The notes beneath the pieces were generated by a model, which searched no databases, was not told where the DNA came from, and was given only the letters and a program-made list of their open reading frames with translations. Shown here one piece after another: positions 1-64,000 of a DNA stretch of 64,000 bases (within the stretch, counting starts at the first letter, position 1; each line of letters begins with the position of its first letter). Source of the stretch: Flagellimonas sp. MMG031. GTDB taxonomy: Bacteria > Bacteroidota > Bacteroidia > Flavobacteriales > Flavobacteriaceae. The stretch covers positions 1,118,501 through 1,182,500 of the forward strand of contig NZ_CP157804.1 in NCBI RefSeq assembly GCF_040112705.1, in the 5' to 3' direction. A program made the translations under genes and the position numbers.

Positions 1-68
1 TAAAATGGAAATAATCCAAAAAATAAATATCAACAACCCGTGCTGTTATTTTTTCCGAAAAATCATCC

Positions 69-76
69 TATCTTTG
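69..76 (+). promoter_or_regulatory. Putative -7 promoter element TATCTTTG
   Basis: TATCTTTG matches the Bacteroidota -7 consensus TAnnTTTG exactly. It lies just upstream of a run of three hairpins that ends in an intrinsic terminator. I do not see a good TTTG -33 element at the usual distance; the upstream stretch is T-rich. Confidence 0.5.
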
Positions 77-82
77 TATCGT

Positions 83-177
83 TGTGTTGGATTCCAGTCG
101 CGATGATTGGAATCAGGTTGAAGCATCCAATCGATGCTCGCCAATGAAAGGCTTTCCTTTTGGAAGGCTTTTTTTGT
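83..177 (+). ncRNA. Candidate structured small RNA, about 95 nt, unrecognised
   Basis: No convincing protein is encoded here. The stretch holds three consecutive hairpins: GATTCCA (90-96) with TGGAATC (108-114), AGCATC (122-127) with GATGCT (133-138), and a terminator stem (147-170) followed by Ts. A perfect TAnnTTTG element at 69-76 would place the 5' end near 83. Promoter, compact fold and terminator within about 100 nt, with no ORF, is what an independently transcribed sRNA looks like. I cannot assign it to a family; it could instead be the leader or tail of something left of the window. Boundaries are inferred. Confidence 0.45.
147..175 (+). terminator. Intrinsic terminator of the candidate sRNA
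   Basis: AAAGGCTTTCC (147-157) pairs with GGAAGGCTTT (162-171) around a TTTT loop, with two G-U pairs, and runs straight into a T tract. The polarity suits plus-strand transcription. Confidence 0.65.
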
Positions 178-223
178 TCGTGAGACCCAGTTTTGGACTT
201 GTTCAAAATGCTAGGTCGAACAA

Positions 224-243
224 ATTCCGCTAAAAAGCGGAAT
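224..243. repeat. Short perfect hairpin ATTCCGC/GCGGAAT
   Basis: Seven-bp perfect arms around TAAAAA. It resembles the small 'ATTCC...GGAAT' hairpin at 12032-12051. Probably a dispersed intergenic element; no gene overlaps it. Confidence 0.5.
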
Positions 244-277
244 CCTTTCCTAATGAATTGGGTGATAATGTCACTTT

Positions 278-322
278 GAGCGCAGTCGAGAAGTCTCTTT
301 GCCAAAGGTCTCGACTGCGCTC
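278..322. repeat. Dispersed palindrome, full copy
   Basis: GAGCGCAGTCGAGA at 278-291 is repeated as its exact reverse complement at 309-322, giving 14-bp arms around a 17-nt loop. This is the best-preserved copy of an element seen at several intergenic sites in the first 27 kb. Confidence 0.8.
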
Positions 323-581
323 GACCTGACAAATAACAAAGCATTTTTGGTAATTCGTGCAATTCGTGTCGAGTCACTTAACCAAGCAAAAGATTCTTCG
401 CTTGGCTCAGAGTGACCATTAGATTTCTCAATCGTCGCTATGCTCCTCATTTCGAAATGACAGGTTAATTCTCTTTTGATGATGGTGTCATTCGAATCAA
501 CTGAAGTAAAATACACGTCATGCTGAACTTGTTTCAGCATCTCATTCCAATTTGCTTGAGATTCATCACAAAACCTATCTT

Positions 582-646
582 GAGCGCAGTCGAGAAGTCT
601 CTAACTAGATATTTGGTCTCATATCTCGACTCCGCTCGATATGACC
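582..646. repeat. Dispersed palindrome, second copy
   Basis: GAGCGCAGTCGAGA (582-595) faces a slightly degenerate partner (TCTCGACTCCGCTC, 624-637) followed by GATATGACC. Between this and the first copy (323-581) I see only low-information sequence and no supported gene. Confidence 0.75.
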
Positions 647-668
647 GATTGACCTGAAACAAAGCATA

Positions 669-1643
669 TCAACCTCCAGAAATACTGTGCATCACATGAT
701 GCACCAGCGAAGCAGCCAGTTTGGCGGTTTGTCCATCAATATCGTACTTCGGGTTCATCTCCGCGATATCCATACTGATCAATTTTCCAGAGCCTATAAT
801 CGTTTTTAGGCATTCCAGAACCATATACGGGCTAAAGCCCATGGGGGAAGGGGCACTAACCCCGGGTGCGTAGGCAGAAGAGAACCCATCCAAATCGATG
901 GTCACATAAATATGGTCCACATTTTTGGCAAAAGCATTGATCCAAGTGGTAATTTCTTCCAGTAGGGGAATTTGGAAGGTATCGTTCATCACGTAAATCA
1001 CATCAAGGTCCCTAGCGGTTTGAAATAGATTTCGGTCGTTGGCATCTCTTCGGATACCCAAACAGAGATAGTTGAAATCGATACCTTCTTTTTGACAATC
1101 CTTGGCTATTTGATAAAATGGGGTGCCCGAGTTGTTCTGCTCCGTGTTTTTCCGCAAATCAAAATGTGCATCAAAATTGATGATGCCAATGGTTTGGCCT
1201 TCTTTTTTGGCGTCCAGATACTTTTTGATGCCGTTGTAGTGGCCGTAGGCCATATCATGTCCGCCACCCAGAATGATAGGAAATTGCTTCTTCTCCAAAA
1301 GAACAGATACGGCTTCGGCGAGTTTTTCTTGTGCTGACTCCATATCATCTCCTTCACAAACCACGGAACCTACATCGTGGAACCGTACATTGCTTCCGAG
1401 ATGGTTGGGCATTTTGGACAAACTGCTTTTGATGACATCGGGCCCCTCAACAGCTCCGACACGACCTTGGTTTCGGCGTACGCCCTCGTCGCAGGCATAA
1501 CCCAATAGGGAAATGGATTTTTTCTGGGCCTCTGGAAGCTCTTCCAAAGGGGTGCAATGCACTTTTTCGTGCAAATACAGCCACTTATTGGAGATTCTTC
1601 CGGTCCAAAGGTCTTTTTTCGGGGGAGTGTAGTGTTTCATCAC
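669..1643 (-). CDS. hutG: Formimidoylglutamase (arginase/ureohydrolase family)
   Basis: Last step of histidine degradation: hydrolyses N-formimidoyl-glutamate to glutamate and formamide in the cytoplasm. The 324-residue product has the binuclear Mn signature of ureohydrolases: GGGHD at 126-130, NFDAHFD at 156-162 and DLDGFS at 250-255, supplying H129, D158, H160, D162, D250 and D252. The company of hutU, hutI and hutH assigns it to formimidoylglutamate rather than arginine or agmatine. It is the distal gene, one base after hutU. Two Met codons in tandem open the frame, so the start may be at 1643 or 1640. Confidence 0.93.
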   Translation of the reverse strand: MMKHYTPPKKDLWTGRISNKWLYLHEKVHCTPLEELPEAQKKSISLLGYACDEGVRRNQGRVGAVEGPDVIKSSLSKMPNHLGSNVRFHDVGSVVCEGDDMESAQEKLAEAVSVLLEKKQFPIILGGGHDMAYGHYNGIKKYLDAKKEGQTIGIINFDAHFDLRKNTEQNNSGTPFYQIAKDCQKEGIDFNYLCLGIRRDANDRNLFQTARDLDVIYVMNDTFQIPLLEEITTWINAFAKNVDHIYVTIDLDGFSSAYAPGVSAPSPMGFSPYMVLECLKTIIGSGKLISMDIAEMNPKYDIDGQTAKLAASLVHHVMHSISGG

Positions 1644-1644
1644 A

Positions 1645-3648
1645 TTAAAAAAGGTCGTCCAACATATCGGTTTCTACAAGATAGGGCAAAGTTACCCTTA
1701 AATCTGGGGTGCGTTCCATTTCTCGTTCAATGGCAAAGCGGGCTTCTTTGTTCCGTGCCCAGCTTCTTCGGGAAATCCCATTGTTCACATCAAAAAACAG
1801 CATTTTCTTTAATCGGTTTGATGCCTCTTTGGAACCATCCAGCACCATGCCAAATCCACCATTGATCACTTCGCCCCAGCCAACGCCGCCACCATTATGG
1901 ATGGACACCCAAGTGGCTCCCCTAAAGCTGTCGCCAATCACATTCTGAATGGCCATATCGGCGGTAAATTTGCTGCCATCGTAAATGTTGCTGGTTTCTC
2001 GAAAGGGCGAATCTGTTCCGCTTACATCGTGATGGTCGCGTCCCAAAACCACGGGCGCACTGATTTCTCCCTTGGCAATGGCCGTATTGAAGGCATCTGC
2101 AATCTTGCTTCGCCCCTCGGCATCGGCATAGAGGATTCGGGCTTGCGAACCTACCACCAATTTGTTCTGTTCCGCTTCCGAAATCCATTTGATGTTGTCC
2201 TGCATTTGCTGTTGGATTTCTTCGGGCGCTTCGGATTTTATCTTTTTCATCACTTCAAGGGCAATGGCATCCGTTTTTTGAAGGTCTTCCGGATTGCCCG
2301 AAGTGCATACCCATCGGAAGGGTCCAAATCCGTAATCAAAACACATGGGCCCCAAAATATCCTGAACGTAAGATGGATATCTGAAATCAATGCTGTTTTT
2401 GGCCATTACATCGCCGCCTGCCCGGGAAACTTCCAATAAAAAGGCATTGCCGTAATCAAAGAAGTAGGTGCCTTTGGCCGTATGTTTGTTGATGGCATTG
2501 ATTTGTCTCCGCAACGATTCCTGTGCTTTCTCTTTGAACGCTTTCGGGTTTTCCACCATTAAGGCGTTGGATGCTTCAAAAGAGAGTCCTGCCGGGTAGT
2601 AACCGCCTGCCCAAGGATTGTGCAAGGAGGTTTGGTCGGAACCCAGATGAACAAAAATATTTTCCTCATCAAACCGTTCCCAAACATCCACCACATTACC
2701 GATGTAAGCCAAGGAAACCACTTCTTTATTTTCCACGGCCTCTTTGGTGCGAACGACCAACAGGTCCAAATCGACCAATAATTCATCTACCCAACCTTGT
2801 TCGTGTCGTTTTTTGGCAGCTTCGGGGTTGACTTCGGCACAGATGGTGATGCCCCCGGCAATATTTCCTGCTTTGGGTTGTGCACCGCTCATTCCTCCAA
2901 GTCCAGCGGTCAAAAAAATCTTGCCTTCGGGAGATTCATTTTTCTGCAATACTTTTCGGAAAGCGTTCATAACGGTGATAGCCGTTCCATGAACAATGCC
3001 TTGTGGGCCAATGTACATGTAGGAACCTGCCGTCATCTGTCCGTATTGTGTCACACCAAGTGCATTGTATTTTTCCCAATCATCGGGTTGGGAGTAGTTG
3101 GGAATCATCATCCCGTTGGTGACCACGACCCTTGGCGCTTCTTTGGACGATGGAAAAAGTCCCATCGGATGCCCGGAATACATGTGCAGGGTCTGTTCCT
3201 CGGTCATTTCCGCCAAATATTTCATGGTGAGCAGGTACTGTGCCCAATTTTGAAAAACTGCTCCATTGCCCCCATAAGTGATCAATTCTTCGGGATGCTG
3301 GGCCACAGCAGGGTCCAAATTGTTTTGGATCATGAGCATGATGGCTGCCGCCTGATGTGTTTTTGCAGGATATTCCGAAATGGGCCGGGCATACATTTTA
3401 TAATCGGGCTTAAACCGGTGCATGTAAATCCGACCGTAGGTTTTGAGTTCCTCGGCAAATTCCCGTGCGAGTTCATTGTGCCAAGCTTCAGGAAAATAAC
3501 GTAGCGCATTTTGTACGGCCAGTTTTTTCTCTTCTTTGGTGAGGATATCCTTCCGTTTTGGCACTGGGTTGCCGTTTATGGGATATGGTTTTTTTGCGGG
3601 AAGCTGCTCGGGTATGCCTTGTAATATCTGTTGCTGAAATTCAGTCAT
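1645..3648 (-). CDS. hutU: Urocanate hydratase (urocanase)
   Basis: Second step of histidine degradation: adds water to urocanate to give 4-imidazolone-5-propionate, using tightly bound NAD+. At 667 residues it is about 100 longer than the classical 550-560-residue enzyme, the form usual in Bacteroidota. The NAD-binding segment GGMSGAQPKAG lies near 251-261, and the conserved active-site Cys448 lies in FRWVCTSGNP. The gene follows hutI by 10 bp and precedes hutG, so it is in the hut operon. Confidence 0.96.
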   Translation of the reverse strand: MTEFQQQILQGIPEQLPAKKPYPINGNPVPKRKDILTKEEKKLAVQNALRYFPEAWHNELAREFAEELKTYGRIYMHRFKPDYKMYARPISEYPAKTHQAAAIMLMIQNNLDPAVAQHPEELITYGGNGAVFQNWAQYLLTMKYLAEMTEEQTLHMYSGHPMGLFPSSKEAPRVVVTNGMMIPNYSQPDDWEKYNALGVTQYGQMTAGSYMYIGPQGIVHGTAITVMNAFRKVLQKNESPEGKIFLTAGLGGMSGAQPKAGNIAGGITICAEVNPEAAKKRHEQGWVDELLVDLDLLVVRTKEAVENKEVVSLAYIGNVVDVWERFDEENIFVHLGSDQTSLHNPWAGGYYPAGLSFEASNALMVENPKAFKEKAQESLRRQINAINKHTAKGTYFFDYGNAFLLEVSRAGGDVMAKNSIDFRYPSYVQDILGPMCFDYGFGPFRWVCTSGNPEDLQKTDAIALEVMKKIKSEAPEEIQQQMQDNIKWISEAEQNKLVVGSQARILYADAEGRSKIADAFNTAIAKGEISAPVVLGRDHHDVSGTDSPFRETSNIYDGSKFTADMAIQNVIGDSFRGATWVSIHNGGGVGWGEVINGGFGMVLDGSKEASNRLKKMLFFDVNNGISRRSWARNKEARFAIEREMERTPDLRVTLPYLVETDMLDDLF

Positions 3649-3658
3649 GATTCAATTT

Positions 3659-4885
3659 TTAGTGGATGGGCGTTCCTTTTTTCCAAACTTCACTAGGCTT
3701 TAATTGCCCTTGGTGATAGGTGATTTCTTGATAATTAGCCGTCGGGAAGATTACAAAGTCAGCTACTGCTCCGGCCTCCAGTTTGCCCCGGTCTGTCAAA
3801 CGCAAAGCTGCCGCTGCCCTCGAAGTGATACCTGCCAAAACTTCGGTGTTCGAGAGTTTTTCAAAGGTGCCCAAAATACTGGCTTGGGTCAACAGGTCGC
3901 CCATAGGTGCGGACCCTGGATTGTGGTCACTGGCAATGGACAAAGCACCTCCTGCATCCAAAATTTTGCGAGCAGGAGTATAGGCACATCCCAAACCGAG
4001 GGATGCTCCGGGCAAGGCCGTGGCTATGGTATTGCTTTTGGCCAATAATTGAATCTCTTTTTCGGTGCTGACCTCCAAATGGTCGGCGCTTACAGCATCA
4101 AAATCCACAGCAACTTGACTACCTCCTGTGGTAAATTGGTCGGCGTGCACGGTGATGTCGAATCCCATTTCTTTCGCCTTTTGGAAATAAGGTCTGATTT
4201 CTTCAGGGGAAAAAGCACTTTCCTCCACAAAGGCATCCACCCGGCGAGCCAAGTTTTCTGCTTTGATCATCGGGAACAATTCATGAATGATAACGTCCAA
4301 ATACTCCTTCTCCTGATGCCAATCTTTGGGTTTCATGTGTGCAGCCAAACAGGTCGGTATCAAAGAGGCGTTAGTGGTTGCATTGGCCTGTTGGATAGCG
4401 CGTAGCATTTTCAATTCTTCATCCACGGAAAGGCCGTATCCGCTTTTTACTTCGATGGTGGTAACACCGTTTTTGAGATGCTTTGCGCTTCTGGCAAGAA
4501 TCCCTTCTACCAATTCTTGTTGTGATGCCTTTCGGGTCTGGGTCACTGTATCCCAGATACCGCCACCGGCCTTGGCAATCTCCAAATAGGTCTTTCCTGC
4601 ATTTCGGTAAGCATAATCTCGGGCACGGGTTCCGCCAAAACAAATATGGGTGTGCGAGTCTACAAAGCCGGGCAAACAAATATGTTCTCCTTCAATATGG
4701 TGGATGTCGACATCATCGGATTTCAACTCCTCAAAAACACCGACTTTGCGTATTTTTCCTTCGGAAACCAAAATACCCCCACGTTCAATGATGGGCAGTT
4801 GCTCATCTTTGAGCGCTCCTTTTAAGGGAAGTCCTGTCATGGGAAGTAATTGGGCAAAGGGGCCTATCAATAGTGGTCTGTTCAT
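3659..4885 (-). CDS. hutI: Imidazolonepropionase
   Basis: Third step of histidine degradation: hydrolyses imidazolonepropionate to formimidoylglutamate. It is an amidohydrolase-fold enzyme with the metal motif HTH in DSHTHICFGG, a later HAD (in TVHADQF) and the SDHNPGSAP segment. I start it at ATG 4885, giving MNRPLLIGPF, because that codon comes one base after the hutH stop. A longer frame from 4909 would overlap the hutH end and add eight residues (MMNLKHTS) that look non-native. The protein is 408 residues from the chosen start, normal for the family. Confidence 0.95.
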   Translation of the reverse strand: MNRPLLIGPFAQLLPMTGLPLKGALKDEQLPIIERGGILVSEGKIRKVGVFEELKSDDVDIHHIEGEHICLPGFVDSHTHICFGGTRARDYAYRNAGKTYLEIAKAGGGIWDTVTQTRKASQQELVEGILARSAKHLKNGVTTIEVKSGYGLSVDEELKMLRAIQQANATTNASLIPTCLAAHMKPKDWHQEKEYLDVIIHELFPMIKAENLARRVDAFVEESAFSPEEIRPYFQKAKEMGFDITVHADQFTTGGSQVAVDFDAVSADHLEVSTEKEIQLLAKSNTIATALPGASLGLGCAYTPARKILDAGGALSIASDHNPGSAPMGDLLTQASILGTFEKLSNTEVLAGITSRAAAALRLTDRGKLEAGAVADFVIFPTANYQEITYHQGQLKPSEVWKKGTPIH

Positions 4886-4886
4886 G

Positions 4887-6464
4887 CTAGTATGTTTCAA
4901 ATTCATCAAGGTGTGGCGTATTCCACTTCAGTTGTTTTTCATCCATCACACGGTCTACCAAATCAATGATTTCACCGTTTTGGATGATTTCGATTCCTTT
5001 TTCGATGTCATCGGCAAAGACACGGTCGTTTTCGGCAAAAGCAACCGTGGTTCTCAGGAAGGTATGTATTTCATCCAACAGAATGCCCGATTTTAAAGGT
5101 TTTCTGTACTCAAAGGCCTGTGCTGCCGTCAACAATTCAATAGCGAGGATTTTCTCTACATTCCCAATAATGTTGAGCGCTTTTCTACCGCTGATGGAAC
5201 CCATACTCACATGATCTTCCTGTCCCAAGGAGGTTGGGATACTGTCCGCGCTGGCAGGGAAACACAAACTTTTGTTCTCGCTGGCCAAAGCAGCCGAGGT
5301 GTACTGCAAGATCATATAGCCCGAATTGATGCCCGTATCCTTCATCAATAATTTGGGGACTCCGGGGCTATTGCCTTCCAGGGCCAAGTAGATGCGTCGG
5401 TCGGAGATGTTTCCGATTTCCGAAGCGGCCAAAGCTGCATAATCCAAGGCCATGGCCAAGGGCTGTCCGTGAAAATTACCTCCGCTGATGGTCAATTCAT
5501 CATTGATAATGACAGGATTGTCGGTGACCGAGTTGAGCTCGATTTCCAATAGCTCTTTCAGGTGAAGCCAAGCATTTCGCGAAGCGCCATGTACTTGCGG
5601 CATACAACGAAGGGAGTAGGGGTCTTGCACCCGTTCGCAATCGATATGGTCTTCCAAGATCTCGGAACCTTGGAGCAGGGTGCGGATTCTACCCGCTACG
5701 TGCTGATTGCCTTTGAAGGGCCGTAGTTCATGCAATTCTTCAAAAAAAGGCTTCATGGAACCTTGCAGTCCTTCGAGCATCATGGCACCGACAATATCGG
5801 CTTGACGCAGACAGCGTTGCAATTTATGAAGGACCAACACCCCGTGGGCTGCGATAAATTGGGTGCCGTTGATCAAGGCGAGACCTTCTTTTGGACCCAA
5901 TTCCAAGGGTTGCAACCCTGTTTGTTGAAATAATTCTTGTGTTGGGATGGTTTCACCTTGGTATTCCACCTTACCCAAACCAATTAATGGTAAAAACAAA
6001 TGGGATAGGGGCGCTAAATCGCCAGAAGCCCCAACCGAACCTTGGGATGGCACCACGGGAATGGCATCGTTTTCCAAATGCCAAAGCATGCGTTGCAGGG
6101 TGGTTTCGGCGATGCCTGAATAGCCCTTGGCCAAGGCATGGATTTTTAGAATCAACATGATTTTGGCCAATTCCGTGGAAATGGGTTCCCCGACGCCTAC
6201 GCTGTGACTTTTCAGTATATTGGACTGAAGGATTTTGGTGTCCGCTTTGGAAATTTTGGTGTTGCACAAAGGACCAAAACCTGTATTGATGCCATACACG
6301 GTATCGCCTTTTTCCACGATACGTTGCACCCGTTGGTAACTTGCATTCACATTTTTCAGGCATTTATCTGAAAAAATGCCCTTAATGGTTCCTTTGGCCA
6401 AACCCAACGCTATGCTTGCGGTTAAATGGTCTTCGCCAAAGTGAAATGTTCGGTCTGTCGCCAT
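4887..6464 (-). CDS. hutH: Histidine ammonia-lyase
   Basis: First step of histidine degradation: removes ammonia from L-histidine to give trans-urocanate. The electrophilic MIO cofactor forms from Ala146-Ser147-Gly148 in GSVGASGDLAPL. The catalytic-tyrosine loop YGINTGFG lies at 58-65. The 525 residues are typical. It is the first gene of the minus-strand hut operon and diverges from a LysR regulator across 215 bp. That gap holds a candidate LysR operator and a -7 element facing hutH. Confidence 0.97.
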   Translation of the reverse strand: MATDRTFHFGEDHLTASIALGLAKGTIKGIFSDKCLKNVNASYQRVQRIVEKGDTVYGINTGFGPLCNTKISKADTKILQSNILKSHSVGVGEPISTELAKIMLILKIHALAKGYSGIAETTLQRMLWHLENDAIPVVPSQGSVGASGDLAPLSHLFLPLIGLGKVEYQGETIPTQELFQQTGLQPLELGPKEGLALINGTQFIAAHGVLVLHKLQRCLRQADIVGAMMLEGLQGSMKPFFEELHELRPFKGNQHVAGRIRTLLQGSEILEDHIDCERVQDPYSLRCMPQVHGASRNAWLHLKELLEIELNSVTDNPVIINDELTISGGNFHGQPLAMALDYAALAASEIGNISDRRIYLALEGNSPGVPKLLMKDTGINSGYMILQYTSAALASENKSLCFPASADSIPTSLGQEDHVSMGSISGRKALNIIGNVEKILAIELLTAAQAFEYRKPLKSGILLDEIHTFLRTTVAFAENDRVFADDIEKGIEIIQNGEIIDLVDRVMDEKQLKWNTPHLDEFETY

Positions 6465-6520
6465 ATTTTTAGATTAGATTACTAACTGATTGTCCGCGAT
6501 ACTCCCATGAATTAAAGGAT

Positions 6521-6593
6521 GTCAGGTCGAATGCAGTCGAGACCTTTTTTAGGAATCTAAGTTCAATAACTTCTCGACTGCGCTCGAAGTGAT
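6521..6593. repeat. Dispersed palindrome in the hut intergenic region
   Basis: GTCAGGTCGAATGCAGTCGAGA (6521-6542, written here in part as the left arm) faces CTCGACTGCGCTCGAAGTGAT (from 6573), about 30 nt later. It lies between hutH and the promoters, so it would be transcribed as part of the hutH leader. Confidence 0.7.
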
Positions 6594-6620
6594 ATTGAGG
6601 CATGATTAATCGCGGTTATT

Positions 6621-6664
6621 CAAAAGTATCAATTAGGTTTAATAATTGCCAATACTTATTTTTG
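6621..6664. promoter_or_regulatory. Divergent hutH/lysR promoters with LysR-type operator
   Basis: CAAAAGTA at 6621-6628 reads TACTTTTG on the minus strand, a TAnnTTTG -7 element for hutH. TATTTTTG at 6657-6664 is a perfect -7 element for the LysR gene, 15 bp before its ATG. Between them lies CAATTA-N7-TAATTG (6630-6648), perfect 6-bp arms that contain the T-N11-A core (T6633/A6645) of LysR-family operators. The arrangement is the classical divergent LysR autoregulatory one. Confidence 0.6.
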
Positions 6665-6679
6665 TAATAATCAATAAGT

Positions 6680-7567
6680 ATGAATTATCAAATAGAGCTT
6701 CGACATTTCATCTATTTTTTGGCCGTGGCCGAAGAGCTTCACTATCGGAAAGCTGCCGAAAAGCTATTTATTTCTCAGCCTGGTTTGAGTACCCAAATCA
6801 AACAGATGGAGGAAATATTGGACACTCAGCTGTTTGTGAGGGACAAGAAGAAAGTCAGTCTGACCCCAGCAGGTGAGTTTTTGAAAAAGGAGGTGGAATT
6901 CATCCTGAATCATCTGGAACAGACCAAAAAGCAAGTCAAACTCATTGGAGAGGGACAGTTAGGGGAAGTGCGAATCGGTTTTTTGGGTTCGGCCATGCAA
7001 AATGTTGTGCCGAATCTATTGCTACAGTTAAAGGAAAAGTTTCCCACCGTGCATACTACTTTGGAGGAGCTTTCCAATCGCTCACAGATCAATGCTATTT
7101 TGGCTGACCGTTTGGATTTGGGCTTTGTCCGATTGTCGCGCGTCCCCAGAGGACTCGAGGTTAAACCTGTTTTTGAGGATACCTTTTCCTTGGTGTTGCC
7201 GGAGAATCATCCTTTGGATGAATCCAATTTTATGGGTATCCATCAGGTGGCGGATGAGGATTTTATACTGTTTTCCCAAGATTATAGTCCCATGTACTAT
7301 GATACGGTGCTCAGCATTTGCGAGGATAGCGGTTTTGTGCCCCGGGTTTCCCATAAATCGGTGCATGCTCAGACCATTTTTAAATTGGTAGAGAACAAAC
7401 TGGGTATCGCCATTGTACCGACTACGCTTCAATATGGATTCCAAATGAAGGTAAAGTTTATCGAAATGGAAACTATAAAGCAAAGGGCCGTATTGAGCAT
7501 GGTCTGGAAAACGGATAATCGGAACCCTGCGCTCCAAAAATGTATGGACTTGCTCAATAAATTATGA
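6680..7567 (+). CDS. LysR-family transcriptional regulator, probable hut regulator
   Basis: A 295-residue LysR protein. The N-terminal winged helix-turn-helix spans about residues 1-60 (LRHFIYFLAVAEELHYRKAA followed by LFISQPGLSTQIKQ), and an effector-binding domain of the periplasmic-binding-protein fold fills the rest (from about residue 90, GQLGEVRIGFLG). It diverges from hutH and a LysR-type operator lies between them, so it most likely senses histidine or urocanate and controls the hut operon; this is inference from context. Flavobacterial hut loci commonly carry such a gene. Confidence 0.88.
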   Translation: MNYQIELRHFIYFLAVAEELHYRKAAEKLFISQPGLSTQIKQMEEILDTQLFVRDKKKVSLTPAGEFLKKEVEFILNHLEQTKKQVKLIGEGQLGEVRIGFLGSAMQNVVPNLLLQLKEKFPTVHTTLEELSNRSQINAILADRLDLGFVRLSRVPRGLEVKPVFEDTFSLVLPENHPLDESNFMGIHQVADEDFILFSQDYSPMYYDTVLSICEDSGFVPRVSHKSVHAQTIFKLVENKLGIAIVPTTLQYGFQMKVKFIEMETIKQRAVLSMVWKTDNRNPALQKCMDLLNKL

Positions 7568-7598
7568 TGTGAATATTTTGGGGTGTAACTTTGGATTT

Positions 7599-7693
7599 GT
7601 CAATTCGAGTGATTTTTGGAGTGAAGCGAAGAAAATTGTATTGAGAATTAGCATTTCAACTGCTTAGTAGTTCTCGACTGCGCTCGAACTGAC
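7599..7693. repeat. Dispersed palindrome with degenerate left arm
   Basis: GTCAATTCGAG at 7599-7609 mirrors CTCGAACTGAC at 7683-7693. The right side keeps the conserved CTCGACTGCGCTCGAA core and the left has drifted. It occupies most of the 176-bp gap between the LysR gene and the nitroreductase. Confidence 0.6.
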
Positions 7694-7743
7694 GTTTTGT
7701 TTGCAATCAGCTTTTGAATACATAAAAATCAATTTTTACAAGT

Positions 7744-8298
7744 ATGATTTTTGAATTAATTAAGGAGCGAAGAAGTATTTTTCCTCCACAATATGTAGAT
7801 AAGCCCATCGCTAAAGAGACCTTGGAAAAGATTTTGGAAGCGGCCAACTGGGCACCTACCCATAAAAAAACGGAACCTTGGCGCTTTAAGGTATTGACTG
7901 GCGCAAAGAAGGATGAAATGGGGGTATTCCTTTCTGAAAAGTATCAGGAAGTGGATCCAAAACCAAAACAGACCACTATAAACAAATTAAAAGAGAACCC
8001 TGCACGTTCCGCTGCAGTGATTGCCATTTGCATGCAACGTGACCCCAAGGAAAGCCTTCCAGAATGGGAGGAAATCGCTTCAACGGCCATGGCGGTGCAG
8101 AATATGTGGTTGTGTTGCACCGAATTGGGTATTGGCAGTTATTGGTCATCGCCCGGACTCATCAAATACATGGATGAATTTTTTGACCTAAATGAAGGCG
8201 AAAAGTGTTTAGGCTTTTTCTATATGGGTTATTTTGATGGAGAAGTGATTCCTTCTGCAAGAACACCCATTGCTGATAAAGTGGAGTGGTTGGATTAA
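7744..8298 (+). CDS. Nitroreductase-family flavoprotein
   Basis: A 184-residue FMN-dependent oxidoreductase of the nitroreductase fold. The family N-terminus RRSIFPPQYVDKPI is followed by LEAANWAPTHKKTEPWRF, the FMN-phosphate-binding segment. It probably uses NAD(P)H to reduce nitro compounds or quinones; the true substrate is unknown. The length matches the small single-domain YdjA-like group. Its TAA stop overlaps the stop of the convergent DUF456 gene by four bases. Confidence 0.85.
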   Translation: MIFELIKERRSIFPPQYVDKPIAKETLEKILEAANWAPTHKKTEPWRFKVLTGAKKDEMGVFLSEKYQEVDPKPKQTTINKLKENPARSAAVIAICMQRDPKESLPEWEEIASTAMAVQNMWLCCTELGIGSYWSSPGLIKYMDEFFDLNEGEKCLGFFYMGYFDGEVIPSARTPIADKVEWLD

Positions 8299-8807
8299 CT
8301 AAACGTAAACAGGTCGCCTGCGTATTTGATGGTGATGTATACGTAAAAAACAGCGTACAGGGCAGTTACCACAAACTTCATAAAAGTACCGGACAAAAAA
8401 CCTAAAAATGAACCGAAAGCCGCCTTCATGGCGGTTTTTTTATTGGCTTTGTTCAGTAATTCACCGACCAATGCACCAATAAACGGCCAAATGATAATAC
8501 CCAATGGTCCAAATACGGGTACAACCAAGGCAACCAGAAGTCCTACAATCGTACCCCACATGCCCGCTTTACTGCCCCCGAATTTTTTAGTGCCCATGGC
8601 GGGTATCACATAGTCCAAAACGGTAATGGCAATGGCAATCACAAAGGTTACTCCCAGAACCCACCAGTTATCCGGAACGGCTTTGGTCAAATAGAGCAGT
8701 AGTAGGCCCACCCAGCTAATGGGAGGTCCCGGCAATACGGGCAAAAAGCTACCCAGTATCCCTACCAGCATGAGGAGAAACCCTAAAATAAGGAGAGCAA
8801 TGTCCAT
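8295..8807 (-). CDS. DUF456 small membrane protein
   Basis: A 170-residue integral membrane protein with about four or five hydrophobic segments rich in Gly and Pro. It begins LLILGFLLMLVGILGSFLPV followed by LPGPPISWVGLLL, the hallmark of DUF456. The middle GSKAGMWGTIVGLLVALVVP is also typical. The function of the family is unknown. It converges on the nitroreductase and has its own good promoter upstream. Confidence 0.85.
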   Translation of the reverse strand: MDIALLILGFLLMLVGILGSFLPVLPGPPISWVGLLLLYLTKAVPDNWWVLGVTFVIAIAITVLDYVIPAMGTKKFGGSKAGMWGTIVGLLVALVVPVFGPLGIIIWPFIGALVGELLNKANKKTAMKAAFGSFLGFLSGTFMKFVVTALYAVFYVYITIKYAGDLFTFS

Positions 8808-8827
8808 GGTCGTGTTTTCATATTAGA

Positions 8828-8857
8828 CAAATGTAGCCGACAATTGTTACAAACAAA
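8828..8857 (-). promoter_or_regulatory. Promoter of the DUF456 gene
   Basis: On the minus strand TTTG (8857-8854) is followed after 18 nt by TACATTTG (8835-8828), a full TTTG-N18-TAnnTTTG Bacteroidota promoter. It sits about 20 bp upstream of the DUF456 start at 8807. Confidence 0.6.
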
Positions 8858-8893
8858 ATCAAAATAAAACCCTGTCCCTAATTTTTCCGTAGG

Positions 8894-8901
8894 TACATTT
8901 G
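8894..8901 (+). promoter_or_regulatory. -7 element TACATTTG for the His-rich/TonB receptor operon
   Basis: A perfect TAnnTTTG on the plus strand. It predicts a transcription start near 8908, just before the GTG at 8921, which supports that start codon. I see no clear -33 match. Confidence 0.5.
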
Positions 8902-8920
8902 AAATTGAATATGAAAGGTT

Positions 8921-9373
8921 GTGGAATCGAGAAACGCACATACGGAAAAAGGTTTGGTCCGAATAGGATGTGCCCTAATGTGCCTGTTTTATTTATTGGG
9001 ACTGTTTAACGGACTGGTTCTTGAGACCCTACATGAAGTGTCCCATAGTTGGTCTGAGCAATCCCACCATCATAGTTTCAATTCAGATCACGAAGCTATC
9101 GATTATACCTCCTTGGAGGCCATGGCCGGACACTCGCACGAAGCTTTGGAGGCATTGAAGGAATTATTGCAAGACAGTCCATCCGATAAACAGGAAATGC
9201 CCGAAAATAAGAACCTAAAATTGGATAAACATTTTACCGTTGCAAGTCGTACCGAATCCAACCTACAGTGGCTCAAAGCTACAAATGTGTGTTGGGTACA
9301 TCAAGATGGTACGCCTGCCTGGTATCAAACGGTAAACACGCCTCCTCCCCAGCATGATCAGCACTTAAACTAG
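8921..9373 (+). CDS. His-rich small membrane-anchored protein, unknown function
   Basis: I do not recognise a named family. The 150-residue product starts with GTG 13 bp after the predicted transcription start; the ATG at 8911 is in another frame and soon meets a stop. A hydrophobic segment near residues 13-36 (CALMCLFYLLGLFNGLVLET) is followed by a histidine-rich stretch (HEVSHSWSEQSHHHSFNSDH, AGHSHEA) and a C-terminal PPPQHDQH. The histidines suggest metal binding, and the next gene is a TonB-dependent receptor. A role in zinc or copper handling is an inference. Small His-rich proteins often precede metal receptors in flavobacteria. Confidence 0.65.
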   Translation: MESRNAHTEKGLVRIGCALMCLFYLLGLFNGLVLETLHEVSHSWSEQSHHHSFNSDHEAIDYTSLEAMAGHSHEALEALKELLQDSPSDKQEMPENKNLKLDKHFTVASRTESNLQWLKATNVCWVHQDGTPAWYQTVNTPPPQHDQHLN

Positions 9374-9416
9374 ACCACTTTATTATCAGTTTTATTTCCT
9401 ATGGAAACTGGTCTAG
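9370..9416 (+). promoter_or_regulatory. Bulged RNA hairpin between the His-rich gene and the receptor
   Basis: CTAGAC (9370-9375) pairs with GTCTAG (9411-9416), and inside it CAGTTT (9387-9392) pairs with AAACTG (9405-9410), leaving an 11-nt one-sided bulge and a 12-nt loop. The outer arm includes the upstream stop codon. No U tract follows, so this looks more like an mRNA processing, stability or attenuation element than a terminator. Confidence 0.45.
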
Positions 9417-9464
9417 TCCCCTATTGCCAAATTTTAATCATCACACAAATTTAATTACAACGAC

Positions 9465-11690
9465 ATGAAATATTTTATGGCGGCATTGTCCATGCTTTGC
9501 ATGGGTACAATCGCTGCGCAAAACGTAGAAGGACAACTTGTGAATCAAGTTGGTTCCCCAATAGAAGATGCCGGTATTTTCAACAAAACCAGTGGGCAAC
9601 ATAGCCATACCGATGGGACAGGCTATTTTGTTCTCAACAACACATCGGTAAACGATACCATTTACTTTTCCAGATTAGGATATGCCACACTCACTAAAGT
9701 GATAGATAAATCAGATTTACAAAACCCATTGACCATTGTGATGGAAGAAAGTTCCATTTCATTGGACCAAGTGGTCTTGGTATCCGAGGTAGATGCGCTG
9801 AGCAGGGTGGTGGATGTGGATGTAAAGACAGATCCTGTAAAATCATCACAGGAAATCCTAAGAAAGGTGCCTGGCCTGATCATTGGACAACATGCTGGTG
9901 GCGGAAAGGCAGAGCAAATATTCCTGCGAGGTTTTGATGTGGACCACGGAACCGATGTGGCCATCAATGTGGACGGCATGCCTGTAAATATGGTATCGCA
10001 CGCCCACGGACAGGGATATGCGGACCTTCATTTTGTGATTCCAGAGACCATCGAAAACGTAAATTTTGGAAAAGGGCCCTACTATGCGGAACAAGGGAAC
10101 TTTAATACCGCGGGCTATGTAGACCTAAAACTCAGAAAGAGTTTGGATAAAAGTATGATATCCACAGAAGCGGGACAGTTTGGCGCGCGCAGATTTGTGG
10201 GTATGCTCAATCTCATGGATAACCAAAACAGCAATGCCTATCTGGCCTCGGAACTGTATCTGACGGACGGCCCGTTCGAATCACCGCAAAATTTTAATCG
10301 TATCAATATTTTGGGAAGGTATCGCTATGCGCTGCCAGGTGACCAAGAATTGCTGTTGACAGCTTCACATTTTTCGAGTAGATGGGATGCTTCGGGACAA
10401 ATACCGCAACGTGCCGTGGACCAGGGATTGATAAGCCGATTTGGTGCTATTGACGATACCGAGGGCGGACAAACGAGCCGGACCAATTTCGTTTTGAACC
10501 ACAGTAAAAATATGGGAATAGGAAAATCCTTGAACACTATGGCTTTTGTTTCCCATTACGATTTTGAACTTTACTCCAACTTCACCTTTTTCCTGGAAGA
10601 TCCTGTGAACGGAGATCAGATCAGGCAATTTGAAGATAGGCTGATGGCAGGCGCCAAAACTGTTTTCCAAGATAATTCGGCCAATTTGGGTGGTATGGAA
10701 TTTAAATACAATGCAGGAGTTGGTTTTAGGTATGACAATGTGGATGACAACCAATTGTCCCGAACGCTCAACCGTCAAGAACTATTGGAACGTTTGGCGT
10801 TTGGCGATATAGATGAAATGAATGGCTACGCCTTTGCGGGGGCCAGCTTCAAAACGGGAAAGTTTACGTTGGTACCAGCCCTGCGCATGGATTTTTTCCG
10901 ATTCGATTACAACGACAAGACAAGCGAGCTTTACGATAGCCGAAGTGAAGAAAAGGTAGCGTTCAGCCCTAAATTCAACACGATTTATAGTCCGACAGCG
11001 AAAACCCAGTTCTTTTTAAAAACCGGTATTGGTTTTCACTCCAACGATACCCGGGTGGTGGTAGCCAATGGAGGGGAGGATATCCTACCAGCCGCTTATG
11101 GAGTCGATTTTGGAACCATTTTGAAGCCAGCTGACAAATTGGTTTTAAATGCCACCTTGTGGAGCTTGTTTCTCGATCAGGAATTTGTGTACGTAGGGGA
11201 TGCCGCCATTGTAGAACCCAGTGGCAAAACCCGTCGCATGGGGATTGAGGTAGGAGCAAGGTATCAACCTATGGATTGGCTTTACCTGTACACGGATGCT
11301 AATTATACCCATGCCCGTAGTACCGAGGAAGCCGATGGCGAAGACTTTATCCCTTTGGCGCCAGATTTTACCATGGTAGGAGGGTTGACCGTGGGAGGAA
11401 ATCAAGGATTTTCTGGAGGAATAAACTATCGGTACATTGACGATAGACCTGCCAATGAAGATAATAGCATTGTGGCGGAAGGCTATTTTGTGACAGATGC
11501 CAATCTAAATTACAGCGTCAACAATTGGACTTTTGGATTGATTGTGGAGAACCTGTTCGACACCGAATGGAACGAGACACAGTTCGCAACCGAAAGCCGT
11601 TTGTTCAACGAGTCCAACTCTTTTGAAGAGATTCATTTTACACCAGGAACCCCTTTTTATCTTAGAGGAAAGGTTACTGTGACCTTTTAA
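9465..11690 (+). CDS. TonB-dependent outer-membrane receptor, probable metal uptake
   Basis: A 741-residue receptor. It begins with a signal peptide ending near AAQNVEG. A carboxypeptidase-regulatory-like domain (about 22-100) follows, then a plug domain (about 115-235, with IFLRGFDVDHGTDVAINVDG) and a long beta-barrel ending in a terminal aromatic (VTVTF), the outer-membrane insertion signature. Energised by TonB-ExbB-ExbD, it imports a ligand across the outer membrane. The preceding His-rich protein points to a metal or metal chelate; no SusD partner is present, so glycan uptake is unlikely. The substrate is not determinable from sequence. Confidence 0.9.
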   Translation: MKYFMAALSMLCMGTIAAQNVEGQLVNQVGSPIEDAGIFNKTSGQHSHTDGTGYFVLNNTSVNDTIYFSRLGYATLTKVIDKSDLQNPLTIVMEESSISLDQVVLVSEVDALSRVVDVDVKTDPVKSSQEILRKVPGLIIGQHAGGGKAEQIFLRGFDVDHGTDVAINVDGMPVNMVSHAHGQGYADLHFVIPETIENVNFGKGPYYAEQGNFNTAGYVDLKLRKSLDKSMISTEAGQFGARRFVGMLNLMDNQNSNAYLASELYLTDGPFESPQNFNRINILGRYRYALPGDQELLLTASHFSSRWDASGQIPQRAVDQGLISRFGAIDDTEGGQTSRTNFVLNHSKNMGIGKSLNTMAFVSHYDFELYSNFTFFLEDPVNGDQIRQFEDRLMAGAKTVFQDNSANLGGMEFKYNAGVGFRYDNVDDNQLSRTLNRQELLERLAFGDIDEMNGYAFAGASFKTGKFTLVPALRMDFFRFDYNDKTSELYDSRSEEKVAFSPKFNTIYSPTAKTQFFLKTGIGFHSNDTRVVVANGGEDILPAAYGVDFGTILKPADKLVLNATLWSLFLDQEFVYVGDAAIVEPSGKTRRMGIEVGARYQPMDWLYLYTDANYTHARSTEEADGEDFIPLAPDFTMVGGLTVGGNQGFSGGINYRYIDDRPANEDNSIVAEGYFVTDANLNYSVNNWTFGLIVENLFDTEWNETQFATESRLFNESNSFEEIHFTPGTPFYLRGKVTVTF

Positions 11691-11711
11691 TATTTGATAG
11701 TGTAAAAAATT

Positions 11712-11790
11712 GTCACCTCGAGCGCAGTCGAGAGGTTATTTAGTTGGAGATTAATATCGGTGTCGCATCTCTACTTCGCTCGATATGACC
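11712..11790. repeat. Dispersed palindrome after the TonB receptor
   Basis: GTCACCTCGAGCGCAGTCGA (from 11712) faces a decayed right arm (TCTACTTCGCTCGATATGACC, ending 11790). The left arm is nearly identical to the copy inside hemW at 16975-16996. Confidence 0.75.
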
Positions 11791-11847
11791 GCGCCCCCTT
11801 AAACCGCTGATAAAGGGTAAAACAAGTTCAGCGGCTTACATAACTAC

Positions 11848-11875
11848 CCGCCAGCATACCCCGCTGGCGGATTTT
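11848..11875 (+). terminator. Intrinsic terminator for the TonB receptor operon
   Basis: CCGCCAGC (11848-11855) pairs with GCTGGCGG (11863-11870) around ATACCCC and is followed by ATTTTTC. It lies about 160 bp after the receptor stop and before the BlaI operator. Confidence 0.7.
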
Positions 11876-11888
11876 TCATACATTTTAT

Positions 11889-11929
11889 AACTAAAAAATT
11901 AGTTTAAACTAAATATTTAGTTATATTAG
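11889..11929. promoter_or_regulatory. AACTAA half-site array, putative BlaI-type operator and promoter
   Basis: Three overlapping palindromes are built from one half-site. AACTAA-N4-TTAGTT spans 11889-11904, TTAGTTTAAACTAA 11899-11912 and AACTAAATATTTAGTT 11907-11922. TATATTAG (11922-11929) next to it is one mismatch from the -7 consensus TAnnTTTG. The nearest downstream gene is a BlaI/MecI repressor (start 12071), which as a family autoregulates through palindromes. Operator identity is inferred. Confidence 0.5.
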
Positions 11930-11950
11930 CGATGTCATTTCGAATTGTCA

Positions 11951-12051
11951 GACTGAGCGCAGTCGAAGTCAAGATGAGAAATCTGAACTATGCTCAAGGA
12001 TTTAGTTCGGATCATAAGGAATATGAATTGGATTCCCGATTGCTCGGGAAT
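11951..12051. repeat. Two dispersed hairpins in the blaI leader
   Basis: A half copy of the GAGCGCAGTCGA element lies at 11951-11970, in the form GACTGAGCGCAGTCGAAGTC. A second, different hairpin lies at 12032-12051: ATTCCCGA, loop TTGC, TCGGGAAT. Neither looks coding. Together with the upstream repeat, terminator and operator they fill the 380-bp gap 11691-12070. Confidence 0.6.
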
Positions 12052-12070
12052 GACCACTAAAACGTATCGA

Positions 12071-12433
12071 ATGAAACAACTCACCAAGGCAGAAGAAGAA
12101 GTAATGCAGCTCCTTTGGAAAATTAAAAAGGGCAATGTGGCCGCCATTTTGGAAGAATTACCGGAACCGAGGCCTGCCTACAATACGGTATCCACCATAG
12201 TTCGGATTTTGGAAGACAAAGGTTTTGTGTCGCACGAAAAAGTGGGCAAGGGCCATGTGTACTTTCCCTTGGTTAAAAAAGAAGAGTATAGTAACCAGCG
12301 GTTGAATACGTTGATGGAGGGCTACTTTCAAGGGTCATTTTCCAGCATGGTGTCCTTTTTTATGAAAAAAAACGACATCAGTCTGAAGGAACTGGAAGCT
12401 ATTATGAAGAACATTAAAGATAAAGAGCAATGA
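12071..12433 (+). CDS. BlaI/MecI/CopY-family transcriptional repressor
   Basis: A 120-residue winged-helix repressor: LTKAEEEVMQLLWKIKKGNV opens the DNA-binding domain and PAYNTVSTIVRILEDKGFV is the recognition-helix region. The C-terminal part (about 75-120) is the dimerisation tail. In the classical system such repressors leave DNA when a partner M56 protease cleaves them. I start it at ATG 12071; a longer frame from 11990 would translate repeat sequence. ATGA overlap with the next gene shows tight coupling to its M56 partner. Confidence 0.88.
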   Translation: MKQLTKAEEEVMQLLWKIKKGNVAAILEELPEPRPAYNTVSTIVRILEDKGFVSHEKVGKGHVYFPLVKKEEYSNQRLNTLMEGYFQGSFSSMVSFFMKKNDISLKELEAIMKNIKDKEQ

Positions 12434-14376
12434 TTACCTATATCCTAGAATCCTTAGCATTTCAATTGGTCTTTTTGTTGGCTTACGACCTTTTTCTAAA
12501 GAAAGAGACCTTTTTTCAATGGAACAGGGCCTATTTATTGGGTACGTTTGCCCTATCCATTATTTTGCCCTGGGTGAAGATTGATGCCCTGACCACCCCG
12601 ATGCCGGACGGTTTGCAAACCACTACGGTATTTTTGACCCAATTGAACGGAGTCGTACTTGGACCGGGCGCAGAAGAAACAAGTATCCTGCAACAAATCT
12701 CATGGCCTTATTTGGTGTTGGGTCTAGGGAGTTTATTGGCGACAATCTGGTTTGCTTATAAATTGGTACAAATAAAAAGACTTCACCATAAAGGTGCAGT
12801 GGAGCATTATCGGGAATTTACCAAGGTGACCGTACCCCAAAGCACGTCTGCTTTCTCCTTTTTCAGAAACATTTTTATGGGAGAAGAGATCCAAAAGGAC
12901 AAGGAGGACAACATTTTGGCCCACGAACTGGTCCACGTAAAGCAATGGCATTCTTTGGACCTGCTCTTTTTTGAATTGGCAAGAATTGTTTTCTGGTTCA
13001 ATCCTTTGGTGTACATCTACCAAAACAGGGTGGCCGAGCTCCATGAATTTATTGCCGATGAAAGCGCGGTCAAACATAACAAAGCGGACCATTTTGAGAT
13101 GCTGTTGTCCCAAGCCTTTCATACGCAGAACATCAGTTTTGTGAATCAATTTTTCAATAGATCATTAATCAAAAAACGAATAGTCATGTTACAAAAAAAG
13201 AAATCCAAAGCCGTTTGGCAGTTAAAGTATGTATTGTTGTTGCCGTTGGTGCTGGGGATGTTGGTGTACACTTCTTGTGAAAGTGAAAAATCGGCCCCAT
13301 CAGATAATACCGCCGAAGAACCTATTGAGGAAATAGTAATAGTAGGTTACGAGGCGGGTAAAGGTCAGGAAGGGGAAGTCCCTTTTGGCGTGATCGATGA
13401 AGTTCCCGTTTTTCCGGGATGTGAAGACGCAGAAGATAAAAGAGCCTGTTTTCAGGAAAAAATACAGCGACATATCCAGAAGAATTTCAGGTATCCTGAA
13501 GCAGCAGAACAGCAAGGAATAGAAGGAAAGGTCTCAGCCATATTCAGGATTGATTTAGAGGGTAATATTGTTGACATTAACATGAAAGGTCCACACGATC
13601 TTTTGGAAAATGAAACAGGTCGTATCTTGGACAAATTGCCAAAAATGCAACCTGGTAAGCACAAGGGTAAAGCTGTAAAAGTGCCTTTTTCCATTCCAAT
13701 TGTTTTTAAACTTCAAGGCGAGGAAAAGAAGTCAAATTCGGAAGAAAACAGTAGTGATTCATACCCTTTTGCTACAATAGATGAAATTCCCGTTTTTCCA
13801 GGTTGCGAAAATGCCATAGATCCAAAAGAGTGTTTCGCTGAGAAATTGGTAGAGCATATCAGAAAGAATTTCAGGTATCCAAAGGCAGCACAGGAACAGG
13901 GGATTCAAGGTAGGGTGAGTGTAGTATTTACAATCGATGTAAACGGTAATGTTTCTTCGATTAAAAAACGTGGTCCTCATGAATTGTTGGAAAATGAAGC
14001 GGTCAGGATTATAGAACGACTACCCAAAATGCAGCCCGGAAAACATGAAGGCAAAGTTATGAATGTGCCATATGCGATTCCAATTACCTTTAGGTTAAAA
14101 AACCAGCCAGAGGGTACAACAGTAAATGGTTCCAAAGATTATTTATTGGTTGACGGCATGAAGGTAAAAAAGCAAGGGAAAACCTATTTTGAGGGTGTAG
14201 TGACAGACAAGGAATCTATGGGTATTTCTGGAGTTGTAATTTCCGTTGAAGGAAAGGAGGCTGGAGTTATGTCAAATTTTAATGGTGTTTTTTCGATAGC
14301 AGTCGAAGAAGGTGATATCGTGAAATTTCAGTATGAAGGACTTCCCGACAAACATATTGAAGTATCCCAATATTGA
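12430..14376 (+). CDS. BlaR1-like M56 membrane metallopeptidase with two TonB C-terminal domains
   Basis: A 648-residue membrane sensor/protease. Four hydrophobic segments lie in the N-terminal 280 residues, with the zinc site HELVH at 165-169 and a second metal region ELHEFIADESA near 203-213. After a last membrane segment (about 268-283) come two tandem TonB_C-type domains (about 316-428 and 446-556). Each opens with PVFPGCE and a paired Cys, and contains FRYP and LPKMQPGKH. A carboxypeptidase-regulatory-like domain (about 590-645, FEGVVTDKESMGISGV) ends it. BlaR1-like proteins sense a signal and proteolyse the BlaI partner. Here the usual penicillin-binding sensor is absent, so the signal is unknown. 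Confidence 0.85.
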   Translation: MITYILESLAFQLVFLLAYDLFLKKETFFQWNRAYLLGTFALSIILPWVKIDALTTPMPDGLQTTTVFLTQLNGVVLGPGAEETSILQQISWPYLVLGLGSLLATIWFAYKLVQIKRLHHKGAVEHYREFTKVTVPQSTSAFSFFRNIFMGEEIQKDKEDNILAHELVHVKQWHSLDLLFFELARIVFWFNPLVYIYQNRVAELHEFIADESAVKHNKADHFEMLLSQAFHTQNISFVNQFFNRSLIKKRIVMLQKKKSKAVWQLKYVLLLPLVLGMLVYTSCESEKSAPSDNTAEEPIEEIVIVGYEAGKGQEGEVPFGVIDEVPVFPGCEDAEDKRACFQEKIQRHIQKNFRYPEAAEQQGIEGKVSAIFRIDLEGNIVDINMKGPHDLLENETGRILDKLPKMQPGKHKGKAVKVPFSIPIVFKLQGEEKKSNSEENSSDSYPFATIDEIPVFPGCENAIDPKECFAEKLVEHIRKNFRYPKAAQEQGIQGRVSVVFTIDVNGNVSSIKKRGPHELLENEAVRIIERLPKMQPGKHEGKVMNVPYAIPITFRLKNQPEGTTVNGSKDYLLVDGMKVKKQGKTYFEGVVTDKESMGISGVVISVEGKEAGVMSNFNGVFSIAVEEGDIVKFQYEGLPDKHIEVSQY

Positions 14377-14398
14377 TTACTAAAATTAAATTTTAGCT

Positions 14399-15550
14399 GT
14401 GATACGTAAATCAAAAAATATCTACAGTACATTTTTGATTTTGTTCTCATTCCAAGCCGGTGCACAAACATCGGCTTTGGCCGTTGCCGACAGTTTGTAT
14501 GCCTTGGGGAACTATACTTCCGCTATCAATGCTTATGCCAAGGTGGGGGACCAAAAGTCCAGTCTGCAGATTGCACGGGCCTACAATGCCATCGGAAATT
14601 ATGACAAGGCCATTGCCCAATACACCGCTGTTTTGGACACTGACCCTCAATTTGAGTTGGCCCGTTTTGAACTGGGCAAGTTGTTGTTGAAAACCAAAGA
14701 TTTTGGACCTGCCATGGAAATGTTTCAGGTCTTGGTGTCATCGGAAGGGCAAAATCCCGAGTATTTCTACTATCTGGGCAAGGTCTACGAGTCTATCGAC
14801 AACACCGAAATGGCCAACTCATCCTACAAAACTGCTGTGAAAATGGACAGTACCCACCTACGGAGCCTTTACGCTTTGGGCAAACATTATGTGGGCAAAG
14901 AAATACGGGATTCCGCTTTGGTCTATATCGATCAAGGGCTTCGGTTTTATGAAAACGATGTGGCGATGATCAATTTAAAGGCCTTGGCATATTACAATAA
15001 TGGTCAATTTGCATTGGCCATCCCCCATTTTGAGCGGCTGTTGGAGTTGGGCGAAGAAAAAGCCTTTGTATACGAGAAATTGGCCTATTGCTATTTTCGA
15101 AACTGGGAGCCGGAAAAAGCACTGGAAACCTATCATAAACTGAAGGATTTCCCAGATAAATTGGCTACTGCCTATTCAGGGTTGGGAGAAGTGTATTTTG
15201 AGGAAAAGGTATTGGACAGTGCACAGTACTATGTTGAAAAATCCATAGAGGAACGAAGGGTCTTTTTTCCCCAAGAATATGCCGATTTAGGCCGGATAGC
15301 GCGCCTCAAGGGCCAGACCAAAAAGGCTATGGATTACTATGTAAAGGCATGGGAAGAAAACAAAGAGAACTATTATAATTACTATCAAGTCTGCGTTTTG
15401 GCGGATGAATACTACAAGGACACCAAAACTCGACTGAACTATTATGAAAAGTTGCTGGAAATGTACCCTGATTTGGTTCCTTGGCTCGAGGAACGCGTCA
15501 AAAACAGAATCAGCGAGCTCAAGGAGGAAATCCATTTTGGCAGCAACTGA
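14399..15550 (+). CDS. Secreted tetratricopeptide-repeat protein
   Basis: A 383-residue protein with an N-terminal signal peptide (hydrophobic YSTFLILFSFQAGAQ) and at least seven TPR-like helical repeats through the whole mature part (for example YNAIGNYDKAIAQYTAVLDT, FYYLGKVYESIDN). TPRs bind proteins, so it is likely a periplasmic scaffold. The start is GTG 14399, 22 bp after the M56 gene stop, in the same apparent operon. Function in the BlaI/M56 module is unknown. Confidence 0.75.
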   Translation: MIRKSKNIYSTFLILFSFQAGAQTSALAVADSLYALGNYTSAINAYAKVGDQKSSLQIARAYNAIGNYDKAIAQYTAVLDTDPQFELARFELGKLLLKTKDFGPAMEMFQVLVSSEGQNPEYFYYLGKVYESIDNTEMANSSYKTAVKMDSTHLRSLYALGKHYVGKEIRDSALVYIDQGLRFYENDVAMINLKALAYYNNGQFALAIPHFERLLELGEEKAFVYEKLAYCYFRNWEPEKALETYHKLKDFPDKLATAYSGLGEVYFEEKVLDSAQYYVEKSIEERRVFFPQEYADLGRIARLKGQTKKAMDYYVKAWEENKENYYNYYQVCVLADEYYKDTKTRLNYYEKLLEMYPDLVPWLEERVKNRISELKEEIHFGSN

Positions 15551-15594
15551 TTTCTTCAAAATGTCGTAATTTCAGCCAAATTCTAGGGGCTGTC

Positions 15595-16074
15595 ATGCAG
15601 AAGTTTGTTTTGTTAATCGTTTTTATGGGTCTGCTCGTATCCTGTGAGCTGTTCGAGTCCAAGGAGGACAAGACCCAAAAACTGGTCAATGAGGAACTTT
15701 TGGCCATCGATTGGAACGATGTGGACCAATACCCCCTTTTTGAGGATTGCGACGAAACTGCTCCCAAGGAGGCGCAGCAAGAGTGTTTCCAAAACGTGAT
15801 CACCGAATATTTCTCCGAAGCTTTGGCTGGATTGCAGTTTCAGGTACGGAACGATATGAACGATACCGTCTATATTGATTTTTTGATAGATGAACACGGG
15901 TTTATATCCGTCTTGGGCGTTGAAGAAAAGACCTCCGTGCTCAATGAGATATCCGATTTCAACACCAAAATATCGGAACGCTTGAACGATTTGACCACTG
16001 TGGCGCCCGCATTGAAGCGAGGCAACCCCGTAAGCCTGCGTTTTAGGCTTCCACTGGTCCTAAACACCTATTGA
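15595..16074 (+). CDS. Lipoprotein with a TonB_C-like domain
   Basis: A 159-residue lipoprotein. MQKFVLLIVFMGLLVSCELF gives a short signal and lipobox with Cys17. The mature part has YPLFEDCDETAPKEAQQECF, the same paired-Cys opening as the TonB_C domains of the M56 protein upstream (PVFPGCE...CF). It ends in a strand resembling the family end (VSLRFRLPLVL). I read it as a diverged, stand-alone copy of that domain. A longer frame from 15481 overlaps the TPR gene and is not needed. It lies in line after the TPR gene and two bases before ruvC. Confidence 0.65.
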   Translation: MQKFVLLIVFMGLLVSCELFESKEDKTQKLVNEELLAIDWNDVDQYPLFEDCDETAPKEAQQECFQNVITEYFSEALAGLQFQVRNDMNDTVYIDFLIDEHGFISVLGVEEKTSVLNEISDFNTKISERLNDLTTVAPALKRGNPVSLRFRLPLVLNTY

Positions 16075-16075
16075 T

Positions 16076-16630
16076 TTGGCAACAGAAAAAATTATATTGG
16101 GCATAGACCCCGGCACCACGGTCATGGGTTTTGGTATTATCAAGGTCATCAACAAACAGATGCACTTTGTGCAAATGAACGAGTTGATGCTCCGAAAATA
16201 TGACGACCCCTATACCAAGCTCAAACTTATTTTTGAGCGGACCATAGAGCTCATCGATACCTATCACCCGGACGAAATCGCCATCGAAGCCCCTTTTTAC
16301 GGGAAGAATGTACAGTCTATGCTCAAGTTGGGCAGGGCACAGGGGGTAGCCATGGCAGCCGGACTTTCACGGGAAATACCCATTACCGAGTACATGCCCA
16401 AAAAGATAAAAATGGCCATCACGGGAAATGGAAATGCCAGTAAGGAACAGGTAGCCCGAATGCTTCAAAGCGTATTACAACTAAAATCCTTGCCCAAAAA
16501 TTTGGATAGTACCGATGGGTTGGCCGCCGCCGTCTGCCATTTTTATAATGAGGGCAGGGTTGAGGTCGGAAAAAGCTATACCGGCTGGGAGGCATTTGTT
16601 AAACAGAACGAATCAAGAATCAAAAAATAA
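16076..16630 (+). CDS. ruvC: Holliday junction resolvase RuvC
   Basis: A dimeric endonuclease that cuts four-way DNA junctions in recombination and repair, working with RuvAB. The 184-residue product has the RNase H-like fold signature LGIDPGTTVMGFG (catalytic Asp11), the second acid in IAIEAPFYG and the C-terminal STDGLAAAVCHF. The start is TTG 16076, one base after the lipoprotein stop; no ATG gives the conserved N-terminus. Confidence 0.94.
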   Translation: MATEKIILGIDPGTTVMGFGIIKVINKQMHFVQMNELMLRKYDDPYTKLKLIFERTIELIDTYHPDEIAIEAPFYGKNVQSMLKLGRAQGVAMAAGLSREIPITEYMPKKIKMAITGNGNASKEQVARMLQSVLQLKSLPKNLDSTDGLAAAVCHFYNEGRVEVGKSYTGWEAFVKQNESRIKK

Positions 16631-16681
16631 ATTGTTCATTGCTAATTGTTCATTGCCAACTGTTAATTGACCACTGATTGA

Positions 16682-17833
16682 ATGAGCGGTATTTACATCC
16701 ATGTGCCATTTTGCAAGCAAGCTTGCCATTATTGTGATTTCCATTTTTCCACACAAATGGGAAAAAAGGAAGCCATGGTCCATGCCATTGCCCAAGAATT
16801 GGAGTTGCGTAAAGTGGAGGTGCCGAATACCATTGAAACCATTTATTTTGGTGGAGGAACGCCATCCGTGCTTTCCCAAGGCGAGATGGAGACCTTGATT
16901 CAGGCAGTTTATGACAACTACAAGGTTGTGGATGACCCAGAAATCACCTTGGAAGCCAACCCAGATGATTTGGTGTCATCTCGAGCGCAGTCGAGAGATA
17001 TTTTCAAGAAATATAAAAATACTGGCATTAACCGTCTCAGCATCGGCATCCAATCCTTTTTTGAAGAAGACCTTAAACTGATGAACCGTGCCCACAACGC
17101 CAGTGAAGCCGAACAATGTATAACTGAGGCTACACAGCATTTCGATAACATCACCATTGATTTGATCTACGGGATTCCCGGAATGGACAACCAAAGGTGG
17201 AGGGCCAACATTCAAAAAGCGTTGGATTTTGGTCTGCCCCACATTTCCAGTTATGCCCTGACCGTGGAGCCCCGTACCGCCCTTAAAAAATTTATAGAGA
17301 AAGAACTGATTCCCGATGTGGATGATGAACAGGCCCAAGAGCAATTCCACATTTTGGTGGATATATTGGAGGCCGAAGGCTTTGTGAATTACGAAATATC
17401 CAACTTTGGAAAGCCTGGATTTTTCTCCCAAAACAATACCGCTTATTGGTTGGGAAAGACCTATATAGGGGTCGGTCCTTCGGCACATTCCTTTGATGGC
17501 AAACAGCGAAGCTGGAACATTCGGAACAATCCGATCTATCTTAAAAAAATCAACGTAGGCGAACTTCCTTTGGAAATTGAAACGCTTTCCACTACCGACA
17601 GGTACAACGAATATGTGATGACGGGACTACGCACCATTTGGGGCGTGGATTTGGATAGGGTGGCATCCGAATATGGTGAGAATTACTTAACCTACGTGAA
17701 CCAACAAGCATCCAAATTTTTGGAACAGGGACTTTTGATGCTCGAAGATGGTAGACTGCTTACCACCAAAAAAGGCAAGTTTTTGGCGGATGGAATTGCT
17801 TCTGATCTTTTTATGCTTAACTTAAAAGAGTAA
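16682..17833 (+). CDS. hemW: HemW-like radical SAM protein with a repeat-encoded insertion
   Basis: A 383-residue radical SAM protein of the HemW (coproporphyrinogen-oxidase-like) branch, thought to be a heme chaperone. Cysteines 11, 15 and 18 in PFCKQACHYCDF bind the 4Fe-4S cluster, followed by YFGGGTPS and the HemN C-terminal domain. Unlike hemN at 45287-46654, it has the HemW-type CxxxCxYC motif without an extra Cys. The oddity is at residues 99-105 (SSRAQSR), translated from a copy of the dispersed GAGCGCAGTCGAGA palindrome. This lengthens the loop between DDL and GINRLSIG by about six residues without breaking the frame. Confidence 0.88.
   Translation: MSGIYIHVPFCKQACHYCDFHFSTQMGKKEAMVHAIAQELELRKVEVPNTIETIYFGGGTPSVLSQGEMETLIQAVYDNYKVVDDPEITLEANPDDLVSSRAQSRDIFKKYKNTGINRLSIGIQSFFEEDLKLMNRAHNASEAEQCITEATQHFDNITIDLIYGIPGMDNQRWRANIQKALDFGLPHISSYALTVEPRTALKKFIEKELIPDVDDEQAQEQFHILVDILEAEGFVNYEISNFGKPGFFSQNNTAYWLGKTYIGVGPSAHSFDGKQRSWNIRNNPIYLKKINVGELPLEIETLSTTDRYNEYVMTGLRTIWGVDLDRVASEYGENYLTYVNQQASKFLEQGLLMLEDGRLLTTKKGKFLADGIASDLFMLNLKE
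16975..16996 (+). repeat. Dispersed palindrome half-copy inside hemW
   Basis: The 22-nt stretch reads GTCATC then TCGAGCGCAGTCGAGA, differing by one base from 11712-11733. It is in frame and encodes SSRAQSR. The right arm seen in intergenic copies is missing here. Confidence 0.85.
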
Positions 17834-17914
17834 ATTGTCCGTCCTGTTTTGGCAGGAAGCGATGAAGTAGAATTGATTCCCAATAACCTGGGATTTTATA
17901 AAAAACAACCAAAT

Positions 17915-18667
17915 TTGATAGCCTCTATAAAACACAACTCCCGCAACTACAAAATAGACCTGACCAAACCACTGGATATTTCCATACCGCTCAAGGGTGG
18001 CGACAAAAACGTGAACGCCTGGTATTTGGAACCTCCCAAAATTGCCCCACACGAACAGGATGGATTTATTGGCAAGGTATCCGAAGGAGCCTCCACAAAT
18101 TTCAATGATATTTGGTTCAATCCGCATTCGCATGTAACCCATACCGAATGTTTGGGACATATTTCAGAGGAATTTAACTCCATCAACAAAAAGCTCAAAC
18201 GGTTTTTCTTTTTGGCCGAGTTGATTACGGTTGCCCCCGAACAGGTGGACGGGGATTTTATCATTTCGGAAAAGCAAATCAAATATGCACTGGGCAACAA
18301 AAAGCGCCAAGCCGTGGTCATTAGGACCCTGCCCAATTTGGGCGACAAACGTTCCAAGCAGTATTCCGATACCAACCCGCCCTATCTAATGGAGGCCGCG
18401 GCCAAGCATTTGGTTAAAAAGGGGGTAGAGCATTTGTTGATTGACCTTCCTTCGGTGGATAAGGAACGCGATGGCGGAGGACTTTTGGCACACAAGGCTT
18501 TTTGGAACATGTCGGGAAAACCCAGAACAAAAGCGACCATTACCGAATTTATCTATGTGCCCAACCCCGTAGAAGACGGCACCTACTTTTTAAATTTACA
18601 AGTGGCGCCCTTTGAGAACGATGCCAGCCCCAGTAGGCCGGTACTGTACAAAATTGAAGACCAATAA
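17915..18667 (+). CDS. Cyclase-family metal-dependent hydrolase
   Basis: A protein of the kynurenine-formamidase-like cyclase family, about 250 residues. DISIPL near the N-terminus, NPHSHVTHTECLGHI (the HxxTHxx metal motif) and the C-terminal LLIDLPSVDKERDGG are visible. It likely hydrolyses an amide or lactone, substrate unknown. No ATG fits; the frame is open from TTG 17849, but TTG 17915 gives the family-like MIASIKHNSRNYKIDL start, which I prefer. It follows hemW directly. Confidence 0.75.
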   Translation: MIASIKHNSRNYKIDLTKPLDISIPLKGGDKNVNAWYLEPPKIAPHEQDGFIGKVSEGASTNFNDIWFNPHSHVTHTECLGHISEEFNSINKKLKRFFFLAELITVAPEQVDGDFIISEKQIKYALGNKKRQAVVIRTLPNLGDKRSKQYSDTNPPYLMEAAAKHLVKKGVEHLLIDLPSVDKERDGGGLLAHKAFWNMSGKPRTKATITEFIYVPNPVEDGTYFLNLQVAPFENDASPSRPVLYKIEDQ

Positions 18668-19018
18668 ATGAAAACAACCCTAAAATTGGAGGAGTTGCTG
18701 ATGTTCGTCCTGGGCATATACCTGTTTAGCCTGTTGGATTATGCTTGGTGGTGGTTTTTAGTGTTGATTTTGATACCCGACATTGGAATGATCGGATATG
18801 CTTTTGGGAACCGAGCAGGTGCTTTTTCCTATAACCTTTTCCATCACAAAGGTTTGGCCTTGGTCATCTACCTAACGGGGGTGTACTTTTCCCTACCTTT
18901 ATGCCAGTTGATTGGGATAATTTTGTTTTCCCATTCCGCGTTGGACAGGATGTTGGGTTACGGATTAAAATATGAAAAAGGATTCAAGTTTACCCATTTG
19001 GGTGAAATCGGAAAATAA
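18668..19018 (+). CDS. DUF4260 membrane protein
   Basis: A 116-residue integral membrane protein with three or four hydrophobic segments. LLDYAWWWFLVLILIPDIGM and FSHSALDRMLGYGLKY are the conserved features of DUF4260. The role is unknown. It starts immediately after the cyclase stop and is followed two bases later by the DUF4230 gene, so the three are co-transcribed. Confidence 0.8.
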   Translation: MKTTLKLEELLMFVLGIYLFSLLDYAWWWFLVLILIPDIGMIGYAFGNRAGAFSYNLFHHKGLALVIYLTGVYFSLPLCQLIGIILFSHSALDRMLGYGLKYEKGFKFTHLGEIGK

Positions 19019-19020
19019 CC

Positions 19021-19644
19021 ATGGGTGAGATTGTAGATATCATTTTAGGGCTGATTTTGGGAGCGATATTAATGTATTGGGTCTATTCCCTGTTCCGCAA
19101 AAAGAAGAGCAAGGAAATTACCCAACAACAGTCTACCGTTATCCTGAACAAGATTCGAAGTGTTTGTAAATTGGTGTCCGTTGAAGGGGATTTTGCCGAA
19201 ATCTATCATTACGAAAACACCAAAGATCGTTTTATGAGCCTGTTCCGAAGCAAGAAAAAGGCATTGATCGTGATTAAGGCCAAGGCCCATATCGGATACG
19301 ACCTGAACAAATTGAACATGCGGGCGGACAATGATCGAAAACGAATCATTCTAAGCCATTTTCCAGAACCGGAAGTGTTGTCCATTGAACCCGACCTGCA
19401 GTTTTACGATATAAAAAATGGAATTTTCAATAGCTTTTCGCCTACAGATTTGACCAACCTCAATCAAGAGGCCAAAGAGCACATCAAACAGAAAATACCA
19501 GAAAGCGGATTGATGGAAACGGCCAAAAATGAAGCCATGCAGGCTGTTTTGGTCGTGGAAAAAATAGTGGAGACCATCGGTTGGACCTTGGATTACTCCG
19601 CTTTGGGACTGCCCGTCACCGAACAACAATCTTTAGAAACCTAA
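19021..19644 (+). CDS. DUF4230 membrane-anchored protein
   Basis: A 207-residue protein with one N-terminal membrane helix (IVDIILGLILGAILMYWVY) and a soluble domain containing KALIVIKAKAHIGYDLNKL and a later PEPEVLSIEPDLQFYD, characteristic of DUF4230. The family has no known function. It sits in the run of small genes 17915-20404 that share close spacing. Confidence 0.82.
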   Translation: MGEIVDIILGLILGAILMYWVYSLFRKKKSKEITQQQSTVILNKIRSVCKLVSVEGDFAEIYHYENTKDRFMSLFRSKKKALIVIKAKAHIGYDLNKLNMRADNDRKRIILSHFPEPEVLSIEPDLQFYDIKNGIFNSFSPTDLTNLNQEAKEHIKQKIPESGLMETAKNEAMQAVLVVEKIVETIGWTLDYSALGLPVTEQQSLET

Positions 19645-19646
19645 TT

Positions 19647-20048
19647 ATGAAAACCAAAATGTTTACCCTACTTCTGGTAGGAATGATATCCGTTATGAGC
19701 AACGCACAAGAATCCGATAAAACCATGTTTGACCGCACTTTTGCGCACGTGGTCTATTTTTGGTTCAAGAATCCCGATAGTCAAGCCGCCCGGGATACCT
19801 TCGAGGCATCGTTGACCAAATTTTTGAACAATTCCCAATATGCGAAGACCAAATTTATTGGCAGACCGCCAAATGCGATTCGTGATGTAGTGGATGATTC
19901 GTTTACCTACTCGTTGATTCTTTCATTTGGATCTGCCGAAGACCAAGCTGCCTATCAAGAGGAACCACCGCACAAGGTGTTCATTGAGGAGTGCCAAGAT
20001 CTTTGGGAAAAAGTGATCGTATACGACTCGCAGGGCATACCACAATGA
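19647..20048 (+). CDS. Exported Dabb (stress-responsive A/B barrel) protein
   Basis: A 133-residue protein. A signal peptide (MKTKMFTLLLVGMISVMSNA) precedes one Dabb domain: RTFAHVVYFWFKNPDSQAA, then a C-terminal HKVFIEECQDLWEKVIVYD. Dabb domains form dimeric ferredoxin-like barrels; the substrate is unknown. I start at ATG 19647 rather than the longer frame at 19581 because it yields the signal peptide and abuts the previous stop. The next gene overlaps its stop by ATGA. Confidence 0.85.
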   Translation: MKTKMFTLLLVGMISVMSNAQESDKTMFDRTFAHVVYFWFKNPDSQAARDTFEASLTKFLNNSQYAKTKFIGRPPNAIRDVVDDSFTYSLILSFGSAEDQAAYQEEPPHKVFIEECQDLWEKVIVYDSQGIPQ

Positions 20049-20404
20049 ATGTAGAAGAACTTCGCGAACTGTGTATCTCCAAAAAGGGAGTAACGGAGGA
20101 ATTTCCCTTTGACGAAAGTACTTTGGTGTTTAAAGTGATGGGAAAAATGTTTGCGCTCGTGGCTTTGGAACGGCTGCCGCCCCAGTGCAATCTGAAGTGC
20201 GACCCCGAAAGGTCCGAGGAACTTCGCGAGACTTATGACGGCTTTATTGTGCCGGGCTATCACATGAGCAAAAAGCATTGGAACACTCTGTTTTTGGAAC
20301 AACTCCCACCACAATTGATCAAGGATCTGGTCAACCACTCCTATGAGCTCGTCGTATCGGGATTGACCAAAAAGCTTCAACAAGAGCTTCACAATTTAGA
20401 CTGA
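20045..20404 (+). CDS. MmcQ/YjbR-family protein
   Basis: A 119-residue protein of the MmcQ/YjbR family (CyaY-like fold, double-wing DNA-binding in the founding structure). The motifs NLKCDPERSEELRE and PGYHMSKKHWNT are the family signature, near residues 57-70 and 79-90. Start ATG 20045 overlaps the Dabb stop (ATGA). The physiological role is unclear in any organism. Confidence 0.87.
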   Translation: MNVEELRELCISKKGVTEEFPFDESTLVFKVMGKMFALVALERLPPQCNLKCDPERSEELRETYDGFIVPGYHMSKKHWNTLFLEQLPPQLIKDLVNHSYELVVSGLTKKLQQELHNLD

Positions 20405-20410
20405 TAGGGG

Positions 20411-22180
20411 ATGCAGGATTTAAAAGATTTTTATACGTCGCGGCAGAAGCAACACCAGCAAGAACTTCAACAGGTGAAAAAGCAATTGGGCCTATTGGCC
20501 ACTTTGCGATTATCCGTTTTTGTGGGTATGGGCCTTGGGGTGTATTTGCTTTGGGGAAATGTTTTCATTTTTGTGATGTTGCCTTTGGGCATAGCGCTCT
20601 TTTTGTATTTGGTGACCCATTTTAGCAATGTAAAGCGGCACAAGGAATACCTGGAACGTCTTATAGCCATCAATAACACCGAATTGGATATTTTGGACCG
20701 CAAGTTTCATCACTTGCCGGACGGGAAGACCTTTTTACAGCTCGACCATCCCTATGCGCAAGATCTTGACCTATTTGGCAGGGGTTCCTTTTTTCAGTAC
20801 GCTAACCGAACTGTTTTAGTGCAGGGCACGGCGGTATTTTCCCATCTATTATTGGACGGTCATCCAAAGGATTTGATCAAAAAACAGGAAGCCATTAAGG
20901 AGTTGGCGCAATTGCCCGAGTGGCGACAGCACTTCTCTGCTTTGGCAGGCGAAACCCGACCCAAAATCTCTCCCGATGTAGTTTCTGACTGGATGAAAAG
21001 CCACCAACTCTTTATGCCTAAATGGGCGGGATTCTTACCGCCAATTTTCGTATTGCTTTCCATTTTGGTGATTGCTTTGGCCGTTTTGGGCAAAGTGCCC
21101 GAAAGCTTGGTGCTTTTCTGGTACCTTTTGGGTGTTGGCATGGTGGGTCGCTTTGCGAAGCGGATTTTGGGGTTCACGGCAAAGGCATCCGAGGCACAGG
21201 ATACCATCCAGCAGCATCAACGGTTGATTTCCGAACTGGAGAAACACTCGTTCAAGTCAGAATTGCTAAAAGAACTTCAGCAAAGACTGGAAATAAAGGG
21301 AGAACGGACGTCCAACATCTTAAAGCGTTTTTCGCAAAAGGTGACTATGCTGGAACAACAATTCAACCTGATCATCTCCATGTTTGCCCAAGGTCTTGGT
21401 ATGTACAGTATCTATTATGCCTTTCAAGTGGAATCGTGGATAACAAAGTACGGCCACGAAGTGGAAGGTTGGTTTGCCGCCATTGCCCAGTTCGATGCCT
21501 ACATCACCTTGGGTACCTATGCCTTTAACCATCCCGACCACACTTACCCGATTTTGGTGGAGGGAGAAACGGTTTTGAGCGGAAAACAGGTCGGTCATCC
21601 ATTGGTGGACCCCAAAAAGAACGTTCTCAACGACTTTGACATCGGGAAGGGACGCTTTTGCATTGTAACCGGAGCCAATATGGCCGGGAAAAGTACTTTT
21701 TTACGTGCTGTAGGCCTACAGATTGTGATGGCTAACATGGGCTTGCCCGTTAAAGGGAAAGAAGTGAGGTACCATCCAGTTCGTTTGCTCACTAGTATGC
21801 GCTCGGCAGATTCGCTGGCCGATGAGACTTCTTATTTTTATGCCGAGCTCAAACGTTTAAAATATATTGTGGAGGAACTGGAGAAGGACAACTGCTTTGT
21901 GATTTTGGACGAAATCCTAAAGGGCACCAATAGTGTTGATAAGGCCGAAGGTTCCAAAAAGTTTGTGGAGCGCTTGGTGCGAAACGGGTCCACAGGGATG
22001 GTAGCCACCCACGATTTGAGTCTATGCACCTTGGCCAACTACCTTCCAGAGGTGGAAAACCGCTATTTTGATGCACAGATTATAAACGGGGAACTGTTTT
22101 TTGATTATCAGTTTAAAGAAGGGGTTTGCCAAAACATGAACGCTTCCTTCTTGCTCAAAAATATGGGAATCGTGGATTAA
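20411..22180 (+). CDS. Membrane MutS-like ATPase
   Basis: A 589-residue protein with the MutS C-terminal ATPase but no mismatch-recognition domain. Walker A TGANMAGKSTFLRAVGLQ lies near 420-437, the Walker B region VILDEILKGTNS near 500 and the family motif MVATHDLSL near 535. Two hydrophobic hairpins (about 30-75 and 205-250) suggest membrane attachment, seen in a Bacteroidota MutS-related group. It is therefore not canonical MutS. The role is unknown. It converges on the DUF4407 gene with overlapping stops. Confidence 0.85.
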   Translation: MQDLKDFYTSRQKQHQQELQQVKKQLGLLATLRLSVFVGMGLGVYLLWGNVFIFVMLPLGIALFLYLVTHFSNVKRHKEYLERLIAINNTELDILDRKFHHLPDGKTFLQLDHPYAQDLDLFGRGSFFQYANRTVLVQGTAVFSHLLLDGHPKDLIKKQEAIKELAQLPEWRQHFSALAGETRPKISPDVVSDWMKSHQLFMPKWAGFLPPIFVLLSILVIALAVLGKVPESLVLFWYLLGVGMVGRFAKRILGFTAKASEAQDTIQQHQRLISELEKHSFKSELLKELQQRLEIKGERTSNILKRFSQKVTMLEQQFNLIISMFAQGLGMYSIYYAFQVESWITKYGHEVEGWFAAIAQFDAYITLGTYAFNHPDHTYPILVEGETVLSGKQVGHPLVDPKKNVLNDFDIGKGRFCIVTGANMAGKSTFLRAVGLQIVMANMGLPVKGKEVRYHPVRLLTSMRSADSLADETSYFYAELKRLKYIVEELEKDNCFVILDEILKGTNSVDKAEGSKKFVERLVRNGSTGMVATHDLSLCTLANYLPEVENRYFDAQIINGELFFDYQFKEGVCQNMNASFLLKNMGIVD

Positions 22181-23277
22181 AGTCCCTTCACCTGCACATT
22201 ATGAAAGCTATCGGCCTGGAGACGCAACAGTTCCTCTGCCTTTTGCTTCTTGTAGCGGTACAGCTCTTCCTCATTTTTGATATCGGCATAAATTTGCTGG
22301 TTGATTTCCCCATCGGTGGACAACAACAGTTTACGCTGTTCCACTTTTTGGGTCACCCAGGTAGCGACAACACTTTCTTGTTCTTCAAACTTGTAATCGT
22401 ACTCGCCTTTAGGTGCCAACAATTTGGCGATGATAGGTGCTGTTTCAATGGCCAAAAACAGTAAAAAAATGAAAAAGGATGGAAACCAGGGCAACTTCCC
22501 AAGTGCATTGATGCGCGCCATCAAACCATCAAACCCATCGATAATGGGTTGTGAATTGGCAACTGCGGTATCGTAATCGGTTTGGAGGGCCACAATCTGG
22601 GCCTCGATGTTTTCAATTTTTTCACCGTTGGTCGTCTTCAAGGAATTGAGTTCAGCAAGAGCAGCGTCGTGCTTTTCCCGCTTTTCCTTATACACTGGAC
22701 CTTTTCCCAATAGACCCGTTCCGGCAGTGCCTTCGGCTTCGGAAATATAGGTATCGTAGAGTGCATTGGTCTCTGCTTCTTTGGTCGCAATTTCATTTTT
22801 AAGGTTGGCAATATCCTGATTCAGGCTTTCAATTTTAGGAGTGTACTGCAAGGCCAATTGTTCCTTGTTGTTCAAAGTCATGGCATTCTTCTCTTCCAAT
22901 AAAACCTGATTGATTTCCTTTTCAAAAATCTTCATTTCCAACGGTTTGGAAATCACCACGGCAATAATCAAGGCCAGCACAATCCGAGGAGCTGCTTGAA
23001 GCAATTCTCCCTTAAAATTGTCCCTCTTCTTGATGGTGGAAACAATATATCGATCCAAATTGAAAATGAGCAAACCCCAAATCAACCCAAAGAAAATGGA
23101 AGTATACACATTGTCAAAAACCGTGTAAAGGGCGTAGCCTGAGGCAATAAATGCCATAACGGCCGTAAAGAATACGGTGGCACCTATGCCTGCATATTTG
23201 TTGCGTTCCCCGTTGGAACAAGAGTCTAAAATGTGGGTATCCGCTCCGGAGCAGAAAATGAAAAAGCGTTGTAACAT
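22177..23277 (-). CDS. DUF4407 membrane protein
   Basis: A 366-residue protein. Hydrophobic segments lie near 30-60 (VFFTAVMAFIASGYALYTVF), 65-85, 105-125 and 270-295. A long charged, probably coiled-coil central region runs from about 135 to 255 (EKEINQVLLEEKNAMTLNNK and following). The opening CSGADTHILDSCSNGERNKYAGIGA is typical of DUF4407. No function is established. The four-base overlap with the MutS-like gene is only stop against stop. Confidence 0.82.
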   Translation of the reverse strand: MLQRFFIFCSGADTHILDSCSNGERNKYAGIGATVFFTAVMAFIASGYALYTVFDNVYTSIFFGLIWGLLIFNLDRYIVSTIKKRDNFKGELLQAAPRIVLALIIAVVISKPLEMKIFEKEINQVLLEEKNAMTLNNKEQLALQYTPKIESLNQDIANLKNEIATKEAETNALYDTYISEAEGTAGTGLLGKGPVYKEKREKHDAALAELNSLKTTNGEKIENIEAQIVALQTDYDTAVANSQPIIDGFDGLMARINALGKLPWFPSFFIFLLFLAIETAPIIAKLLAPKGEYDYKFEEQESVVATWVTQKVEQRKLLLSTDGEINQQIYADIKNEEELYRYKKQKAEELLRLQADSFHNVQVKGL

Positions 23278-23336
23278 ATCGTGTTCTCTTTGATTGATAG
23301 GGTATTAGAACGTGATTTTGGGTAATTTGTTACATT

Positions 23337-23360
23337 AAAAGCCCCTAAATAGGGGCTTTT
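23337..23360 (-). terminator. Terminator of the second BlaI/M56 operon
   Basis: AAAAGCCCCT, loop AAAT, AGGGGCTTTT is a strong symmetric hairpin with T tracts on both strands. On the minus strand it lies 22 bp after the M56 gene and before the DUF4407 gene, so it separates the two. Confidence 0.8.
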
Positions 23361-23381
23361 AACAGTTTTTATGTCGTGAGC

Positions 23382-25112
23382 TTAGTTATCGATGACTATG
23401 GGCTCCGTGGATAGTTTTACAACAGGGTTAGCTCCATTGGCTTCTCTTGCATCAATATTTATAGATTGATTTTTTTGAACCACTTCAAGGGCTTTTTTAC
23501 TGGATATTTCTTTTCCGTTCAAGGTAAAGCTTGCCCCTTTGGCAACCATTTTCTTCACGTGCTCAATGGGTTTTGGTGGTGCTGGGGGCGCAGGAGGCAT
23601 TGTTGGTGCCGGGGTTTCGGTCGCTTTTATGCTTTTAGGTGGCGCAGGAGGCGTTGGAGGAGTAGTAGCATCCGGCGCTGGTGGTGGCGGTGGGAAATTA
23701 GGGAAAGGTTCCGCATCCGCTCGTTGTTTTTTGGACATTTTGGCATAGATTTCCTTTAACCGCATCACTTCCTTCTTTTGGATCACCATGTGGTCACGGT
23801 CCATGTCGTTATATTTTTTGGCCAGAGCATTGTATTCCTTCATTTCTTCTCGCGTAGCACTTTGTTGCGTTTGCAATCCATGATCTACTACCGTCATTTT
23901 TTTGGTATTCAACAGGGTCGTTGTTGATGTCACCGGAACATGTTCTTTGAATTGGTTTTTGTCCATAACTACTTCTTCCGCGGCGATTTCAATGGTGGTA
24001 ATGCCCGTTGTTCTAATTGCTTTGGATAACTCCAATAACAAATCGTAATGTACAGGCTGAAGCGAATTGATTTCAACCTTCGTTTCTTGGGCATCGTGGT
24101 TTTGCAGATAGTCTTGGAGCAGGGTTTTTGGAACTTCATTTAAATGGACAGTTCTATTTCCCAAGGCTACCTTGCCGTTTTCAAGAAGGTCCACTGCGAT
24201 GATTTGCTCAAAGGTCCCTTCTTTTTCAATTTGACGATGTTCACTGAACCCAAATAACAATAGGGCCGTAAGTGGAAGAAGCAAAAAGCTTCGCAGTACA
24301 AATGATTTTTTTGATGTGTTTGTTTTCATGACTGTAAAACGTTTTTTGATTGATGAATAATTAATGGCATTTGCGATGCCGACCGACTGATGATGTTCAA
24401 TGCCGTTGGATAAGTACGACAGGATTGTTTTTTGATAGTGGGATTGGTCACATGTTTTATGGATCACCGCCTGGTCAGCCAAAAACTCATGGTTTAGCTT
24501 AATGGATGATTTGAAAAAGTAAATCAGGGGATTGAACCAAAAGATGACTTGGGCGATTTCAACAAGAAGAATGTCCCAACTATGTCGCTGACGGGCGTGT
24601 GTCTCTTCGTGCAGCAATACTTCTTCGGGAATATTTTTGGCTTCGAATTGATGTTGGTTCAAAAAAATGAAGTTCAAAAATGTATGCGGTGGAAGGGATT
24701 GATTCAAAAGCACCTTGGTCACAAATTTTTCCTTGAACTTAGGGTTCTTTTTGATGCGTAAACGTATTTGGAACAGATTTGCAATAAAGCGAAGTCCAAA
24801 TCCAATAACTCCTAATCCATAAACAAGCCATAACAAAAGTTGCCAATCAAAAACTGAAGGCTGAGGAATGGGCTGTGCCTTAAAGCCATCAGAAAAGGGG
24901 TCTGTATTCGAAGAAATTGCATTGGTTGCGGGTTCGACCGCATCAATATATTCGATAAATACCAAATTGGGAATTATAAAGGAAGCGATGAGCGCCCCCA
25001 ACAAAAAGAACCGTTTAAATTGGTGTACGCTTTCCTTTTCCAGCAATACTTTGTAGAAAATCAGAAAAACGGTCAGGCAGGCCGTAGATTTTAAGATTAA
25101 GGTGAGCATCAT
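23382..25112 (-). CDS. BlaR1-like M56 membrane metallopeptidase with proline-rich tail
   Basis: A 576-residue protein. N-terminal membrane segments (residues 1-20, 35-55, 90-118), the zinc motif HEETH at 168-172 and LNHEFLADQAV identify the M56 family, and a further membrane segment FVLRSFLLLPLTALLLFGF lies near 275. The C-terminal 300 residues have no known sensor fold. They contain a long Pro/Ala-rich stretch (PNFPPPPPAPDATTPPTP) and a short terminal domain. It presumably cleaves the BlaI protein encoded upstream, whose stop overlaps its ATG (TAATG). The signal is unknown. Confidence 0.83.
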   Translation of the reverse strand: MMLTLILKSTACLTVFLIFYKVLLEKESVHQFKRFFLLGALIASFIIPNLVFIEYIDAVEPATNAISSNTDPFSDGFKAQPIPQPSVFDWQLLLWLVYGLGVIGFGLRFIANLFQIRLRIKKNPKFKEKFVTKVLLNQSLPPHTFLNFIFLNQHQFEAKNIPEEVLLHEETHARQRHSWDILLVEIAQVIFWFNPLIYFFKSSIKLNHEFLADQAVIHKTCDQSHYQKTILSYLSNGIEHHQSVGIANAINYSSIKKRFTVMKTNTSKKSFVLRSFLLLPLTALLLFGFSEHRQIEKEGTFEQIIAVDLLENGKVALGNRTVHLNEVPKTLLQDYLQNHDAQETKVEINSLQPVHYDLLLELSKAIRTTGITTIEIAAEEVVMDKNQFKEHVPVTSTTTLLNTKKMTVVDHGLQTQQSATREEMKEYNALAKKYNDMDRDHMVIQKKEVMRLKEIYAKMSKKQRADAEPFPNFPPPPPAPDATTPPTPPAPPKSIKATETPAPTMPPAPPAPPKPIEHVKKMVAKGASFTLNGKEISSKKALEVVQKNQSINIDAREANGANPVVKLSTEPIVIDN

Positions 25113-25477
25113 TACTTCTTTTTGATTTCGTTGTCTATCAATTTTTTTAACTCCTCCAATTCTTCCTTGCTCAAATTGGTCTCTTGGGCGAAGAATGATG
25201 CAAATTGAGTGGCGCTATCATTAAAAAAGTTTTTGATGAGTCCGTTCACTTGCTTCGAAAAATAGTCTTTCTTCTTCACCAATGGGTAATATTCCCTGCT
25301 TCTTCCAATACTGTTATAGGCAATAAAACCTTTGTCCGATATGCGCTTAAGAAGAGTGGCCACTGTTGTGGTGGCAGGTTTGGGCTCGGGATAGGCATCC
25401 AATATATCCTTCATGTAGGCCTTTTTAAGTTTCCAAACAATGTTCATTAGCTCTTCTTCGGATTTTGACAGCTGCAT
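25112..25477 (-). CDS. BlaI/MecI-family transcriptional repressor
   Basis: A 121-residue winged-helix repressor: LSKSEEELMNIVWKLKKAYM then PATTTVATLLKRISDKGFI. ATG 25477 is chosen over the longer frame from 25594 because the extra 39 codons run through two palindromic operators and the -7 element at 25500-25542. The partner M56 gene follows with a TAATG overlap. The pair is an independent paralogue of the module at 12071-14376. Confidence 0.9.
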   Translation of the reverse strand: MQLSKSEEELMNIVWKLKKAYMKDILDAYPEPKPATTTVATLLKRISDKGFIAYNSIGRSREYYPLVKKKDYFSKQVNGLIKNFFNDSATQFASFFAQETNLSKEELEELKKLIDNEIKKK

Positions 25478-25499
25478 TTTGGTCTTTTTATCATTTGTT

Positions 25500-25542
25500 G
25501 TTCTACAAACATAGAACAAAATTTCATATTCTACAAATGTAG
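25500..25542 (-). promoter_or_regulatory. BlaI promoter with two operators
   Basis: CTACAAATGTAG (25531-25542) carries the TACA-N2-TGTA core of BlaI/MecI operators. GTTCTA-N6-TAGAAC (25500-25517) is a second palindrome, 28 bp away. On the minus strand TATGTTTG (25513-25506) is a perfect -7 element inside the second palindrome. A TTTG (25537-25534) lies in the first at about -33 distance, with a 20-nt spacer. Repressor bound at either would block RNA polymerase. Confidence 0.65.
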
Positions 25543-25637
25543 AGTTGATTTTGCTCGGTTTTGATGCTGTTATGTGCCTTAAGTTACTGACCAAGAGAGA
25601 TTAGGGTGGTACATTTATAGTGTTAAATCAAGCAATC

Positions 25638-26840
25638 ATGAAAACCACAGTAGTCATTGGCGGAAATTTTGCAGGAATGACCGCCGCTTTGGAAATCAAA
25701 AGAAAAGGGAAAAAGGACCATAAGGTCTTGGTTATCGACAAATCGCCGTTGTTCCTGTTTGTTCCCTCATTGATCTGGGTACCGTTTGGAAGACGGGAAA
25801 TCAAAGATATTTCGTTTAGGAAGGATACTATACTTGAAAAGAAGGGGGTTGATTTTGTGCAAGCCGAAGCGCTACACGTAGACCCTGAGGCCCAAGTGGT
25901 GCACACCAGCAAAGGCGATTTTGCCTACGACCATCTGGTGATTGCCACTGGCCCCAAAGTAAAGTACGATGTTGCTCCTGGAGTTCAAGAACACGCACAC
26001 TATATTGGCACACCCAACGGTGCCATGAAAACAAGACAAGCGTTGGAGGAATTCAAGAAAAACCCTGGCCCCATTGTTATTGGTGCCACCCAAAATGCGG
26101 GTTGTATGGGAGCTGCCTATGAGTTTTTGTTCAATGTGGAAAAATGGTTGAGGGAACAAAAAATCAGAAAAAAGGTTGACCTGTATTGGATTACTCCTGA
26201 AACTTTCTTGGGTCACTTTGGTATTGATGGCATCACCGGAGGTGAGACCATGCTCAAATCCTTCATGAAAATGTTCCACATTCATTACAGAACGGAAGTA
26301 GGGGTAAAGGAGGTTACCGAAGACAGTGTAATATTAACTTCGGATGAGGTGTTGTCCAGCAAATTCACTATGTTGATGCCTCCATTTGTAGGGGTCGACT
26401 TTGTGGTCAATTCCCCAAAATTGGAAGCAACGGCTGCAGGATATCTCCCCGTAGGCGATGATTACCGACACTTGAAATATCCAAATATCTGGTCCGCAGG
26501 AATCGCTGTGGATGTAAAATTGCCCTTTAAACCCGGAAAGGTACCCTTTTCTGGTCCCAAAACCGGTTATCCATCCGATGAAACCGGTAAAATTGTGGCC
26601 GAGAACATCATCAGGGTTACCAAAGGCAAGGATAAGTTGAAGAAGAAAGCATGGGGTAAAATCCCAGGTATATGTGTGATGGATGCCGGTAAAAAAGAAG
26701 TGATCATTATTAGCGACCACCTCTTCAAACCTCGGAACTTTGCCATCATGATTCCCAACATATTTTATGACTTCAATAAGGTGTTGTTCGAGAAATATTT
26801 CCTTTGGAAAACCAAACATGGATATTCGCAATTACCTTAA
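25638..26840 (+). CDS. FAD-dependent oxidoreductase, sulfide:quinone-reductase-like
   Basis: A 400-residue two-dinucleotide-binding flavoprotein. TVVIGGNFAGMTAALEIKRKG is the FAD-binding Rossmann motif; VIATGPKVKYDV and WSAGIAVDVKLPF follow the SQR/NDH-2 pattern. A Cys lies in NAGCMGAAYEF near residue 156, where SQR-type enzymes carry a redox cysteine. Electrons probably pass to membrane quinone; the donor (sulfide or another) cannot be settled from sequence. It diverges from blaI. TACATTTA at 25610-25617 is a plausible -7 element. Confidence 0.78.
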   Translation: MKTTVVIGGNFAGMTAALEIKRKGKKDHKVLVIDKSPLFLFVPSLIWVPFGRREIKDISFRKDTILEKKGVDFVQAEALHVDPEAQVVHTSKGDFAYDHLVIATGPKVKYDVAPGVQEHAHYIGTPNGAMKTRQALEEFKKNPGPIVIGATQNAGCMGAAYEFLFNVEKWLREQKIRKKVDLYWITPETFLGHFGIDGITGGETMLKSFMKMFHIHYRTEVGVKEVTEDSVILTSDEVLSSKFTMLMPPFVGVDFVVNSPKLEATAAGYLPVGDDYRHLKYPNIWSAGIAVDVKLPFKPGKVPFSGPKTGYPSDETGKIVAENIIRVTKGKDKLKKKAWGKIPGICVMDAGKKEVIIISDHLFKPRNFAIMIPNIFYDFNKVLFEKYFLWKTKHGYSQLP

Positions 26841-26863
26841 AAAAGTAGACATTCATTAAGCCT

Positions 26864-26996
26864 AGAGGCCGTCCAAAAAGCTGTTTACCTGTCAGTTCGA
26901 GCGCAGTCGAGAACTTAAGACACATTGATAATCAATGGGTTTCAACTGCGCTCAATCTGACAAAGTTCAAATAGTACCACTTTTTAGACGGCCTCT
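26864..26996. mobile_element. MITE-like element: inverted repeat enclosing a dispersed palindrome
   Basis: AGAGGCCGTCCAAAAAG (26864-26880) is mirrored by CTTTTTAGACGGCCTCT (26980-26996), 17-bp terminal arms with one mismatch. Inside is a copy of the palindrome family (TTCGAGCGCAGTCGAGAA from about 26893, right arm CAACTGCGCTCAATCTGAC). At 133 bp with no ORF it has the form of a small non-autonomous mobile element or a large folded RNA. I see no clear target-site duplication. Confidence 0.55.
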
Positions 26997-27068
26997 TGTA
27001 CTAGCGGACGTTCGAAAACACTTCCACAGAAAAGTGATAAGTTTGCAGCCATTATAAAAATAACGGCC

Positions 27069-27647
27069 ATGACGGTTTTGGAACAATTACAGGAGCGAAG
27101 CGGGAATACCTGCGAATTATGTGGGTCAACAGAAAAATTAATGGTGTATGAGGTTCCTCCGGTGTCCACGGGTGGCGTGGATGGGAGTCTTTTGGCCTGT
27201 AATACTTGTCTTCACCAAATAGAAAACCCCGATGGTGTGGATCCCAATCATTGGCGTTGCCTTAACGATAGCATGTGGAGCGAACACGACGCCGTAAAAG
27301 TGGTTGCATGGCGCATGCTGAACCGTTTAAAGTCTGAAGGATGGCCCCAAGACCTTTTGGGTATGATGTATTTGGATGATACAACGTTGGAATGGGCCAA
27401 AGCTACTGGCGACGGACAGGATGAAAGCGAGAAAGTGGTCCACAGGGACGTGAATGGCAACATTCTTGAAAATGGGGACAGCGTAGTATTGGTAAAGGAC
27501 CTAAAAGTAAAAGGTTCCAGCATGGTCGCAAAACAGGGAACCGCCGTAAGACGGATTTCCCTGGATCACGAAAATGCTGAATATATTGAAGGCAAAGTAG
27601 ATGGTCAGCACATTGTGCTTGTGACCAAATACGTAAAAAAGATCTAG
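27069..27647 (+). CDS. PhnA-domain protein
   Basis: A 192-residue protein with an N-terminal zinc ribbon (CELCGSTEKL and CNTCLHQIE, four Cys near 17-55) and the C-terminal PhnA/YjdM domain (DVNGNILENGDSVVLVKDLK, VKGSS). PhnA-like proteins were named for alkylphosphonate genes, but most have no proven link to phosphonates. The -7 element TAAGTTTG (27038-27045) lies 23 bp upstream. Its TAG stop overlaps that of the convergent dipeptidase (CTAG). Confidence 0.85.
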   Translation: MTVLEQLQERSGNTCELCGSTEKLMVYEVPPVSTGGVDGSLLACNTCLHQIENPDGVDPNHWRCLNDSMWSEHDAVKVVAWRMLNRLKSEGWPQDLLGMMYLDDTTLEWAKATGDGQDESEKVVHRDVNGNILENGDSVVLVKDLKVKGSSMVAKQGTAVRRISLDHENAEYIEGKVDGQHIVLVTKYVKKI

Positions 27648-29032
27648 GCCTTCATTTCTGTATAATATTTGTAGAAGTAGGGTATGGTCTCAATACCCTT
27701 TAAAAAGTTCCAAACACCAAAATGCTCATTGGGGGAGTGGATGGCATCGCTATCCAACCCAAATCCTAAGAGAATCGTTTTACTATCAAAAACGTTTTCA
27801 AACAATGCCACAATTGGAATGCTTCCGCCAGTTCGTTGAGGAACGGGAGTTTTGCCAAAAGTGGTTTCCATGGCTTTGGACGCCGCTTGGTAACCATCAC
27901 TTTCAATTGGAGTAACATAAGCCTGACCGCCATGATGCGGGGTCACTTTTACTTTCACACTTTTTGGGGCCAAGGATGTAAAATGTTTGGTGAACAAATC
28001 GGTAATCTCGTGCCAATCTTGGTCCGGAACCAAACGCATGGATATTTTGGCGTAGGCCTTGCTGGCAATGACCGTCTTTGCGCCTTCCCCAGTATAGCCT
28101 CCCCAGATACCGTTCACATCCAACGTAGGTCGGATACCAAAACGTTCAGGTGTAGAAAATCCTTTTTCCCCATGTACATCTCCAATGTCCAATGATTTTT
28201 TATAGGCTTCCAAGTCAAAGGGGGCTTTGGCCATTTCGGCGCGTTCCTCTTCGGAAATCACCTGTACCTTGTCATAAAAGCCAGGAATGGTGATATGATT
28301 GTTTTGATCATGTAGCTGTGCAATCATTTTGGCCAGCACGTTGATCGGGTTGGGTGCCGCCCCACCATAAATTCCGGAGTGCAGATCGCGGTTGGCTCCG
28401 GTCACTTCCACCTCAACGTAGCTCAGGCCACGTAGCCCGGTGGTGATGGAAGGGGTGTCGTTGGCTATCATGCCGGTATCGGAAATCAGGATGATGTCAT
28501 TTTTGAGCTTTTCACTGTTTTCCTTTAGGAAATCTCCCAAACTATCGCTGCCCACTTCTTCCTCGCCCTCGATCATAAACTTGACATTGCAAGGCAAAGT
28601 ATTATTTTGGATCATATACTCCACCGCTTTCACGTGCATAAAAAATTGCCCTTTGTCATCACAGGCACCTCGGGCAAAAATGGCCCCATCCGGGTGCAGT
28701 TCGGTTTTTTTGATGATAGGCTCAAAAGGTGGAGAGTCCCATAGATGAATGGGGTCTGGGGGTTGCACGTCATAATGTCCGTACACGAGAACAGTGGGCA
28801 AATTGGGATCTATGATTTTATCGCCATATACGACCGGATACCCTTTGGTCTCACATATCTCCGTATTGTCGCAACCTGCATCATCCAATGATTTTTTTAC
28901 CGCTTTGGCAGCTTCCAAAACATCATTTTTATAGGATTTGTCGGCACTGATGGAGGGGATTTTTAAAAGGTCGATCAACTCGTTTATAAATCTGTCCTTG
29001 TTGGTACTGATGTAATTTGTTATGTCTTTCAT
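27644..29032 (-). CDS. M20-family dipeptidase
   Basis: A 462-residue cytoplasmic metallopeptidase of the CNDP/M20 group. Metal ligands appear in VYGHYDVQPPDP (His near 86) and ARGACDDKGQ; EGEEEVGSDSL carries the catalytic and metal-ligand glutamates, and the last ligand His is in DSDAIHSPNEHF. The lid/dimerisation domain lies between about 205 and 370. It releases amino acids from dipeptides. No operon partner. Confidence 0.9.
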   Translation of the reverse strand: MKDITNYISTNKDRFINELIDLLKIPSISADKSYKNDVLEAAKAVKKSLDDAGCDNTEICETKGYPVVYGDKIIDPNLPTVLVYGHYDVQPPDPIHLWDSPPFEPIIKKTELHPDGAIFARGACDDKGQFFMHVKAVEYMIQNNTLPCNVKFMIEGEEEVGSDSLGDFLKENSEKLKNDIILISDTGMIANDTPSITTGLRGLSYVEVEVTGANRDLHSGIYGGAAPNPINVLAKMIAQLHDQNNHITIPGFYDKVQVISEEERAEMAKAPFDLEAYKKSLDIGDVHGEKGFSTPERFGIRPTLDVNGIWGGYTGEGAKTVIASKAYAKISMRLVPDQDWHEITDLFTKHFTSLAPKSVKVKVTPHHGGQAYVTPIESDGYQAASKAMETTFGKTPVPQRTGGSIPIVALFENVFDSKTILLGFGLDSDAIHSPNEHFGVWNFLKGIETIPYFYKYYTEMKA

Positions 29033-29088
29033 AAATGGTTTTAAAAGGACCCTAAAAGTACAAAAAACAAGTTTTTAAAGGGGGTGCG

Positions 29089-29118
29089 TTTGCAAATCGG
29101 AAAATTGATTTATATTTG
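29089..29118 (+). promoter_or_regulatory. Promoter of tRNA-Leu
   Basis: TTTG (29089-29092), 18 nt, then TATATTTG (29111-29118): an exact match to the two-part Bacteroidota promoter, ending 11 bp before the tRNA. It is a useful in-window reference for the spacing. Confidence 0.75.
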
Positions 29119-29129
29119 CACTCCAATTC

Positions 29130-29211
29130 GCGGGTGTGGTGGAATTGGTAGACACGCTAGACTTAGGATCTAGTGCCGCAAGGCGTGGGGGTTCGACTCC
29201 CTTCACCCGCA
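29130..29211 (+). tRNA. tRNA-Leu (anticodon UAG)
   Basis: The 82-nt cloverleaf has acceptor GCGGGTG (29130-29136) paired with CACCCGC (29204-29210) and discriminator A29211. The anticodon stem is CTAGA/TCTAG around loop CTTAGGA, giving anticodon TAG. The variable arm GTGCCGCAAGGCGTG is long as in class II tRNAs, and the T loop GTTCGACTCC is standard. CCA is not encoded. Confidence 0.97.
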
Positions 29212-29212
29212 C

Positions 29213-29246
29213 AAAAAGCTCTTCAGGTACTGAGGAGCTTTTTTTG
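29213..29246 (+). terminator. Terminator after tRNA-Leu
   Basis: AAAAGCTC pairs with GAGCTTTT around a loop that itself can pair in part (TTCAG/CTGAG), followed by a T tract. It ends the tRNA transcript. Confidence 0.8.
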
Positions 29247-29250
29247 TTTG

Positions 29251-29697
29251 CAAAATTTTGAATGCTCACCTTCAATTAGGAATGTCGCAAACTCTTGTGG
29301 TTGGATAGTAGCGCTCCCTGTTCCTTTATCCACCATATTCTTTAGTTAGTATTTGACATTGAATTCCTTACATCAATTTGGGATGGAAAAGGCTTATGGT
29401 GCAGGGTTGTTGTAAAGGTGGTTCGATTGGATTGATAATTATCAAAAAAAGATAGGGCGGCTCTAAAATTATAAGCAGTATTTTGTTAAAATCCGAGAAT
29501 ATTACTAAATTCAATTCAGAATGGTACAGAATACATCTAGGTTTTATGCTGAAATTTTTTGGCAACTGTTGTAAAGAATTTCTACAATAAAAATTTGCAA
29601 TTTCAGTTTTACTAAAGACTAAATGTTGATATTTATCAATTTTTGGACAGTCACCTAAGACCACAACGAAACTAAAAACTTAATTGACCAACGGACT
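29251..29697. other. Gene-free gap with two FNR-type palindromes
   Basis: About 450 bp of AT-rich sequence between the tRNA terminator and the response regulator. A 98-codon minus-strand ORF (29368-29664) has no recognisable composition or homology and I do not accept it. TTGAT-AATT-ATCAA (29432-29445) and TTGAT-ATTT-ATCAA (29626-29639) are both perfect matches to the classical FNR consensus. Neither has a TAnnTTTG element in the register seen at the other sites. The downstream one lies 65 bp before the response regulator start and overlaps a weak AATTTTTG (29637-29644), which would fit repression. Confidence 0.5.
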
Positions 29698-30087
29698 ATG
29701 TACAAGGAAATATATCTGGTCGACGACGAAGACCTGGTGAATACCGTAAATGCGATTCATTTCAGACGAATGGGACTTGAGGAAAGGGTAAAGAGTTTTA
29801 CCAATCCAGAATTAGCCTTGGATGACCTTCGCTATCGGGACAACCCCAACGTAAAAACACTTATCTTATTGGATATCAACATGCCGGAAATGAGCGGATT
29901 CGAATTTTTGGAATTTATGATGCTCGAGGATTTTCCGGAGACCAATGAGGTGCTCTTGGTGACTTCTTCCGAATCGGAAGCCGATAAGGAGGAAGCCGAC
30001 AAATATGGAAAGTATGTGAAGGAGTTTATCACCAAACCCCTTCGTATTGAGCATTTGGAGGATTATCTCCAAAGTGCCAATAAATAG
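29698..30087 (+). CDS. Single-domain response regulator
   Basis: A 129-residue receiver domain with no output domain. Acidic pocket D9/D10 (YLVDDED), phospho-acceptor D59 in LLDINMPEMSG, the switch Thr/Ser in LLVTSSES and the conserved Lys in FITKPLR. It signals by protein contact, not DNA binding. The histidine kinase gene starts 54 bp downstream and is the likely partner. Confidence 0.92.
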   Translation: MYKEIYLVDDEDLVNTVNAIHFRRMGLEERVKSFTNPELALDDLRYRDNPNVKTLILLDINMPEMSGFEFLEFMMLEDFPETNEVLLVTSSESEADKEEADKYGKYVKEFITKPLRIEHLEDYLQSANK

Positions 30088-30141
30088 TTTCCCGATATTT
30101 TTCGGAAATAGGGCTGGTTTTTATTCTCAAAACAATTACCG

Positions 30142-31599
30142 TTGAAACAGAAGAACGCTTTTATTCAAAATAAAGTTGAAATTGTTGAGGATAGGGATGA
30201 CGTGGTATGGGCTATGGACAGGGACTACAGACTCACGGCTTTCAACACCTGTTTCAAAAATCAATTGAAAGAAAACGGCCTGGGCGATGCCCAAAGAGGT
30301 ATGGACCTCAGGGAGGTGTACCGGGCCATTGATTTTTTTAATCCCTGCGAACAGGGTTGTCAACGTGCCCTTGATCGTTACGCTACCACCTCTAAACATA
30401 CTTTTGATATAGATGGCAAAATTGTAGTGCATGAATTTGCCTTCCAGCCCTTTATGAACAGTGCTGGCGAAGTGGTCGGTTGTTCTATTTGGCAAAAGGA
30501 CATCACCGAAGAAGTTGAGAACAATTACAGATTACGCGAAAGTGAACGCAAGTACAGAGAGGCCCAAGAAGTGGCCAATATTGGACATTGGTATTGGGAT
30601 ATGCGGGAGGACCAAATCGCTTGGTCCAACCAATTGTACCGAATCTTTGAACAGGAACCCGGAAAATTCGACGCTACTTTCGATGCCCTTTCGGAGATTA
30701 TCCACCCGGACGACCGACAAGCTTTTGTTGATGATGTTGAGAATTGCATCAAGAACAATGAAATGCACGATATTACCCATAGGATTGTTGTGGGGGACGG
30801 TGAAGTCCGATATGTGCACCAAAAGGGAAGAGCTTACTATGATGAAAACGGCAAGCCCAAATCCATGTCAGGGACCACCCAAGATGTCACCAATGCGGTG
30901 TTGGCCAATCAACAGATAGTAGAGCAAAACCACGAACTCCAGAATTTTGTGCGGATTATTTCACATAATTTGCGCGGACCCATCTCCAACCTCCTCATGT
31001 TATCCAAAATTTACGAATGGGGCAAGGATGAAATGAATGATGACATTGTCCGAAAAATAGAACATACTACCGAAGCATTAGATCAAACCATCAAAGACCT
31101 TAACCTCTCATTGTCCTTGAAAGCGGCCGATAAGGAGCAGTTTAGGGAGGTGCCACTCAGGGATGTAATGAAGGATGTGGATGGATTGCTATCTGAGGAA
31201 ATTAGCAGGAGTAAAGCTTCCGTGGAAACGGATTTTTCCAACGTGAGCTCCATATTTGGTGCCAAGAGCTATGTGGTGAATATTTTTTACAATCTTATCC
31301 TCAACGCCATTCACTATGCCAAAGAACATGTTCCTCCCGTTATAAAAGTCACCACACAAACAATTCCCGAAGGCATGGTTATCCAATTCTCCGATAATGG
31401 CATTGGGATGGAGCTTACTCCAGAGCGGGAACGTAAAATTTTTGATATGTATGGCAGGCTTAGCGGTGTCACCGAAGGCAAGGGCTTTGGGCTGTACTTG
31501 GTAAAGACCCAAGTGGAGGCTATGGAAGGTAAAATCAGTGTGGAAAGTGAAAAGGATGTGGGTACTACCTTTACAATCAGTTTCCCGTTACCATCTTGA
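30142..31599 (+). CDS. PAS-domain sensor histidine kinase
   Basis: A 485-residue kinase with no obvious membrane segment, so probably cytoplasmic. A first PAS domain (about 10-125) and a second PAS-PAC (about 140-255, ANIGHWYWDMREDQIAWSNQ, ending YDENGKPKSMSGTTQDVT) precede the dimerisation helix with His275 in ISHNLRGPISN. The HATPase domain has the N box NLILNAIHYAKE, G1 DNGIGMEL and G2 EGKGFGLYLVK. It autophosphorylates and likely passes phosphate to the preceding receiver protein. The start is TTG 30142; the ATG at 30214 would cut into the first PAS. Confidence 0.88.
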   Translation: MKQKNAFIQNKVEIVEDRDDVVWAMDRDYRLTAFNTCFKNQLKENGLGDAQRGMDLREVYRAIDFFNPCEQGCQRALDRYATTSKHTFDIDGKIVVHEFAFQPFMNSAGEVVGCSIWQKDITEEVENNYRLRESERKYREAQEVANIGHWYWDMREDQIAWSNQLYRIFEQEPGKFDATFDALSEIIHPDDRQAFVDDVENCIKNNEMHDITHRIVVGDGEVRYVHQKGRAYYDENGKPKSMSGTTQDVTNAVLANQQIVEQNHELQNFVRIISHNLRGPISNLLMLSKIYEWGKDEMNDDIVRKIEHTTEALDQTIKDLNLSLSLKAADKEQFREVPLRDVMKDVDGLLSEEISRSKASVETDFSNVSSIFGAKSYVVNIFYNLILNAIHYAKEHVPPVIKVTTQTIPEGMVIQFSDNGIGMELTPERERKIFDMYGRLSGVTEGKGFGLYLVKTQVEAMEGKISVESEKDVGTTFTISFPLPS

Positions 31600-31603
31600 T
31601 GCC

Positions 31604-32539
31604 CTAAAAGGGCAAGCGGCTCAAATCTACATTTCCGCCAGAGATGATTATGCCTATTTCTTGGGCCTTGAATTTCTCCTTTTCGCGAAAAACCGCTGCC
31701 AATGCCACGGCACAGGAAGGTTCGCATACAATTTTGAGACGCTCCCAAAGCAATCGCATGGATTGGATGATTTCATCCTCGGTCACCCTAATAATTTCTT
31801 CCACATGTTTCTGGATGATGGGAAAGTTCCTGTCGCCCAGTTGTGTCTTAAGTCCATCAGCGATGGTATTGGTGGTAGAATTGGTCTCAATTTGTCCGCT
31901 TTGCAAGGACCGATAGGCATCATCCACTTCAAACGGTTCTCCGCCAATAGTTTTACATTGATTCCCGAAGTAATGGGCCGCAAGGGCAGTTCCGGCAATC
32001 AATCCGCCACCGCCAACAGGGGTGACCACATAATCCAGGTTCGGATGCAGTTCCAACAATTCCATACAGGCCGTGCCTTGGCCTAAAATCACATGGTCAT
32101 CATTCGAAGGATGGATAAAGGTGGCTCCATGTTTTTCTACGATTTCTTGCGAGGTACGTTCCCGAGCTTCCAAGGTCGATTCACATTCCACCAAAACCCC
32201 ACCATACCCTTTTACGGCATCCTTTTTCACTTGTGGAGCCGAATCGGGCATCACAATATAGGCCGTTACGCCCAAGCTTTGGGCAGAAAGGGATAGGGCC
32301 TGTGCAAAGTTGCCCGAGGAATGGGTTACCACGCCATTTTTTTTTTGTTCGTCCGAAAGCTGCATAATGGCATTGGCGGCCCCGCGCATTTTAAAGGCAC
32401 CCATTCGCTGGAAGTTTTCACACTTAAAAAAAAGATGGGCATCTGCCATCTCGTTGATCAAGCGAGATGTGAGTACAGGGGTGTTGTGGATAAAAGGTTT
32501 TATCCGCTCGTGGCAGTCAATCAAATGTTGTTTGTCCAT
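31604..32539 (-). CDS. Threonine/serine dehydratase (PLP-dependent)
   Basis: A 311-residue fold-type II PLP enzyme. Lys50 in FQRMGAFKMRGAANA forms the Schiff base; SSGNFAQA is the substrate loop and PVGGGGLIAGTAL binds the PLP phosphate. It deaminates threonine or serine to the 2-oxo acid. The absence of an ACT regulatory domain points to a catabolic enzyme (or serine racemase) rather than IlvA. It stands alone, converging with the histidine kinase. Confidence 0.88.
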   Translation of the reverse strand: MDKQHLIDCHERIKPFIHNTPVLTSRLINEMADAHLFFKCENFQRMGAFKMRGAANAIMQLSDEQKKNGVVTHSSGNFAQALSLSAQSLGVTAYIVMPDSAPQVKKDAVKGYGGVLVECESTLEARERTSQEIVEKHGATFIHPSNDDHVILGQGTACMELLELHPNLDYVVTPVGGGGLIAGTALAAHYFGNQCKTIGGEPFEVDDAYRSLQSGQIETNSTTNTIADGLKTQLGDRNFPIIQKHVEEIIRVTEDEIIQSMRLLWERLKIVCEPSCAVALAAVFREKEKFKAQEIGIIISGGNVDLSRLPF

Positions 32540-32601
32540 AGGTTACCTTTCGTTCTTTATGCAGGAAAACAGTTAAGAACGATAAAGATACTACAGGAAG
32601 C

Positions 32602-33510
32602 TTAATTGTGCGACTGCACCTCTTCCTCTTCTTCCTTGGGCTTGGCCGAAATGCCTTCCATGCCCAGTTCCGGAATCACCAACAAAGGTATTTGGGTGTG
32701 GAACGCCGTACGCTTGACAATGGGCTCCCGGGTCATTTTCTCCATATAGCTGTGCTGGTAATTGAGCATGGCCAGGAGGTGAATGCCCAATTCTTGGGAG
32801 AAGGTTTCCAAGGTATGGGAAACCGAATTGAGTTCGGAAACCGTGTGCACATAATGCTCTACGCCGTTCAAATAGCGGCGCAGCATGTTCAGGTTGAATT
32901 GTTGCAGTTCCGTTAAGGCCTTAATGCCATATTGCACGTGGACAATTCTGATGGTAGCCTTGAACATTTTTGCCATTTCCAAAATGGGCTCCAATTCCGA
33001 AGAAGTGTAGAATCGATTAAAATCGGTGGCAAATGCAATTTCGGAAGGGGTTACATATTCAAAGTGATAGGGAATGGCCAAAACGGGGCATTTTTTGGTG
33101 GATTTTATGATCCGTACCGTATTGCTGCCCATAAAAACCTCGTCTACACCCGAAGCGCCCTTGGTTCCCGTAATCACCATGTGGATGCCAAAGGTCTCCA
33201 CAATATCCTTTACCTCTTCCACCAAAAGATTAAAGGAGGAAATGGTCTCAAAACTATGGTTGGGATTGCCGTATTTGGATTTGATTTTTTTTACTGTTTT
33301 ATCCAAACCTCGTTCAGAATTCTCCCGTACCGCATCCACAATACGTACTCCATCAATCATTTTCGCCATAAATCTGCTGCTCGGAATAACCGGGGTATAG
33401 GTGTTGAGCAGATAGAATGTACAACGCCTGTTACGGAACAATTGCATGGCATAATCAATGGCATTCCATGCATTTTCCGAAAAATCCGTAGGTATTAATA
33501 TCTTTTGCAT
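32602..33510 (-). CDS. Universal stress protein, tandem UspA domains
   Basis: A 302-residue cytoplasmic protein with two Usp folds. The first opens KILIPTDFSENAWNAIDYAM and carries the ATP-binding G-x2-G-x9-G-S pattern in GTKGASGVDEVFMGSN. The second (about 155-290) is degenerate. Usp proteins accumulate on growth arrest or oxygen limitation. A TGAC-N4-GTCA site centred 59.5 bp upstream with an aligned -7 element puts it in the proposed Crp/Fnr regulon beside the regulator. Confidence 0.87.
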   Translation of the reverse strand: MQKILIPTDFSENAWNAIDYAMQLFRNRRCTFYLLNTYTPVIPSSRFMAKMIDGVRIVDAVRENSERGLDKTVKKIKSKYGNPNHSFETISSFNLLVEEVKDIVETFGIHMVITGTKGASGVDEVFMGSNTVRIIKSTKKCPVLAIPYHFEYVTPSEIAFATDFNRFYTSSELEPILEMAKMFKATIRIVHVQYGIKALTELQQFNLNMLRRYLNGVEHYVHTVSELNSVSHTLETFSQELGIHLLAMLNYQHSYMEKMTREPIVKRTAFHTQIPLLVIPELGMEGISAKPKEEEEEVQSHN

Positions 33511-33532
33511 CTGACTAAGATTTACGATGCGA

Positions 33533-33575
33533 TAAAATTAGACCTAAGGGATAGGGGATACTATGACAAAAGTCA
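33533..33575 (-). promoter_or_regulatory. Crp/Fnr-type site and -7 element for the universal stress gene
   Basis: TGAC-AAAA-GTCA at 33564-33575, and TAATTTTA on the minus strand at 33540-33533. The TTTA begins 33.5 bp from the palindrome centre, the same register as the other members of the set. Confidence 0.65.
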
Positions 33576-33591
33576 GGTTTGGAAAAATGGT

Positions 33592-34281
33592 CTAAAAACC
33601 TTCGACCATTTCAAGAAGTTTTTGCTGGTTTTTGATACCTATTTTTTTGCCCGAAGTGTGTATGAGGCCTTTCTTTTTGAACTCAGAAATGATTCGGATG
33701 GCCGATTCGGTAGCGGTTCCAACCACATTGGAAATATCCTCTCTGGAAAGGGTAAGTGCCAAAAATCCATCCGCATCTTCCCCAAAATTGTTCTGAAGGT
33801 ACAGAAAGGCTTCGGCCATACGTTGCTTTACGGTTTTTTGGGAGATATTGACGATAACATCGTCGGCCTCCTTTAGATCGTGGGCCATGTGTCGCAACAC
33901 TTCTAGCGTAAAGTTTGGATTTTTTTGAAGGGTATTGTTAATGCTCTCCTTTGGGATAAAGCAAACCTCCATGTCTTCCACTGCAATGGCGGAAAGGTTG
34001 GCACTCTCTTCGGAGACTACCGACCGTTGGCCCAAGACTTCGCCCTTGCTGGCCAATTTTACGATCTGGTCCTTGCCGTTGGCACTGAGCTTGGAAAGTT
34101 TGGAAACCCCATTGCGAACGCAATAGACACCATTGAGTTTTTCGCCCTCTTCAAAAATGGGCTGTCCTTTTTTAATGGTCTTGGTCGTTTTGGAATCGGA
34201 GACCTGTTTCAACTCCTCTTTGCTCATGGCCCTGAGGGAGTTAAATTGTCGGATGATACAATTTTCACACCTGCTTTCCAT
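33592..34281 (-). CDS. Crp/Fnr-family transcriptional regulator, probable FixK/FNR-like
   Basis: A 229-residue regulator: cyclic-nucleotide-type beta-roll (about 25-115), dimer helix, and helix-turn-helix LTLSREDISNVVGTATESAI. Glu192 and Arg196 in the recognition helix correspond to the residues with which CRP and FNR read TGA. Cys5 and Cys8 (CENC) plus Cys54 and Cys107 could hold a metal or Fe-S cluster, though the spacing is not that of E. coli FNR. I start at ATG 34281. The ATG at 34320 lies upstream of the predicted -7 element (TAAATTTG, 34312-34305). The gene shares an operator with ccoI, so autoregulation is likely. Confidence 0.87.
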   Translation of the reverse strand: MESRCENCIIRQFNSLRAMSKEELKQVSDSKTTKTIKKGQPIFEEGEKLNGVYCVRNGVSKLSKLSANGKDQIVKLASKGEVLGQRSVVSEESANLSAIAVEDMEVCFIPKESINNTLQKNPNFTLEVLRHMAHDLKEADDVIVNISQKTVKQRMAEAFLYLQNNFGEDADGFLALTLSREDISNVVGTATESAIRIISEFKKKGLIHTSGKKIGIKNQQKLLEMVEGF

Positions 34282-34304
34282 ACTGTTGGGTTTACCTGAT
34301 GAGG

Positions 34305-34378
34305 CAAATTTAATGGACAAAGATTTATTGGTAACTGATAAATATCATATTTTTAAGAGGAAGAGTATTACAATTTTG
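34305..34378. promoter_or_regulatory. Shared Crp/Fnr operator with divergent promoters for crp/fnr and ccoI
   Basis: TGAT-AAAT-ATCA at 34336-34347. To the left, TAAATTTG (minus, 34312-34305) and to the right TTTG (34375-34378, in TTACAATTTTG) both begin 33.5 bp from the palindrome centre, at 34341.5. One bound dimer would thus sit at about -41.5 of both promoters. Confidence 0.72.
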
Positions 34379-34400
34379 CGTCAGGTAAAGCAAATGTGAA

Positions 34401-36785
34401 ATGGCAGATTCGACCTGTTATCATTGTGGAGATCAATGCGGTAGCCGCAGCGTGCAGTTTGATGATAAGGATTTTTGTTGCAATGGTTGCAAAACCGTTT
34501 ATGAAATCTTTACATCGAACGGCCTGTCCACCTTTTATGAAATCGAGAGCAAGGCGGGGACCACACCAAACGAGATCAGACAGAAATACGATTTTTTGGA
34601 CAACCAAGAAATCGTAGAGCGATTGGTAGAGTTCAATGAAGAAGGGGTGCAGGTGGTAAGCCTTAGCATTCCCACCATTCATTGCAGTTCCTGTATTTGG
34701 GTCTTGGAGAACCTGAACAAACTGCATCCCGCTATATCCGTTTCACAAGTCGACTTTCCAAAAAAGACCATTCGGGTCACCTATAAAACAGCAGATTTTT
34801 CCTTGAAGGCGCTTGCGCTTTTATTGGGAAGCATCGGGTACGAGCCTTACATTTCTTTAGAGGAATACAATAAAAAAGGGAAAAAGGTCGATCGTTCCTT
34901 AATATATAAGTTGGGTGTGGCCGGATTTGCCTTTGGCAATGTGATGCTCTTTTCCTTTCCCGAATATTTTGAGGTGGAGGAGTTTTGGTTGGACCAATAC
35001 AAGCATGTGTTCCGCTGGTTGATGTTCGCCTTTTCTCTCCCCGTCGTTTTTTATGCATCTCAGGATTATTTTATTTCCGCCTATAAGGGCATTCGTTCCA
35101 AATTGTTGAATATTGACGTGCCCATCGCTTTGGGGATACTGGTACTTTTTTTAAGGAGTACCGCCGATATCATGTTCGATTTGGGTTCCGGTTTTTTTGA
35201 TAGCCTAACAGGACTGGTGTTCTTTTTGTTGTTGGGCAAATTTTTTCAGCAGAAGACTTACGCCTATCTGTCGTTTGAACGGGATTACAAATCCTATTTT
35301 CCCATTGCCGTAACCCGTTTGAAGAAGAATGGGGAAGAAGAAAATATTCAAATCTACAATATCGAGGTAGGTGACAGGGTGCTGATCCGTAGCCACGAGA
35401 TCATTCCTGTGGATTGTATCCTGGTCAAAGGAACGGCCGAAATCGATTACAGCTTCGTAACCGGAGAATCTGAACCTGTGTTTAAGGAATCGGGAGAGAA
35501 ACTGTTCGCCGGTGGCAAGCAGCTTTCCGGTGTCTTGGAAGTGGAAGTGCTCAAATCGGTCTCCCAAAGTTATTTGACACAACTCTGGGGCAACTCTATA
35601 TTCTCCAAGGATAAGGCCAGTCATTTCCAGACCCTTACCGATAGTATTGGCAAACGCTTTACCATTGCGGTGCTGAGCATTGCCACCATATCCACGCTGT
35701 TCTGGTTGATTTTTGACCCAAGCCTGGCCTTAAACGTATTTACCTCGGTGTTGATCATTGCCTGTCCCTGTGCCATTGCTTTGGCAGCCCCATTTACCTT
35801 GGGCAATATGCTTCGCATTTTTGGCAGATACAAGTTTTACCTGAAGAATACCAATGTAATTGAACGCTTGGCCAAAATTGATACGGCAATCTTCGATAAA
35901 ACGGGAACGCTCACCACCAACCAAAAGGACACCATACATTATGAAGGTATGGAACTCACAGAAGAGGAAACCGCACTTCTAAAAACGACCCTACGGGCGT
36001 CCAACCATCCCCTGAGCCGATCGCTTTATAATATTCTAAAGTCCAATGCCATCATGACTTTGGAAGAGTTCCAAGAACATACTGGAAAAGGGATTGAGGG
36101 TAAATACAACCAACACTCCATAAAGGTAGGGTCTGCATCTTATGTAGGAGAAAAAACATCAAACACCATTGCGAACACCTCAGTCTATATCAGTGCCGAT
36201 GAAGATGTGAAGGGACGGTTTGTGTTCAAGAATACCTATCGAGAGGGGATGAGCAACATATTTGAAGAACTGTCCAGCGATTTGGAACTGGGCATTCTTT
36301 CGGGGGATAATGACGGTGAAAGAGGGCAATTGGAGAAAATGTTGCCGACAAAAACGAAGATGCTATTTGACCAAAAGCCCGAGGATAAGTTGGAATACAT
36401 CAAAACGCTACAAGAAAAACACAAAGTGTTGATGGTAGGTGACGGGCTGAACGATGCCGGTGCCCTTGCACAAAGTGATGTAGGCTTGGCAGTTTCAGAA
36501 AACATCAACGTGTTTTCGCCCGCTTGCGATGGAATTTTGGATGCCAGCCAATTGAGGCTGCTTCCGAAGTTCTTGCAACTGTCCAGAAAGTCCATTCGGG
36601 TAATCAAATTGAGCTTTTTGCTCTCGCTCTGTTACAACGTGGTCGGCTTGTATTTTGCCGTAACCGGGCAGTTACAGCCAGTAATTGCGGCTATTTTAAT
36701 GCCTTTGAGCTCCATTAGTATAGTGGTGTTCACCACATTGGCCACCAATTATCTCGGTAAAGAATTAAAAAATCAAGAAAGCTGA
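34401..36785 (+). CDS. ccoI: cbb3 oxidase copper-loading P1B-type ATPase
   Basis: A 794-residue heavy-metal P-type ATPase (FixI/CcoI) that moves copper across the inner membrane for insertion into cbb3 oxidase. An N-terminal Cys-rich domain (CYHCGDQC, CCNGC at 28-32) precedes an HMA domain with CSSC at 95-98. The core has CPC at 455-457, the phosphorylated Asp499 in FDKTGTLT and GDGLNDAGAL. The putative membrane-domain layout is that of CcoI rather than CopA, and ccoS follows immediately. The promoter carries a Crp/Fnr site. Confidence 0.95.
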   Translation: MADSTCYHCGDQCGSRSVQFDDKDFCCNGCKTVYEIFTSNGLSTFYEIESKAGTTPNEIRQKYDFLDNQEIVERLVEFNEEGVQVVSLSIPTIHCSSCIWVLENLNKLHPAISVSQVDFPKKTIRVTYKTADFSLKALALLLGSIGYEPYISLEEYNKKGKKVDRSLIYKLGVAGFAFGNVMLFSFPEYFEVEEFWLDQYKHVFRWLMFAFSLPVVFYASQDYFISAYKGIRSKLLNIDVPIALGILVLFLRSTADIMFDLGSGFFDSLTGLVFFLLLGKFFQQKTYAYLSFERDYKSYFPIAVTRLKKNGEEENIQIYNIEVGDRVLIRSHEIIPVDCILVKGTAEIDYSFVTGESEPVFKESGEKLFAGGKQLSGVLEVEVLKSVSQSYLTQLWGNSIFSKDKASHFQTLTDSIGKRFTIAVLSIATISTLFWLIFDPSLALNVFTSVLIIACPCAIALAAPFTLGNMLRIFGRYKFYLKNTNVIERLAKIDTAIFDKTGTLTTNQKDTIHYEGMELTEEETALLKTTLRASNHPLSRSLYNILKSNAIMTLEEFQEHTGKGIEGKYNQHSIKVGSASYVGEKTSNTIANTSVYISADEDVKGRFVFKNTYREGMSNIFEELSSDLELGILSGDNDGERGQLEKMLPTKTKMLFDQKPEDKLEYIKTLQEKHKVLMVGDGLNDAGALAQSDVGLAVSENINVFSPACDGILDASQLRLLPKFLQLSRKSIRVIKLSFLLSLCYNVVGLYFAVTGQLQPVIAAILMPLSSISIVVFTTLATNYLGKELKNQES

Positions 36786-36825
36786 TATATGTCATTTTCT
36801 GAAGAATACCATCACAGTAGTTTTA
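36783..36825 (+). promoter_or_regulatory. Crp/Fnr-type site and -7 element for ccoS-ccoNOQP
   Basis: TGAT-ATAT-GTCA at 36783-36794 (its TGA is the ccoI stop codon) with TAGTTTTA at 36818-36825, TTTA starting 33.5 bp from the centre. It gives the oxidase structural genes their own promoter 57 bp before ccoS. Confidence 0.68.
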
Positions 36826-36844
36826 CACCTAAATTCAGGCAGGT

Positions 36845-37054
36845 ATGAGTGTTATTTATGTGTTGTTGGCCATAAGCATTACGGTGGCCGTAGTCTTTTT
36901 TATAGCCTTTGTTTTTTCGGTAAAAAGCGGACAGTACGATGATACCTATACCCCATCGGTAAGAATGTTGTTTGAAGATGAGGTGATCAGGAACAAGGAT
37001 AAATCAAACTCAAATAAAAAGGAAATCAAACAAACTAAAAGTACAAACCAATAA
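36845..37054 (+). CDS. ccoS: cbb3 oxidase maturation protein CcoS
   Basis: A 69-residue single-pass membrane protein: hydrophobic SVIYVLLAISITVAVVFFIAFVF, then the polar SGQYDDTYTPSVRMLFEDE typical of CcoS. It is needed for cofactor insertion into cbb3 oxidase. It is two bases upstream of ccoNO, and the Asn/Lys-rich tail is weakly conserved in this family. Confidence 0.93.
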   Translation: MSVIYVLLAISITVAVVFFIAFVFSVKSGQYDDTYTPSVRMLFEDEVIRNKDKSNSNKKEIKQTKSTNQ

Positions 37055-37056
37055 AT

Positions 37057-39258
37057 ATGGAAATACAACAGTTCCGTTACGATAACAAAATCGTACAAAA
37101 GTTCTTATACGCCACCATACTTTGGGGCGTGGTGGGTATGGCAGTAGGCCTTTTGCTGGCCTTTATGTTTTTGTTCCCTAATGTTACAGAAGGTATCTCT
37201 TGGTTGAGCTTTGGACGCTTGCGCCCATTGCACACCAATGCCGTGATCTTCGCATTTGTGGGGAATGCCATTTTTGCAGGGGTATATTACTCGCTGCAAC
37301 GCTTGCTTAAAGCTAGAATGTTCAGTGATGTCCTGAGCAACATCAACTTCTGGGGTTGGCAATTGATCATTGTCGCCGCGGCGTTGACCTTGCCCTTGGG
37401 CTACACGACCTCCAAGGAATACGCCGAATTGGAATGGCCCATAGATTTGGCCATTGCAGTAGTATGGGTAGTTTTTGGTTGGAACATGATAGGTACCATC
37501 TTAAAAAGACGGCAAAGACACCTATACGTGGCAATTTGGTTCTACTTGGCCACCTTTGTTACGGTAGCGGTGTTGCACATCTTCAACAGTTTGGAGTTGC
37601 CGGTAACCGCTTTAAAAAGTTACTCGGTGTACGCTGGTGTTCAGGATGCGTTGGTACAATGGTGGTACGGTCACAATGCGGTAGCATTTTTCTTGACCAC
37701 GCCTTTCTTGGGGTTGATGTACTACTTCGTGCCCAAAGCGGCGAACCGTCCCATATATTCCTATAGATTATCCATCGTCCACTTCTGGTCGTTGATATTC
37801 ATCTATATCTGGGCAGGTCCTCACCACTTGTTGTATTCCGCATTGCCCGATTGGGCTCAGAACCTTGGAGTGGTATTCTCCGTAATGTTGATCGCTCCAT
37901 CTTGGGGTGGTATGATCAACGGTCTGTTGACCCTTCGCGGGGTATGGGACAAAGTGCGTACCGATGCTACGTTGAAATTTATGGTAGTGGCCATTACCGG
38001 TTATGGTATGGCAACCTTTGAGGGTCCCATGCTTTCTTTGAAAAACGTAAATGCCATTGCGCACTTTAGTGATTGGATCATTGCACACGTGCACGTAGGC
38101 GCCTTGGCTTGGAACGGGTTCTTAACCTTTGGTATGATCTATTGGTTGGTGCCCCGAATGTTCAAAACCGAACTGCACTCCAAAGGATTGGCCAATTTCC
38201 ATTTCTGGATCGGAACCTTGGGTATTGTATTGTATGCGCTGCCCATGTATGTGGCAGGATTTACCCAGGCACTTATGTGGAAAGAGTTCAACCCCGATGG
38301 CACCTTGGTTTACGGTAACTTCTTGGAGACCGTAACCCAGATTATCCCAATGTACTGGATGAGGGCCATAGGAGGTTCCTTGTACATCTTGGGTATGTTC
38401 GTATTGTTGTACAACGTAGTTATGACGATCAGGGCAGGCAGCAAAGTTGAGGATGAAGCTGCAGAAGCCCCGGCTTTGGAGCGTGTCGCCAAACGAAGAG
38501 TGGCTGGGGAGACCTTCCACAACTGGTTGGAAAGAAAACCGGTACAGTTGACGATTTTGGCTACCGTAGCGATTCTAATCGGAGGTATCGTTCAGATTAT
38601 CCCAACTATCTTGGTGAAATCCAATATCCCGACCATTACCAGTGTGAAACCCTATACGCCTTTGGAACTGGAAGGCCGAGACCTTTATATCAGGGAAGGT
38701 TGTGTGGGTTGCCACTCACAAATGATACGTCCGTTCCGAAGCGAAGTGGAACGCTACGGCGAGTATGCCAAAGCAGGGGAATTCGTGTACGATCACCCAT
38801 TCCTATGGGGTAGTAAGCGTACAGGTCCCGACTTGTTGCGGGTTGGAGGCAAATACTCCGATAGCTGGCACCTGAACCATATGTACGACCCACAAAGTAC
38901 CTCGGCAGGTTCCATCATGCCATCCTATCAATGGTTGGTCACCGACGAGCACGATCGTAGCGATGTAGAGGCTAAAATGGAAGCCATGGTACAACTGGGG
39001 GTTCCCTATACCGAAGAGGACATCGCCAATGCCCAACAATCCATGGCCGAGCAGGCAGAGGAAATCGAAAAGAGTCTTTATACAGACCCAGAATTCGAAA
39101 GGACCTATGAGGCGGACAAAAAATACGCCCAAGAAAACGGATTGGATTTTGTGGAAATGCGAGACCGTGAAATCGTGGCCTTGATAGCTTACTTACAGCG
39201 ATTGGGTACCGATATCAAAATTGAAGGAACAGAAGAAACTATATCTCAAAACAAATAA
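37057..39258 (+). CDS. ccoNO: cbb3-type cytochrome c oxidase, fused subunits I and II
   Basis: The 733-residue fusion joins CcoN (about 1-480) and CcoO (about 500-733). CcoN is the catalytic heme-copper subunit with about 12 membrane segments and the histidines for heme b, heme b3 and CuB (for example LHTNAVIFAF, WWYGHNAVAF, GPHHLLY, HVHVGALAWNG). CcoO is membrane-anchored and has one c-type heme at CVGCH (549-553). The enzyme reduces O2 with high affinity and pumps protons. The fusion is the usual Bacteroidota arrangement. Confidence 0.96.
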   Translation: MEIQQFRYDNKIVQKFLYATILWGVVGMAVGLLLAFMFLFPNVTEGISWLSFGRLRPLHTNAVIFAFVGNAIFAGVYYSLQRLLKARMFSDVLSNINFWGWQLIIVAAALTLPLGYTTSKEYAELEWPIDLAIAVVWVVFGWNMIGTILKRRQRHLYVAIWFYLATFVTVAVLHIFNSLELPVTALKSYSVYAGVQDALVQWWYGHNAVAFFLTTPFLGLMYYFVPKAANRPIYSYRLSIVHFWSLIFIYIWAGPHHLLYSALPDWAQNLGVVFSVMLIAPSWGGMINGLLTLRGVWDKVRTDATLKFMVVAITGYGMATFEGPMLSLKNVNAIAHFSDWIIAHVHVGALAWNGFLTFGMIYWLVPRMFKTELHSKGLANFHFWIGTLGIVLYALPMYVAGFTQALMWKEFNPDGTLVYGNFLETVTQIIPMYWMRAIGGSLYILGMFVLLYNVVMTIRAGSKVEDEAAEAPALERVAKRRVAGETFHNWLERKPVQLTILATVAILIGGIVQIIPTILVKSNIPTITSVKPYTPLELEGRDLYIREGCVGCHSQMIRPFRSEVERYGEYAKAGEFVYDHPFLWGSKRTGPDLLRVGGKYSDSWHLNHMYDPQSTSAGSIMPSYQWLVTDEHDRSDVEAKMEAMVQLGVPYTEEDIANAQQSMAEQAEEIEKSLYTDPEFERTYEADKKYAQENGLDFVEMRDREIVALIAYLQRLGTDIKIEGTEETISQNK

Positions 39259-39260
39259 CC

Positions 39261-39449
39261 ATGTTGAAATTTGTAAAAGAACATATGGAAACCATCGATG
39301 GGATAGCCAACTATCCCATGGTTTCCCTGCTCATCTTCTTTGTATTTTTCGTTCTATTGTTCTGGTGGGTCTTCACGGCTACCAAAGAGCACATAAGGGA
39401 GATGTCCGAATTGCCACTGGAAAACGAAGATCAACCAAACAAACTATAA
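39261..39449 (+). CDS. ccoQ: cbb3 oxidase subunit CcoQ
   Basis: A 62-residue single-pass membrane protein (MVSLLIFFVFFVLLFWWVFT) between ccoNO and ccoP, two bases after ccoNO. CcoQ stabilises the oxidase. Identification rests on size, topology and position, since the family is poorly conserved. Confidence 0.88.
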   Translation: MLKFVKEHMETIDGIANYPMVSLLIFFVFFVLLFWWVFTATKEHIREMSELPLENEDQPNKL

Positions 39450-39453
39450 TATT

Positions 39454-40428
39454 ATGAGCACAAAAACACCTTGGTGGATAAGAGTCCCGTTCCTATTCTT
39501 CCTAATCTTCGGATTGATGGAATTCTTTATAGACTCAGGGGACAAACCAGCAATCATAGAATATCCCATCACACAGTTTTTTATGCTGTTGGTGTTGATG
39601 ATCCTTATTGCGATCGAACTGATCTTGGCTTCCATTGAAAACATTATGTTCCAAACCCTTTCAGAAGAAGGCAAGGAACGTTATCTGGAAACCAAGAGCA
39701 AGAAATATGAATGGACATGGGCCAAAAACCTCATGGAAAGACTAACGCGTAGCCGCTCCATAGAGCGCGAGGGCGAAATTGTCCTCGACCATAATTACGA
39801 TGGTATCCGCGAGTTGGACAATGTATTGCCTCCTTGGTGGGTGTACCTGTTCTATGCGACCATAGTTTTTGGAGTAGTGTATTTGGTACGTTTCCATGTA
39901 ATTGGTGATTACGACCAGAAATTGGAATATGAGCAAGAAGTAGCCGCAGCGCAACAGGCCATAGAGGAATACAAGAGAACGGCCAAGGATTTGGTCGACG
40001 CCAGCACGGTGGAGTTCCTTTCGAATGAGTCGGATTTGGCAGCGGGTGAGAAAATATTCGAGTCCAATTGCGTAGCCTGTCACATGGCAGATGGCGGCGG
40101 TGGAATCGGCCCTAACCTAACCGATAAATATTGGATTTTGGGCGGTGGTATCAAAAATATCTTTACCACCATTTCCGAAGGTGGACGCGATGGCAAGGGT
40201 ATGGTCGCTTGGAAGCAGACCTTAAAGCCGGCCGAAATGGCCCAGGTTGCCAGTTATGTGATGACCTTGGGAGGAACAACACCTGCCAATCCAAAGGAAC
40301 CTGAAGGAGAAATATGGGTAGACCCCAATGCTCCTGAAGATGCCAATGGTACCGAATCTGAAACCGAAGAAACTGCACCGGCAGAAATGGGGCAGGCCAC
40401 AGATTCAACAGAAGTTGCCATGAACTAG
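39454..40428 (+). CDS. ccoP: cbb3 oxidase subunit III, single-heme CcoP
   Basis: A 324-residue subunit that delivers electrons to CcoO. Two membrane segments near the N-terminus (about 10-60) precede the CcoP anchor (LPPWWVYLFYATIVFGVVYL, about 127-146) and a cytochrome c domain with one heme site CVACH at 206-210 and the distal Met in KGMVAWKQTL. Proteobacterial CcoP usually has two CXXCH motifs; only one is present here, and the C-terminus is instead an acidic Glu/Thr-rich tail. The extra N-terminal segments are also unlike the short proteobacterial form. Confidence 0.93.
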   Translation: MSTKTPWWIRVPFLFFLIFGLMEFFIDSGDKPAIIEYPITQFFMLLVLMILIAIELILASIENIMFQTLSEEGKERYLETKSKKYEWTWAKNLMERLTRSRSIEREGEIVLDHNYDGIRELDNVLPPWWVYLFYATIVFGVVYLVRFHVIGDYDQKLEYEQEVAAAQQAIEEYKRTAKDLVDASTVEFLSNESDLAAGEKIFESNCVACHMADGGGGIGPNLTDKYWILGGGIKNIFTTISEGGRDGKGMVAWKQTLKPAEMAQVASYVMTLGGTTPANPKEPEGEIWVDPNAPEDANGTESETEETAPAEMGQATDSTEVAMN

Positions 40429-40479
40429 TCCCGTTGGGACACCCGGCAACCAAATATTTATCCATAAACCACAAATGCG

Positions 40480-41889
40480 ATGGAAGAGAATTTTAGGGAT
40501 TCCATAGGCACAATCACACAAGAAGGTAAAAGGAACTGGATTTTTCCAAAGAAACCCAGCGGAAGGTACTATGATTACCGAAAGTATGTTAGTTACTTTC
40601 TGCTGATTTTCTTGATTGCAGCACCCTTTGTCAAAATCAATGGGCATCAATTTTTGCTGTTCAATGTGCTGGACCGACGGTTCAATATTTTTGGACTTCC
40701 ATTTTGGCCGCAAGATTTTCATTTGGTGGTGGTGTCGATGATCATTGGAGTGATTTTCATCGCACTCTTTACGGTGGCCTATGGCCGTATTTTTTGTGGG
40801 TGGATGTGTCCCCAGACGATTTTTCTGGAAATGGTCTTCCGCCGGATAGAGTATTGGATCGATGGGGATAGGGGTGCTCAAATGCGATTGGCCAAGGCGC
40901 CTTGGACAGGTAAAAAGCTGAGGAAAAGACTGCTGAAGTGGTTCATCTTCTTTGTCATCTCCTTCTTTATAGCCAATATATTTTTGGCCTATTTGATCGG
41001 AAGCGACCAGTTGTTGGCCTACATTACCGATGGGCCCATGGCCCACTTGGGAACCATGATTCCCTTGTTGATTTTCACTGGAGTGTTCTATTTCATTTTT
41101 GCGTGGTTCAGAGAGCAGGTATGCATCATTGCATGTCCTTATGGACGATTACAGGGCGTGCTCTTGGATGATAAATCCATTGTTGTGGCCTACGACCACA
41201 AACGTGGAGAGGGTGAAAATGGCCGGAAAAAGTTCAGAAAAAACGAAGATAGGGAAGCACTTGGGCATGGTGACTGTATTGATTGCCTGCAATGTGTAAA
41301 TGTATGTCCCACGGGGATTGACATCCGCAACGGAACACAGTTGGAATGCGTAAACTGTACGGCCTGTATTGATGAGTGCGACCATATCATGGAAAGTATC
41401 GATAAACCCAAAGGGTTGATCAGATACGCCAGCGAGGACGAAATAACCAACAAGAACAAATTTAAGTTCACCGCCCGTATGAAGGGATACACTGCCGTGC
41501 TCGTGGTTTTGATAGGAGTTTTGGTGGGAATGTTGTTCATGCGGAACGAGGTCGAGGCGAACGTATTAAGGTTACCTGGACAGTTGTACGAGCGGAAGGC
41601 GGACAATATCATCAGCAATGTGTATACCTATAAATTGGTAAACAAAACCACGAAGGATATCGAAAATGTGTCCTTTAAGCTGATGTCGCACAATGGGGAA
41701 ATCAAAATGGTGTCACAAGATACATTCACAGTTCCAGCTGAAGAACTTGCGGAGGGAACGCTCTTTATAGAGATCAACGCATCCGCACTCAATGGCGATA
41801 AAGATCAACTCGAAATTGGAGTTTACAGCGGAGAAAAACTCATAGAAACTACGGTGACACAGTTTTTGGCACCGAGAAGTTATAATTAA
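40480..41889 (+). CDS. ccoG: cbb3 oxidase assembly ferredoxin CcoG
   Basis: A 469-residue membrane protein (FixG/RdxA family) that reduces copper during oxidase assembly. About five membrane segments; FCGWMCPQTIFLEM; two 4Fe-4S motifs, CIDCLQCVNVCPTGID and CVNCTACIDECD; and a C-terminal Ig-like periplasmic domain (about 355-469). It lies 51 bp after ccoP in the same direction, with a small GTCCC/GGGAC hairpin in the gap. Confidence 0.95.
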   Translation: MEENFRDSIGTITQEGKRNWIFPKKPSGRYYDYRKYVSYFLLIFLIAAPFVKINGHQFLLFNVLDRRFNIFGLPFWPQDFHLVVVSMIIGVIFIALFTVAYGRIFCGWMCPQTIFLEMVFRRIEYWIDGDRGAQMRLAKAPWTGKKLRKRLLKWFIFFVISFFIANIFLAYLIGSDQLLAYITDGPMAHLGTMIPLLIFTGVFYFIFAWFREQVCIIACPYGRLQGVLLDDKSIVVAYDHKRGEGENGRKKFRKNEDREALGHGDCIDCLQCVNVCPTGIDIRNGTQLECVNCTACIDECDHIMESIDKPKGLIRYASEDEITNKNKFKFTARMKGYTAVLVVLIGVLVGMLFMRNEVEANVLRLPGQLYERKADNIISNVYTYKLVNKTTKDIENVSFKLMSHNGEIKMVSQDTFTVPAEELAEGTLFIEINASALNGDKDQLEIGVYSGEKLIETTVTQFLAPRSYN

Positions 41890-41901
41890 AAAAATAAATC
41901 G

Positions 41902-42348
41902 ATGAAAATCAATTGGGGAACCGGAATCGTATTGGCATTTATAGGCTTCATAGGCTTTATCCTATACTTTGTGATACGGATGAGTACCGATGACAGGGCC
42001 AACCACGATTTGGTTACGGAAGAATATTATAAAAAAGAGCTGACCTATCAAAAACAGATAGACGCCTCAAAAACGGCGACCGAAATGGGTGCCAACCTTA
42101 CCGTTGAAAAAACGGACGAGGGTTTGGTCATTTCTTTTCCAGAACGTTTCGACCCCAAAAAAATAAGTGGAACAGTGTCCCTATACAGACCGTCTAACAA
42201 GCACTTGGATACTAACTTTCCTATAAGTTTGTCCAATACACATTTGCTCATACCTGACAATCGCTTGGTAGACGGTCGCTGGGACATTTCCATAGACTGG
42301 AATTACGAAGGTAACTCCTTTTTACATAAAGAAAAACTGGTGTACTGA
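41902..42348 (+). CDS. ccoH: FixH-family oxidase maturation protein
   Basis: A 148-residue protein with one membrane helix (GIVLAFIGFIGFILYFVI) followed by VTEEYYKKELTYQKQIDAS, the FixH signature, and a beta-rich periplasmic part. It is needed for cbb3 assembly. Position between ccoG and the SafE-like gene supports it. Confidence 0.92.
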   Translation: MKINWGTGIVLAFIGFIGFILYFVIRMSTDDRANHDLVTEEYYKKELTYQKQIDASKTATEMGANLTVEKTDEGLVISFPERFDPKKISGTVSLYRPSNKHLDTNFPISLSNTHLLIPDNRLVDGRWDISIDWNYEGNSFLHKEKLVY

Positions 42349-42350
42349 TC

Positions 42351-43061
42351 ATGTTGACCTCTGCTTTGGTTCTGGGACTTTTGGGAAGTCTGCACTGTTT
42401 GGGCATGTGCGGACCCATAGCTTTTATGTTGCCTTTGGACCATAGCAACACCATGAAAAAGACCACACAGCTCTCCATTTACCATTTGGGCAGATTGTTG
42501 GCCTACGGAATCATAGGGGTGCTATTTGGATTGTTGGGCAAGGGATTGGCCCTGTTCGGGATACAACAAAAGCTCTCTATCGGGATAGGTCTGCTCATGA
42601 TTGTCTTGGTATTGGTTCCTGCAAAATATTTGAACAGGCATAAGCTTTTAACACCCATTTATTCGATAATTGGTAAGGTGAAATCCAAACTTGGGGCCGA
42701 ATTGAAAAAGAAAACACCGGACACTTTTTTGACCATTGGATTCCTGAACGGGTTTTTGCCCTGTGGGTTGGTGTATATGGCCCTTTTGGGCGCTGTAGCC
42801 ATGGGCAACGCTATGCAGGGAGGTCTTTATATGATGATTTTCGGCCTGGGAACCGTCCCTTTAATGTCTGTCGTAGTTTATTCCAAAGGAATGATCAGAG
42901 GTGCCATAAAAGCTAAAATTCAAAAATTGATACCGGTATTTGTGGTGATCATAGGTATTTTGTTTATTATACGTGGACTTGGATTGGGAATCCCTTATGT
43001 TTCCCCCAAGGCGGCCCCTGCGGATGCAGTAACGGCGACCATAGAATGCCATCAACCCTAA
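42351..43061 (+). CDS. SafE/UreH-like membrane transporter of the cbb3 locus
   Basis: A 236-residue protein with about six membrane segments. It opens LGLLGSLHCLGMCGPIAFML and includes GFLNGFLPCGLVYMALLGA, the two conserved GxxxC motifs of the sulfite exporter TauE/SafE (UreH-like) family. Members next to ccoH are thought to help metal delivery during oxidase assembly; transport substrate unproven. It starts two bases after ccoH. Confidence 0.86.
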   Translation: MLTSALVLGLLGSLHCLGMCGPIAFMLPLDHSNTMKKTTQLSIYHLGRLLAYGIIGVLFGLLGKGLALFGIQQKLSIGIGLLMIVLVLVPAKYLNRHKLLTPIYSIIGKVKSKLGAELKKKTPDTFLTIGFLNGFLPCGLVYMALLGAVAMGNAMQGGLYMMIFGLGTVPLMSVVVYSKGMIRGAIKAKIQKLIPVFVVIIGILFIIRGLGLGIPYVSPKAAPADAVTATIECHQP

Positions 43062-43076
43062 AAAATCAAATCCATA

Positions 43077-44345
43077 ATGAAAATAACATCAGCGGAAGAA
43101 GCGGTAGGAATTGTAAAATCAGGAGACCGGGTCTTTTTCCAAGGAGCGGCAATGACGCCCAACGAATTGATCGATGCACTCTGCGACCGTCACAAGGAAT
43201 TGAAGGACGTGGAAATCATTTCCATTCATACCGAAGGAGATGCCAAATATACCAGGGAACCCTATTGTGAGGCCTTCACCCTGAACGCATGCTTTGTGGG
43301 CGGAAACGTTAGGAACTTCGTAAACTCGTATATGGGGGATTACATCCCTGTTTTTTTAAGTGAGATACCTTGGTTGTTTGCCGACGAGTATTTGCCCTTG
43401 GATGTGGCCTTTGTTCAAGTATCCCCTCCGGACAAGCATGGTTACTGTTCGTTGGGAGTATCGGTGGATGTGGCATTGCCGGCCATCCGAACTGCAAAAA
43501 AAATAGTGGCACAAATTAATCCGCAGGTGCCTAGAACCCATGGTACAGGTATTGTCCATGTCGATGAAATCGTGTTCGCCACAGAGGTAAACAGGCCCAT
43601 TCATGCACATCTGCCTACAGAACCTTCCGAAGTGGAACACGCCATTGGCAAACATGTGGCATCGTTGATCGAGGATGGCGCAACCCTACAAATGGGAATC
43701 GGTAACATTCCCAATGCGGTCTTGTCCAACCTGGGCAACCACAAAAACCTGGGTATCCATACCGAAATGTTCTCGGATGGCGTGCTGCCCTTGTTGGAAA
43801 GTGGTGTGATCAATGGAAAGGAAAAGGCGGTAAAACGAGGTAAAATTGTGAGCTGCTTTGCTGTAGGGTCTCAAAAATTATATGATTTCATCGACGATAA
43901 CCCCATTTGTGATTTTAGGGATTCCGGATATACCAACGACACGGCCAGAATCCGAAGAAACCCCAAGGCAACGGCCATTAACAGTGCCATAGAGATCGAT
44001 CTTACCGGTCAGGTTTGTGCCGATACCATTGGAGGGTACCAGTTCTCCGGGGTAGGGGGTCAAATGGATTTTATGAGGGGAGCCTCGCTTTCCAAGGGAG
44101 GAAAGCCTATTATCGCCATGTCCGCTACCACCAAAAAAGGTGTTTCCAAAATAACCCCATTTTTGAAACAAGGAGCGGGTGTCACCACCACTAGGGCACA
44201 CATGCACTATGTGGCTACCGAATATGGCGTGGTAAACTTGTTCGGTAAAAACCTAAAACAGCGAGCCAGCGCCTTAATTTCGATTGCCCACCCCGATCAT
44301 AGGGAAGAGTTGGAAAGAGCGGCTTACGAAAGATTCCATGGTTAA
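43077..44345 (+). CDS. Acetyl-CoA hydrolase/transferase family protein
   Basis: A 422-residue protein of the acetyl-CoA hydrolase/4-hydroxybutyrate CoA-transferase family. TLQMGIGNIPNAV, the acyl-CoA region GVGGQMDFMRGASLSKGGK and the C-terminal ATEYGVVNLFGKNLKQRA are characteristic. It exchanges or hydrolyses CoA thioesters such as acetyl-CoA or butyryl-CoA; the exact acid is unknown. It starts 15 bp after the oxidase locus and is followed by a strong terminator, so it may be transcribed with it. Confidence 0.87.
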   Translation: MKITSAEEAVGIVKSGDRVFFQGAAMTPNELIDALCDRHKELKDVEIISIHTEGDAKYTREPYCEAFTLNACFVGGNVRNFVNSYMGDYIPVFLSEIPWLFADEYLPLDVAFVQVSPPDKHGYCSLGVSVDVALPAIRTAKKIVAQINPQVPRTHGTGIVHVDEIVFATEVNRPIHAHLPTEPSEVEHAIGKHVASLIEDGATLQMGIGNIPNAVLSNLGNHKNLGIHTEMFSDGVLPLLESGVINGKEKAVKRGKIVSCFAVGSQKLYDFIDDNPICDFRDSGYTNDTARIRRNPKATAINSAIEIDLTGQVCADTIGGYQFSGVGGQMDFMRGASLSKGGKPIIAMSATTKKGVSKITPFLKQGAGVTTTRAHMHYVATEYGVVNLFGKNLKQRASALISIAHPDHREELERAAYERFHG

Positions 44346-44370
44346 TTGGAAAATAAGGGCAAAAAAAATA

Positions 44371-44402
44371 AAAAGGGGGCAATTTTAAAATTGCCCCCTT
44401 TT
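44371..44402. terminator. Strong bidirectional terminator
   Basis: A 32-bp perfect palindrome: AAAAGGGGGCAATTTT followed by its exact complement. T tracts flank both arms. It sits between the convergent acyl-CoA gene and the universal stress gene and serves both strands. Confidence 0.88.
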
Positions 44403-44442
44403 CGTTAGAATTACACGAAACCAATCAAAAATGTAATCCATA

Positions 44443-45268
44443 TTAAATCTTAAAGGTGATTACAGGTGCTTTGGCATGGTTGGCAATGTCCTCGCCAATA
44501 CTTCCCATAAAAAAGTGGGACAACCCTCTTCTTCCGTGGGTAGGGATGCCAATAAGATCTGCATCAACTTCATCACTATAATTGAGAACACCCTTTTCAA
44601 CCGTATAATCGTTGAAAATCTCTACGGTCAAATCTGTATTGGCCTCCTTTAAAAAGGCATCGATCTTGCTTTGGGCATCAGCGGTGCTCAGGAACTCATC
44701 ACCTGGAGTATTGATGTACACCATATGTAATTTTGAGCCAAGGATTTTTGCCATTTTTTGGGCTTTTTTTAAAGCAGGGACACTTTCTTTCTCAAAATCA
44801 CAGGCAAAAACGAAGTTTTTGGGGTCAAAATCCTCTGCCTCATTCCCTTTGATGACCAATACGGGTACATCTGAGGTGCGCACCACTCTTTTCAGTATTG
44901 GAGCCTATAAAGATCTCTTCCAATCCATCAACACCATTAGAACCCATCACAATAAGGTCGGCGTCGTGTTTTTCGGCCACTTCCGCCACTTCACTGAACA
45001 CCTTGTAATGTTTGATAATGGGGGTGAGTTTTATTTCCTTGAGATAGGGTTGGTCCAAAAAGTCGGCAAATCGTTGTTCACCGAGTTTGATAAGGTGCAC
45101 CACTTGTTCCTGTGAAATATATCCGGAATCTCCCATAATGGCAGGGGAGAGTTCCAGCATATGGAGCACAAAGAGCTCAGCTTTTTGCTGTTTTGCCAAT
45201 GAAGCGGCCACTTTTAGGGCCTTTTCTGATTGATTTGAAAAATCAACCGGTACAATAATACTTTTCAT
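44443..45268 (-). pseudogene. Frameshifted universal stress protein (tandem Usp)
   Basis: Two overlapping minus-strand frames (45268 to 44840, and 44886 to 44443) together make one ordinary two-domain Usp of about 275 residues. The first frame is intact to GSNGVDGLEEIFIGSNTEK and then leaves the family. The second picks up at VRTSDVPVLVIKG, exactly where the first should continue. Reading GAA AAG, one extra A near 44887, then GTG GTG CGC restores the protein. So a single-base insertion in an A-rich run splits it, either a real mutation or a sequencing error. It lies 18 bp after hemN and is probably cotranscribed with it. Confidence 0.8.
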
Positions 45269-45286
45269 CTTGTTGTTTTTTTTAGG

Positions 45287-46654
45287 TTAAACGGTCATGG
45301 AAAATATTCGGGTATCTGGTTTTTTTCTTTGCAATTTAAGGTCAAAGGCCATACTGATGTTTCGCACAAATGGTCTTCCCTTATCGGTTACCTTGATCTG
45401 TTGGTTGTCCAGTGCTACCAATCCGTCCTTCTCCAGTTCGGAAAGGTTGTCCAACACCATATCAAAATCAACCGATTTTTCGTCCTCCTCGCTCCAGCTT
45501 GTCTCAAATCGGCACATGATATTGAGGATATGCCTTCTGAGGATTTCATCCTCTTCATTAAGGATATGTCCTCTAAAAATAGGGATAACTCCATGCGAAA
45601 CCAAATTCTGGTATTCCTCCACATTCTTCACATTTTGGGCAAAGCCATACCAGCTATCGCTGATGCTGGAAGCGCCCAAACCGACCAATAGTTTGGTCTT
45701 GGATGGGGTGTAGCCCATAAAGTTTCGGTGCAGTGTCCCATTTTCCAAGGCCTTGTACAGACTGTCCGTGGGCAATGCAAAATGGTCCATTCCCACATCC
45801 TTGTACCCAAATTCGGAAAGCATTCGTTTGCCCATTTCGTACTGGGCCTTTTTTTCTACGGATGATGGTAAATCTTCCTCCTTGTAGCCACGTTGTCCGT
45901 TGCCCTTGAGCCATGGCACGTGCGCATAACTATAAAAAGCAATCCTGTCGGGTTTGATGGCGTTGGTTTTAATGATGGTGTTCTCCACATCGGCACAATT
46001 TTGAAACGGAAGACCATAAATAATATCGTGTCCCACCGAGGTATATCCGATTTCCCTGGCCCAATCGGTAACGTTCTTTACATTCTCAAAGGGTTGAATC
46101 CTGTTAATGGCACGTTGAACGGTGAGATTGTAGTCCTGTACTCCAAAACAGACCCTTCTGAACCCTACATCATAAAGGGCCTGTAAGTGTTCCCGTGTAG
46201 TATTGTTCGGATGTCCTTCAAAACTAAATTCGATATCATCGGTTTTGGTGCTCAGCCGAACAATTCCTTCAATCAATATTTTAAGGTTCTCGGGAGAGAA
46301 AAAAGTGGGGGTTCCGCCGCCCAAATGAAGCTCTTTTATAACGGGTTTTGAGCCCAAAAGGTCAACATACAACTCCCACTCTTTCAAAACCGCTGTAATA
46401 TAGGGTCGCTCCACTTCGTGGCGCTTGGTAATCCTTTTATGGCATCCACAAAACGTGCACATATGCTCGCAAAAGGGTAAGTGGATATATACACTGATAC
46501 CCTCTTCGGGATTTTCTTCGAATGCCCTGAGTACACTCGAATTCCATTTTTTGCCTGAAAAACTATTGATGTCCCAATAGGGCACAGTAGGATAACTCGT
46601 GTATCGAGGGCCCGGAACATTGTATTTTTGTACTAATCCGCACATAAGCTGCAT
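45287..46654 (-). CDS. hemN: Oxygen-independent coproporphyrinogen III oxidase
   Basis: A 455-residue radical SAM enzyme that decarboxylates coproporphyrinogen III to protoporphyrinogen IX without oxygen, for heme synthesis at low O2. PFCEHMCTFCGCHK has the CxxxCxxC cluster plus the extra Cys characteristic of true HemN. PRYTSYPTVPYWD at the N-terminus and FSFEGHPNN are also diagnostic. The start may be Met 46654 or the Met three codons later. The promoter has a Crp/Fnr-type site, fitting anaerobic induction. Confidence 0.95.
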   Translation of the reverse strand: MQLMCGLVQKYNVPGPRYTSYPTVPYWDINSFSGKKWNSSVLRAFEENPEEGISVYIHLPFCEHMCTFCGCHKRITKRHEVERPYITAVLKEWELYVDLLGSKPVIKELHLGGGTPTFFSPENLKILIEGIVRLSTKTDDIEFSFEGHPNNTTREHLQALYDVGFRRVCFGVQDYNLTVQRAINRIQPFENVKNVTDWAREIGYTSVGHDIIYGLPFQNCADVENTIIKTNAIKPDRIAFYSYAHVPWLKGNGQRGYKEEDLPSSVEKKAQYEMGKRMLSEFGYKDVGMDHFALPTDSLYKALENGTLHRNFMGYTPSKTKLLVGLGASSISDSWYGFAQNVKNVEEYQNLVSHGVIPIFRGHILNEEDEILRRHILNIMCRFETSWSEEDEKSVDFDMVLDNLSELEKDGLVALDNQQIKVTDKGRPFVRNISMAFDLKLQRKKPDTRIFSMTV

Positions 46655-46671
46655 ACCTTTTGATTATAGGC

Positions 46672-46714
46672 CAAAAATACCGTTGATGGCTCTCATAAAA
46701 CATGATAATTGTCA
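46672..46714 (-). promoter_or_regulatory. Crp/Fnr-type site and -7 element for hemN
   Basis: TGAT-AATT-GTCA at 46703-46714; TATTTTTG on the minus strand at 46679-46672 is a perfect -7, with TTTG starting 33.5 bp from the palindrome centre. The hemN start lies 54 bp from that centre. Confidence 0.7.
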
Positions 46715-46754
46715 GGATAGCCGCCCAAAAAGCTGATAGGGTAAATGCTTGTAC

Positions 46755-46797
46755 TGACGAGTATCATATTTTGCCCTTTATTGAAGCTGTACTTTTA
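46755..46797 (+). promoter_or_regulatory. Crp/Fnr-type site and -7 element for the GCS2-CBS gene
   Basis: TGAC-GAGT-ATCA at 46755-46766 and TACTTTTA at 46790-46797, TTTA again 33.5 bp from the centre. The flank ATCATATTTT matches that of the ccoI operator. It lies 40 bp from the hemN site, so the two divergent genes have separate operators. Confidence 0.66.
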
Positions 46798-46830
46798 TAG
46801 GGAGGAGAAGTAGGCACAAACTTAGGTCCC

Positions 46831-48678
46831 ATGGGAGAACATATTGCAAAAAGCGCTTTCAACGAGGAGGAACGGAAACTATTTGTACAGCAACTGATCG
46901 ATGATATCCACGCCTTGGAAATTATGATCAAAGACGGCTTGATCGAAGATGATATTGTGCGAATAGGGGCCGAACAGGAAATGTGCCTCATCAAAGATGA
47001 TTACAGGCCCGCTTCAAATTCCTTGGATATTCTGAAGGATTTGGACGACCCGCACTACACCACAGAATTTGCCACCTATAATATTGAGGCCAATCTTGAT
47101 CCCATTACGCTGAAAAACGATAGTTTCAGTTCCATGGAACATCAACTCACCGAACTGGTCGAAAAGGCCAAACAATCTGCTAAAAAGCAGGGTAGCCGGG
47201 TTTTGTTGACCGGTATTTTACCCACCATCAGCAAAGATGAGTTGGGCATGGATTTTATGACCCCGATACCTAGGTATTTTAAGATAAACGAAGTCCTGAA
47301 AGCATGGCGCGGGGATGATTTCACCCTGCGCATAAAAGGCGTCGATGAATTGTCGCTACACCATGATTCCGTTCTTTTTGAAGCTTGCAATACCAGTTTT
47401 CAGCTGCATCTTCAAATACCTCCCGAAGATTTTACCAAGAGTTACAATTGGGCACAGGCTATTTCCGGACCGGTATTGAGCATGTGCTGTAATTCACCTC
47501 TGTTATTGGGTAAGGAACTTTGGCGGGAAACACGGATTGCCCTTTTTCAGCAAAGCTTGGATACCCGGGTATGGACCAAGGCCCTGCGGGAGGAAGTGGC
47601 AAGGGTAGGTTTTGGTGAACGCTGGCAAAAGCACTCCGTTGCCGAAATCTTTAAACAGGATATTTCTACCCATCGCATTCTATTGACCAAGCCGATTACC
47701 CAAAACTCATTGCACATGTTGGACAAGGGTGAAATACCAAAATTGGAAGCACTTAGTCTTTTCAATGGAACGGTGTATCGCTGGAACCGACCCTGTTATG
47801 GAGTCGGCAACGGTAAACCCCATCTGAGAATCGAGAACAGATACATTCCAGCTGGACCTACAGTTTTGGATGAAATGGCCAACTTTGCTTTCTGGGTCGG
47901 ACTTATGGCCGGTAGACCCAAAAAATATGACGATATGCCCAGCCTAATGGACTTTAGGACCGCCAAGCTCAACTTTTTAAGGGCGGCCACAAGTGGTAGG
48001 AATGCCATGTTTTCTTGGATGGGAAAGGATATGACGGCTAAAAAATTGGTTAAGGATGAATTTTTGCCCATGGCCTATGACGGCCTGAGAAAGTTTCATG
48101 TTGATGAAAAGGATATCGAACGACTTTTGGGAGTGATTGAAGCACGAATGAAAGGCAATACTGGTGCAGAGTGGCAGATCCATAACTTTAGGGAACTCCG
48201 CAAACAAATGAAACTGGACAGTGCCATCGTACAATTGACCCGATCTATGTACAAAAATCAGCAGACGAATATTCCCGTACACCAATGGAAGCCCATCGAG
48301 AATATGGGAGAGACCAAGGAATCCTTTAAGTGGGTCAACCAGATCATGTCCACTAAACTTATGAAACTTTATGAGGATGATTATGCCAATTTGGCCCTCT
48401 CCATCATGCAATGGAACAACATACATCACCTGCCCGTAGAAAATGGAAAAGGTGAGCTCGTTGGCCTACTTACTTGGAGCCATATCGAAAAGTTTGAGCA
48501 ATTGGACAAGAAGGGGGCCAGGGTAGGTGATATCATGGTGAAGGATGTCATTACCATAACGCCCAAAACCGAGATAAGCAAAGCAAAGGAATTGATGAAC
48601 GAGCACAATATCGGCTGTTTGCCCATTTGTGTGGACACCCACATTGTGGGAATCATCAGCAAAGTTGATTTGAAGTAG
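46831..48678 (+). CDS. GCS2-like carboxylate-amine ligase with CBS pair
   Basis: A 615-residue two-part protein. Residues 1 to about 440 resemble the gamma-glutamylcysteine ligase type 2 (GCS2/YbdK) superfamily (RIGAEQEMCLIKDDYRPAS, ATYNIEANLDPITL, SFQLHLQIPPED). Residues about 490-615 form a CBS pair (VNQIMSTKLMKLYEDD, GDIMVKDVITITPKTEISKA), which usually binds adenine nucleotides. It may ligate an amino acid to a glutamate-like carboxylate under control of energy charge; no substrate can be assigned. The fused CBS and the Crp/Fnr-type promoter are notable. The next gene starts one base after its stop. Confidence 0.78.
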   Translation: MGEHIAKSAFNEEERKLFVQQLIDDIHALEIMIKDGLIEDDIVRIGAEQEMCLIKDDYRPASNSLDILKDLDDPHYTTEFATYNIEANLDPITLKNDSFSSMEHQLTELVEKAKQSAKKQGSRVLLTGILPTISKDELGMDFMTPIPRYFKINEVLKAWRGDDFTLRIKGVDELSLHHDSVLFEACNTSFQLHLQIPPEDFTKSYNWAQAISGPVLSMCCNSPLLLGKELWRETRIALFQQSLDTRVWTKALREEVARVGFGERWQKHSVAEIFKQDISTHRILLTKPITQNSLHMLDKGEIPKLEALSLFNGTVYRWNRPCYGVGNGKPHLRIENRYIPAGPTVLDEMANFAFWVGLMAGRPKKYDDMPSLMDFRTAKLNFLRAATSGRNAMFSWMGKDMTAKKLVKDEFLPMAYDGLRKFHVDEKDIERLLGVIEARMKGNTGAEWQIHNFRELRKQMKLDSAIVQLTRSMYKNQQTNIPVHQWKPIENMGETKESFKWVNQIMSTKLMKLYEDDYANLALSIMQWNNIHHLPVENGKGELVGLLTWSHIEKFEQLDKKGARVGDIMVKDVITITPKTEISKAKELMNEHNIGCLPICVDTHIVGIISKVDLK

Positions 48679-48679
48679 T

Positions 48680-49882
48680 ATGGTATTGGTTCATAGCACG
48701 GCATTGGATGAGACCGTAAAAATTGATAGGGTCATTGATCATATTCGTGGAAAAAAGGGAGGCCCCACACTTGTTTTTTTTGGCGGGGTACATGGCAACG
48801 AAACAGCAGGTGTGTTCGCTTTGAAGGAAGTATTTGATGAACTTAAGTTGAACAACACCGCCATCAATGGAGAAATTTATGCGATTTCTGGAAACTTGGG
48901 CTCCCTTACAACAAGACAACGGTTCCAGGACGAAGACTTGAACAGGATCTGGTTTTCGGAACGAATCACAAGGATTGTCGAGAAAAAGGAGATTCACAAT
49001 AAGGAAGAAAAGGAACTACATGATTTGTATGTCCTGATAGATTCCATCCTAGAAACAGGAAACCCTCCATTCTATTTTTTAGACCTTCATACCACTTCGG
49101 GCGATACATCACCTTTTATGGTGCTCAACGATAGTTTGCTGAACCGTACCTATGCATCACATTACCCATTGCCCATTATACTGGGAATTGAGGAATACTT
49201 AAAAGGAGCCTTATTGAGCTACATCAATGAACTGGGCTATGTATCGCTGGGTTTCGAAAGCGGACAGCATGATGATGGCAAGGCGGTTCAAAGTTGTATT
49301 GAGTTTGTTCGGTATTCCTTGGCACTGACCGAATCAATGCCCGTTTCTTCTGAAAAACTTCAGGAATTGAAGGGGGCAGTCGCCGAATCCAGTAGACCCA
49401 GACACCGGTTTTTCGAGATTTATCATCAGCATGATATTGGTCCCGAGTCCACCTTTGAAATGTATCCCGGTTTTGTCAATTTTCAAGTGGTACCCAAGGG
49501 AGTCAATTTGGCCTCGGTGGATGGTGTGGCCCTCAAAACCACAAAGACCCGGCAAATCTTCATGCCGCTTTATCAAAAACAGGGCAACGAAGGATTCTAC
49601 TTTATTCGTCCAATTCCGCAATTTTTGTTATGGCTTTCCAAAAAGTTACGAAAGTTTAAGGTAGACCATATTTTGGTTAAGCTTCCCGGGGTATCGTGGG
49701 CGGATGAGAAAAAAGACACTTTGTTGATCAATCTTCGCATAGCCCGTTTTTTTGCCAAGCCCTTTCTCCACCTGTTGGGGTATCGGGCCCGCAGGTACGA
49801 TAGCGGTCACCTCATCGCCAAGAACAGGGAAAGCGCATCCAAATCGCAGGAGTACAGCGAAACAACTTGGTTCAAATCATAA
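48680..49882 (+). CDS. Succinylglutamate desuccinylase/aspartoacylase-family hydrolase
   Basis: A 400-residue zinc carboxypeptidase-like (M14/AstE-AspA) protein. FFGGVHGNETAGVFAL carries the HxxE zinc pair and FLDLHTTSGD the third region; FESGQHDDG lies further on. The family cleaves N-acyl amino acids. It is paired with the GCS2-CBS gene (one-base gap), which suggests that one makes and the other cleaves the same amide; this is inference. The C-terminal 90 residues are basic and poorly conserved. Confidence 0.82.
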   Translation: MVLVHSTALDETVKIDRVIDHIRGKKGGPTLVFFGGVHGNETAGVFALKEVFDELKLNNTAINGEIYAISGNLGSLTTRQRFQDEDLNRIWFSERITRIVEKKEIHNKEEKELHDLYVLIDSILETGNPPFYFLDLHTTSGDTSPFMVLNDSLLNRTYASHYPLPIILGIEEYLKGALLSYINELGYVSLGFESGQHDDGKAVQSCIEFVRYSLALTESMPVSSEKLQELKGAVAESSRPRHRFFEIYHQHDIGPESTFEMYPGFVNFQVVPKGVNLASVDGVALKTTKTRQIFMPLYQKQGNEGFYFIRPIPQFLLWLSKKLRKFKVDHILVKLPGVSWADEKKDTLLINLRIARFFAKPFLHLLGYRARRYDSGHLIAKNRESASKSQEYSETTWFKS

Positions 49883-49884
49883 AA

Positions 49885-49912
49885 AAAGGCCCAAGAACTG
49901 TCTTGGACCTTT
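49885..49912. terminator. Terminator between AstE-like and tonB genes
   Basis: AAAGGCCCAAGA pairs with TCTTGGACCTTT around ACTG, with A/T tracts at both ends, in the 50-bp gap of two convergent genes. Confidence 0.75.
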
Positions 49913-49932
49913 AGGTATAGAGGATAGTTGGC

Positions 49933-50664
49933 TTAATTTCCTTTCATCACAAAGTTAATGGGAATGCTGTATTTAACACTTACGGCCTTGCCTCTCTGCT
50001 CACCGGGTTTCACTCTGGGCAAGGAAGCGATGATACGTTCAGCTTCTTTTTCCAAAAGTTTGTCAGGACCTCTTTTTTGGATACCGGTAACCCTACCTTT
50101 GGAATCGATCACAAATTGAAGATATACCCTTCCGGTAATTCCCATCTCCAGTGCAGCGGGCGGATAGGTGAAATTTGCTTTGATGTGTTCCTGAACCTTT
50201 TCGTTAAAGCATGCTTTGCGTTCTTCTTGACTTTGAAGGTTTTCACAGCCTGGAAAAACGGGTACGTTCTCGATGACTGCAAAGGGAACCACAACTTCGT
50301 CTTCCACTTCTTCCACATCTACATCTTCAATACGCACTATGGCATCCTCGATAAAGGTTTCTTGGCTACTCTCGGTACTTTCGATTATAGTCTCTTTTAC
50401 GTCTTCTACGTCTTCCACAATCTCAATAACATCGGGGGCCGATGGCGGAGGTGGTGGGGGCGCAGTTCGAATTACTTCTGTAATGGGTACATCTTCCTTA
50501 AGTTCGTCGGTTACCTGTACAACTTCTGAAACTTTGGATTCCTCGTCATAGAACTTTACTTCAAAGGATTGCCATGTCATGAACAATACCGAAGTAAGTC
50601 CTATCATAAAATAAAGACTGCTATTGCGTCCTATTTCTGCGTTTGGGTTCTTTTTTGGTTTCAT
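49933..50664 (-). CDS. TonB-family energy transducer
   Basis: A 243-residue TonB protein. One membrane anchor (SSLYFMIGLTSVLFMTWQSF, about 15-35), a Pro/acid-rich periplasmic linker (APPPPPPSAPDVIEIVEDV) and a C-terminal TonB_C domain (about 135-243: VPVFPGCENLQSQEE, FTYPPAALEMGITGRVY, LPRVKPGEQRG). It couples proton motive force to outer-membrane receptors. The paired-Cys PVFPGCE opening matches the TonB_C domains in the M56 protein at 12430. ExbB and ExbD are not in the window. Confidence 0.93.
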   Translation of the reverse strand: MKPKKNPNAEIGRNSSLYFMIGLTSVLFMTWQSFEVKFYDEESKVSEVVQVTDELKEDVPITEVIRTAPPPPPPSAPDVIEIVEDVEDVKETIIESTESSQETFIEDAIVRIEDVDVEEVEDEVVVPFAVIENVPVFPGCENLQSQEERKACFNEKVQEHIKANFTYPPAALEMGITGRVYLQFVIDSKGRVTGIQKRGPDKLLEKEAERIIASLPRVKPGEQRGKAVSVKYSIPINFVMKGN

Positions 50665-50686
50665 GACTTCTACTATTTAACTCTGT

Positions 50687-50729
50687 TAAAGGTAGCTTTC
50701 TTCAATCATGCAGAATATGATAATAATCA
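50687..50729 (-). promoter_or_regulatory. Crp/Fnr-type site and -7 element for tonB
   Basis: TGAT-AATA-ATCA at 50718-50729; TACCTTTA on the minus strand at 50694-50687, with TTTA 33.5 bp from the centre. The tonB ATG is 59.5 bp from the centre. Confidence 0.65.
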
Positions 50730-50775
50730 GGTTTTGGGCTGAGGTAAGGTTTTTGTTGTCAAAAGGTTACGCAAT

Positions 50776-51489
50776 TTAATCCGTCAATAATGCCATGTCT
50801 TTTTTTGTAAGATCAATAGAGAATGAAATACTCAACCGCAGCATATGATCGCTGGAATCGCTGAACTTATGATTAAAGTAACCGATGTCTGCCTTGATCT
50901 CCTTGCTCATTTGACGACCAAAACCAACAAATACCCGATTTTGATCAAATGTATCCCCATCAATGGCAAGGAACAGTTCATCAAAGGCCTTAAAATAGAA
51001 ACCGTTTCGTATGGGCCGAACATATTGTAGCCGATATCGGATCCTATTGTTCACTTTTGTCGGCTCACCACCAATGGAACGTCTATTCTCAAATCGTATT
51101 CGATGGGAAATGGAATTATCGTTGAATTTTGAATTTAAGGTGTACTCACCATACAGCCAGAGCTGATTGGTATTCGATACTGTAGTGGTTTCGGAATAAG
51201 AACTGGAGTTGAGCAGGGCAAGTCCACCGGTAAGTTCTGAGTTTTGGCCGGTTTGATACGAAGCACCCGTCCTAAAGAAAAAGAACCCGTACCTATCCAG
51301 CATGTGGTGGTGCCGAATGATGCCTACGGCGGGTATGCTCCACTCTTCATGTACTTTGGCCGTTCCGCATAGCAGGAGCCATGAGCCATACTCGTTTTCT
51401 TCCGGATGCTGTGCAAGAAGGGATTGGGATAGCAGAATGGAACATATAAAGGAATAAATCCATCCACAATGGTACTTTGCAAACCCCAT
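50776..51489 (-). CDS. DUF2490 outer-membrane beta-barrel protein
   Basis: A 237-residue exported protein. A signal peptide (YSFICSILLSQSLLA) precedes a mature part of alternating beta strands (TNQLWLYGEYTLNSKF, RIRYRLQYVRPI, MLRLSISFSIDL), typical of DUF2490, a predicted outer-membrane barrel of unknown role. I start at ATG 51489. The ATG at 51519 lies close to the predicted -7 element and adds a charged leader in front of the signal peptide. Confidence 0.8.
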   Translation of the reverse strand: MGFAKYHCGWIYSFICSILLSQSLLAQHPEENEYGSWLLLCGTAKVHEEWSIPAVGIIRHHHMLDRYGFFFFRTGASYQTGQNSELTGGLALLNSSSYSETTTVSNTNQLWLYGEYTLNSKFNDNSISHRIRFENRRSIGGEPTKVNNRIRYRLQYVRPIRNGFYFKAFDELFLAIDGDTFDQNRVFVGFGRQMSKEIKADIGYFNHKFSDSSDHMLRLSISFSIDLTKKDMALLTD

Positions 51490-51516
51490 GGTCAATCGCT
51501 TTTGATTGTTGGAGTA

Positions 51517-51560
51517 CAAAGGTTTTCATTAAATACCACGACAAAGTATGACGTTTGTCA
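51517..51560 (-). promoter_or_regulatory. Crp/Fnr-type site for the DUF2490 gene
   Basis: TGAC-GTTT-GTCA at 51549-51560. The best -7 match on the minus strand is AACCTTTG at 51524-51517, one base further from the centre than in the other promoters. The start at 51489 lies 65 bp from the centre. Confidence 0.55.
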
Positions 51561-51591
51561 TAGACTGCCTTTTTCGGCAAAAAAAGATGGG

Positions 51592-52560
51592 TTAGGCTTG
51601 TTTTTTCTTTTCGTTTTCCCAAATAAGGGCCGCAGCACCGCAGATTGCAGCGGTTTTTCCTTCCATGCTGGAATGTAGGAGCTTCACCTTGCCCTTGTAA
51701 ACATCAAGTAAAAACCCGTTGAAGTACTTCTCCAAAGGGGTCATGATCCATTTGCCGCTGTTGGTGAGTCCACCCATTAAAATAAAGGCTTCCGGTTGGG
51801 TAAAAGCGGTAAAATTGGCCAGTGCTTGTGCCATGATGCGAGCGGTATAATCAAAGGCCTTTAGGGCAATTTCGTCTCCTTCCTCCGCTGCTTGGGTAAT
51901 ATCTTCCCCATGCAAATCATTGTAGGCGATATCCCTAAAACGGCTATCCACCAAATATTTGCTCTGCATGTACATTACTGTTCGCTTAAGGCCCGTGGCG
52001 GAAACATAGGCTTCCAATCCGCCTTTTACGCCAAGCCCCGTCAATCTGCCGTCTCCCATCGTCATGTCCACGTGGCCCAATTCGCCGGCAAAGCCGTCAT
52101 AGCCATCAATCAACTGACCGTTGGCAACGATTCCGGCACCAAAACCGGTACCGAGGGTAATCACGATAAAATCGGTCATGTTTTTGGCACCGCCGAAGAG
52201 CATTTCCCCCAGTGCGGCTGCACTGGCATCGTTCATAATGCGCATGGGCATGGGCATGCGCTTCTTTAATTTTTCAATCAAGGGAACGGTGCCCTTCCAC
52301 AACAAATTACTGGCATTTTCAATGGTGCCATTTTTACTGGATGCATTGGGTGCCCCAATACCGCAACCGATCACATTGGCATCTTGTCCCAATTGGTCCA
52401 ATAGCTCATCGGAGGTAGACTTTATTTTGTTCAGGTACTCTTCCAAATTGGGGAAATCCTTCGTTCTAAAAAAGGTTTGTTCGTGGCAAACACCCTGTTC
52501 ATCAACAAGGCCGATCTTGGTTTTAGTGCCACCAATGTCTATCCCAATGACTAAATCCAT
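51592..52560 (-). CDS. ROK-family sugar kinase, probable glucokinase
   Basis: A 322-residue ROK kinase. IGIDIGGTKTKIGLVDEQG is the phosphate-binding loop, LGTGFGAGIVANGQLIDG and GELGHVD (sugar- and metal-binding Glu/His) are present. The usual CxCGxxGCxE zinc motif after ELGH is replaced by a Cys-free GRLTGLGVKGGLEAY, so the structural zinc appears lost. It likely phosphorylates glucose or a related sugar with ATP. It diverges from the operon containing pckA and pfk. Confidence 0.86.
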   Translation of the reverse strand: MDLVIGIDIGGTKTKIGLVDEQGVCHEQTFFRTKDFPNLEEYLNKIKSTSDELLDQLGQDANVIGCGIGAPNASSKNGTIENASNLLWKGTVPLIEKLKKRMPMPMRIMNDASAAALGEMLFGGAKNMTDFIVITLGTGFGAGIVANGQLIDGYDGFAGELGHVDMTMGDGRLTGLGVKGGLEAYVSATGLKRTVMYMQSKYLVDSRFRDIAYNDLHGEDITQAAEEGDEIALKAFDYTARIMAQALANFTAFTQPEAFILMGGLTNSGKWIMTPLEKYFNGFLLDVYKGKVKLLHSSMEGKTAAICGAAALIWENEKKKQA

Positions 52561-52679
52561 AACTAAAGTGGTGTTGTTTTGCGGTTTCTAAATATAACCA
52601 AAAAGGTGGCAATAAAATAACCCTCCCGATTTTTATGGCGGCCGTTTTTTTGCTAATATCAAGGAAAAGTTGAAAACAC

Positions 52680-52722
52680 TGACTTCTGTCATGTTATAGA
52701 TCGTAGTCCGATTCTACTTTTG
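52680..52722 (+). promoter_or_regulatory. Crp/Fnr-type site and -7 element for the usp-SLC13-pckA-pfk operon
   Basis: TGAC-TTCT-GTCA at 52680-52691 and a perfect TACTTTTG at 52715-52722, TTTG beginning 33.5 bp from the centre. Confidence 0.7.
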
Positions 52723-52754
52723 AAAACAAATACAACCAATTAACAATTTTAGGT

Positions 52755-53546
52755 ATGAGCAGTTTAAAAAAAGTATTGATTCCATTTGATTTTTCAGAGG
52801 CGTCCGTAAACGCCCTGGAATATGTCGTCAGTTTTATAGGTACCCAAAGATCAATCGGCATTTTGGGGCTTTACGTAGGCACTATGCCCTTGAGCGAGGC
52901 TGATAACGAAAAACTTCGCAAAGAATTTTTACAGTTGCTGGATTCATTCAACACCAAATTAAAAGTGGCCCCGGAGTTCACCACGGATACGGGAGAGGTG
53001 ATCAGTACCATTCTTTCGGTACAGGAAAAGAGCAAGGCCGATTTGATCATGATGGGCACCATGGGCGATAAGATTACCGATGAGGCCATCACCAATACTT
53101 CAAAATTGGTCTTGAAGGCCGACTGCCCGGTTCTTGCCATTCCCTACGGCACTGGTATTAAGGAGCCCAAGAACATTGCGTTGGTCATGGGAGGTGAAAA
53201 AATTGAGGATAAAGCCGTGTTGGGAACCTTGTTGGACTTGGCCCGCTCTTTTGATGCCAGGGTCCATGTACTCACCATTTACAAAGAATCCGTATACGAT
53301 GAGGAGGCCATAAAGGAATCCAACGAGAACCTTTTGGAGTACTATTTGGAGCATTTTTATGCGGACCATACTTTTATTAAAAGTGAAGATGTAGAGCAAG
53401 GGATATTGGACTACATCAAAAAGAAAAATATTGACATGTTGACCATATTGCCCCGTAACCATACCGAAAAAAGTACACCTTCGGAGGGCAGGCTCACCAA
53501 ACTATTGACCTTGCACTCCGAGATCCCGGTGTTGGCACTGGACTAA
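52755..53546 (+). CDS. Universal stress protein, tandem UspA domains
   Basis: A 263-residue two-domain Usp (KVLIPFDFSEASVNALEYVV; second domain from about 145). The ATP-binding motif is weakened (MGTMGDKITDEAITNTSK in place of G-x2-G-x9-G-S), so it may not bind ATP. It is the first gene of a four-gene run with the permease, pckA and pfk (gaps of 18, 18 and 12 bp), and its promoter has a Crp/Fnr-type site. Confidence 0.85.
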   Translation: MSSLKKVLIPFDFSEASVNALEYVVSFIGTQRSIGILGLYVGTMPLSEADNEKLRKEFLQLLDSFNTKLKVAPEFTTDTGEVISTILSVQEKSKADLIMMGTMGDKITDEAITNTSKLVLKADCPVLAIPYGTGIKEPKNIALVMGGEKIEDKAVLGTLLDLARSFDARVHVLTIYKESVYDEEAIKESNENLLEYYLEHFYADHTFIKSEDVEQGILDYIKKKNIDMLTILPRNHTEKSTPSEGRLTKLLTLHSEIPVLALD

Positions 53547-53564
53547 CCTTCTGAAATAACTAGC

Positions 53565-55400
53565 ATGCTGCCACTGCTAATCATTCTTGGAATTACCATC
53601 ATATTGTTTATATGGGGGAAATTCCCGCCCGATGTTGTGGCCCTTATGGCCATGCTATCGCTCTTTTTGACCGGTATTTTGGATTTGGGTGAGACCTTGG
53701 CAGGTTTCAGCAACCCCACGGTAATCATGATCGCGGCCCTTTTTATTATTGGCGAAGGACTTTCCAGAACAGGATGGACCGCCATGGCCGGACAATTTTT
53801 TGTGAAATGGGCCCGTAGGAACGTTTCCCGTCTTTTGGTAATTGTCACCTTAGGGTCCAGTCTTTTGTCAGGATTTGTGAGCAATACGGGAACCGTGGCA
53901 GCTTTGCTGCCAGTAACCGTCACCGCGGCTTGGAATGCAGGTACCCTACCTTCCAAGTTATTGATTCCGGTGGCTTTTGGCTCCAATACAGGTGGATTGT
54001 TGACCCTAACAGGGACGCCCCCCAATATTATTGTGAGCAACGCCTTGGCCCAAAATGGTCTTACAGGGTTTTCGTTCTTTGAATTTGGTTTGATAGGAGT
54101 GCCATTGCTCCTCATCTCCATCCTTTACTTTCGATATGTAGGACATAGGCTGCTTCCCGAACATAGGACCAATAACAAACCTATGGCCATTGATCAGGAA
54201 ATGCACAAGTGGATTGAGAACTACAGTATTGGGGATAACCTATATCGCCTACGTATTCGCTCCATGTCCCAATTGATCAATACCAAGATCGGGGATTGGA
54301 ATTTTGAATCGGAACACAAAGTGTCCGTGATGCGGCTTAAACGAAGACATCCCAACAAACTCCAAAGAATTCCACAATTTGTGGAAATGCCGGGCTTGGA
54401 TACCGAAATGCGCTATCATGATATCATAACCGTAAAGGGAGAGCCTGAAGATGTGGATAAGTTGGTGCTCAAGTTTCATTTGGGGGTGATTCCATTGAAA
54501 CCCGAAAAAGATATGCTCAAAAAGGAGCTGATCAATCAGGAGGTGGGCATGGCAGAAATGATCATTACCCCAAAATCGGTTTTCGTTGGTAAAACGGTGC
54601 CCTTGGGACACTACCTCAAACAGGCGGGAGTCCAACTCTTGGCGGTTTCGAGAGATAACGTTCCCTTGATGGGGAAAATCAAGATCAAGGCTGGGGATGC
54701 CTTCGTGATCCGCGGACAGTGGGAAAACATTATTGCCTTGAAATCCGTATACGAGAACCTGGTGATATCTGGAAGTCCGGAGGCGCTGTCCAAAAACGTG
54801 GATCAGTTGACCACAAGGAGTTACATCGCGCTAGGTACCTTGATATTGATGATTCTTCTATTGGTTCTCAATATATTGCCAGGTGCCATGGCGGCCCTTA
54901 TCTGTGCAGGGATTATGATGTTGACAGGATGTGTGCCCATCTCCAAGGCATATCAAGGGATAAGTTGGACCAGCGTGGTGATGATAGCCGCAATGATTCC
55001 CATGGGACTGGCATTGCAAAAAACAGGAGTGGCACAATTGGCCGCAGAAAGTTTGGTGAGCAGTTTGGGAAGCATCCACCCAGTCGCTTTGTTGGCTGGC
55101 ATCTTCCTGTTGACGGCAGCTTTCAGTCAAACCATCAACAACTCGGCAACTGCGGTTTTGATGGCACCAATCGCCATCATTGCATCGACCACATTGGGAG
55201 TTTCGCCAAAACCTTTCATGATTGCAGTCGCCGTGAGTGCATCTACGGCATTCTTGACCCCGGTAGGCACTACCACAAACGCTATGGTGATGGTGGCGGG
55301 AGGATATAAATTTATGGATTATGTAAAAGTGGGCGGCCCCTTGCTCCTGCTTTTCTTTATAGCAACATTAGTATTGGTTCCATGGATATGGAGCTTCTAA
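53565..55400 (+). CDS. SLC13/DASS-type permease with two RCK_C (TrkA-C) domains
   Basis: A 611-residue transporter. Membrane domains flank a soluble centre (about 205-380) made of two TrkA-C-like domains (NYSIGDNLYRLRIRSMSQL; EMIITPKSVFVGKTVPLG). TLTGTPPNIIVSNAL and its pseudo-repeat TPVGTTTNAMVMVAGGYKF are the SNT-type substrate motifs of the DASS fold. Family members with this central insert transport sulfate or dicarboxylates, coupled to Na+ or H+. Location before pckA would suit a C4-dicarboxylate, but this is inference. Confidence 0.86.
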   Translation: MLPLLIILGITIILFIWGKFPPDVVALMAMLSLFLTGILDLGETLAGFSNPTVIMIAALFIIGEGLSRTGWTAMAGQFFVKWARRNVSRLLVIVTLGSSLLSGFVSNTGTVAALLPVTVTAAWNAGTLPSKLLIPVAFGSNTGGLLTLTGTPPNIIVSNALAQNGLTGFSFFEFGLIGVPLLLISILYFRYVGHRLLPEHRTNNKPMAIDQEMHKWIENYSIGDNLYRLRIRSMSQLINTKIGDWNFESEHKVSVMRLKRRHPNKLQRIPQFVEMPGLDTEMRYHDIITVKGEPEDVDKLVLKFHLGVIPLKPEKDMLKKELINQEVGMAEMIITPKSVFVGKTVPLGHYLKQAGVQLLAVSRDNVPLMGKIKIKAGDAFVIRGQWENIIALKSVYENLVISGSPEALSKNVDQLTTRSYIALGTLILMILLLVLNILPGAMAALICAGIMMLTGCVPISKAYQGISWTSVVMIAAMIPMGLALQKTGVAQLAAESLVSSLGSIHPVALLAGIFLLTAAFSQTINNSATAVLMAPIAIIASTTLGVSPKPFMIAVAVSASTAFLTPVGTTTNAMVMVAGGYKFMDYVKVGGPLLLLFFIATLVLVPWIWSF

Positions 55401-55418
55401 CCATTAAAATCGAAAGAT

Positions 55419-57035
55419 ATGAGCACAAACAAAGATCTTGGAAAGTACGGATTAAAAAATGTCCAGGCGCAATGGAATTTGGACGCTGAAACATTACAAA
55501 AACTTACTCTGGAAAAAGGCATGGGTGTCGAGACCGAAAATGGTACCCTATGCATCAATACCGGTAAATTTACCGGACGTTCTCCAAAAGACCGTTTTTT
55601 GGTGAAGGACGATTACACCAAGGACAAGGTTTGGTGGGGCAGAATCAATAAGGCCGTGTCGCCAGAAAACTTTGACAAATTATATGATGAGGTAGTCAAC
55701 TACCTCAGTGGAAAGGAAGTTTTTGTTAGGGATGCTGCAGTATGTGCCGATCCCAAATATAAGATGAACGTGAGGACCATTACGGAGTATCCATGGTCCA
55801 ACTATTTCATCAAAAACATGTTTTTGCGATTGGACGACAGCGAACTGGAAAATTTTGAAGAGGAGTGGCTGGTGTTGTGTGCTCCCGGATATGAAGCTAC
55901 CAATCCATCCCAATACGGAATCTTGAGCGGAAACTTCTCCATCCTCAACTTTACCAAAAAGATTGCATTGGTCGCGGGTTCTGCCTATACCGGAGAGATG
56001 AAAAAGGGTATTTTCTCTGCCCTTAACCTTATTCTTCCTACCGAAAAGGACGTTTTGCCAATGCATTGCTCGGCCAACGTTGGTGAAGCGGGAGATACCG
56101 CAATTTTCTTTGGGCTTTCCGGTACCGGAAAAACAACTTTGTCCGCCGATCCAGATAGAAAATTGATCGGGGACGATGAGCATGGGTGGACCAAGGAGGA
56201 CACCATATTCAATTTTGAAGGGGGCTGCTATGCGAAGGTGATTGACCTGACGGAAGAAAAGGAACCCGATATTTACAGGGCCATACGTCCAGGTGCCCTA
56301 TTGGAAAACGTAGTTTTTAAGGAAGGGACCAAAGAGGTGGATTATTTTGATAGTACCATTACCCAAAACACGAGGGTAAGCTATCCCATCTATCATATCG
56401 ACAACATCCAAGAGCCTTCGTACGCATCGAATCCCAAAAATATCTTTTTCTTAACTTGTGATGCCTTTGGTGTTTTGCCCCCAGTCGCTAAATTGACCCC
56501 TGGGCAAGCAGCCTACCACTTTATTTCGGGCTATACGGCCAAGGTAGCTGGTACAGAGGCAGGGATTACGGAGCCGGTACCTTCGTTCTCGGCCTGTTTT
56601 GGGGAGCCTTTTATGCCATTGCATCCAGCGGTATACGCCGAAATGTTGAGCGAAAAAATGAAAGCTTCCGGTGCAAACGTTTGGTTGATCAATACCGGGT
56701 GGAGCGGCGGACCCTACGGAGTGGGATCCAGGATCAAATTGAAATATACGCGGGCAATGATTTCCGCGATCTTGGAAGGTAAATTGGAAGATGTGGATTA
56801 TGATACCCATCCCATTTTTGGGCTGCATATGCCAAAGTATTGCCCTGGGGTTCCAACGGAAATATTAGACCCCATGAATACCTGGCTTCAAAAAGGAGCC
56901 TATGTGAGCAAGGCAATCCAGTTGGCGCATTCGTTCCATATTAACTTTGATAAGTTTGCAAGTCAAGCTTCCGAAGAAATTATGAACGGGGGACCACTGA
57001 TCGATTCGCACCATAGTTTGACAGAACATCTTTAA
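55419..57035 (+). CDS. pckA: Phosphoenolpyruvate carboxykinase (ATP)
   Basis: A 538-residue enzyme interconverting oxaloacetate + ATP and phosphoenolpyruvate + CO2 + ADP. The N-terminal FTGRSPKDRFLVKD binds the substrate, GLSGTGKTT (232-240) is the kinase-1a P-loop and LIGDDEHGW the metal motif. ATP specificity follows from the family (not the GTP type). It controls gluconeogenesis, or C4 formation in fermentative metabolism. It is cotranscribed with pfk. Confidence 0.97.
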   Translation: MSTNKDLGKYGLKNVQAQWNLDAETLQKLTLEKGMGVETENGTLCINTGKFTGRSPKDRFLVKDDYTKDKVWWGRINKAVSPENFDKLYDEVVNYLSGKEVFVRDAAVCADPKYKMNVRTITEYPWSNYFIKNMFLRLDDSELENFEEEWLVLCAPGYEATNPSQYGILSGNFSILNFTKKIALVAGSAYTGEMKKGIFSALNLILPTEKDVLPMHCSANVGEAGDTAIFFGLSGTGKTTLSADPDRKLIGDDEHGWTKEDTIFNFEGGCYAKVIDLTEEKEPDIYRAIRPGALLENVVFKEGTKEVDYFDSTITQNTRVSYPIYHIDNIQEPSYASNPKNIFFLTCDAFGVLPPVAKLTPGQAAYHFISGYTAKVAGTEAGITEPVPSFSACFGEPFMPLHPAVYAEMLSEKMKASGANVWLINTGWSGGPYGVGSRIKLKYTRAMISAILEGKLEDVDYDTHPIFGLHMPKYCPGVPTEILDPMNTWLQKGAYVSKAIQLAHSFHINFDKFASQASEEIMNGGPLIDSHHSLTEHL

Positions 57036-57047
57036 GATAAATTACAA

Positions 57048-58370
57048 GTGACCGATACAAATAGATTCCACATAGAAAGCCTAGGGGCGTCCAAGTACAG
57101 TTCGCCCCTACAATTGAGCACCGTTAAGGGAGACAACATCTTTAATTTCGTGAGCGATGCGGATCGGTTGATATTCGATCCGTCGATTTCCTATTTCAAT
57201 CAATGCCTTGCGAATAAGGAGGAACCAGTCTGTCTGGAAAAAGCCGGTCCACGACAGCACCTCTTTTTTGATGCCCAAAACACGACGGCTGCCATAGTCA
57301 CCTGCGGTGGCTTGTGCCCGGGCATCAACAATGTGATCCGTGGCTTGGTGATGGCACTACATTATTTCTATGGGGTCAAGAAAATTATCGGTATTCCATA
57401 TGGTTACGAAGGGTTGAATCCAGATAAAGGCCATGAGCTAGTGGAGCTGACACCGGATAAGGTAAAGGATATCCATCAGTTTGGAGGTACTTTTTTAGGA
57501 TCTTCCAGAGGGGGGCAGGATGTTTCGGTAATGGTGGATACCTTAGAAAACAATCAAGTGGACATGCTATTTGCAATTGGTGGCGATGGAACCTTAAAAG
57601 GGGTGAACGCCATTGGAGAGGAAATTGCGAAACGTAACGGGAAAATAAGTGTGGTCGGTATTCCAAAGACCATCGATAACGATATCGACCTCATTGATGA
57701 GTCTTTCGGATTTGAGACGGCTTTTGATGTGGCCAGTCCCATTTTGCGGGATGCCCACAATGAGGCTACAGGTGCCTTCAATGGAATTTCCATCATTAAA
57801 TTAATGGGAAGGGATAGTGGATTTATAGCTGCTTCGGCAGCACTGGCCATGCCCGTGGTCAATTTTGTACTGATTCCCGAGATGGATTTTGTCTTGGAAG
57901 GGGAACATGGTTTTTTGAACATCCTCGAAGAACGGTTGAAGTATAAAAAGCATGCCGTAATTGTGGTGGCCGAAGGGGCCGGGCAACAATTGTTCACTAA
58001 AAAGGAAGAAGTAAAGGATGCTTCGGGGAATATCCAGCACCAGGACATTGGGGTTTTCCTAAAGGAAAAAATCGCGGCCTATTTTAAGGAGAAATGTCCG
58101 GTGACGATTAAGTACATCGATCCTAGCTATATTGTGAGATGTGCTCCGGCGAACTCCAGTGATAGTGTTTACTGCAGCCGATTGGCATATCACGCCGTGC
58201 ACGGAGCCATGGCAGGCAAAACCAAGTTCGTGGCCAGCAAGATCAATAACCGATACGTGTACATTCCCATTACGGAAGTAACCAAAAAGCGTAAAAAAAT
58301 CGACTTGGAAGGAGAGTTTTGGTTCTCTGTGCTGCAAAGTACGGGACAGCCATTTTCGTTGGGGCAATAA
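57048..58370 (+). CDS. ATP-dependent 6-phosphofructokinase, long form
   Basis: A 440-residue PFK of the plant-like clade, with about 75 extra N-terminal residues over the classical 320-residue enzyme. TCGGLCPGINNVIRG binds phosphate, GGDGT (178-182) with Gly at the position that is Asp in PPi enzymes points to ATP, and GIPKTIDNDI carries the catalytic Asp and the Lys usual in this clade. MGRDSGFIA is also present. The start is GTG 57048. It opposes pckA in carbon flow, yet shares its operon. Confidence 0.9.
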   Translation: MTDTNRFHIESLGASKYSSPLQLSTVKGDNIFNFVSDADRLIFDPSISYFNQCLANKEEPVCLEKAGPRQHLFFDAQNTTAAIVTCGGLCPGINNVIRGLVMALHYFYGVKKIIGIPYGYEGLNPDKGHELVELTPDKVKDIHQFGGTFLGSSRGGQDVSVMVDTLENNQVDMLFAIGGDGTLKGVNAIGEEIAKRNGKISVVGIPKTIDNDIDLIDESFGFETAFDVASPILRDAHNEATGAFNGISIIKLMGRDSGFIAASAALAMPVVNFVLIPEMDFVLEGEHGFLNILEERLKYKKHAVIVVAEGAGQQLFTKKEEVKDASGNIQHQDIGVFLKEKIAAYFKEKCPVTIKYIDPSYIVRCAPANSSDSVYCSRLAYHAVHGAMAGKTKFVASKINNRYVYIPITEVTKKRKKIDLEGEFWFSVLQSTGQPFSLGQ

Positions 58371-58382
58371 TCGAATTGAAAA

Positions 58383-58425
58383 TGACAATTGTCATTAAAT
58401 TTAAAATGAAAGGGTCATAGATTTG
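58383..58425 (+). promoter_or_regulatory. Crp/Fnr-type site and -7 element for the hibernation factor
   Basis: TGAC-AATT-GTCA at 58383-58394 (also a perfect 12-bp palindrome) and a perfect TAGATTTG at 58418-58425. TTTG begins 33.5 bp from the centre. Confidence 0.72.
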
Positions 58426-58446
58426 ACCATAATCAAAACAATAATC

Positions 58447-58746
58447 ATGGAAGTACATGTTCAATATCAAAAGATGATGACCAGCGATTCGCTAACCCAA
58501 ATATTAATGAAAAAGTTAGAGGGGCTGGAGCAAAAATATAGTTGGTTGATCAAGGCCAATGTGTTGTTCAAAACGGAGAATGATAAAACAGGAGAGGGCA
58601 AAATCTGTGAAATAGAGTTGAGTGCCCCTGGTCCACGAATTTTTGCAAAGTCCAATACCGACGATTTTGAGAAGTCCATGTCCAAAACCATAGACGACCT
58701 TAAAAGGCAATTGGAGAAAAGACAGGCTACTTTTAGTACGCACTGA
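58447..58746 (+). CDS. Ribosome hibernation-promoting factor family (short HPF/RaiA)
   Basis: A 99-residue protein. MEVHVQYQKMMTSDSLTQIL, LEQKYSWLIKANVLFKTEND and a C-terminal DLKRQLEKRQ fit the short HPF/RaiA fold (beta-alpha-beta-beta-beta-alpha). Such factors bind the 30S subunit and stall ribosomes under starvation. ATG 58447 is chosen over the longer frame at 58423, which would start inside the predicted -7 element. Assignment rests on length, charge and pattern; conserved residues are few. Confidence 0.72.
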   Translation: MEVHVQYQKMMTSDSLTQILMKKLEGLEQKYSWLIKANVLFKTENDKTGEGKICEIELSAPGPRIFAKSNTDDFEKSMSKTIDDLKRQLEKRQATFSTH

Positions 58747-58790
58747 CAATAATTAGGTCCTTGCTGCGAACGAACCTTTAAACCTAAACA

Positions 58791-59417
58791 ATGAAAGCGA
58801 CATTAATCGGCATAAGTCTTCTGCTCCTCATGGGATGCTCTTCCACCAGATTGGTGGGTACATGGAAGAATCCAGATACAGTGATCTTTGATGCCTATCA
58901 GGTGTTGGTGGTCGGAATGACACAGGAAGATGCCACTCGGGTGGAATTTGAGACCAAATTTGCCGAAGCGCTCAAAAGTCAAGGTGTGGATGCCGTTCGC
59001 AGCATCGATCTTTTTGATGTGGAATTTACATCTGCCGAACGATCTGAGCAGGAATTGGCCGAGGTAGAGGAACAGCTGCTGGATAAAGGGTTCGATGCCA
59101 TCCTTTTTACCAAACTTGTGGGTACCGAAAACAGAAGGACATTTAAAGAACACCTTAACGATGTGGACAAGTTGTTCATGCGGTTCAGCACGGATTATCT
59201 AGAGCATCAAAATATATATTACGACCCTGAGTACTACGATACCTTTAATATCTATCACGCAGAAACCTCACTCTATTGTATCTGTATCGGAAAAGAGATT
59301 GAACTGATCTGGAGAGGAGAGGTACATGTCACCGAACCCCACAACATCAATAAGGCCATTGATTCTTACATCAAATTGGTGACCAAATCAATGGGAGAGG
59401 TGGATGTGATTTTTTAG
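58791..59417 (+). CDS. Lipoprotein of unknown function
   Basis: A 208-residue lipoprotein: MKATLIGISLLLLMGCSSTR gives the lipobox LMGC with Cys16. The mature part opens LVGTWKNPDTVIFDAYQVLV and has an alpha/beta pattern reminiscent of DUF4136-like or Rossmann-type lipoproteins, but I do not recognise the family. It may be in the same transcript as the hibernation factor (44-bp gap). Its stop overlaps that of a small convergent gene. Confidence 0.75.
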   Translation: MKATLIGISLLLLMGCSSTRLVGTWKNPDTVIFDAYQVLVVGMTQEDATRVEFETKFAEALKSQGVDAVRSIDLFDVEFTSAERSEQELAEVEEQLLDKGFDAILFTKLVGTENRRTFKEHLNDVDKLFMRFSTDYLEHQNIYYDPEYYDTFNIYHAETSLYCICIGKEIELIWRGEVHVTEPHNINKAIDSYIKLVTKSMGEVDVIF

Positions 59418-59563
59418 GACGACATGCCAAGGGCCTCTAGAACCCCTAAAAAGTCCAAAATAATCAAAACCGGAATTGCGATCAGAATCACAATCAATAT
59501 GAAGACCATGATCCGCAAAAAACCGACCATAAGTTTGTTTCCAAAGCTAATTTCATCTGGCAT
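59414..59563 (-). CDS. 49-residue membrane protein
   Basis: ATG 59563 opens a 49-codon frame: MPDEISFGNKLMVGFLRIMV, then FILIVILIAIPVLIILDFLG, ending LEALGMSS and TAA. One long hydrophobic helix (about 12-40) with a positively charged segment before it. It shares a four-base stop overlap with the lipoprotein, as three other convergent genes here do. It is 104 bp from the sugar porter gene upstream. No family recognised; the clean topology argues it is real. Confidence 0.5.
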   Translation of the reverse strand: MPDEISFGNKLMVGFLRIMVFILIVILIAIPVLIILDFLGVLEALGMSS

Positions 59564-59668
59564 AATAGTGTAATTTCTTTCAATTTAAGGAATTATTTGC
59601 GCATTCCCTCTATGCCTCACTGTACTATTCGACTAACGGGTGTATTTATGGCATGTGCTGTAAACCAA

Positions 59669-61060
59669 TTATTTGGAGCGTTCGTTTTTGCGGCTGAGCA
59701 ATTTGCCAAGTTCTTCAAGGCTGATGCCCTTGGTTTCTGGCATCATAAAAATGACCCACAGCAATTGGAGCACCATCATACCGGCAAAGAAGATAAAAAT
59801 GGGCCAGGGGTTGTCCTTGAAAATACCAATTTCAGCATCGAGGAAGGTAGGGGTGAGCAAGGTGATGAGCGCGGCAAATACCCAATGTGTGCCCGTTCCC
59901 CAAGACTGCCCGTAGGAACGCACCTTATTGGGGAATATCTCGGAAATGAACACCCATATCACAGCGCCTTGCCCCACGGCATGGGAAGCAATAAAAATCA
60001 AAATGAAGGTAAGCAGCAATACCGAACTTGCGCCCGAATAAAAGCACCAGCCTACCATGGCCAAGCTGATGATATAGCCGATGGAACCAATATACATCAA
60101 TTGCTTGCGCCCCAGTTTATCGATCAGGGAAATGCCCACGAAGGTGAATATCAGGTTGATGACCCCAATGGAAATGGAACTAAAGAGTGATTCGCCCGAA
60201 GCAAGACCTGCCCGTTCCAAAATTTCTGGAGCGTAGTACAGCACAAAATTGATGCCGGACAGTTGATTGAAAAAGGCGATCAAGAAGGCAAGCATGAGTG
60301 GTTTGTTATATTTTCCTGAAAACAGGCTGTCCCGTTGTTTTTCGGTGGTCTCCACCAAAGCAATTTTGATTTCTTCCAAATGGATGGAAGCCCTATCCTT
60401 GGCAATGCCCAGCAGGGTGATGGATTCCATCACAATGGCATCGGCACGATCCTTCATGAGCAACCATCTGGGACTGTTCGGTATTTTGAAGACCATTAGG
60501 GTGTAGATTAATGCAGGGAGTCCTTCAATCCCCAGCATCCAGCGCCAAGCAATGCTTTCATCAAAAATAATTCCGATGAGATAGTTGGAAATAAATGCGA
60601 TCAGGATACCAAAAACAATATTGAACTGGTACATGGCCGTCAACCGGCCCCGGGTCTGCGCTGTGGAAATCTCTGAAATATAGACTGGGGCTGCCACGGA
60701 GGATGCCCCTACACCAATACCACCGATAAAGCGGAACAGCGAAAAACTGTAAGGTTCAGGCGCAAAGGCAGAGCCGACTGCCGAGGCAAAGTACAATATC
60801 CCAATCCAGAACAAGGTTTTCTTGCGTCCCAACCTATCGGTAGGGATTCCGCCAAAAAGCGAGCCCAATACGGTTCCCCAAAGGGCCATGGACATGATAA
60901 AAATACCGTGGAACGTAAAAATGGAATCGCCCAAGAACCAGTTGGTCTGCCAAATTTCCTTTATGGGCTGGTTGGCACCGGAAATGACAACGGTGTCGAA
61001 ACCAAACAAAAAGCCCGCTAGGGCCGCTGTCAACGAAATTCTGAAAATGCGTTTGTCCAT
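59669..61060 (-). CDS. Sugar porter (MFS) transporter
   Basis: A 463-residue, 12-helix major facilitator of the sugar porter family. Signatures are DRLGRKKTLFWIG (loop 2-3), PNSPRWLLMKD after helix 6, QLSGINFVLYYAPEIL in helix 7, SEIFPNKVRSYGQ and the terminal PETKGISLEELG. It imports a monosaccharide or xylose-like sugar, probably with H+. The substrate is not predictable. Upstream on the same strand is the Kdo transferase gene, 32 bp away. Confidence 0.92.
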   Translation of the reverse strand: MDKRIFRISLTAALAGFLFGFDTVVISGANQPIKEIWQTNWFLGDSIFTFHGIFIMSMALWGTVLGSLFGGIPTDRLGRKKTLFWIGILYFASAVGSAFAPEPYSFSLFRFIGGIGVGASSVAAPVYISEISTAQTRGRLTAMYQFNIVFGILIAFISNYLIGIIFDESIAWRWMLGIEGLPALIYTLMVFKIPNSPRWLLMKDRADAIVMESITLLGIAKDRASIHLEEIKIALVETTEKQRDSLFSGKYNKPLMLAFLIAFFNQLSGINFVLYYAPEILERAGLASGESLFSSISIGVINLIFTFVGISLIDKLGRKQLMYIGSIGYIISLAMVGWCFYSGASSVLLLTFILIFIASHAVGQGAVIWVFISEIFPNKVRSYGQSWGTGTHWVFAALITLLTPTFLDAEIGIFKDNPWPIFIFFAGMMVLQLLWVIFMMPETKGISLEELGKLLSRKNERSK

Positions 61061-61092
61061 GTAGGTTGAATTTTGCTAAAGCTAACCAAATT

Positions 61093-62328
61093 TTACAAAA
61101 CCTTGGAAATGTATTTCATGATCAAATCGGATGCCCCCTTGTTGGAGTTGATGTAATCCGAATTGATTTTCCCCTTGTTTTGTAGCGTGGTCGGATGAGT
61201 AAGGAAATCGTTCATCAGATTTGAAAAACTGTCTTTGCTGGATACCGGGACGATTCCCCCCTCACGGACCAAGTCTTCTGCTTCCTTAAAACCTTCAAAT
61301 TGTGGCCCAATGATGATGGGCACCCCAAAAACTGCAGGCTCCATGGTATTGTGCAATCCTGTGGCAAAGCCACCACCCACATAGGCGATATTGGCATAAC
61401 TGTAGATTTTGGTCAATAACCCAATAGTGTCGATGATCAGTACATCGACTTCCTTTAGGTTTTGGTCACCCAATGCCGAATAACAGATGGAAGGTTTTTG
61501 GAGTGCAGCGGTAATTTTAGCAACATGTGCCGGTTTGATTTGGTGGGGGGCGATGACAAATTTCAAGCGCTCTTCGGTACGGTTGATGTAATCGATAAGA
61601 ATGGACTCGTCCTCTGGCCAAGTGCTTCCCGCGACCAAACACAGTTGATTGTTCTTGAAACGGTCCATAAAATCCAAACGGTTGTTGCGTTCCAGAATTT
61701 CGGAAACACGGTCCAGACGGGTATCGCCTCCCACTTGCACCTTCGTAATGCCAATGGAGTCCAATAGTTTTTTGGAATCATCGTCCTGTACAAAATAGGT
61801 ATCGAATTTTCGAAGGCTTTTCCGCATAAATCCTCCATACGGCTTGAAATAGATCTGCCTCTTGGAAAAAATGGCCGAAATCAAAATCGTAGGGGTGTTG
61901 CTCTTTTTTAACTGATGGAGATAATTGGGCCAAACCTCATACTTCACAAAAATGGCCAGTTCGGGATGAACGAGCTTTAAAAATCGTTTAGCGTTCGATA
62001 GACTGTCCATAGGCAGATACACCACCACATCGGCTGCTGAGGTATTCTTTTTAACCTCATAACCGGAAGGCGAGAAGAAGCTGAGCACCAATTTATGTTT
62101 CGGGTATTGGGCACGCAAACGCTCCAAAATAGGCAGTCCCTGTTCAAATTCACCCAAGGAAGCTACATGCATCCAAATGGTTTTGTCTGTAGGGTGCAAT
62201 TTGTCCTCCAAAATGGAAAAAGTCTGTTTCCGTCCCCGTACGAACAATTTGATCTTGGCATTAAAGAGTGCGACCACATGCAGGCCAAACCAGCCTATGT
62301 TTAAAAGAATATGGTAGATAAAATGCAA
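61093..62328 (-). CDS. waaA: 3-deoxy-D-manno-octulosonic acid transferase
   Basis: A 411-residue glycosyltransferase that adds Kdo to lipid IVA in lipopolysaccharide synthesis. It has an N-terminal membrane anchor (IYHILLNIGWFGLHVVALF), the WMHVASLGEFEQGLPIL motif (catalytic Glu region) and a C-terminal GT-B nucleotide-binding part with AYVGGGFATGLHNTMEPAVFG. Length is normal. It diverges from the DegT gene. Confidence 0.93.
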   Translation of the reverse strand: MHFIYHILLNIGWFGLHVVALFNAKIKLFVRGRKQTFSILEDKLHPTDKTIWMHVASLGEFEQGLPILERLRAQYPKHKLVLSFFSPSGYEVKKNTSAADVVVYLPMDSLSNAKRFLKLVHPELAIFVKYEVWPNYLHQLKKSNTPTILISAIFSKRQIYFKPYGGFMRKSLRKFDTYFVQDDDSKKLLDSIGITKVQVGGDTRLDRVSEILERNNRLDFMDRFKNNQLCLVAGSTWPEDESILIDYINRTEERLKFVIAPHQIKPAHVAKITAALQKPSICYSALGDQNLKEVDVLIIDTIGLLTKIYSYANIAYVGGGFATGLHNTMEPAVFGVPIIIGPQFEGFKEAEDLVREGGIVPVSSKDSFSNLMNDFLTHPTTLQNKGKINSDYINSNKGASDLIMKYISKVL

Positions 62329-62390
62329 AGGCTTCTTTTTTGCTAAAATACATTCTTTCGGTCAAGGGCCATTATGGCATCTTAATTTCT

Positions 62391-62398
62391 TAATTTTG
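62391..62398 (+). promoter_or_regulatory. -7 element TAATTTTG for the DegT gene
   Basis: A perfect TAnnTTTG 18 bp before the ATG at 62417. No palindromic operator accompanies it, unlike the redox-regulated set. Confidence 0.5.
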
Positions 62399-62416
62399 AA
62401 GCATTAATTTATTCGG

Positions 62417-63571
62417 ATGAAAAAAATTCAAATGGTTGACCTCAAAGGTCAGTATGAAGGGATAAAAACCGAGGTCAACGAAGCCATAGCGGAAATCTTG
62501 GATTCCTCCGCATTTATAAATGGACCGCATGTGCAAGCGTTCCAAAACGAATTGCAGGATTATTTAGGGGTAAAGCATGTGATTCCATGCGCTAACGGAA
62601 CCGACGCCCTCCAAATTTGCATGATGGGACTCGGTTTGAAACCTGGCGATGAGGTGATTACGGCCGATTTTACTTTCGCTGCAACTGTGGAGGTTATCGG
62701 TTTGTTGCAATTGACCCCTGTTTTGGTGGACGTGCGTCAAGATACCTTTAATATTGATGTTGAAGCCATTGAAAGGGCCATCACACCAAAAACAAAAGCC
62801 ATTGTTCCCGTACATCTGTTTGGGCAATGTGCTGATATGGATGCCATTATGGAACTGGCTAAAAAGCATGACCTATATGTTATTGAAGATAACGCACAGG
62901 CCATTGGCGGGTCTTATTTTTCCAAAGATGGTTCCAAACAGAAAGCAGGAACCATGGGCCATATAGGAGCCACTTCTTTCTTTCCATCAAAGAACTTGGG
63001 CTGTTATGGGGACGGGGGTGCCATTTTTACCAACGATGATGATTTGGCACATACCATTCGTGGAATTGTAAACCACGGGATGTACAAAAGATATTATCAC
63101 GATGTGGTCGGTGTCAATTCGCGTCTGGATTCCATTCAGGCTGCGGTATTGCGGGCCAAGCTCCCGAAATTGGATTATTACAACCAAAAGCGCTGGGAGG
63201 CAGCATCAAAATATACCAAGGCGTTCCGTGGACAAGAGCATATTGTGCCACCGCGCATACCCTGTGACTGCGAAATTGGGAAAAGTCTTTGCGACTGTCA
63301 TGTGTTCCATCAGTATACCCTTCGTATTTTGAACGGAAAACGGGACGGTCTTGTGCAACATTTAAACGATAACGACGTTCCTTGTGGTGTATATTATCCA
63401 GTACCGTTGCACAAGCAAAAGGCTTATGCCGATGAGCGATACAATGAAGATGATTTCCCTGTGACCAATCAGTTGGTAAACGAGGTGATTTCCCTGCCGA
63501 TGCATACGGAGTTGGATGACGAGCAAATTGATTACATAACCAATTTGGTCATTGACTTTGTAAATACATAA
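62417..63571 (+). CDS. DegT/DnrJ/EryC1/StrS-family sugar aminotransferase
   Basis: A 384-residue PLP enzyme that transaminates a nucleotide-keto-sugar for surface polysaccharide synthesis. ANGTDALQICMMGLGLKPGDE, EDNAQAIGG and Lys192 in FFPSKNLGCYGDGG (Schiff base) are diagnostic. A Cys-rich loop (PCDCEIGKSLCDCHVFHQYT, about 281-300) is unusual for the wider family and could hold a metal. It is two bases before galE, so the pair belongs to a sugar-nucleotide operon that continues beyond the window. Confidence 0.9.
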   Translation: MKKIQMVDLKGQYEGIKTEVNEAIAEILDSSAFINGPHVQAFQNELQDYLGVKHVIPCANGTDALQICMMGLGLKPGDEVITADFTFAATVEVIGLLQLTPVLVDVRQDTFNIDVEAIERAITPKTKAIVPVHLFGQCADMDAIMELAKKHDLYVIEDNAQAIGGSYFSKDGSKQKAGTMGHIGATSFFPSKNLGCYGDGGAIFTNDDDLAHTIRGIVNHGMYKRYYHDVVGVNSRLDSIQAAVLRAKLPKLDYYNQKRWEAASKYTKAFRGQEHIVPPRIPCDCEIGKSLCDCHVFHQYTLRILNGKRDGLVQHLNDNDVPCGVYYPVPLHKQKAYADERYNEDDFPVTNQLVNEVISLPMHTELDDEQIDYITNLVIDFVNT

Positions 63572-63573
63572 AC

Positions 63574-64000
63574 ATGAAAATACTCGTAACCGGTGGTTTG
63601 GGCTTTATTGGTTCCCATACCGCAGTGGAACTACAGAATGAAGGCCATGAGGTGGTCATAGTGGACAATCTTTCCAACTCTTCCAAGGATGTTTTGGACG
63701 GCATAACTGCAATCACCGGGAAAACACCCATTTTTGAAGAATTTGACCTTCGGGAAAAAGCAAAGGTCCAAGATTTTTTCAAAAAGCATAGCGACATTGC
63801 AGGGGTAATTCATTTTGCGGCATCCAAAGCGGTAGGGGAAAGCGTGGAAAACCCATTGTTGTATTACGAGAACAATCTTGGGGTGTTGGTCTACATTCTT
63901 CAAGAGCTGAAGAAAAAAGGCGAAGCCAATTTTATTTTCAGCAGCTCCTGTACCGTTTATGGCGAAGCAGACCAAATGCCGATTACCGAATCCGCCCCGG
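63574..64000 (+). CDS. galE: UDP-glucose 4-epimerase, N-terminal part (cut by window end)
   Basis: The first 142 codons of a short-chain dehydrogenase-type epimerase. MKILVTGGLGFIGSHTAVEL is the NAD-binding motif, VIVDNLSNSS and VIHFAASKAVGESVENP are GalE hallmarks, and SSSCTVYGEADQMPI contains the start of the active-site Ser/Tyr region. It interconverts UDP-glucose and UDP-galactose. Confidence 0.9.
   Translation, partial: MKILVTGGLGFIGSHTAVELQNEGHEVVIVDNLSNSSKDVLDGITAITGKTPIFEEFDLREKAKVQDFFKKHSDIAGVIHFAASKAVGESVENPLLYYENNLGVLVYILQELKKKGEANFIFSSSCTVYGEADQMPITESAP

Follow-up and report, generated by a model that had tools for sequence, protein, structure and literature searches.

FNR of the Escherichia coli type carries four cysteines, arranged as CxxCx5C together with C122, and reads TTGAT-N4-ATCAA with a recognition helix of the form ExxSR. 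At class II promoters of this type, the site is placed at -41.5. CRP, the cAMP-dependent member of the family, reads TGTGA-N6-TCACA. In rhizobia, cbb3 oxidase and hemN are under a Crp/Fnr activator at the end of the FixL-FixJ-FixK cascade, which starts from a PAS kinase (FixL, with a haem-binding PAS) and passes through a phosphorylated regulator. In Flavobacterium psychrophilum, mapped starts place the TAnnTTTG element of sigma-A promoters at -12 to -5, and the cbb3 oxidase and haem-synthesis enzymes go up under oxygen limitation (PMC9723704). The main text of that paper contains no occurrence of "Crp", and the available portion names no oxygen-response regulator.

Here we analyzed a 64,000-nucleotide stretch of the genome of Flagellimonas sp. 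MMG031 (the window), for which a first-pass annotation had described nine TGAY-N4-RTCA palindromes serving ten promoters with fixed geometry. Each of the nine palindromes was found at its position (Table 1). The motif occurs 14 times in the window against 5.18 expected, and none of 100 shuffles reached 14; the five matches absent from the first-pass list (at 104, 29433, 29627, 58424, and 58889) are about as many as chance would give. At eight promoters (usp 33510, regulator, ccoS-ccoN, hemN, GCS2-CBS, tonB, usp-CitMHS-pckA-pfk, and hpf), TAnnTTTR lies on the gene strand with 33.5 bp between its TTTR and the centre of the palindrome, exactly as described. The "shifted TA" reported for ccoI had to be corrected: CAATTTTG keeps the register and has a C in place of the T at -12; we rejected ccoI as an off-register promoter. 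The DUF2490 element, AACCTTTG, is indeed one base off and without the TA, making this the weakest of the ten promoters and weak as a target. Likely start codons lie 54-70 bp from the palindrome centre (48-64 nt from its edge), in close agreement with the 54-71 bp given before. The host is a marine flavobacterium, and the sites front low-oxygen and stress genes. As for gene names, the ATPase was called ccoI/FixI because of its place beside ccoN, and in the GCS2-CBS/AstE pair, CBS and AstE were the only Pfam domains found, GCS2 being the name given by the first-pass annotation.

Table 1. Promoter elements and genes of the locus, with positions counted from the first nucleotide of the window
Feature	Positions	Strand	Sequence	Basis or remark
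usp -7 element	33533..33540	-	TAATTTTA	in register
Predicted operator of usp 32602-33510	33564..33575	-	TGACTTTTGTCA	palindrome and register
Clade A Crp/Fnr regulator, 229 aa from ATG 34281	33592..34281	-		cNMP-binding domain and HTH_Crp_2
Regulator -7 element	34305..34312	-	TAAATTTG	
Predicted operator common to regulator (-) and ccoI (+)	34336..34347	both	TGATAAATATCA	
ccoI -7 element	34371..34378	+	CAATTTTG	in register; T at -12 replaced by C
Heavy-metal P-type ATPase, ccoI/FixI	34401..36785	+		TIGR01525 above cutoff
Predicted operator of 69-aa frame (putative ccoS) and ccoN	36783..36794	+	TGATATATGTCA	
ccoS-ccoN -7 element	36818..36825	+	TAGTTTTA	
69-aa frame, putative ccoS	from 36845	+		our own reading
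ccoN-ccoO fused cbb3 oxidase subunit I/II	37057..39258	+		NF011053 above cutoff
hemN, oxygen-independent coproporphyrinogen III oxidase	45287..46654	-		TIGR00538 above cutoff
hemN -7 element	46672..46679	-	TATTTTTG	
Predicted operator of hemN	46703..46714	-	TGACAATTATCA	
Predicted operator of GCS2-CBS/AstE pair	46755..46766	+	TGACGAGTATCA	
GCS2-CBS/AstE -7 element	46790..46797	+	TACTTTTA	
tonB -7 element	50687..50694	-	TACCTTTA	
Predicted operator of tonB	50718..50729	-	TGATTATTATCA	gene: TonB_C
DUF2490 element	51517..51524	-	AACCTTTG	one base off (weak)
DUF2490 palindrome	51549..51560	-	TGACAAACGTCA	gene: Pfam DUF2490
Predicted operator of usp-CitMHS-pckA-pfk	52680..52691	+	TGACTTCTGTCA	
usp-CitMHS-pckA-pfk -7 element	52715..52722	+	TACTTTTG	
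usp, CitMHS transporter, PEPCK (pckA), and PFK genes, co-directional	52755..58370	+		domains
Predicted operator of hpf	58383..58394	+	TGACAATTGTCA	
hpf -7 element	58418..58425	+	TAGATTTG	
Ribosome hibernation factor (hpf)	58447..58746	+		Ribosomal_S30AE

Palindrome and -7 element together define a strict 43-mer, TGAY-N4-RTCA-N23-TAnnTTTR, which we counted against the reversed pattern of the same composition. The genome-wide excess that the first-pass annotation had proposed to look for is present, with 26 matches versus 0 reversed in the 3.76-Mb genome. These 26 at spacer 23 stand among 33 matches across spacers 17-25, the reversed control again giving 0. When one mismatch was allowed in TGA-N6-TCA-N23-TAnnTTTR, the same genome gave 92 matches versus 45 reversed, and specificity is therefore confined to the exact form. 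Across 149 genomes of the family, the strict 43-mer occurs 2141 times versus 79 reversed. Because TAnnTTTG occupies -12 to -5 in F. psychrophilum, the palindrome centre falls at -41.5 on the gene strand, a class II position that is carried over from the starts of a relative. The dominance of spacer 23 and the place of the -7 box in that relative support the class II geometry proposed earlier for a Crp/Fnr-type regulon.

The sites are also kept at orthologous loci, as had been anticipated, those of usp, the regulator, and ccoN being retained in most relatives. The strict 43-mer precedes usp in 76 of 80 named loci. The footprint of this site, taken from 77 of the 80 (the three others were without a usp start), was 100% for TGA/TCA and TA/TTT, 87% for the core, and 66% for the spacer, with 63% upstream and 78% in the leader. 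Before ccoN, the strict form was found in 66 of the 72 loci containing the region. On the ccoI side, it was found in none of the 80 because of the C for T at -12; among 12 named loci listed, nine have CAAATTTG and three CAATTTTG at the -7 position. The regulator gene has a site in front of itself in the window, and in the relatives a palindrome lies within 150 nt in 66 of 80 loci and the strict 43-mer in 63. Autoregulation is not universal, since the strict site is missing in 17 of 80 close relatives and 11 of 30 clade A loci (L057-L067) were without any site within about 1.5 kb.

The first-pass annotation had assigned the regulon to the adjacent Crp/Fnr protein, whose lineage we call clade A. 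Its place among the nine sites and the site in front of its own gene speak for this protein, but it is not the only candidate. The same genome encodes, 0.8 Mb away in a universal-stress-protein cluster and unlinked to the clade A gene, a receiver-Crp fusion (PF00072, PF00027, and PF13545; receiver, cNMP, and HTH_Crp), thus a response regulator with a Crp output, adjoining a histidine kinase in which PAS domains were found. The receiver residues D9, D10, D52, and K104 are conserved in 31 of 31 fusion proteins. Scoring clade A at E <= 2.1e-58 and the fusion at E <= 1e-70 in the family set, and treating G020 and G043 (about 41% identity) as lacking clade A, we obtained median site numbers of 1 with neither protein (30 genomes), 10 with clade A only (53), 15 with the fusion only (30), and 26.5 with both (36). 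All four Mann-Whitney contrasts gave p < 1e-4, values that overstate independence because the 149 genomes are related. As a predictor of site number, the fusion is no weaker than the adjacent protein, and sites persist without the latter.

Individual genomes depart from this pattern. Also at looser thresholds, no close relative of either protein was found in the three site-richest genomes scored as having neither, G138 (10 sites, 99% complete), G048 (29 sites, but 82% complete), and G147 (16 sites, but 73% complete); in G051, looser thresholds recovered the distant clade alone (35% identity). Some clade-A-only genomes are poor in sites, with one in G136, two each in G026 and G100, and three each in G045 and G123. 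Outside the family, within order and class (43 genomes; thresholds E <= 1e-35 and 1e-45 in the phylum set), the association is weak, the median being 4 sites in the 38 genomes that have a regulator and 3 in the five that have none. A weak match in G332 of the phylum set was its own fusion protein and was scored as fusion only. G413, from another class, has 28 sites with a control of 0 and a 41% clade A relative, which supports replication outside the family.

Genomes with only one of the two proteins show the same code. Spacer 23 accounts for 119 of 185 matches across spacers 13-33 in four fusion-only genomes (37 in the reversed control over all spacers) and for 104 of 209 in four clade-A-only genomes (65 in the control). 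Only 16 of 100 and 8 of 71 sites, respectively, lie inside open frames of at least 120 codons, versus 0.89 and 0.87 of 1500 random positions from the same loci. A start follows within 120 nt of 91 of 100 and 60 of 71 sites, but distance alone is modest evidence because random positions reach 0.36-0.44. In either set, TGA is preceded by A or C at 0.90 of the sites, by T at 0.04-0.05, and by G at 0.05. Palindromes in register on both strands number 5 of 95 and 2 of 69. In five of the 53 clade-A-only and five of the 30 fusion-only genomes, with a subset of sites in each, a site precedes ccoN in 5/5 and 4/5 and hemN in 5/5 and 2/5, and usp, hemN, ccoN, hpf, and tonB are targets common to both. First genes were tallied by Pfam for 96 of 100 and 60 of 71 sites, leaving out those with a start beyond 150 nt or no frame; among those left out are all nine ccoN cases, in which the short frame, putatively ccoS, precedes ccoN. 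We consider it likely that these sites are class II operators of a family-wide regulon read by both clade A and the fusion.

The two proteins might divide the sites with some overlap, clade A taking TGAY-WWWW-RTCA and the fusion accepting cores that contain G or C as well, which we regard as possible though somewhat doubtful. Among sites with a start within 120 nt (60 of 71 clade-A-only, 91 of 100 fusion-only), fusion-only genomes have G/C at 61 of 364 core bases, compared with 4 of 240 for the clade-A-only genomes (p 2e-10), and spacer G+C differs less (308 of 960 versus 551 of 1456, p 0.004). However, base composition varies between genomes, fusion-only G143 has no G/C in the cores of its six sites, and the common targets argue for overlap.

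What clade A senses bears on a second alternative. The protein has the FNR fold (PF00027 and PF13545, a cNMP-like beta-roll and a Crp HTH), the PDB chain it matches best is labelled "FNR type regulator" (E 5.2e-26), and its cysteines are C5, C8, C54, and C107. The CxxC is present, and C107 corresponds to FNR C122 in an alignment with PDB chains, whereas no third N-terminal cysteine at FNR spacing was found in the clade A alignment, so that the canonical four-cysteine pattern is absent. C54 occurs in 52 of 54 alignment rows, one of which is the protein of the window itself and one protein being entered twice. The recognition helix is TATESAIR, and TATESxIR recurs in 18 of 24 clade A rows listed; it departs from ExxSR by keeping Glu and Arg with Ile in place of Ser, as judged against an E. 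coli row. The four cysteines are conserved together, and three proteins lack the whole set, one of which (L394) has a cysteine adjoining position 107. The distant clade has CxxCx4C and a Phe at position 54. Judged from sequence, clade A is probably an iron-sulfur sensor of the FNR type in which one ligand has changed place; the odds of a moved ligand are lowered a little because three out-of-family proteins with C54 (L383, L386, and L387) carry one more cysteine near the N terminus, 9-10 residues beyond the CxxC. The absent third cysteine and the carbon metabolism among the targets would also suit a protein that senses carbon, redox, or metal, its cysteines binding zinc or forming disulfides. 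A 2021 metagenome study predicted a MalR-like, carbon-sensing Crp/Fnr homologue in Flavobacteriales (PMC8510549), which could be a protein other than clade A. We find such sensing rather unlikely, as few targets are as constant as cbb3 and hemN and the cysteines are kept and lost together.

That clade A is the sole reader, with the fusion using a different operator and co-occurring by lineage, is improbable. The clade A gene does lie within the nine-site cluster with its own site upstream, and where the fusion is absent the median is 10 sites with clade A versus 1 without. We rejected this reading because the 30 fusion-only genomes keep a median of 15 sites, including one before ccoN in four of five sampled, and 29 of the 30 best-scoring fusion loci have at least one site no more than about 1.5 kb away (59 sites over 121 kb). 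An effect of composition or chance in intergenic DNA that is rich in A and T, which surely produces a few matches to an AT-rich motif (79 control matches in 149 genomes, 45 versus 92 with one mismatch), can be dismissed as a general explanation, since the control of the same composition has 27-fold fewer exact matches, a single spacer dominates, and the sites leave a footprint.

Under the reading by both proteins, a dimer centred at -41.5 would replace or overlap the -33 element, and the same kind of operator would serve two activators with similar recognition helices. Clade A, as a one-component regulator, would probably sense oxygen via an iron-sulfur site of C5, C8, C54, and C107 that differs from canonical FNR in the position of the third ligand; the fusion is probably active when phosphorylated. 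Either activator at -41.5 could recruit RNA polymerase with the primary sigma factor to TAnnTTTR. The target list proposed earlier (cbb3, hemN, usp, hpf, and central carbon) fits low oxygen as the signal, and when oxygen falls, the cbb3 oxidase, hemN, usp, hpf, and carbon-metabolism genes would be switched on. More tentatively, and with less than even confidence, we propose that two independent senses act through one rigid class II code, the first being an FNR variant with C54 in the beta-roll replacing the third N-terminal cysteine and the second a phosphorelay fusion. Their regulons would be additive in evolution, each lineage keeping either or both, and the cbb3 and hemN promoters would stay in place as one reader gives way to the other. 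The analysis provides a concrete operator, a fixed promoter geometry from which regulon members can be predicted throughout the family, and two candidate proteins. It also makes two questions clearly testable, namely whether a ligand of an FNR-type iron-sulfur site can change place and whether a single set of operators is shared by two sensors.

Compared with the described systems, clade A resembles E. coli-type FNR in its fold, its N-terminal CxxC, the cysteine aligned with C122, the Glu and Arg of its recognition helix, the TGA half-sites, and the low-oxygen targets, and the 29.5 bp from palindrome centre to -12 are those of class II FNR promoters. It differs in having C54 in place of the third N-terminal cysteine and Ile for the helix Ser, in sites that keep TGAY-N4-RTCA without the outer T of the FNR consensus, in the TAnnTTTG -7 element of Bacteroidota, and in an operator type common to a second activator. 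G precedes TGA too rarely in both sets for the CRP consensus. The sigma-A promoters of F. psychrophilum have the same TAnnTTTG box at -12 to -5 (PMC9723704). Bacteroides MalR is, like clade A, a Crp/Fnr-family regulator of Bacteroidota, but it responds to sugars, and the available part of the study describes for it neither a four-cysteine set nor a -41.5 code (PMC8510549). The combination of a PAS kinase, a receiver, and a Crp/Fnr activator of cbb3 and hemN recalls the FixL-FixJ-FixK cascade, the kinase being known here from its PAS domains. Unlike in that cascade, the flavobacterial protein has its receiver and Crp/Fnr module in a single chain, which would thereby combine the functions of FixJ and FixK.

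The window contains fourteen TGAYN4RTCA palindromes against 5.18 expected, among them all nine listed by the first-pass annotation; the other five are about the number due to chance. At eight of the ten promoters assigned to these nine, the -7 element TAnnTTTR stands exactly in register on the strand of the gene. The DUF2490 element, AACCTTTG, is off by one base as had been noted. For ccoI, the P-type ATPase gene divergent from the clade A Crp/Fnr regulator gene around a single palindrome, the annotation had proposed an in-register TTTG with a shifted TA: CAATTTTG is in register, with C for T at -12 in place of a displaced TA. Two of the five additional palindromes, about 190 bp apart (window 29433-29638), precede the gene of a stand-alone receiver protein (29698-30087), and neither was among the genome matches with a -7 element at spacers of 17-25.

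When the spacer between palindrome and -7 element was left free at 17-25, the own genome gave 33 matches and the reversed pattern gave none; spacer 23 accounted for 26 of the 33. The strict site, TGAY-N4-RTCA-N23-TAnnTTTR, occurred 26 times versus 0 reversed; a looser form with one mismatch gave 92 versus 45. Across 149 genomes of the Flavobacteriaceae, one per genus, there were 2141 strict matches versus 79 reversed, with at least one in 137 genomes. Over spacers of 13-33, spacer 23 made up 119 of 185 matches (reversed, 37) in four genomes having only the receiver-Crp fusion described below, and 104 of 209 (reversed, 65) in four having only clade A. The anticipated genome-wide excess is present, and, as far as sequence can show, both the promoter code and the class II geometry can be regarded as almost certainly established.

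For 25 of the 26 strict sites of the own genome, a start codon follows at 14-109 nt, and for site 2222190 at 194 nt; site 346407, one of the 25, is doubtful because the frame found is merely the inner part of the next gene. Open frames of at least 120 codons took in 0.89 and 0.87 of 1500 positions drawn at random from two sets of loci, against 16 of 100 and 8 of 71 of the sites there; of the 26 strict own-genome sites, 5 lay inside such frames. PMC9723704 places the TAnnTTTG box of F. psychrophilum at -12 to -5. Since 29.5 bp separate the T of TA from the centre of the palindrome, this numbering puts the centre at -41.5, the class II position that had been proposed. The same geometry predicts transcription of the clade A regulator from 34300. 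Positions 13-18 of the aligned sites show a near-invariant T directly after the palindrome (0.97 and 0.85 in the two site sets), followed by a run rich in T from -33 to -30 that may be left over from the -33 element of Bacteroidota. Single palindromes with in-register -7 elements on both strands were seen at loci L169, L182, L183, L189, L210 and L230 (5 of 95 and 2 of 69 palindromes); there, a pair of divergent class II promoters could be activated by the same dimer.

Orthologous promoters keep the sites. The strict form was found before the universal stress gene in 76 of 80 named loci, before the regulator itself in 63 of 80, and before ccoN (cbb3 oxidase) in 66 of the 72 holding the region. 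None of the 80 had it on the ccoI side, owing to the C at -12 of the printed rows; it is present in L055, a locus of another genus. In 77 universal stress promoters aligned without use of the motif, TGA, TCA, TA and TTT were invariant, while conservation was 66% in the spacer, 63% in the upstream flank and 78% in the leader.

The annotation had named the adjacent Crp/Fnr protein as controller. Its closest named relatives, at 100% and 99% identity, come from Muricauda sp. ARW1Y1 and Flagellimonas marinaquae, which places the genome in Flagellimonas/Allomuricauda. Many sites occur in some family genomes lacking clade A (for example 34 in G056 and 37 in G108), and the second match to clade A in the own genome is a receiver-cNMP-HTH_Crp fusion of 348 residues. 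It is encoded next to a PAS histidine kinase in a cluster that also contains three universal stress genes and has three strict sites.

Coordinates of the window and of the fusion with its neighbouring kinase (C1, contig; L068, fusion locus)
Feature	Position	Remark
Window	C1:1118501-1182500	one-contig genome of 3.76 Mb
Fusion	C1:1967609-1968652 (L068:10610-11656)	second match to clade A in own genome
PAS histidine kinase	L068:9103-10632	adjoins fusion

At E <= 1e-70 the fusion was found in 66 of the 149 family genomes; at E <= 1e-40, 6802 of the 8000 candidates scored were matches, mostly called response regulator where named among the 120 listed. The two proteins have similar recognition helices, TATESxIR in 18 of 24 printed rows of the clade A search and ATESLIR in 24 of 31 aligned fusions. 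Among the 30 loci scoring best for each regulator, at least one site lay within about 1.5 kb in 29 for the fusion and in 19 for clade A. Median site number rose from 1 with neither regulator (30 genomes) to 10 with clade A alone (53), 15 with the fusion alone (30) and 26.5 with both (36), and a linear fit over the 149 attributed +8.3 sites to clade A and +14.5 to the fusion. Clade A is very probably a reader of the sites, though probably not the lone one, and the fusion probably reads the same operators. G or C occupied 4 of 240 core bases in clade-A-only and 61 of 364 in fusion-only genomes. This contrast suggests that clade A is more strictly tied to AT in the core, but it is partly confounded by genome composition, and G143 is an exception.

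Genome G138 (99% complete) does not fit this scheme: it has ten strict sites, and loosened thresholds revealed nothing closely related to either regulator. Elsewhere in the order and class, regulator content and site number are weakly linked (median 4 sites in 38 genomes with a regulator, 3 in five without). In the remaining phylum, the mean was 0.55 sites where a clade A relative was lacking (206 genomes) and 3.3 (median 2) in the 17 genomes with one, the latter value being driven by G413. This isolated genome of another class, far from the family, holds 28 strict sites, 0 reversed, and a 41% clade A relative.

Targets were sampled from part of the sites of five clade-A-only and five fusion-only genomes, so that a missing target need not be a real absence. 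Among sampled sites, ccoN was preceded by one in 5/5 and 4/5 genomes, respectively, and hemN in 5/5 and 2/5; universal stress proteins, the ribosome hibernation factor and tonB were common to both sets. By Pfam, no family was commoner than universal stress proteins in either set (20 of 96 first genes for fusion-only genomes, 6 of 60 for clade-A-only genomes). Beyond the window, own-genome targets include three further universal stress proteins, Thioredoxin_9, a Glyoxalase_4 protein, DoxX, cytochrome c, GH3, OmpW, a biotinyl-lipoyl protein and a ferritin/Dps-like protein. Two more we read as a TerB-like protein and pyruvate phosphate dikinase, the latter helped by Pfam tallies and target lists of other family genomes.

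Of 54 aligned rows (one the window's own protein, one protein twice), every one has C5, C8 and C107, and 52 have C54. All four are kept in ten relatives from six other families, three of which (L383, L386, L387) have an extra cysteine 9-10 residues after CxxC. The two rows without C54 belong to a distant clade, nine members of which (L364, L365, L396-L402) have Phe at 54 and C107; CxxCx4C is visible in eight, the ninth being read from an inner Met. This clade, within the family, combines FNR-like CxxCx4C and C107 spacing with a different recognition helix, TTEEQVIR. L393, L394 and L395, from another family of the order, have none of the four cysteines, L394 having a Cys beside position 107; their genomes still hold 3-11 strict sites.

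A Crp/Fnr class II regulon is already known as a kind; the probable sharing of its operator by two regulators is new. In the alignment, the clade A CxxC matches the first two FNR ligands and C107 the fourth, taking these FNR residues to be its ligands; the strands of the Crp beta-roll bearing positions 54 and 107 are presumably neighbours. Either C54 or a third cysteine spaced as in FNR, but not both, together with joint loss of all four, is the pattern expected from one four-ligand site with a moved ligand. We lean slightly towards an oxygen-sensing iron-sulfur site of this type in clade A, whose cysteine arrangement is new relative to that of FNR.
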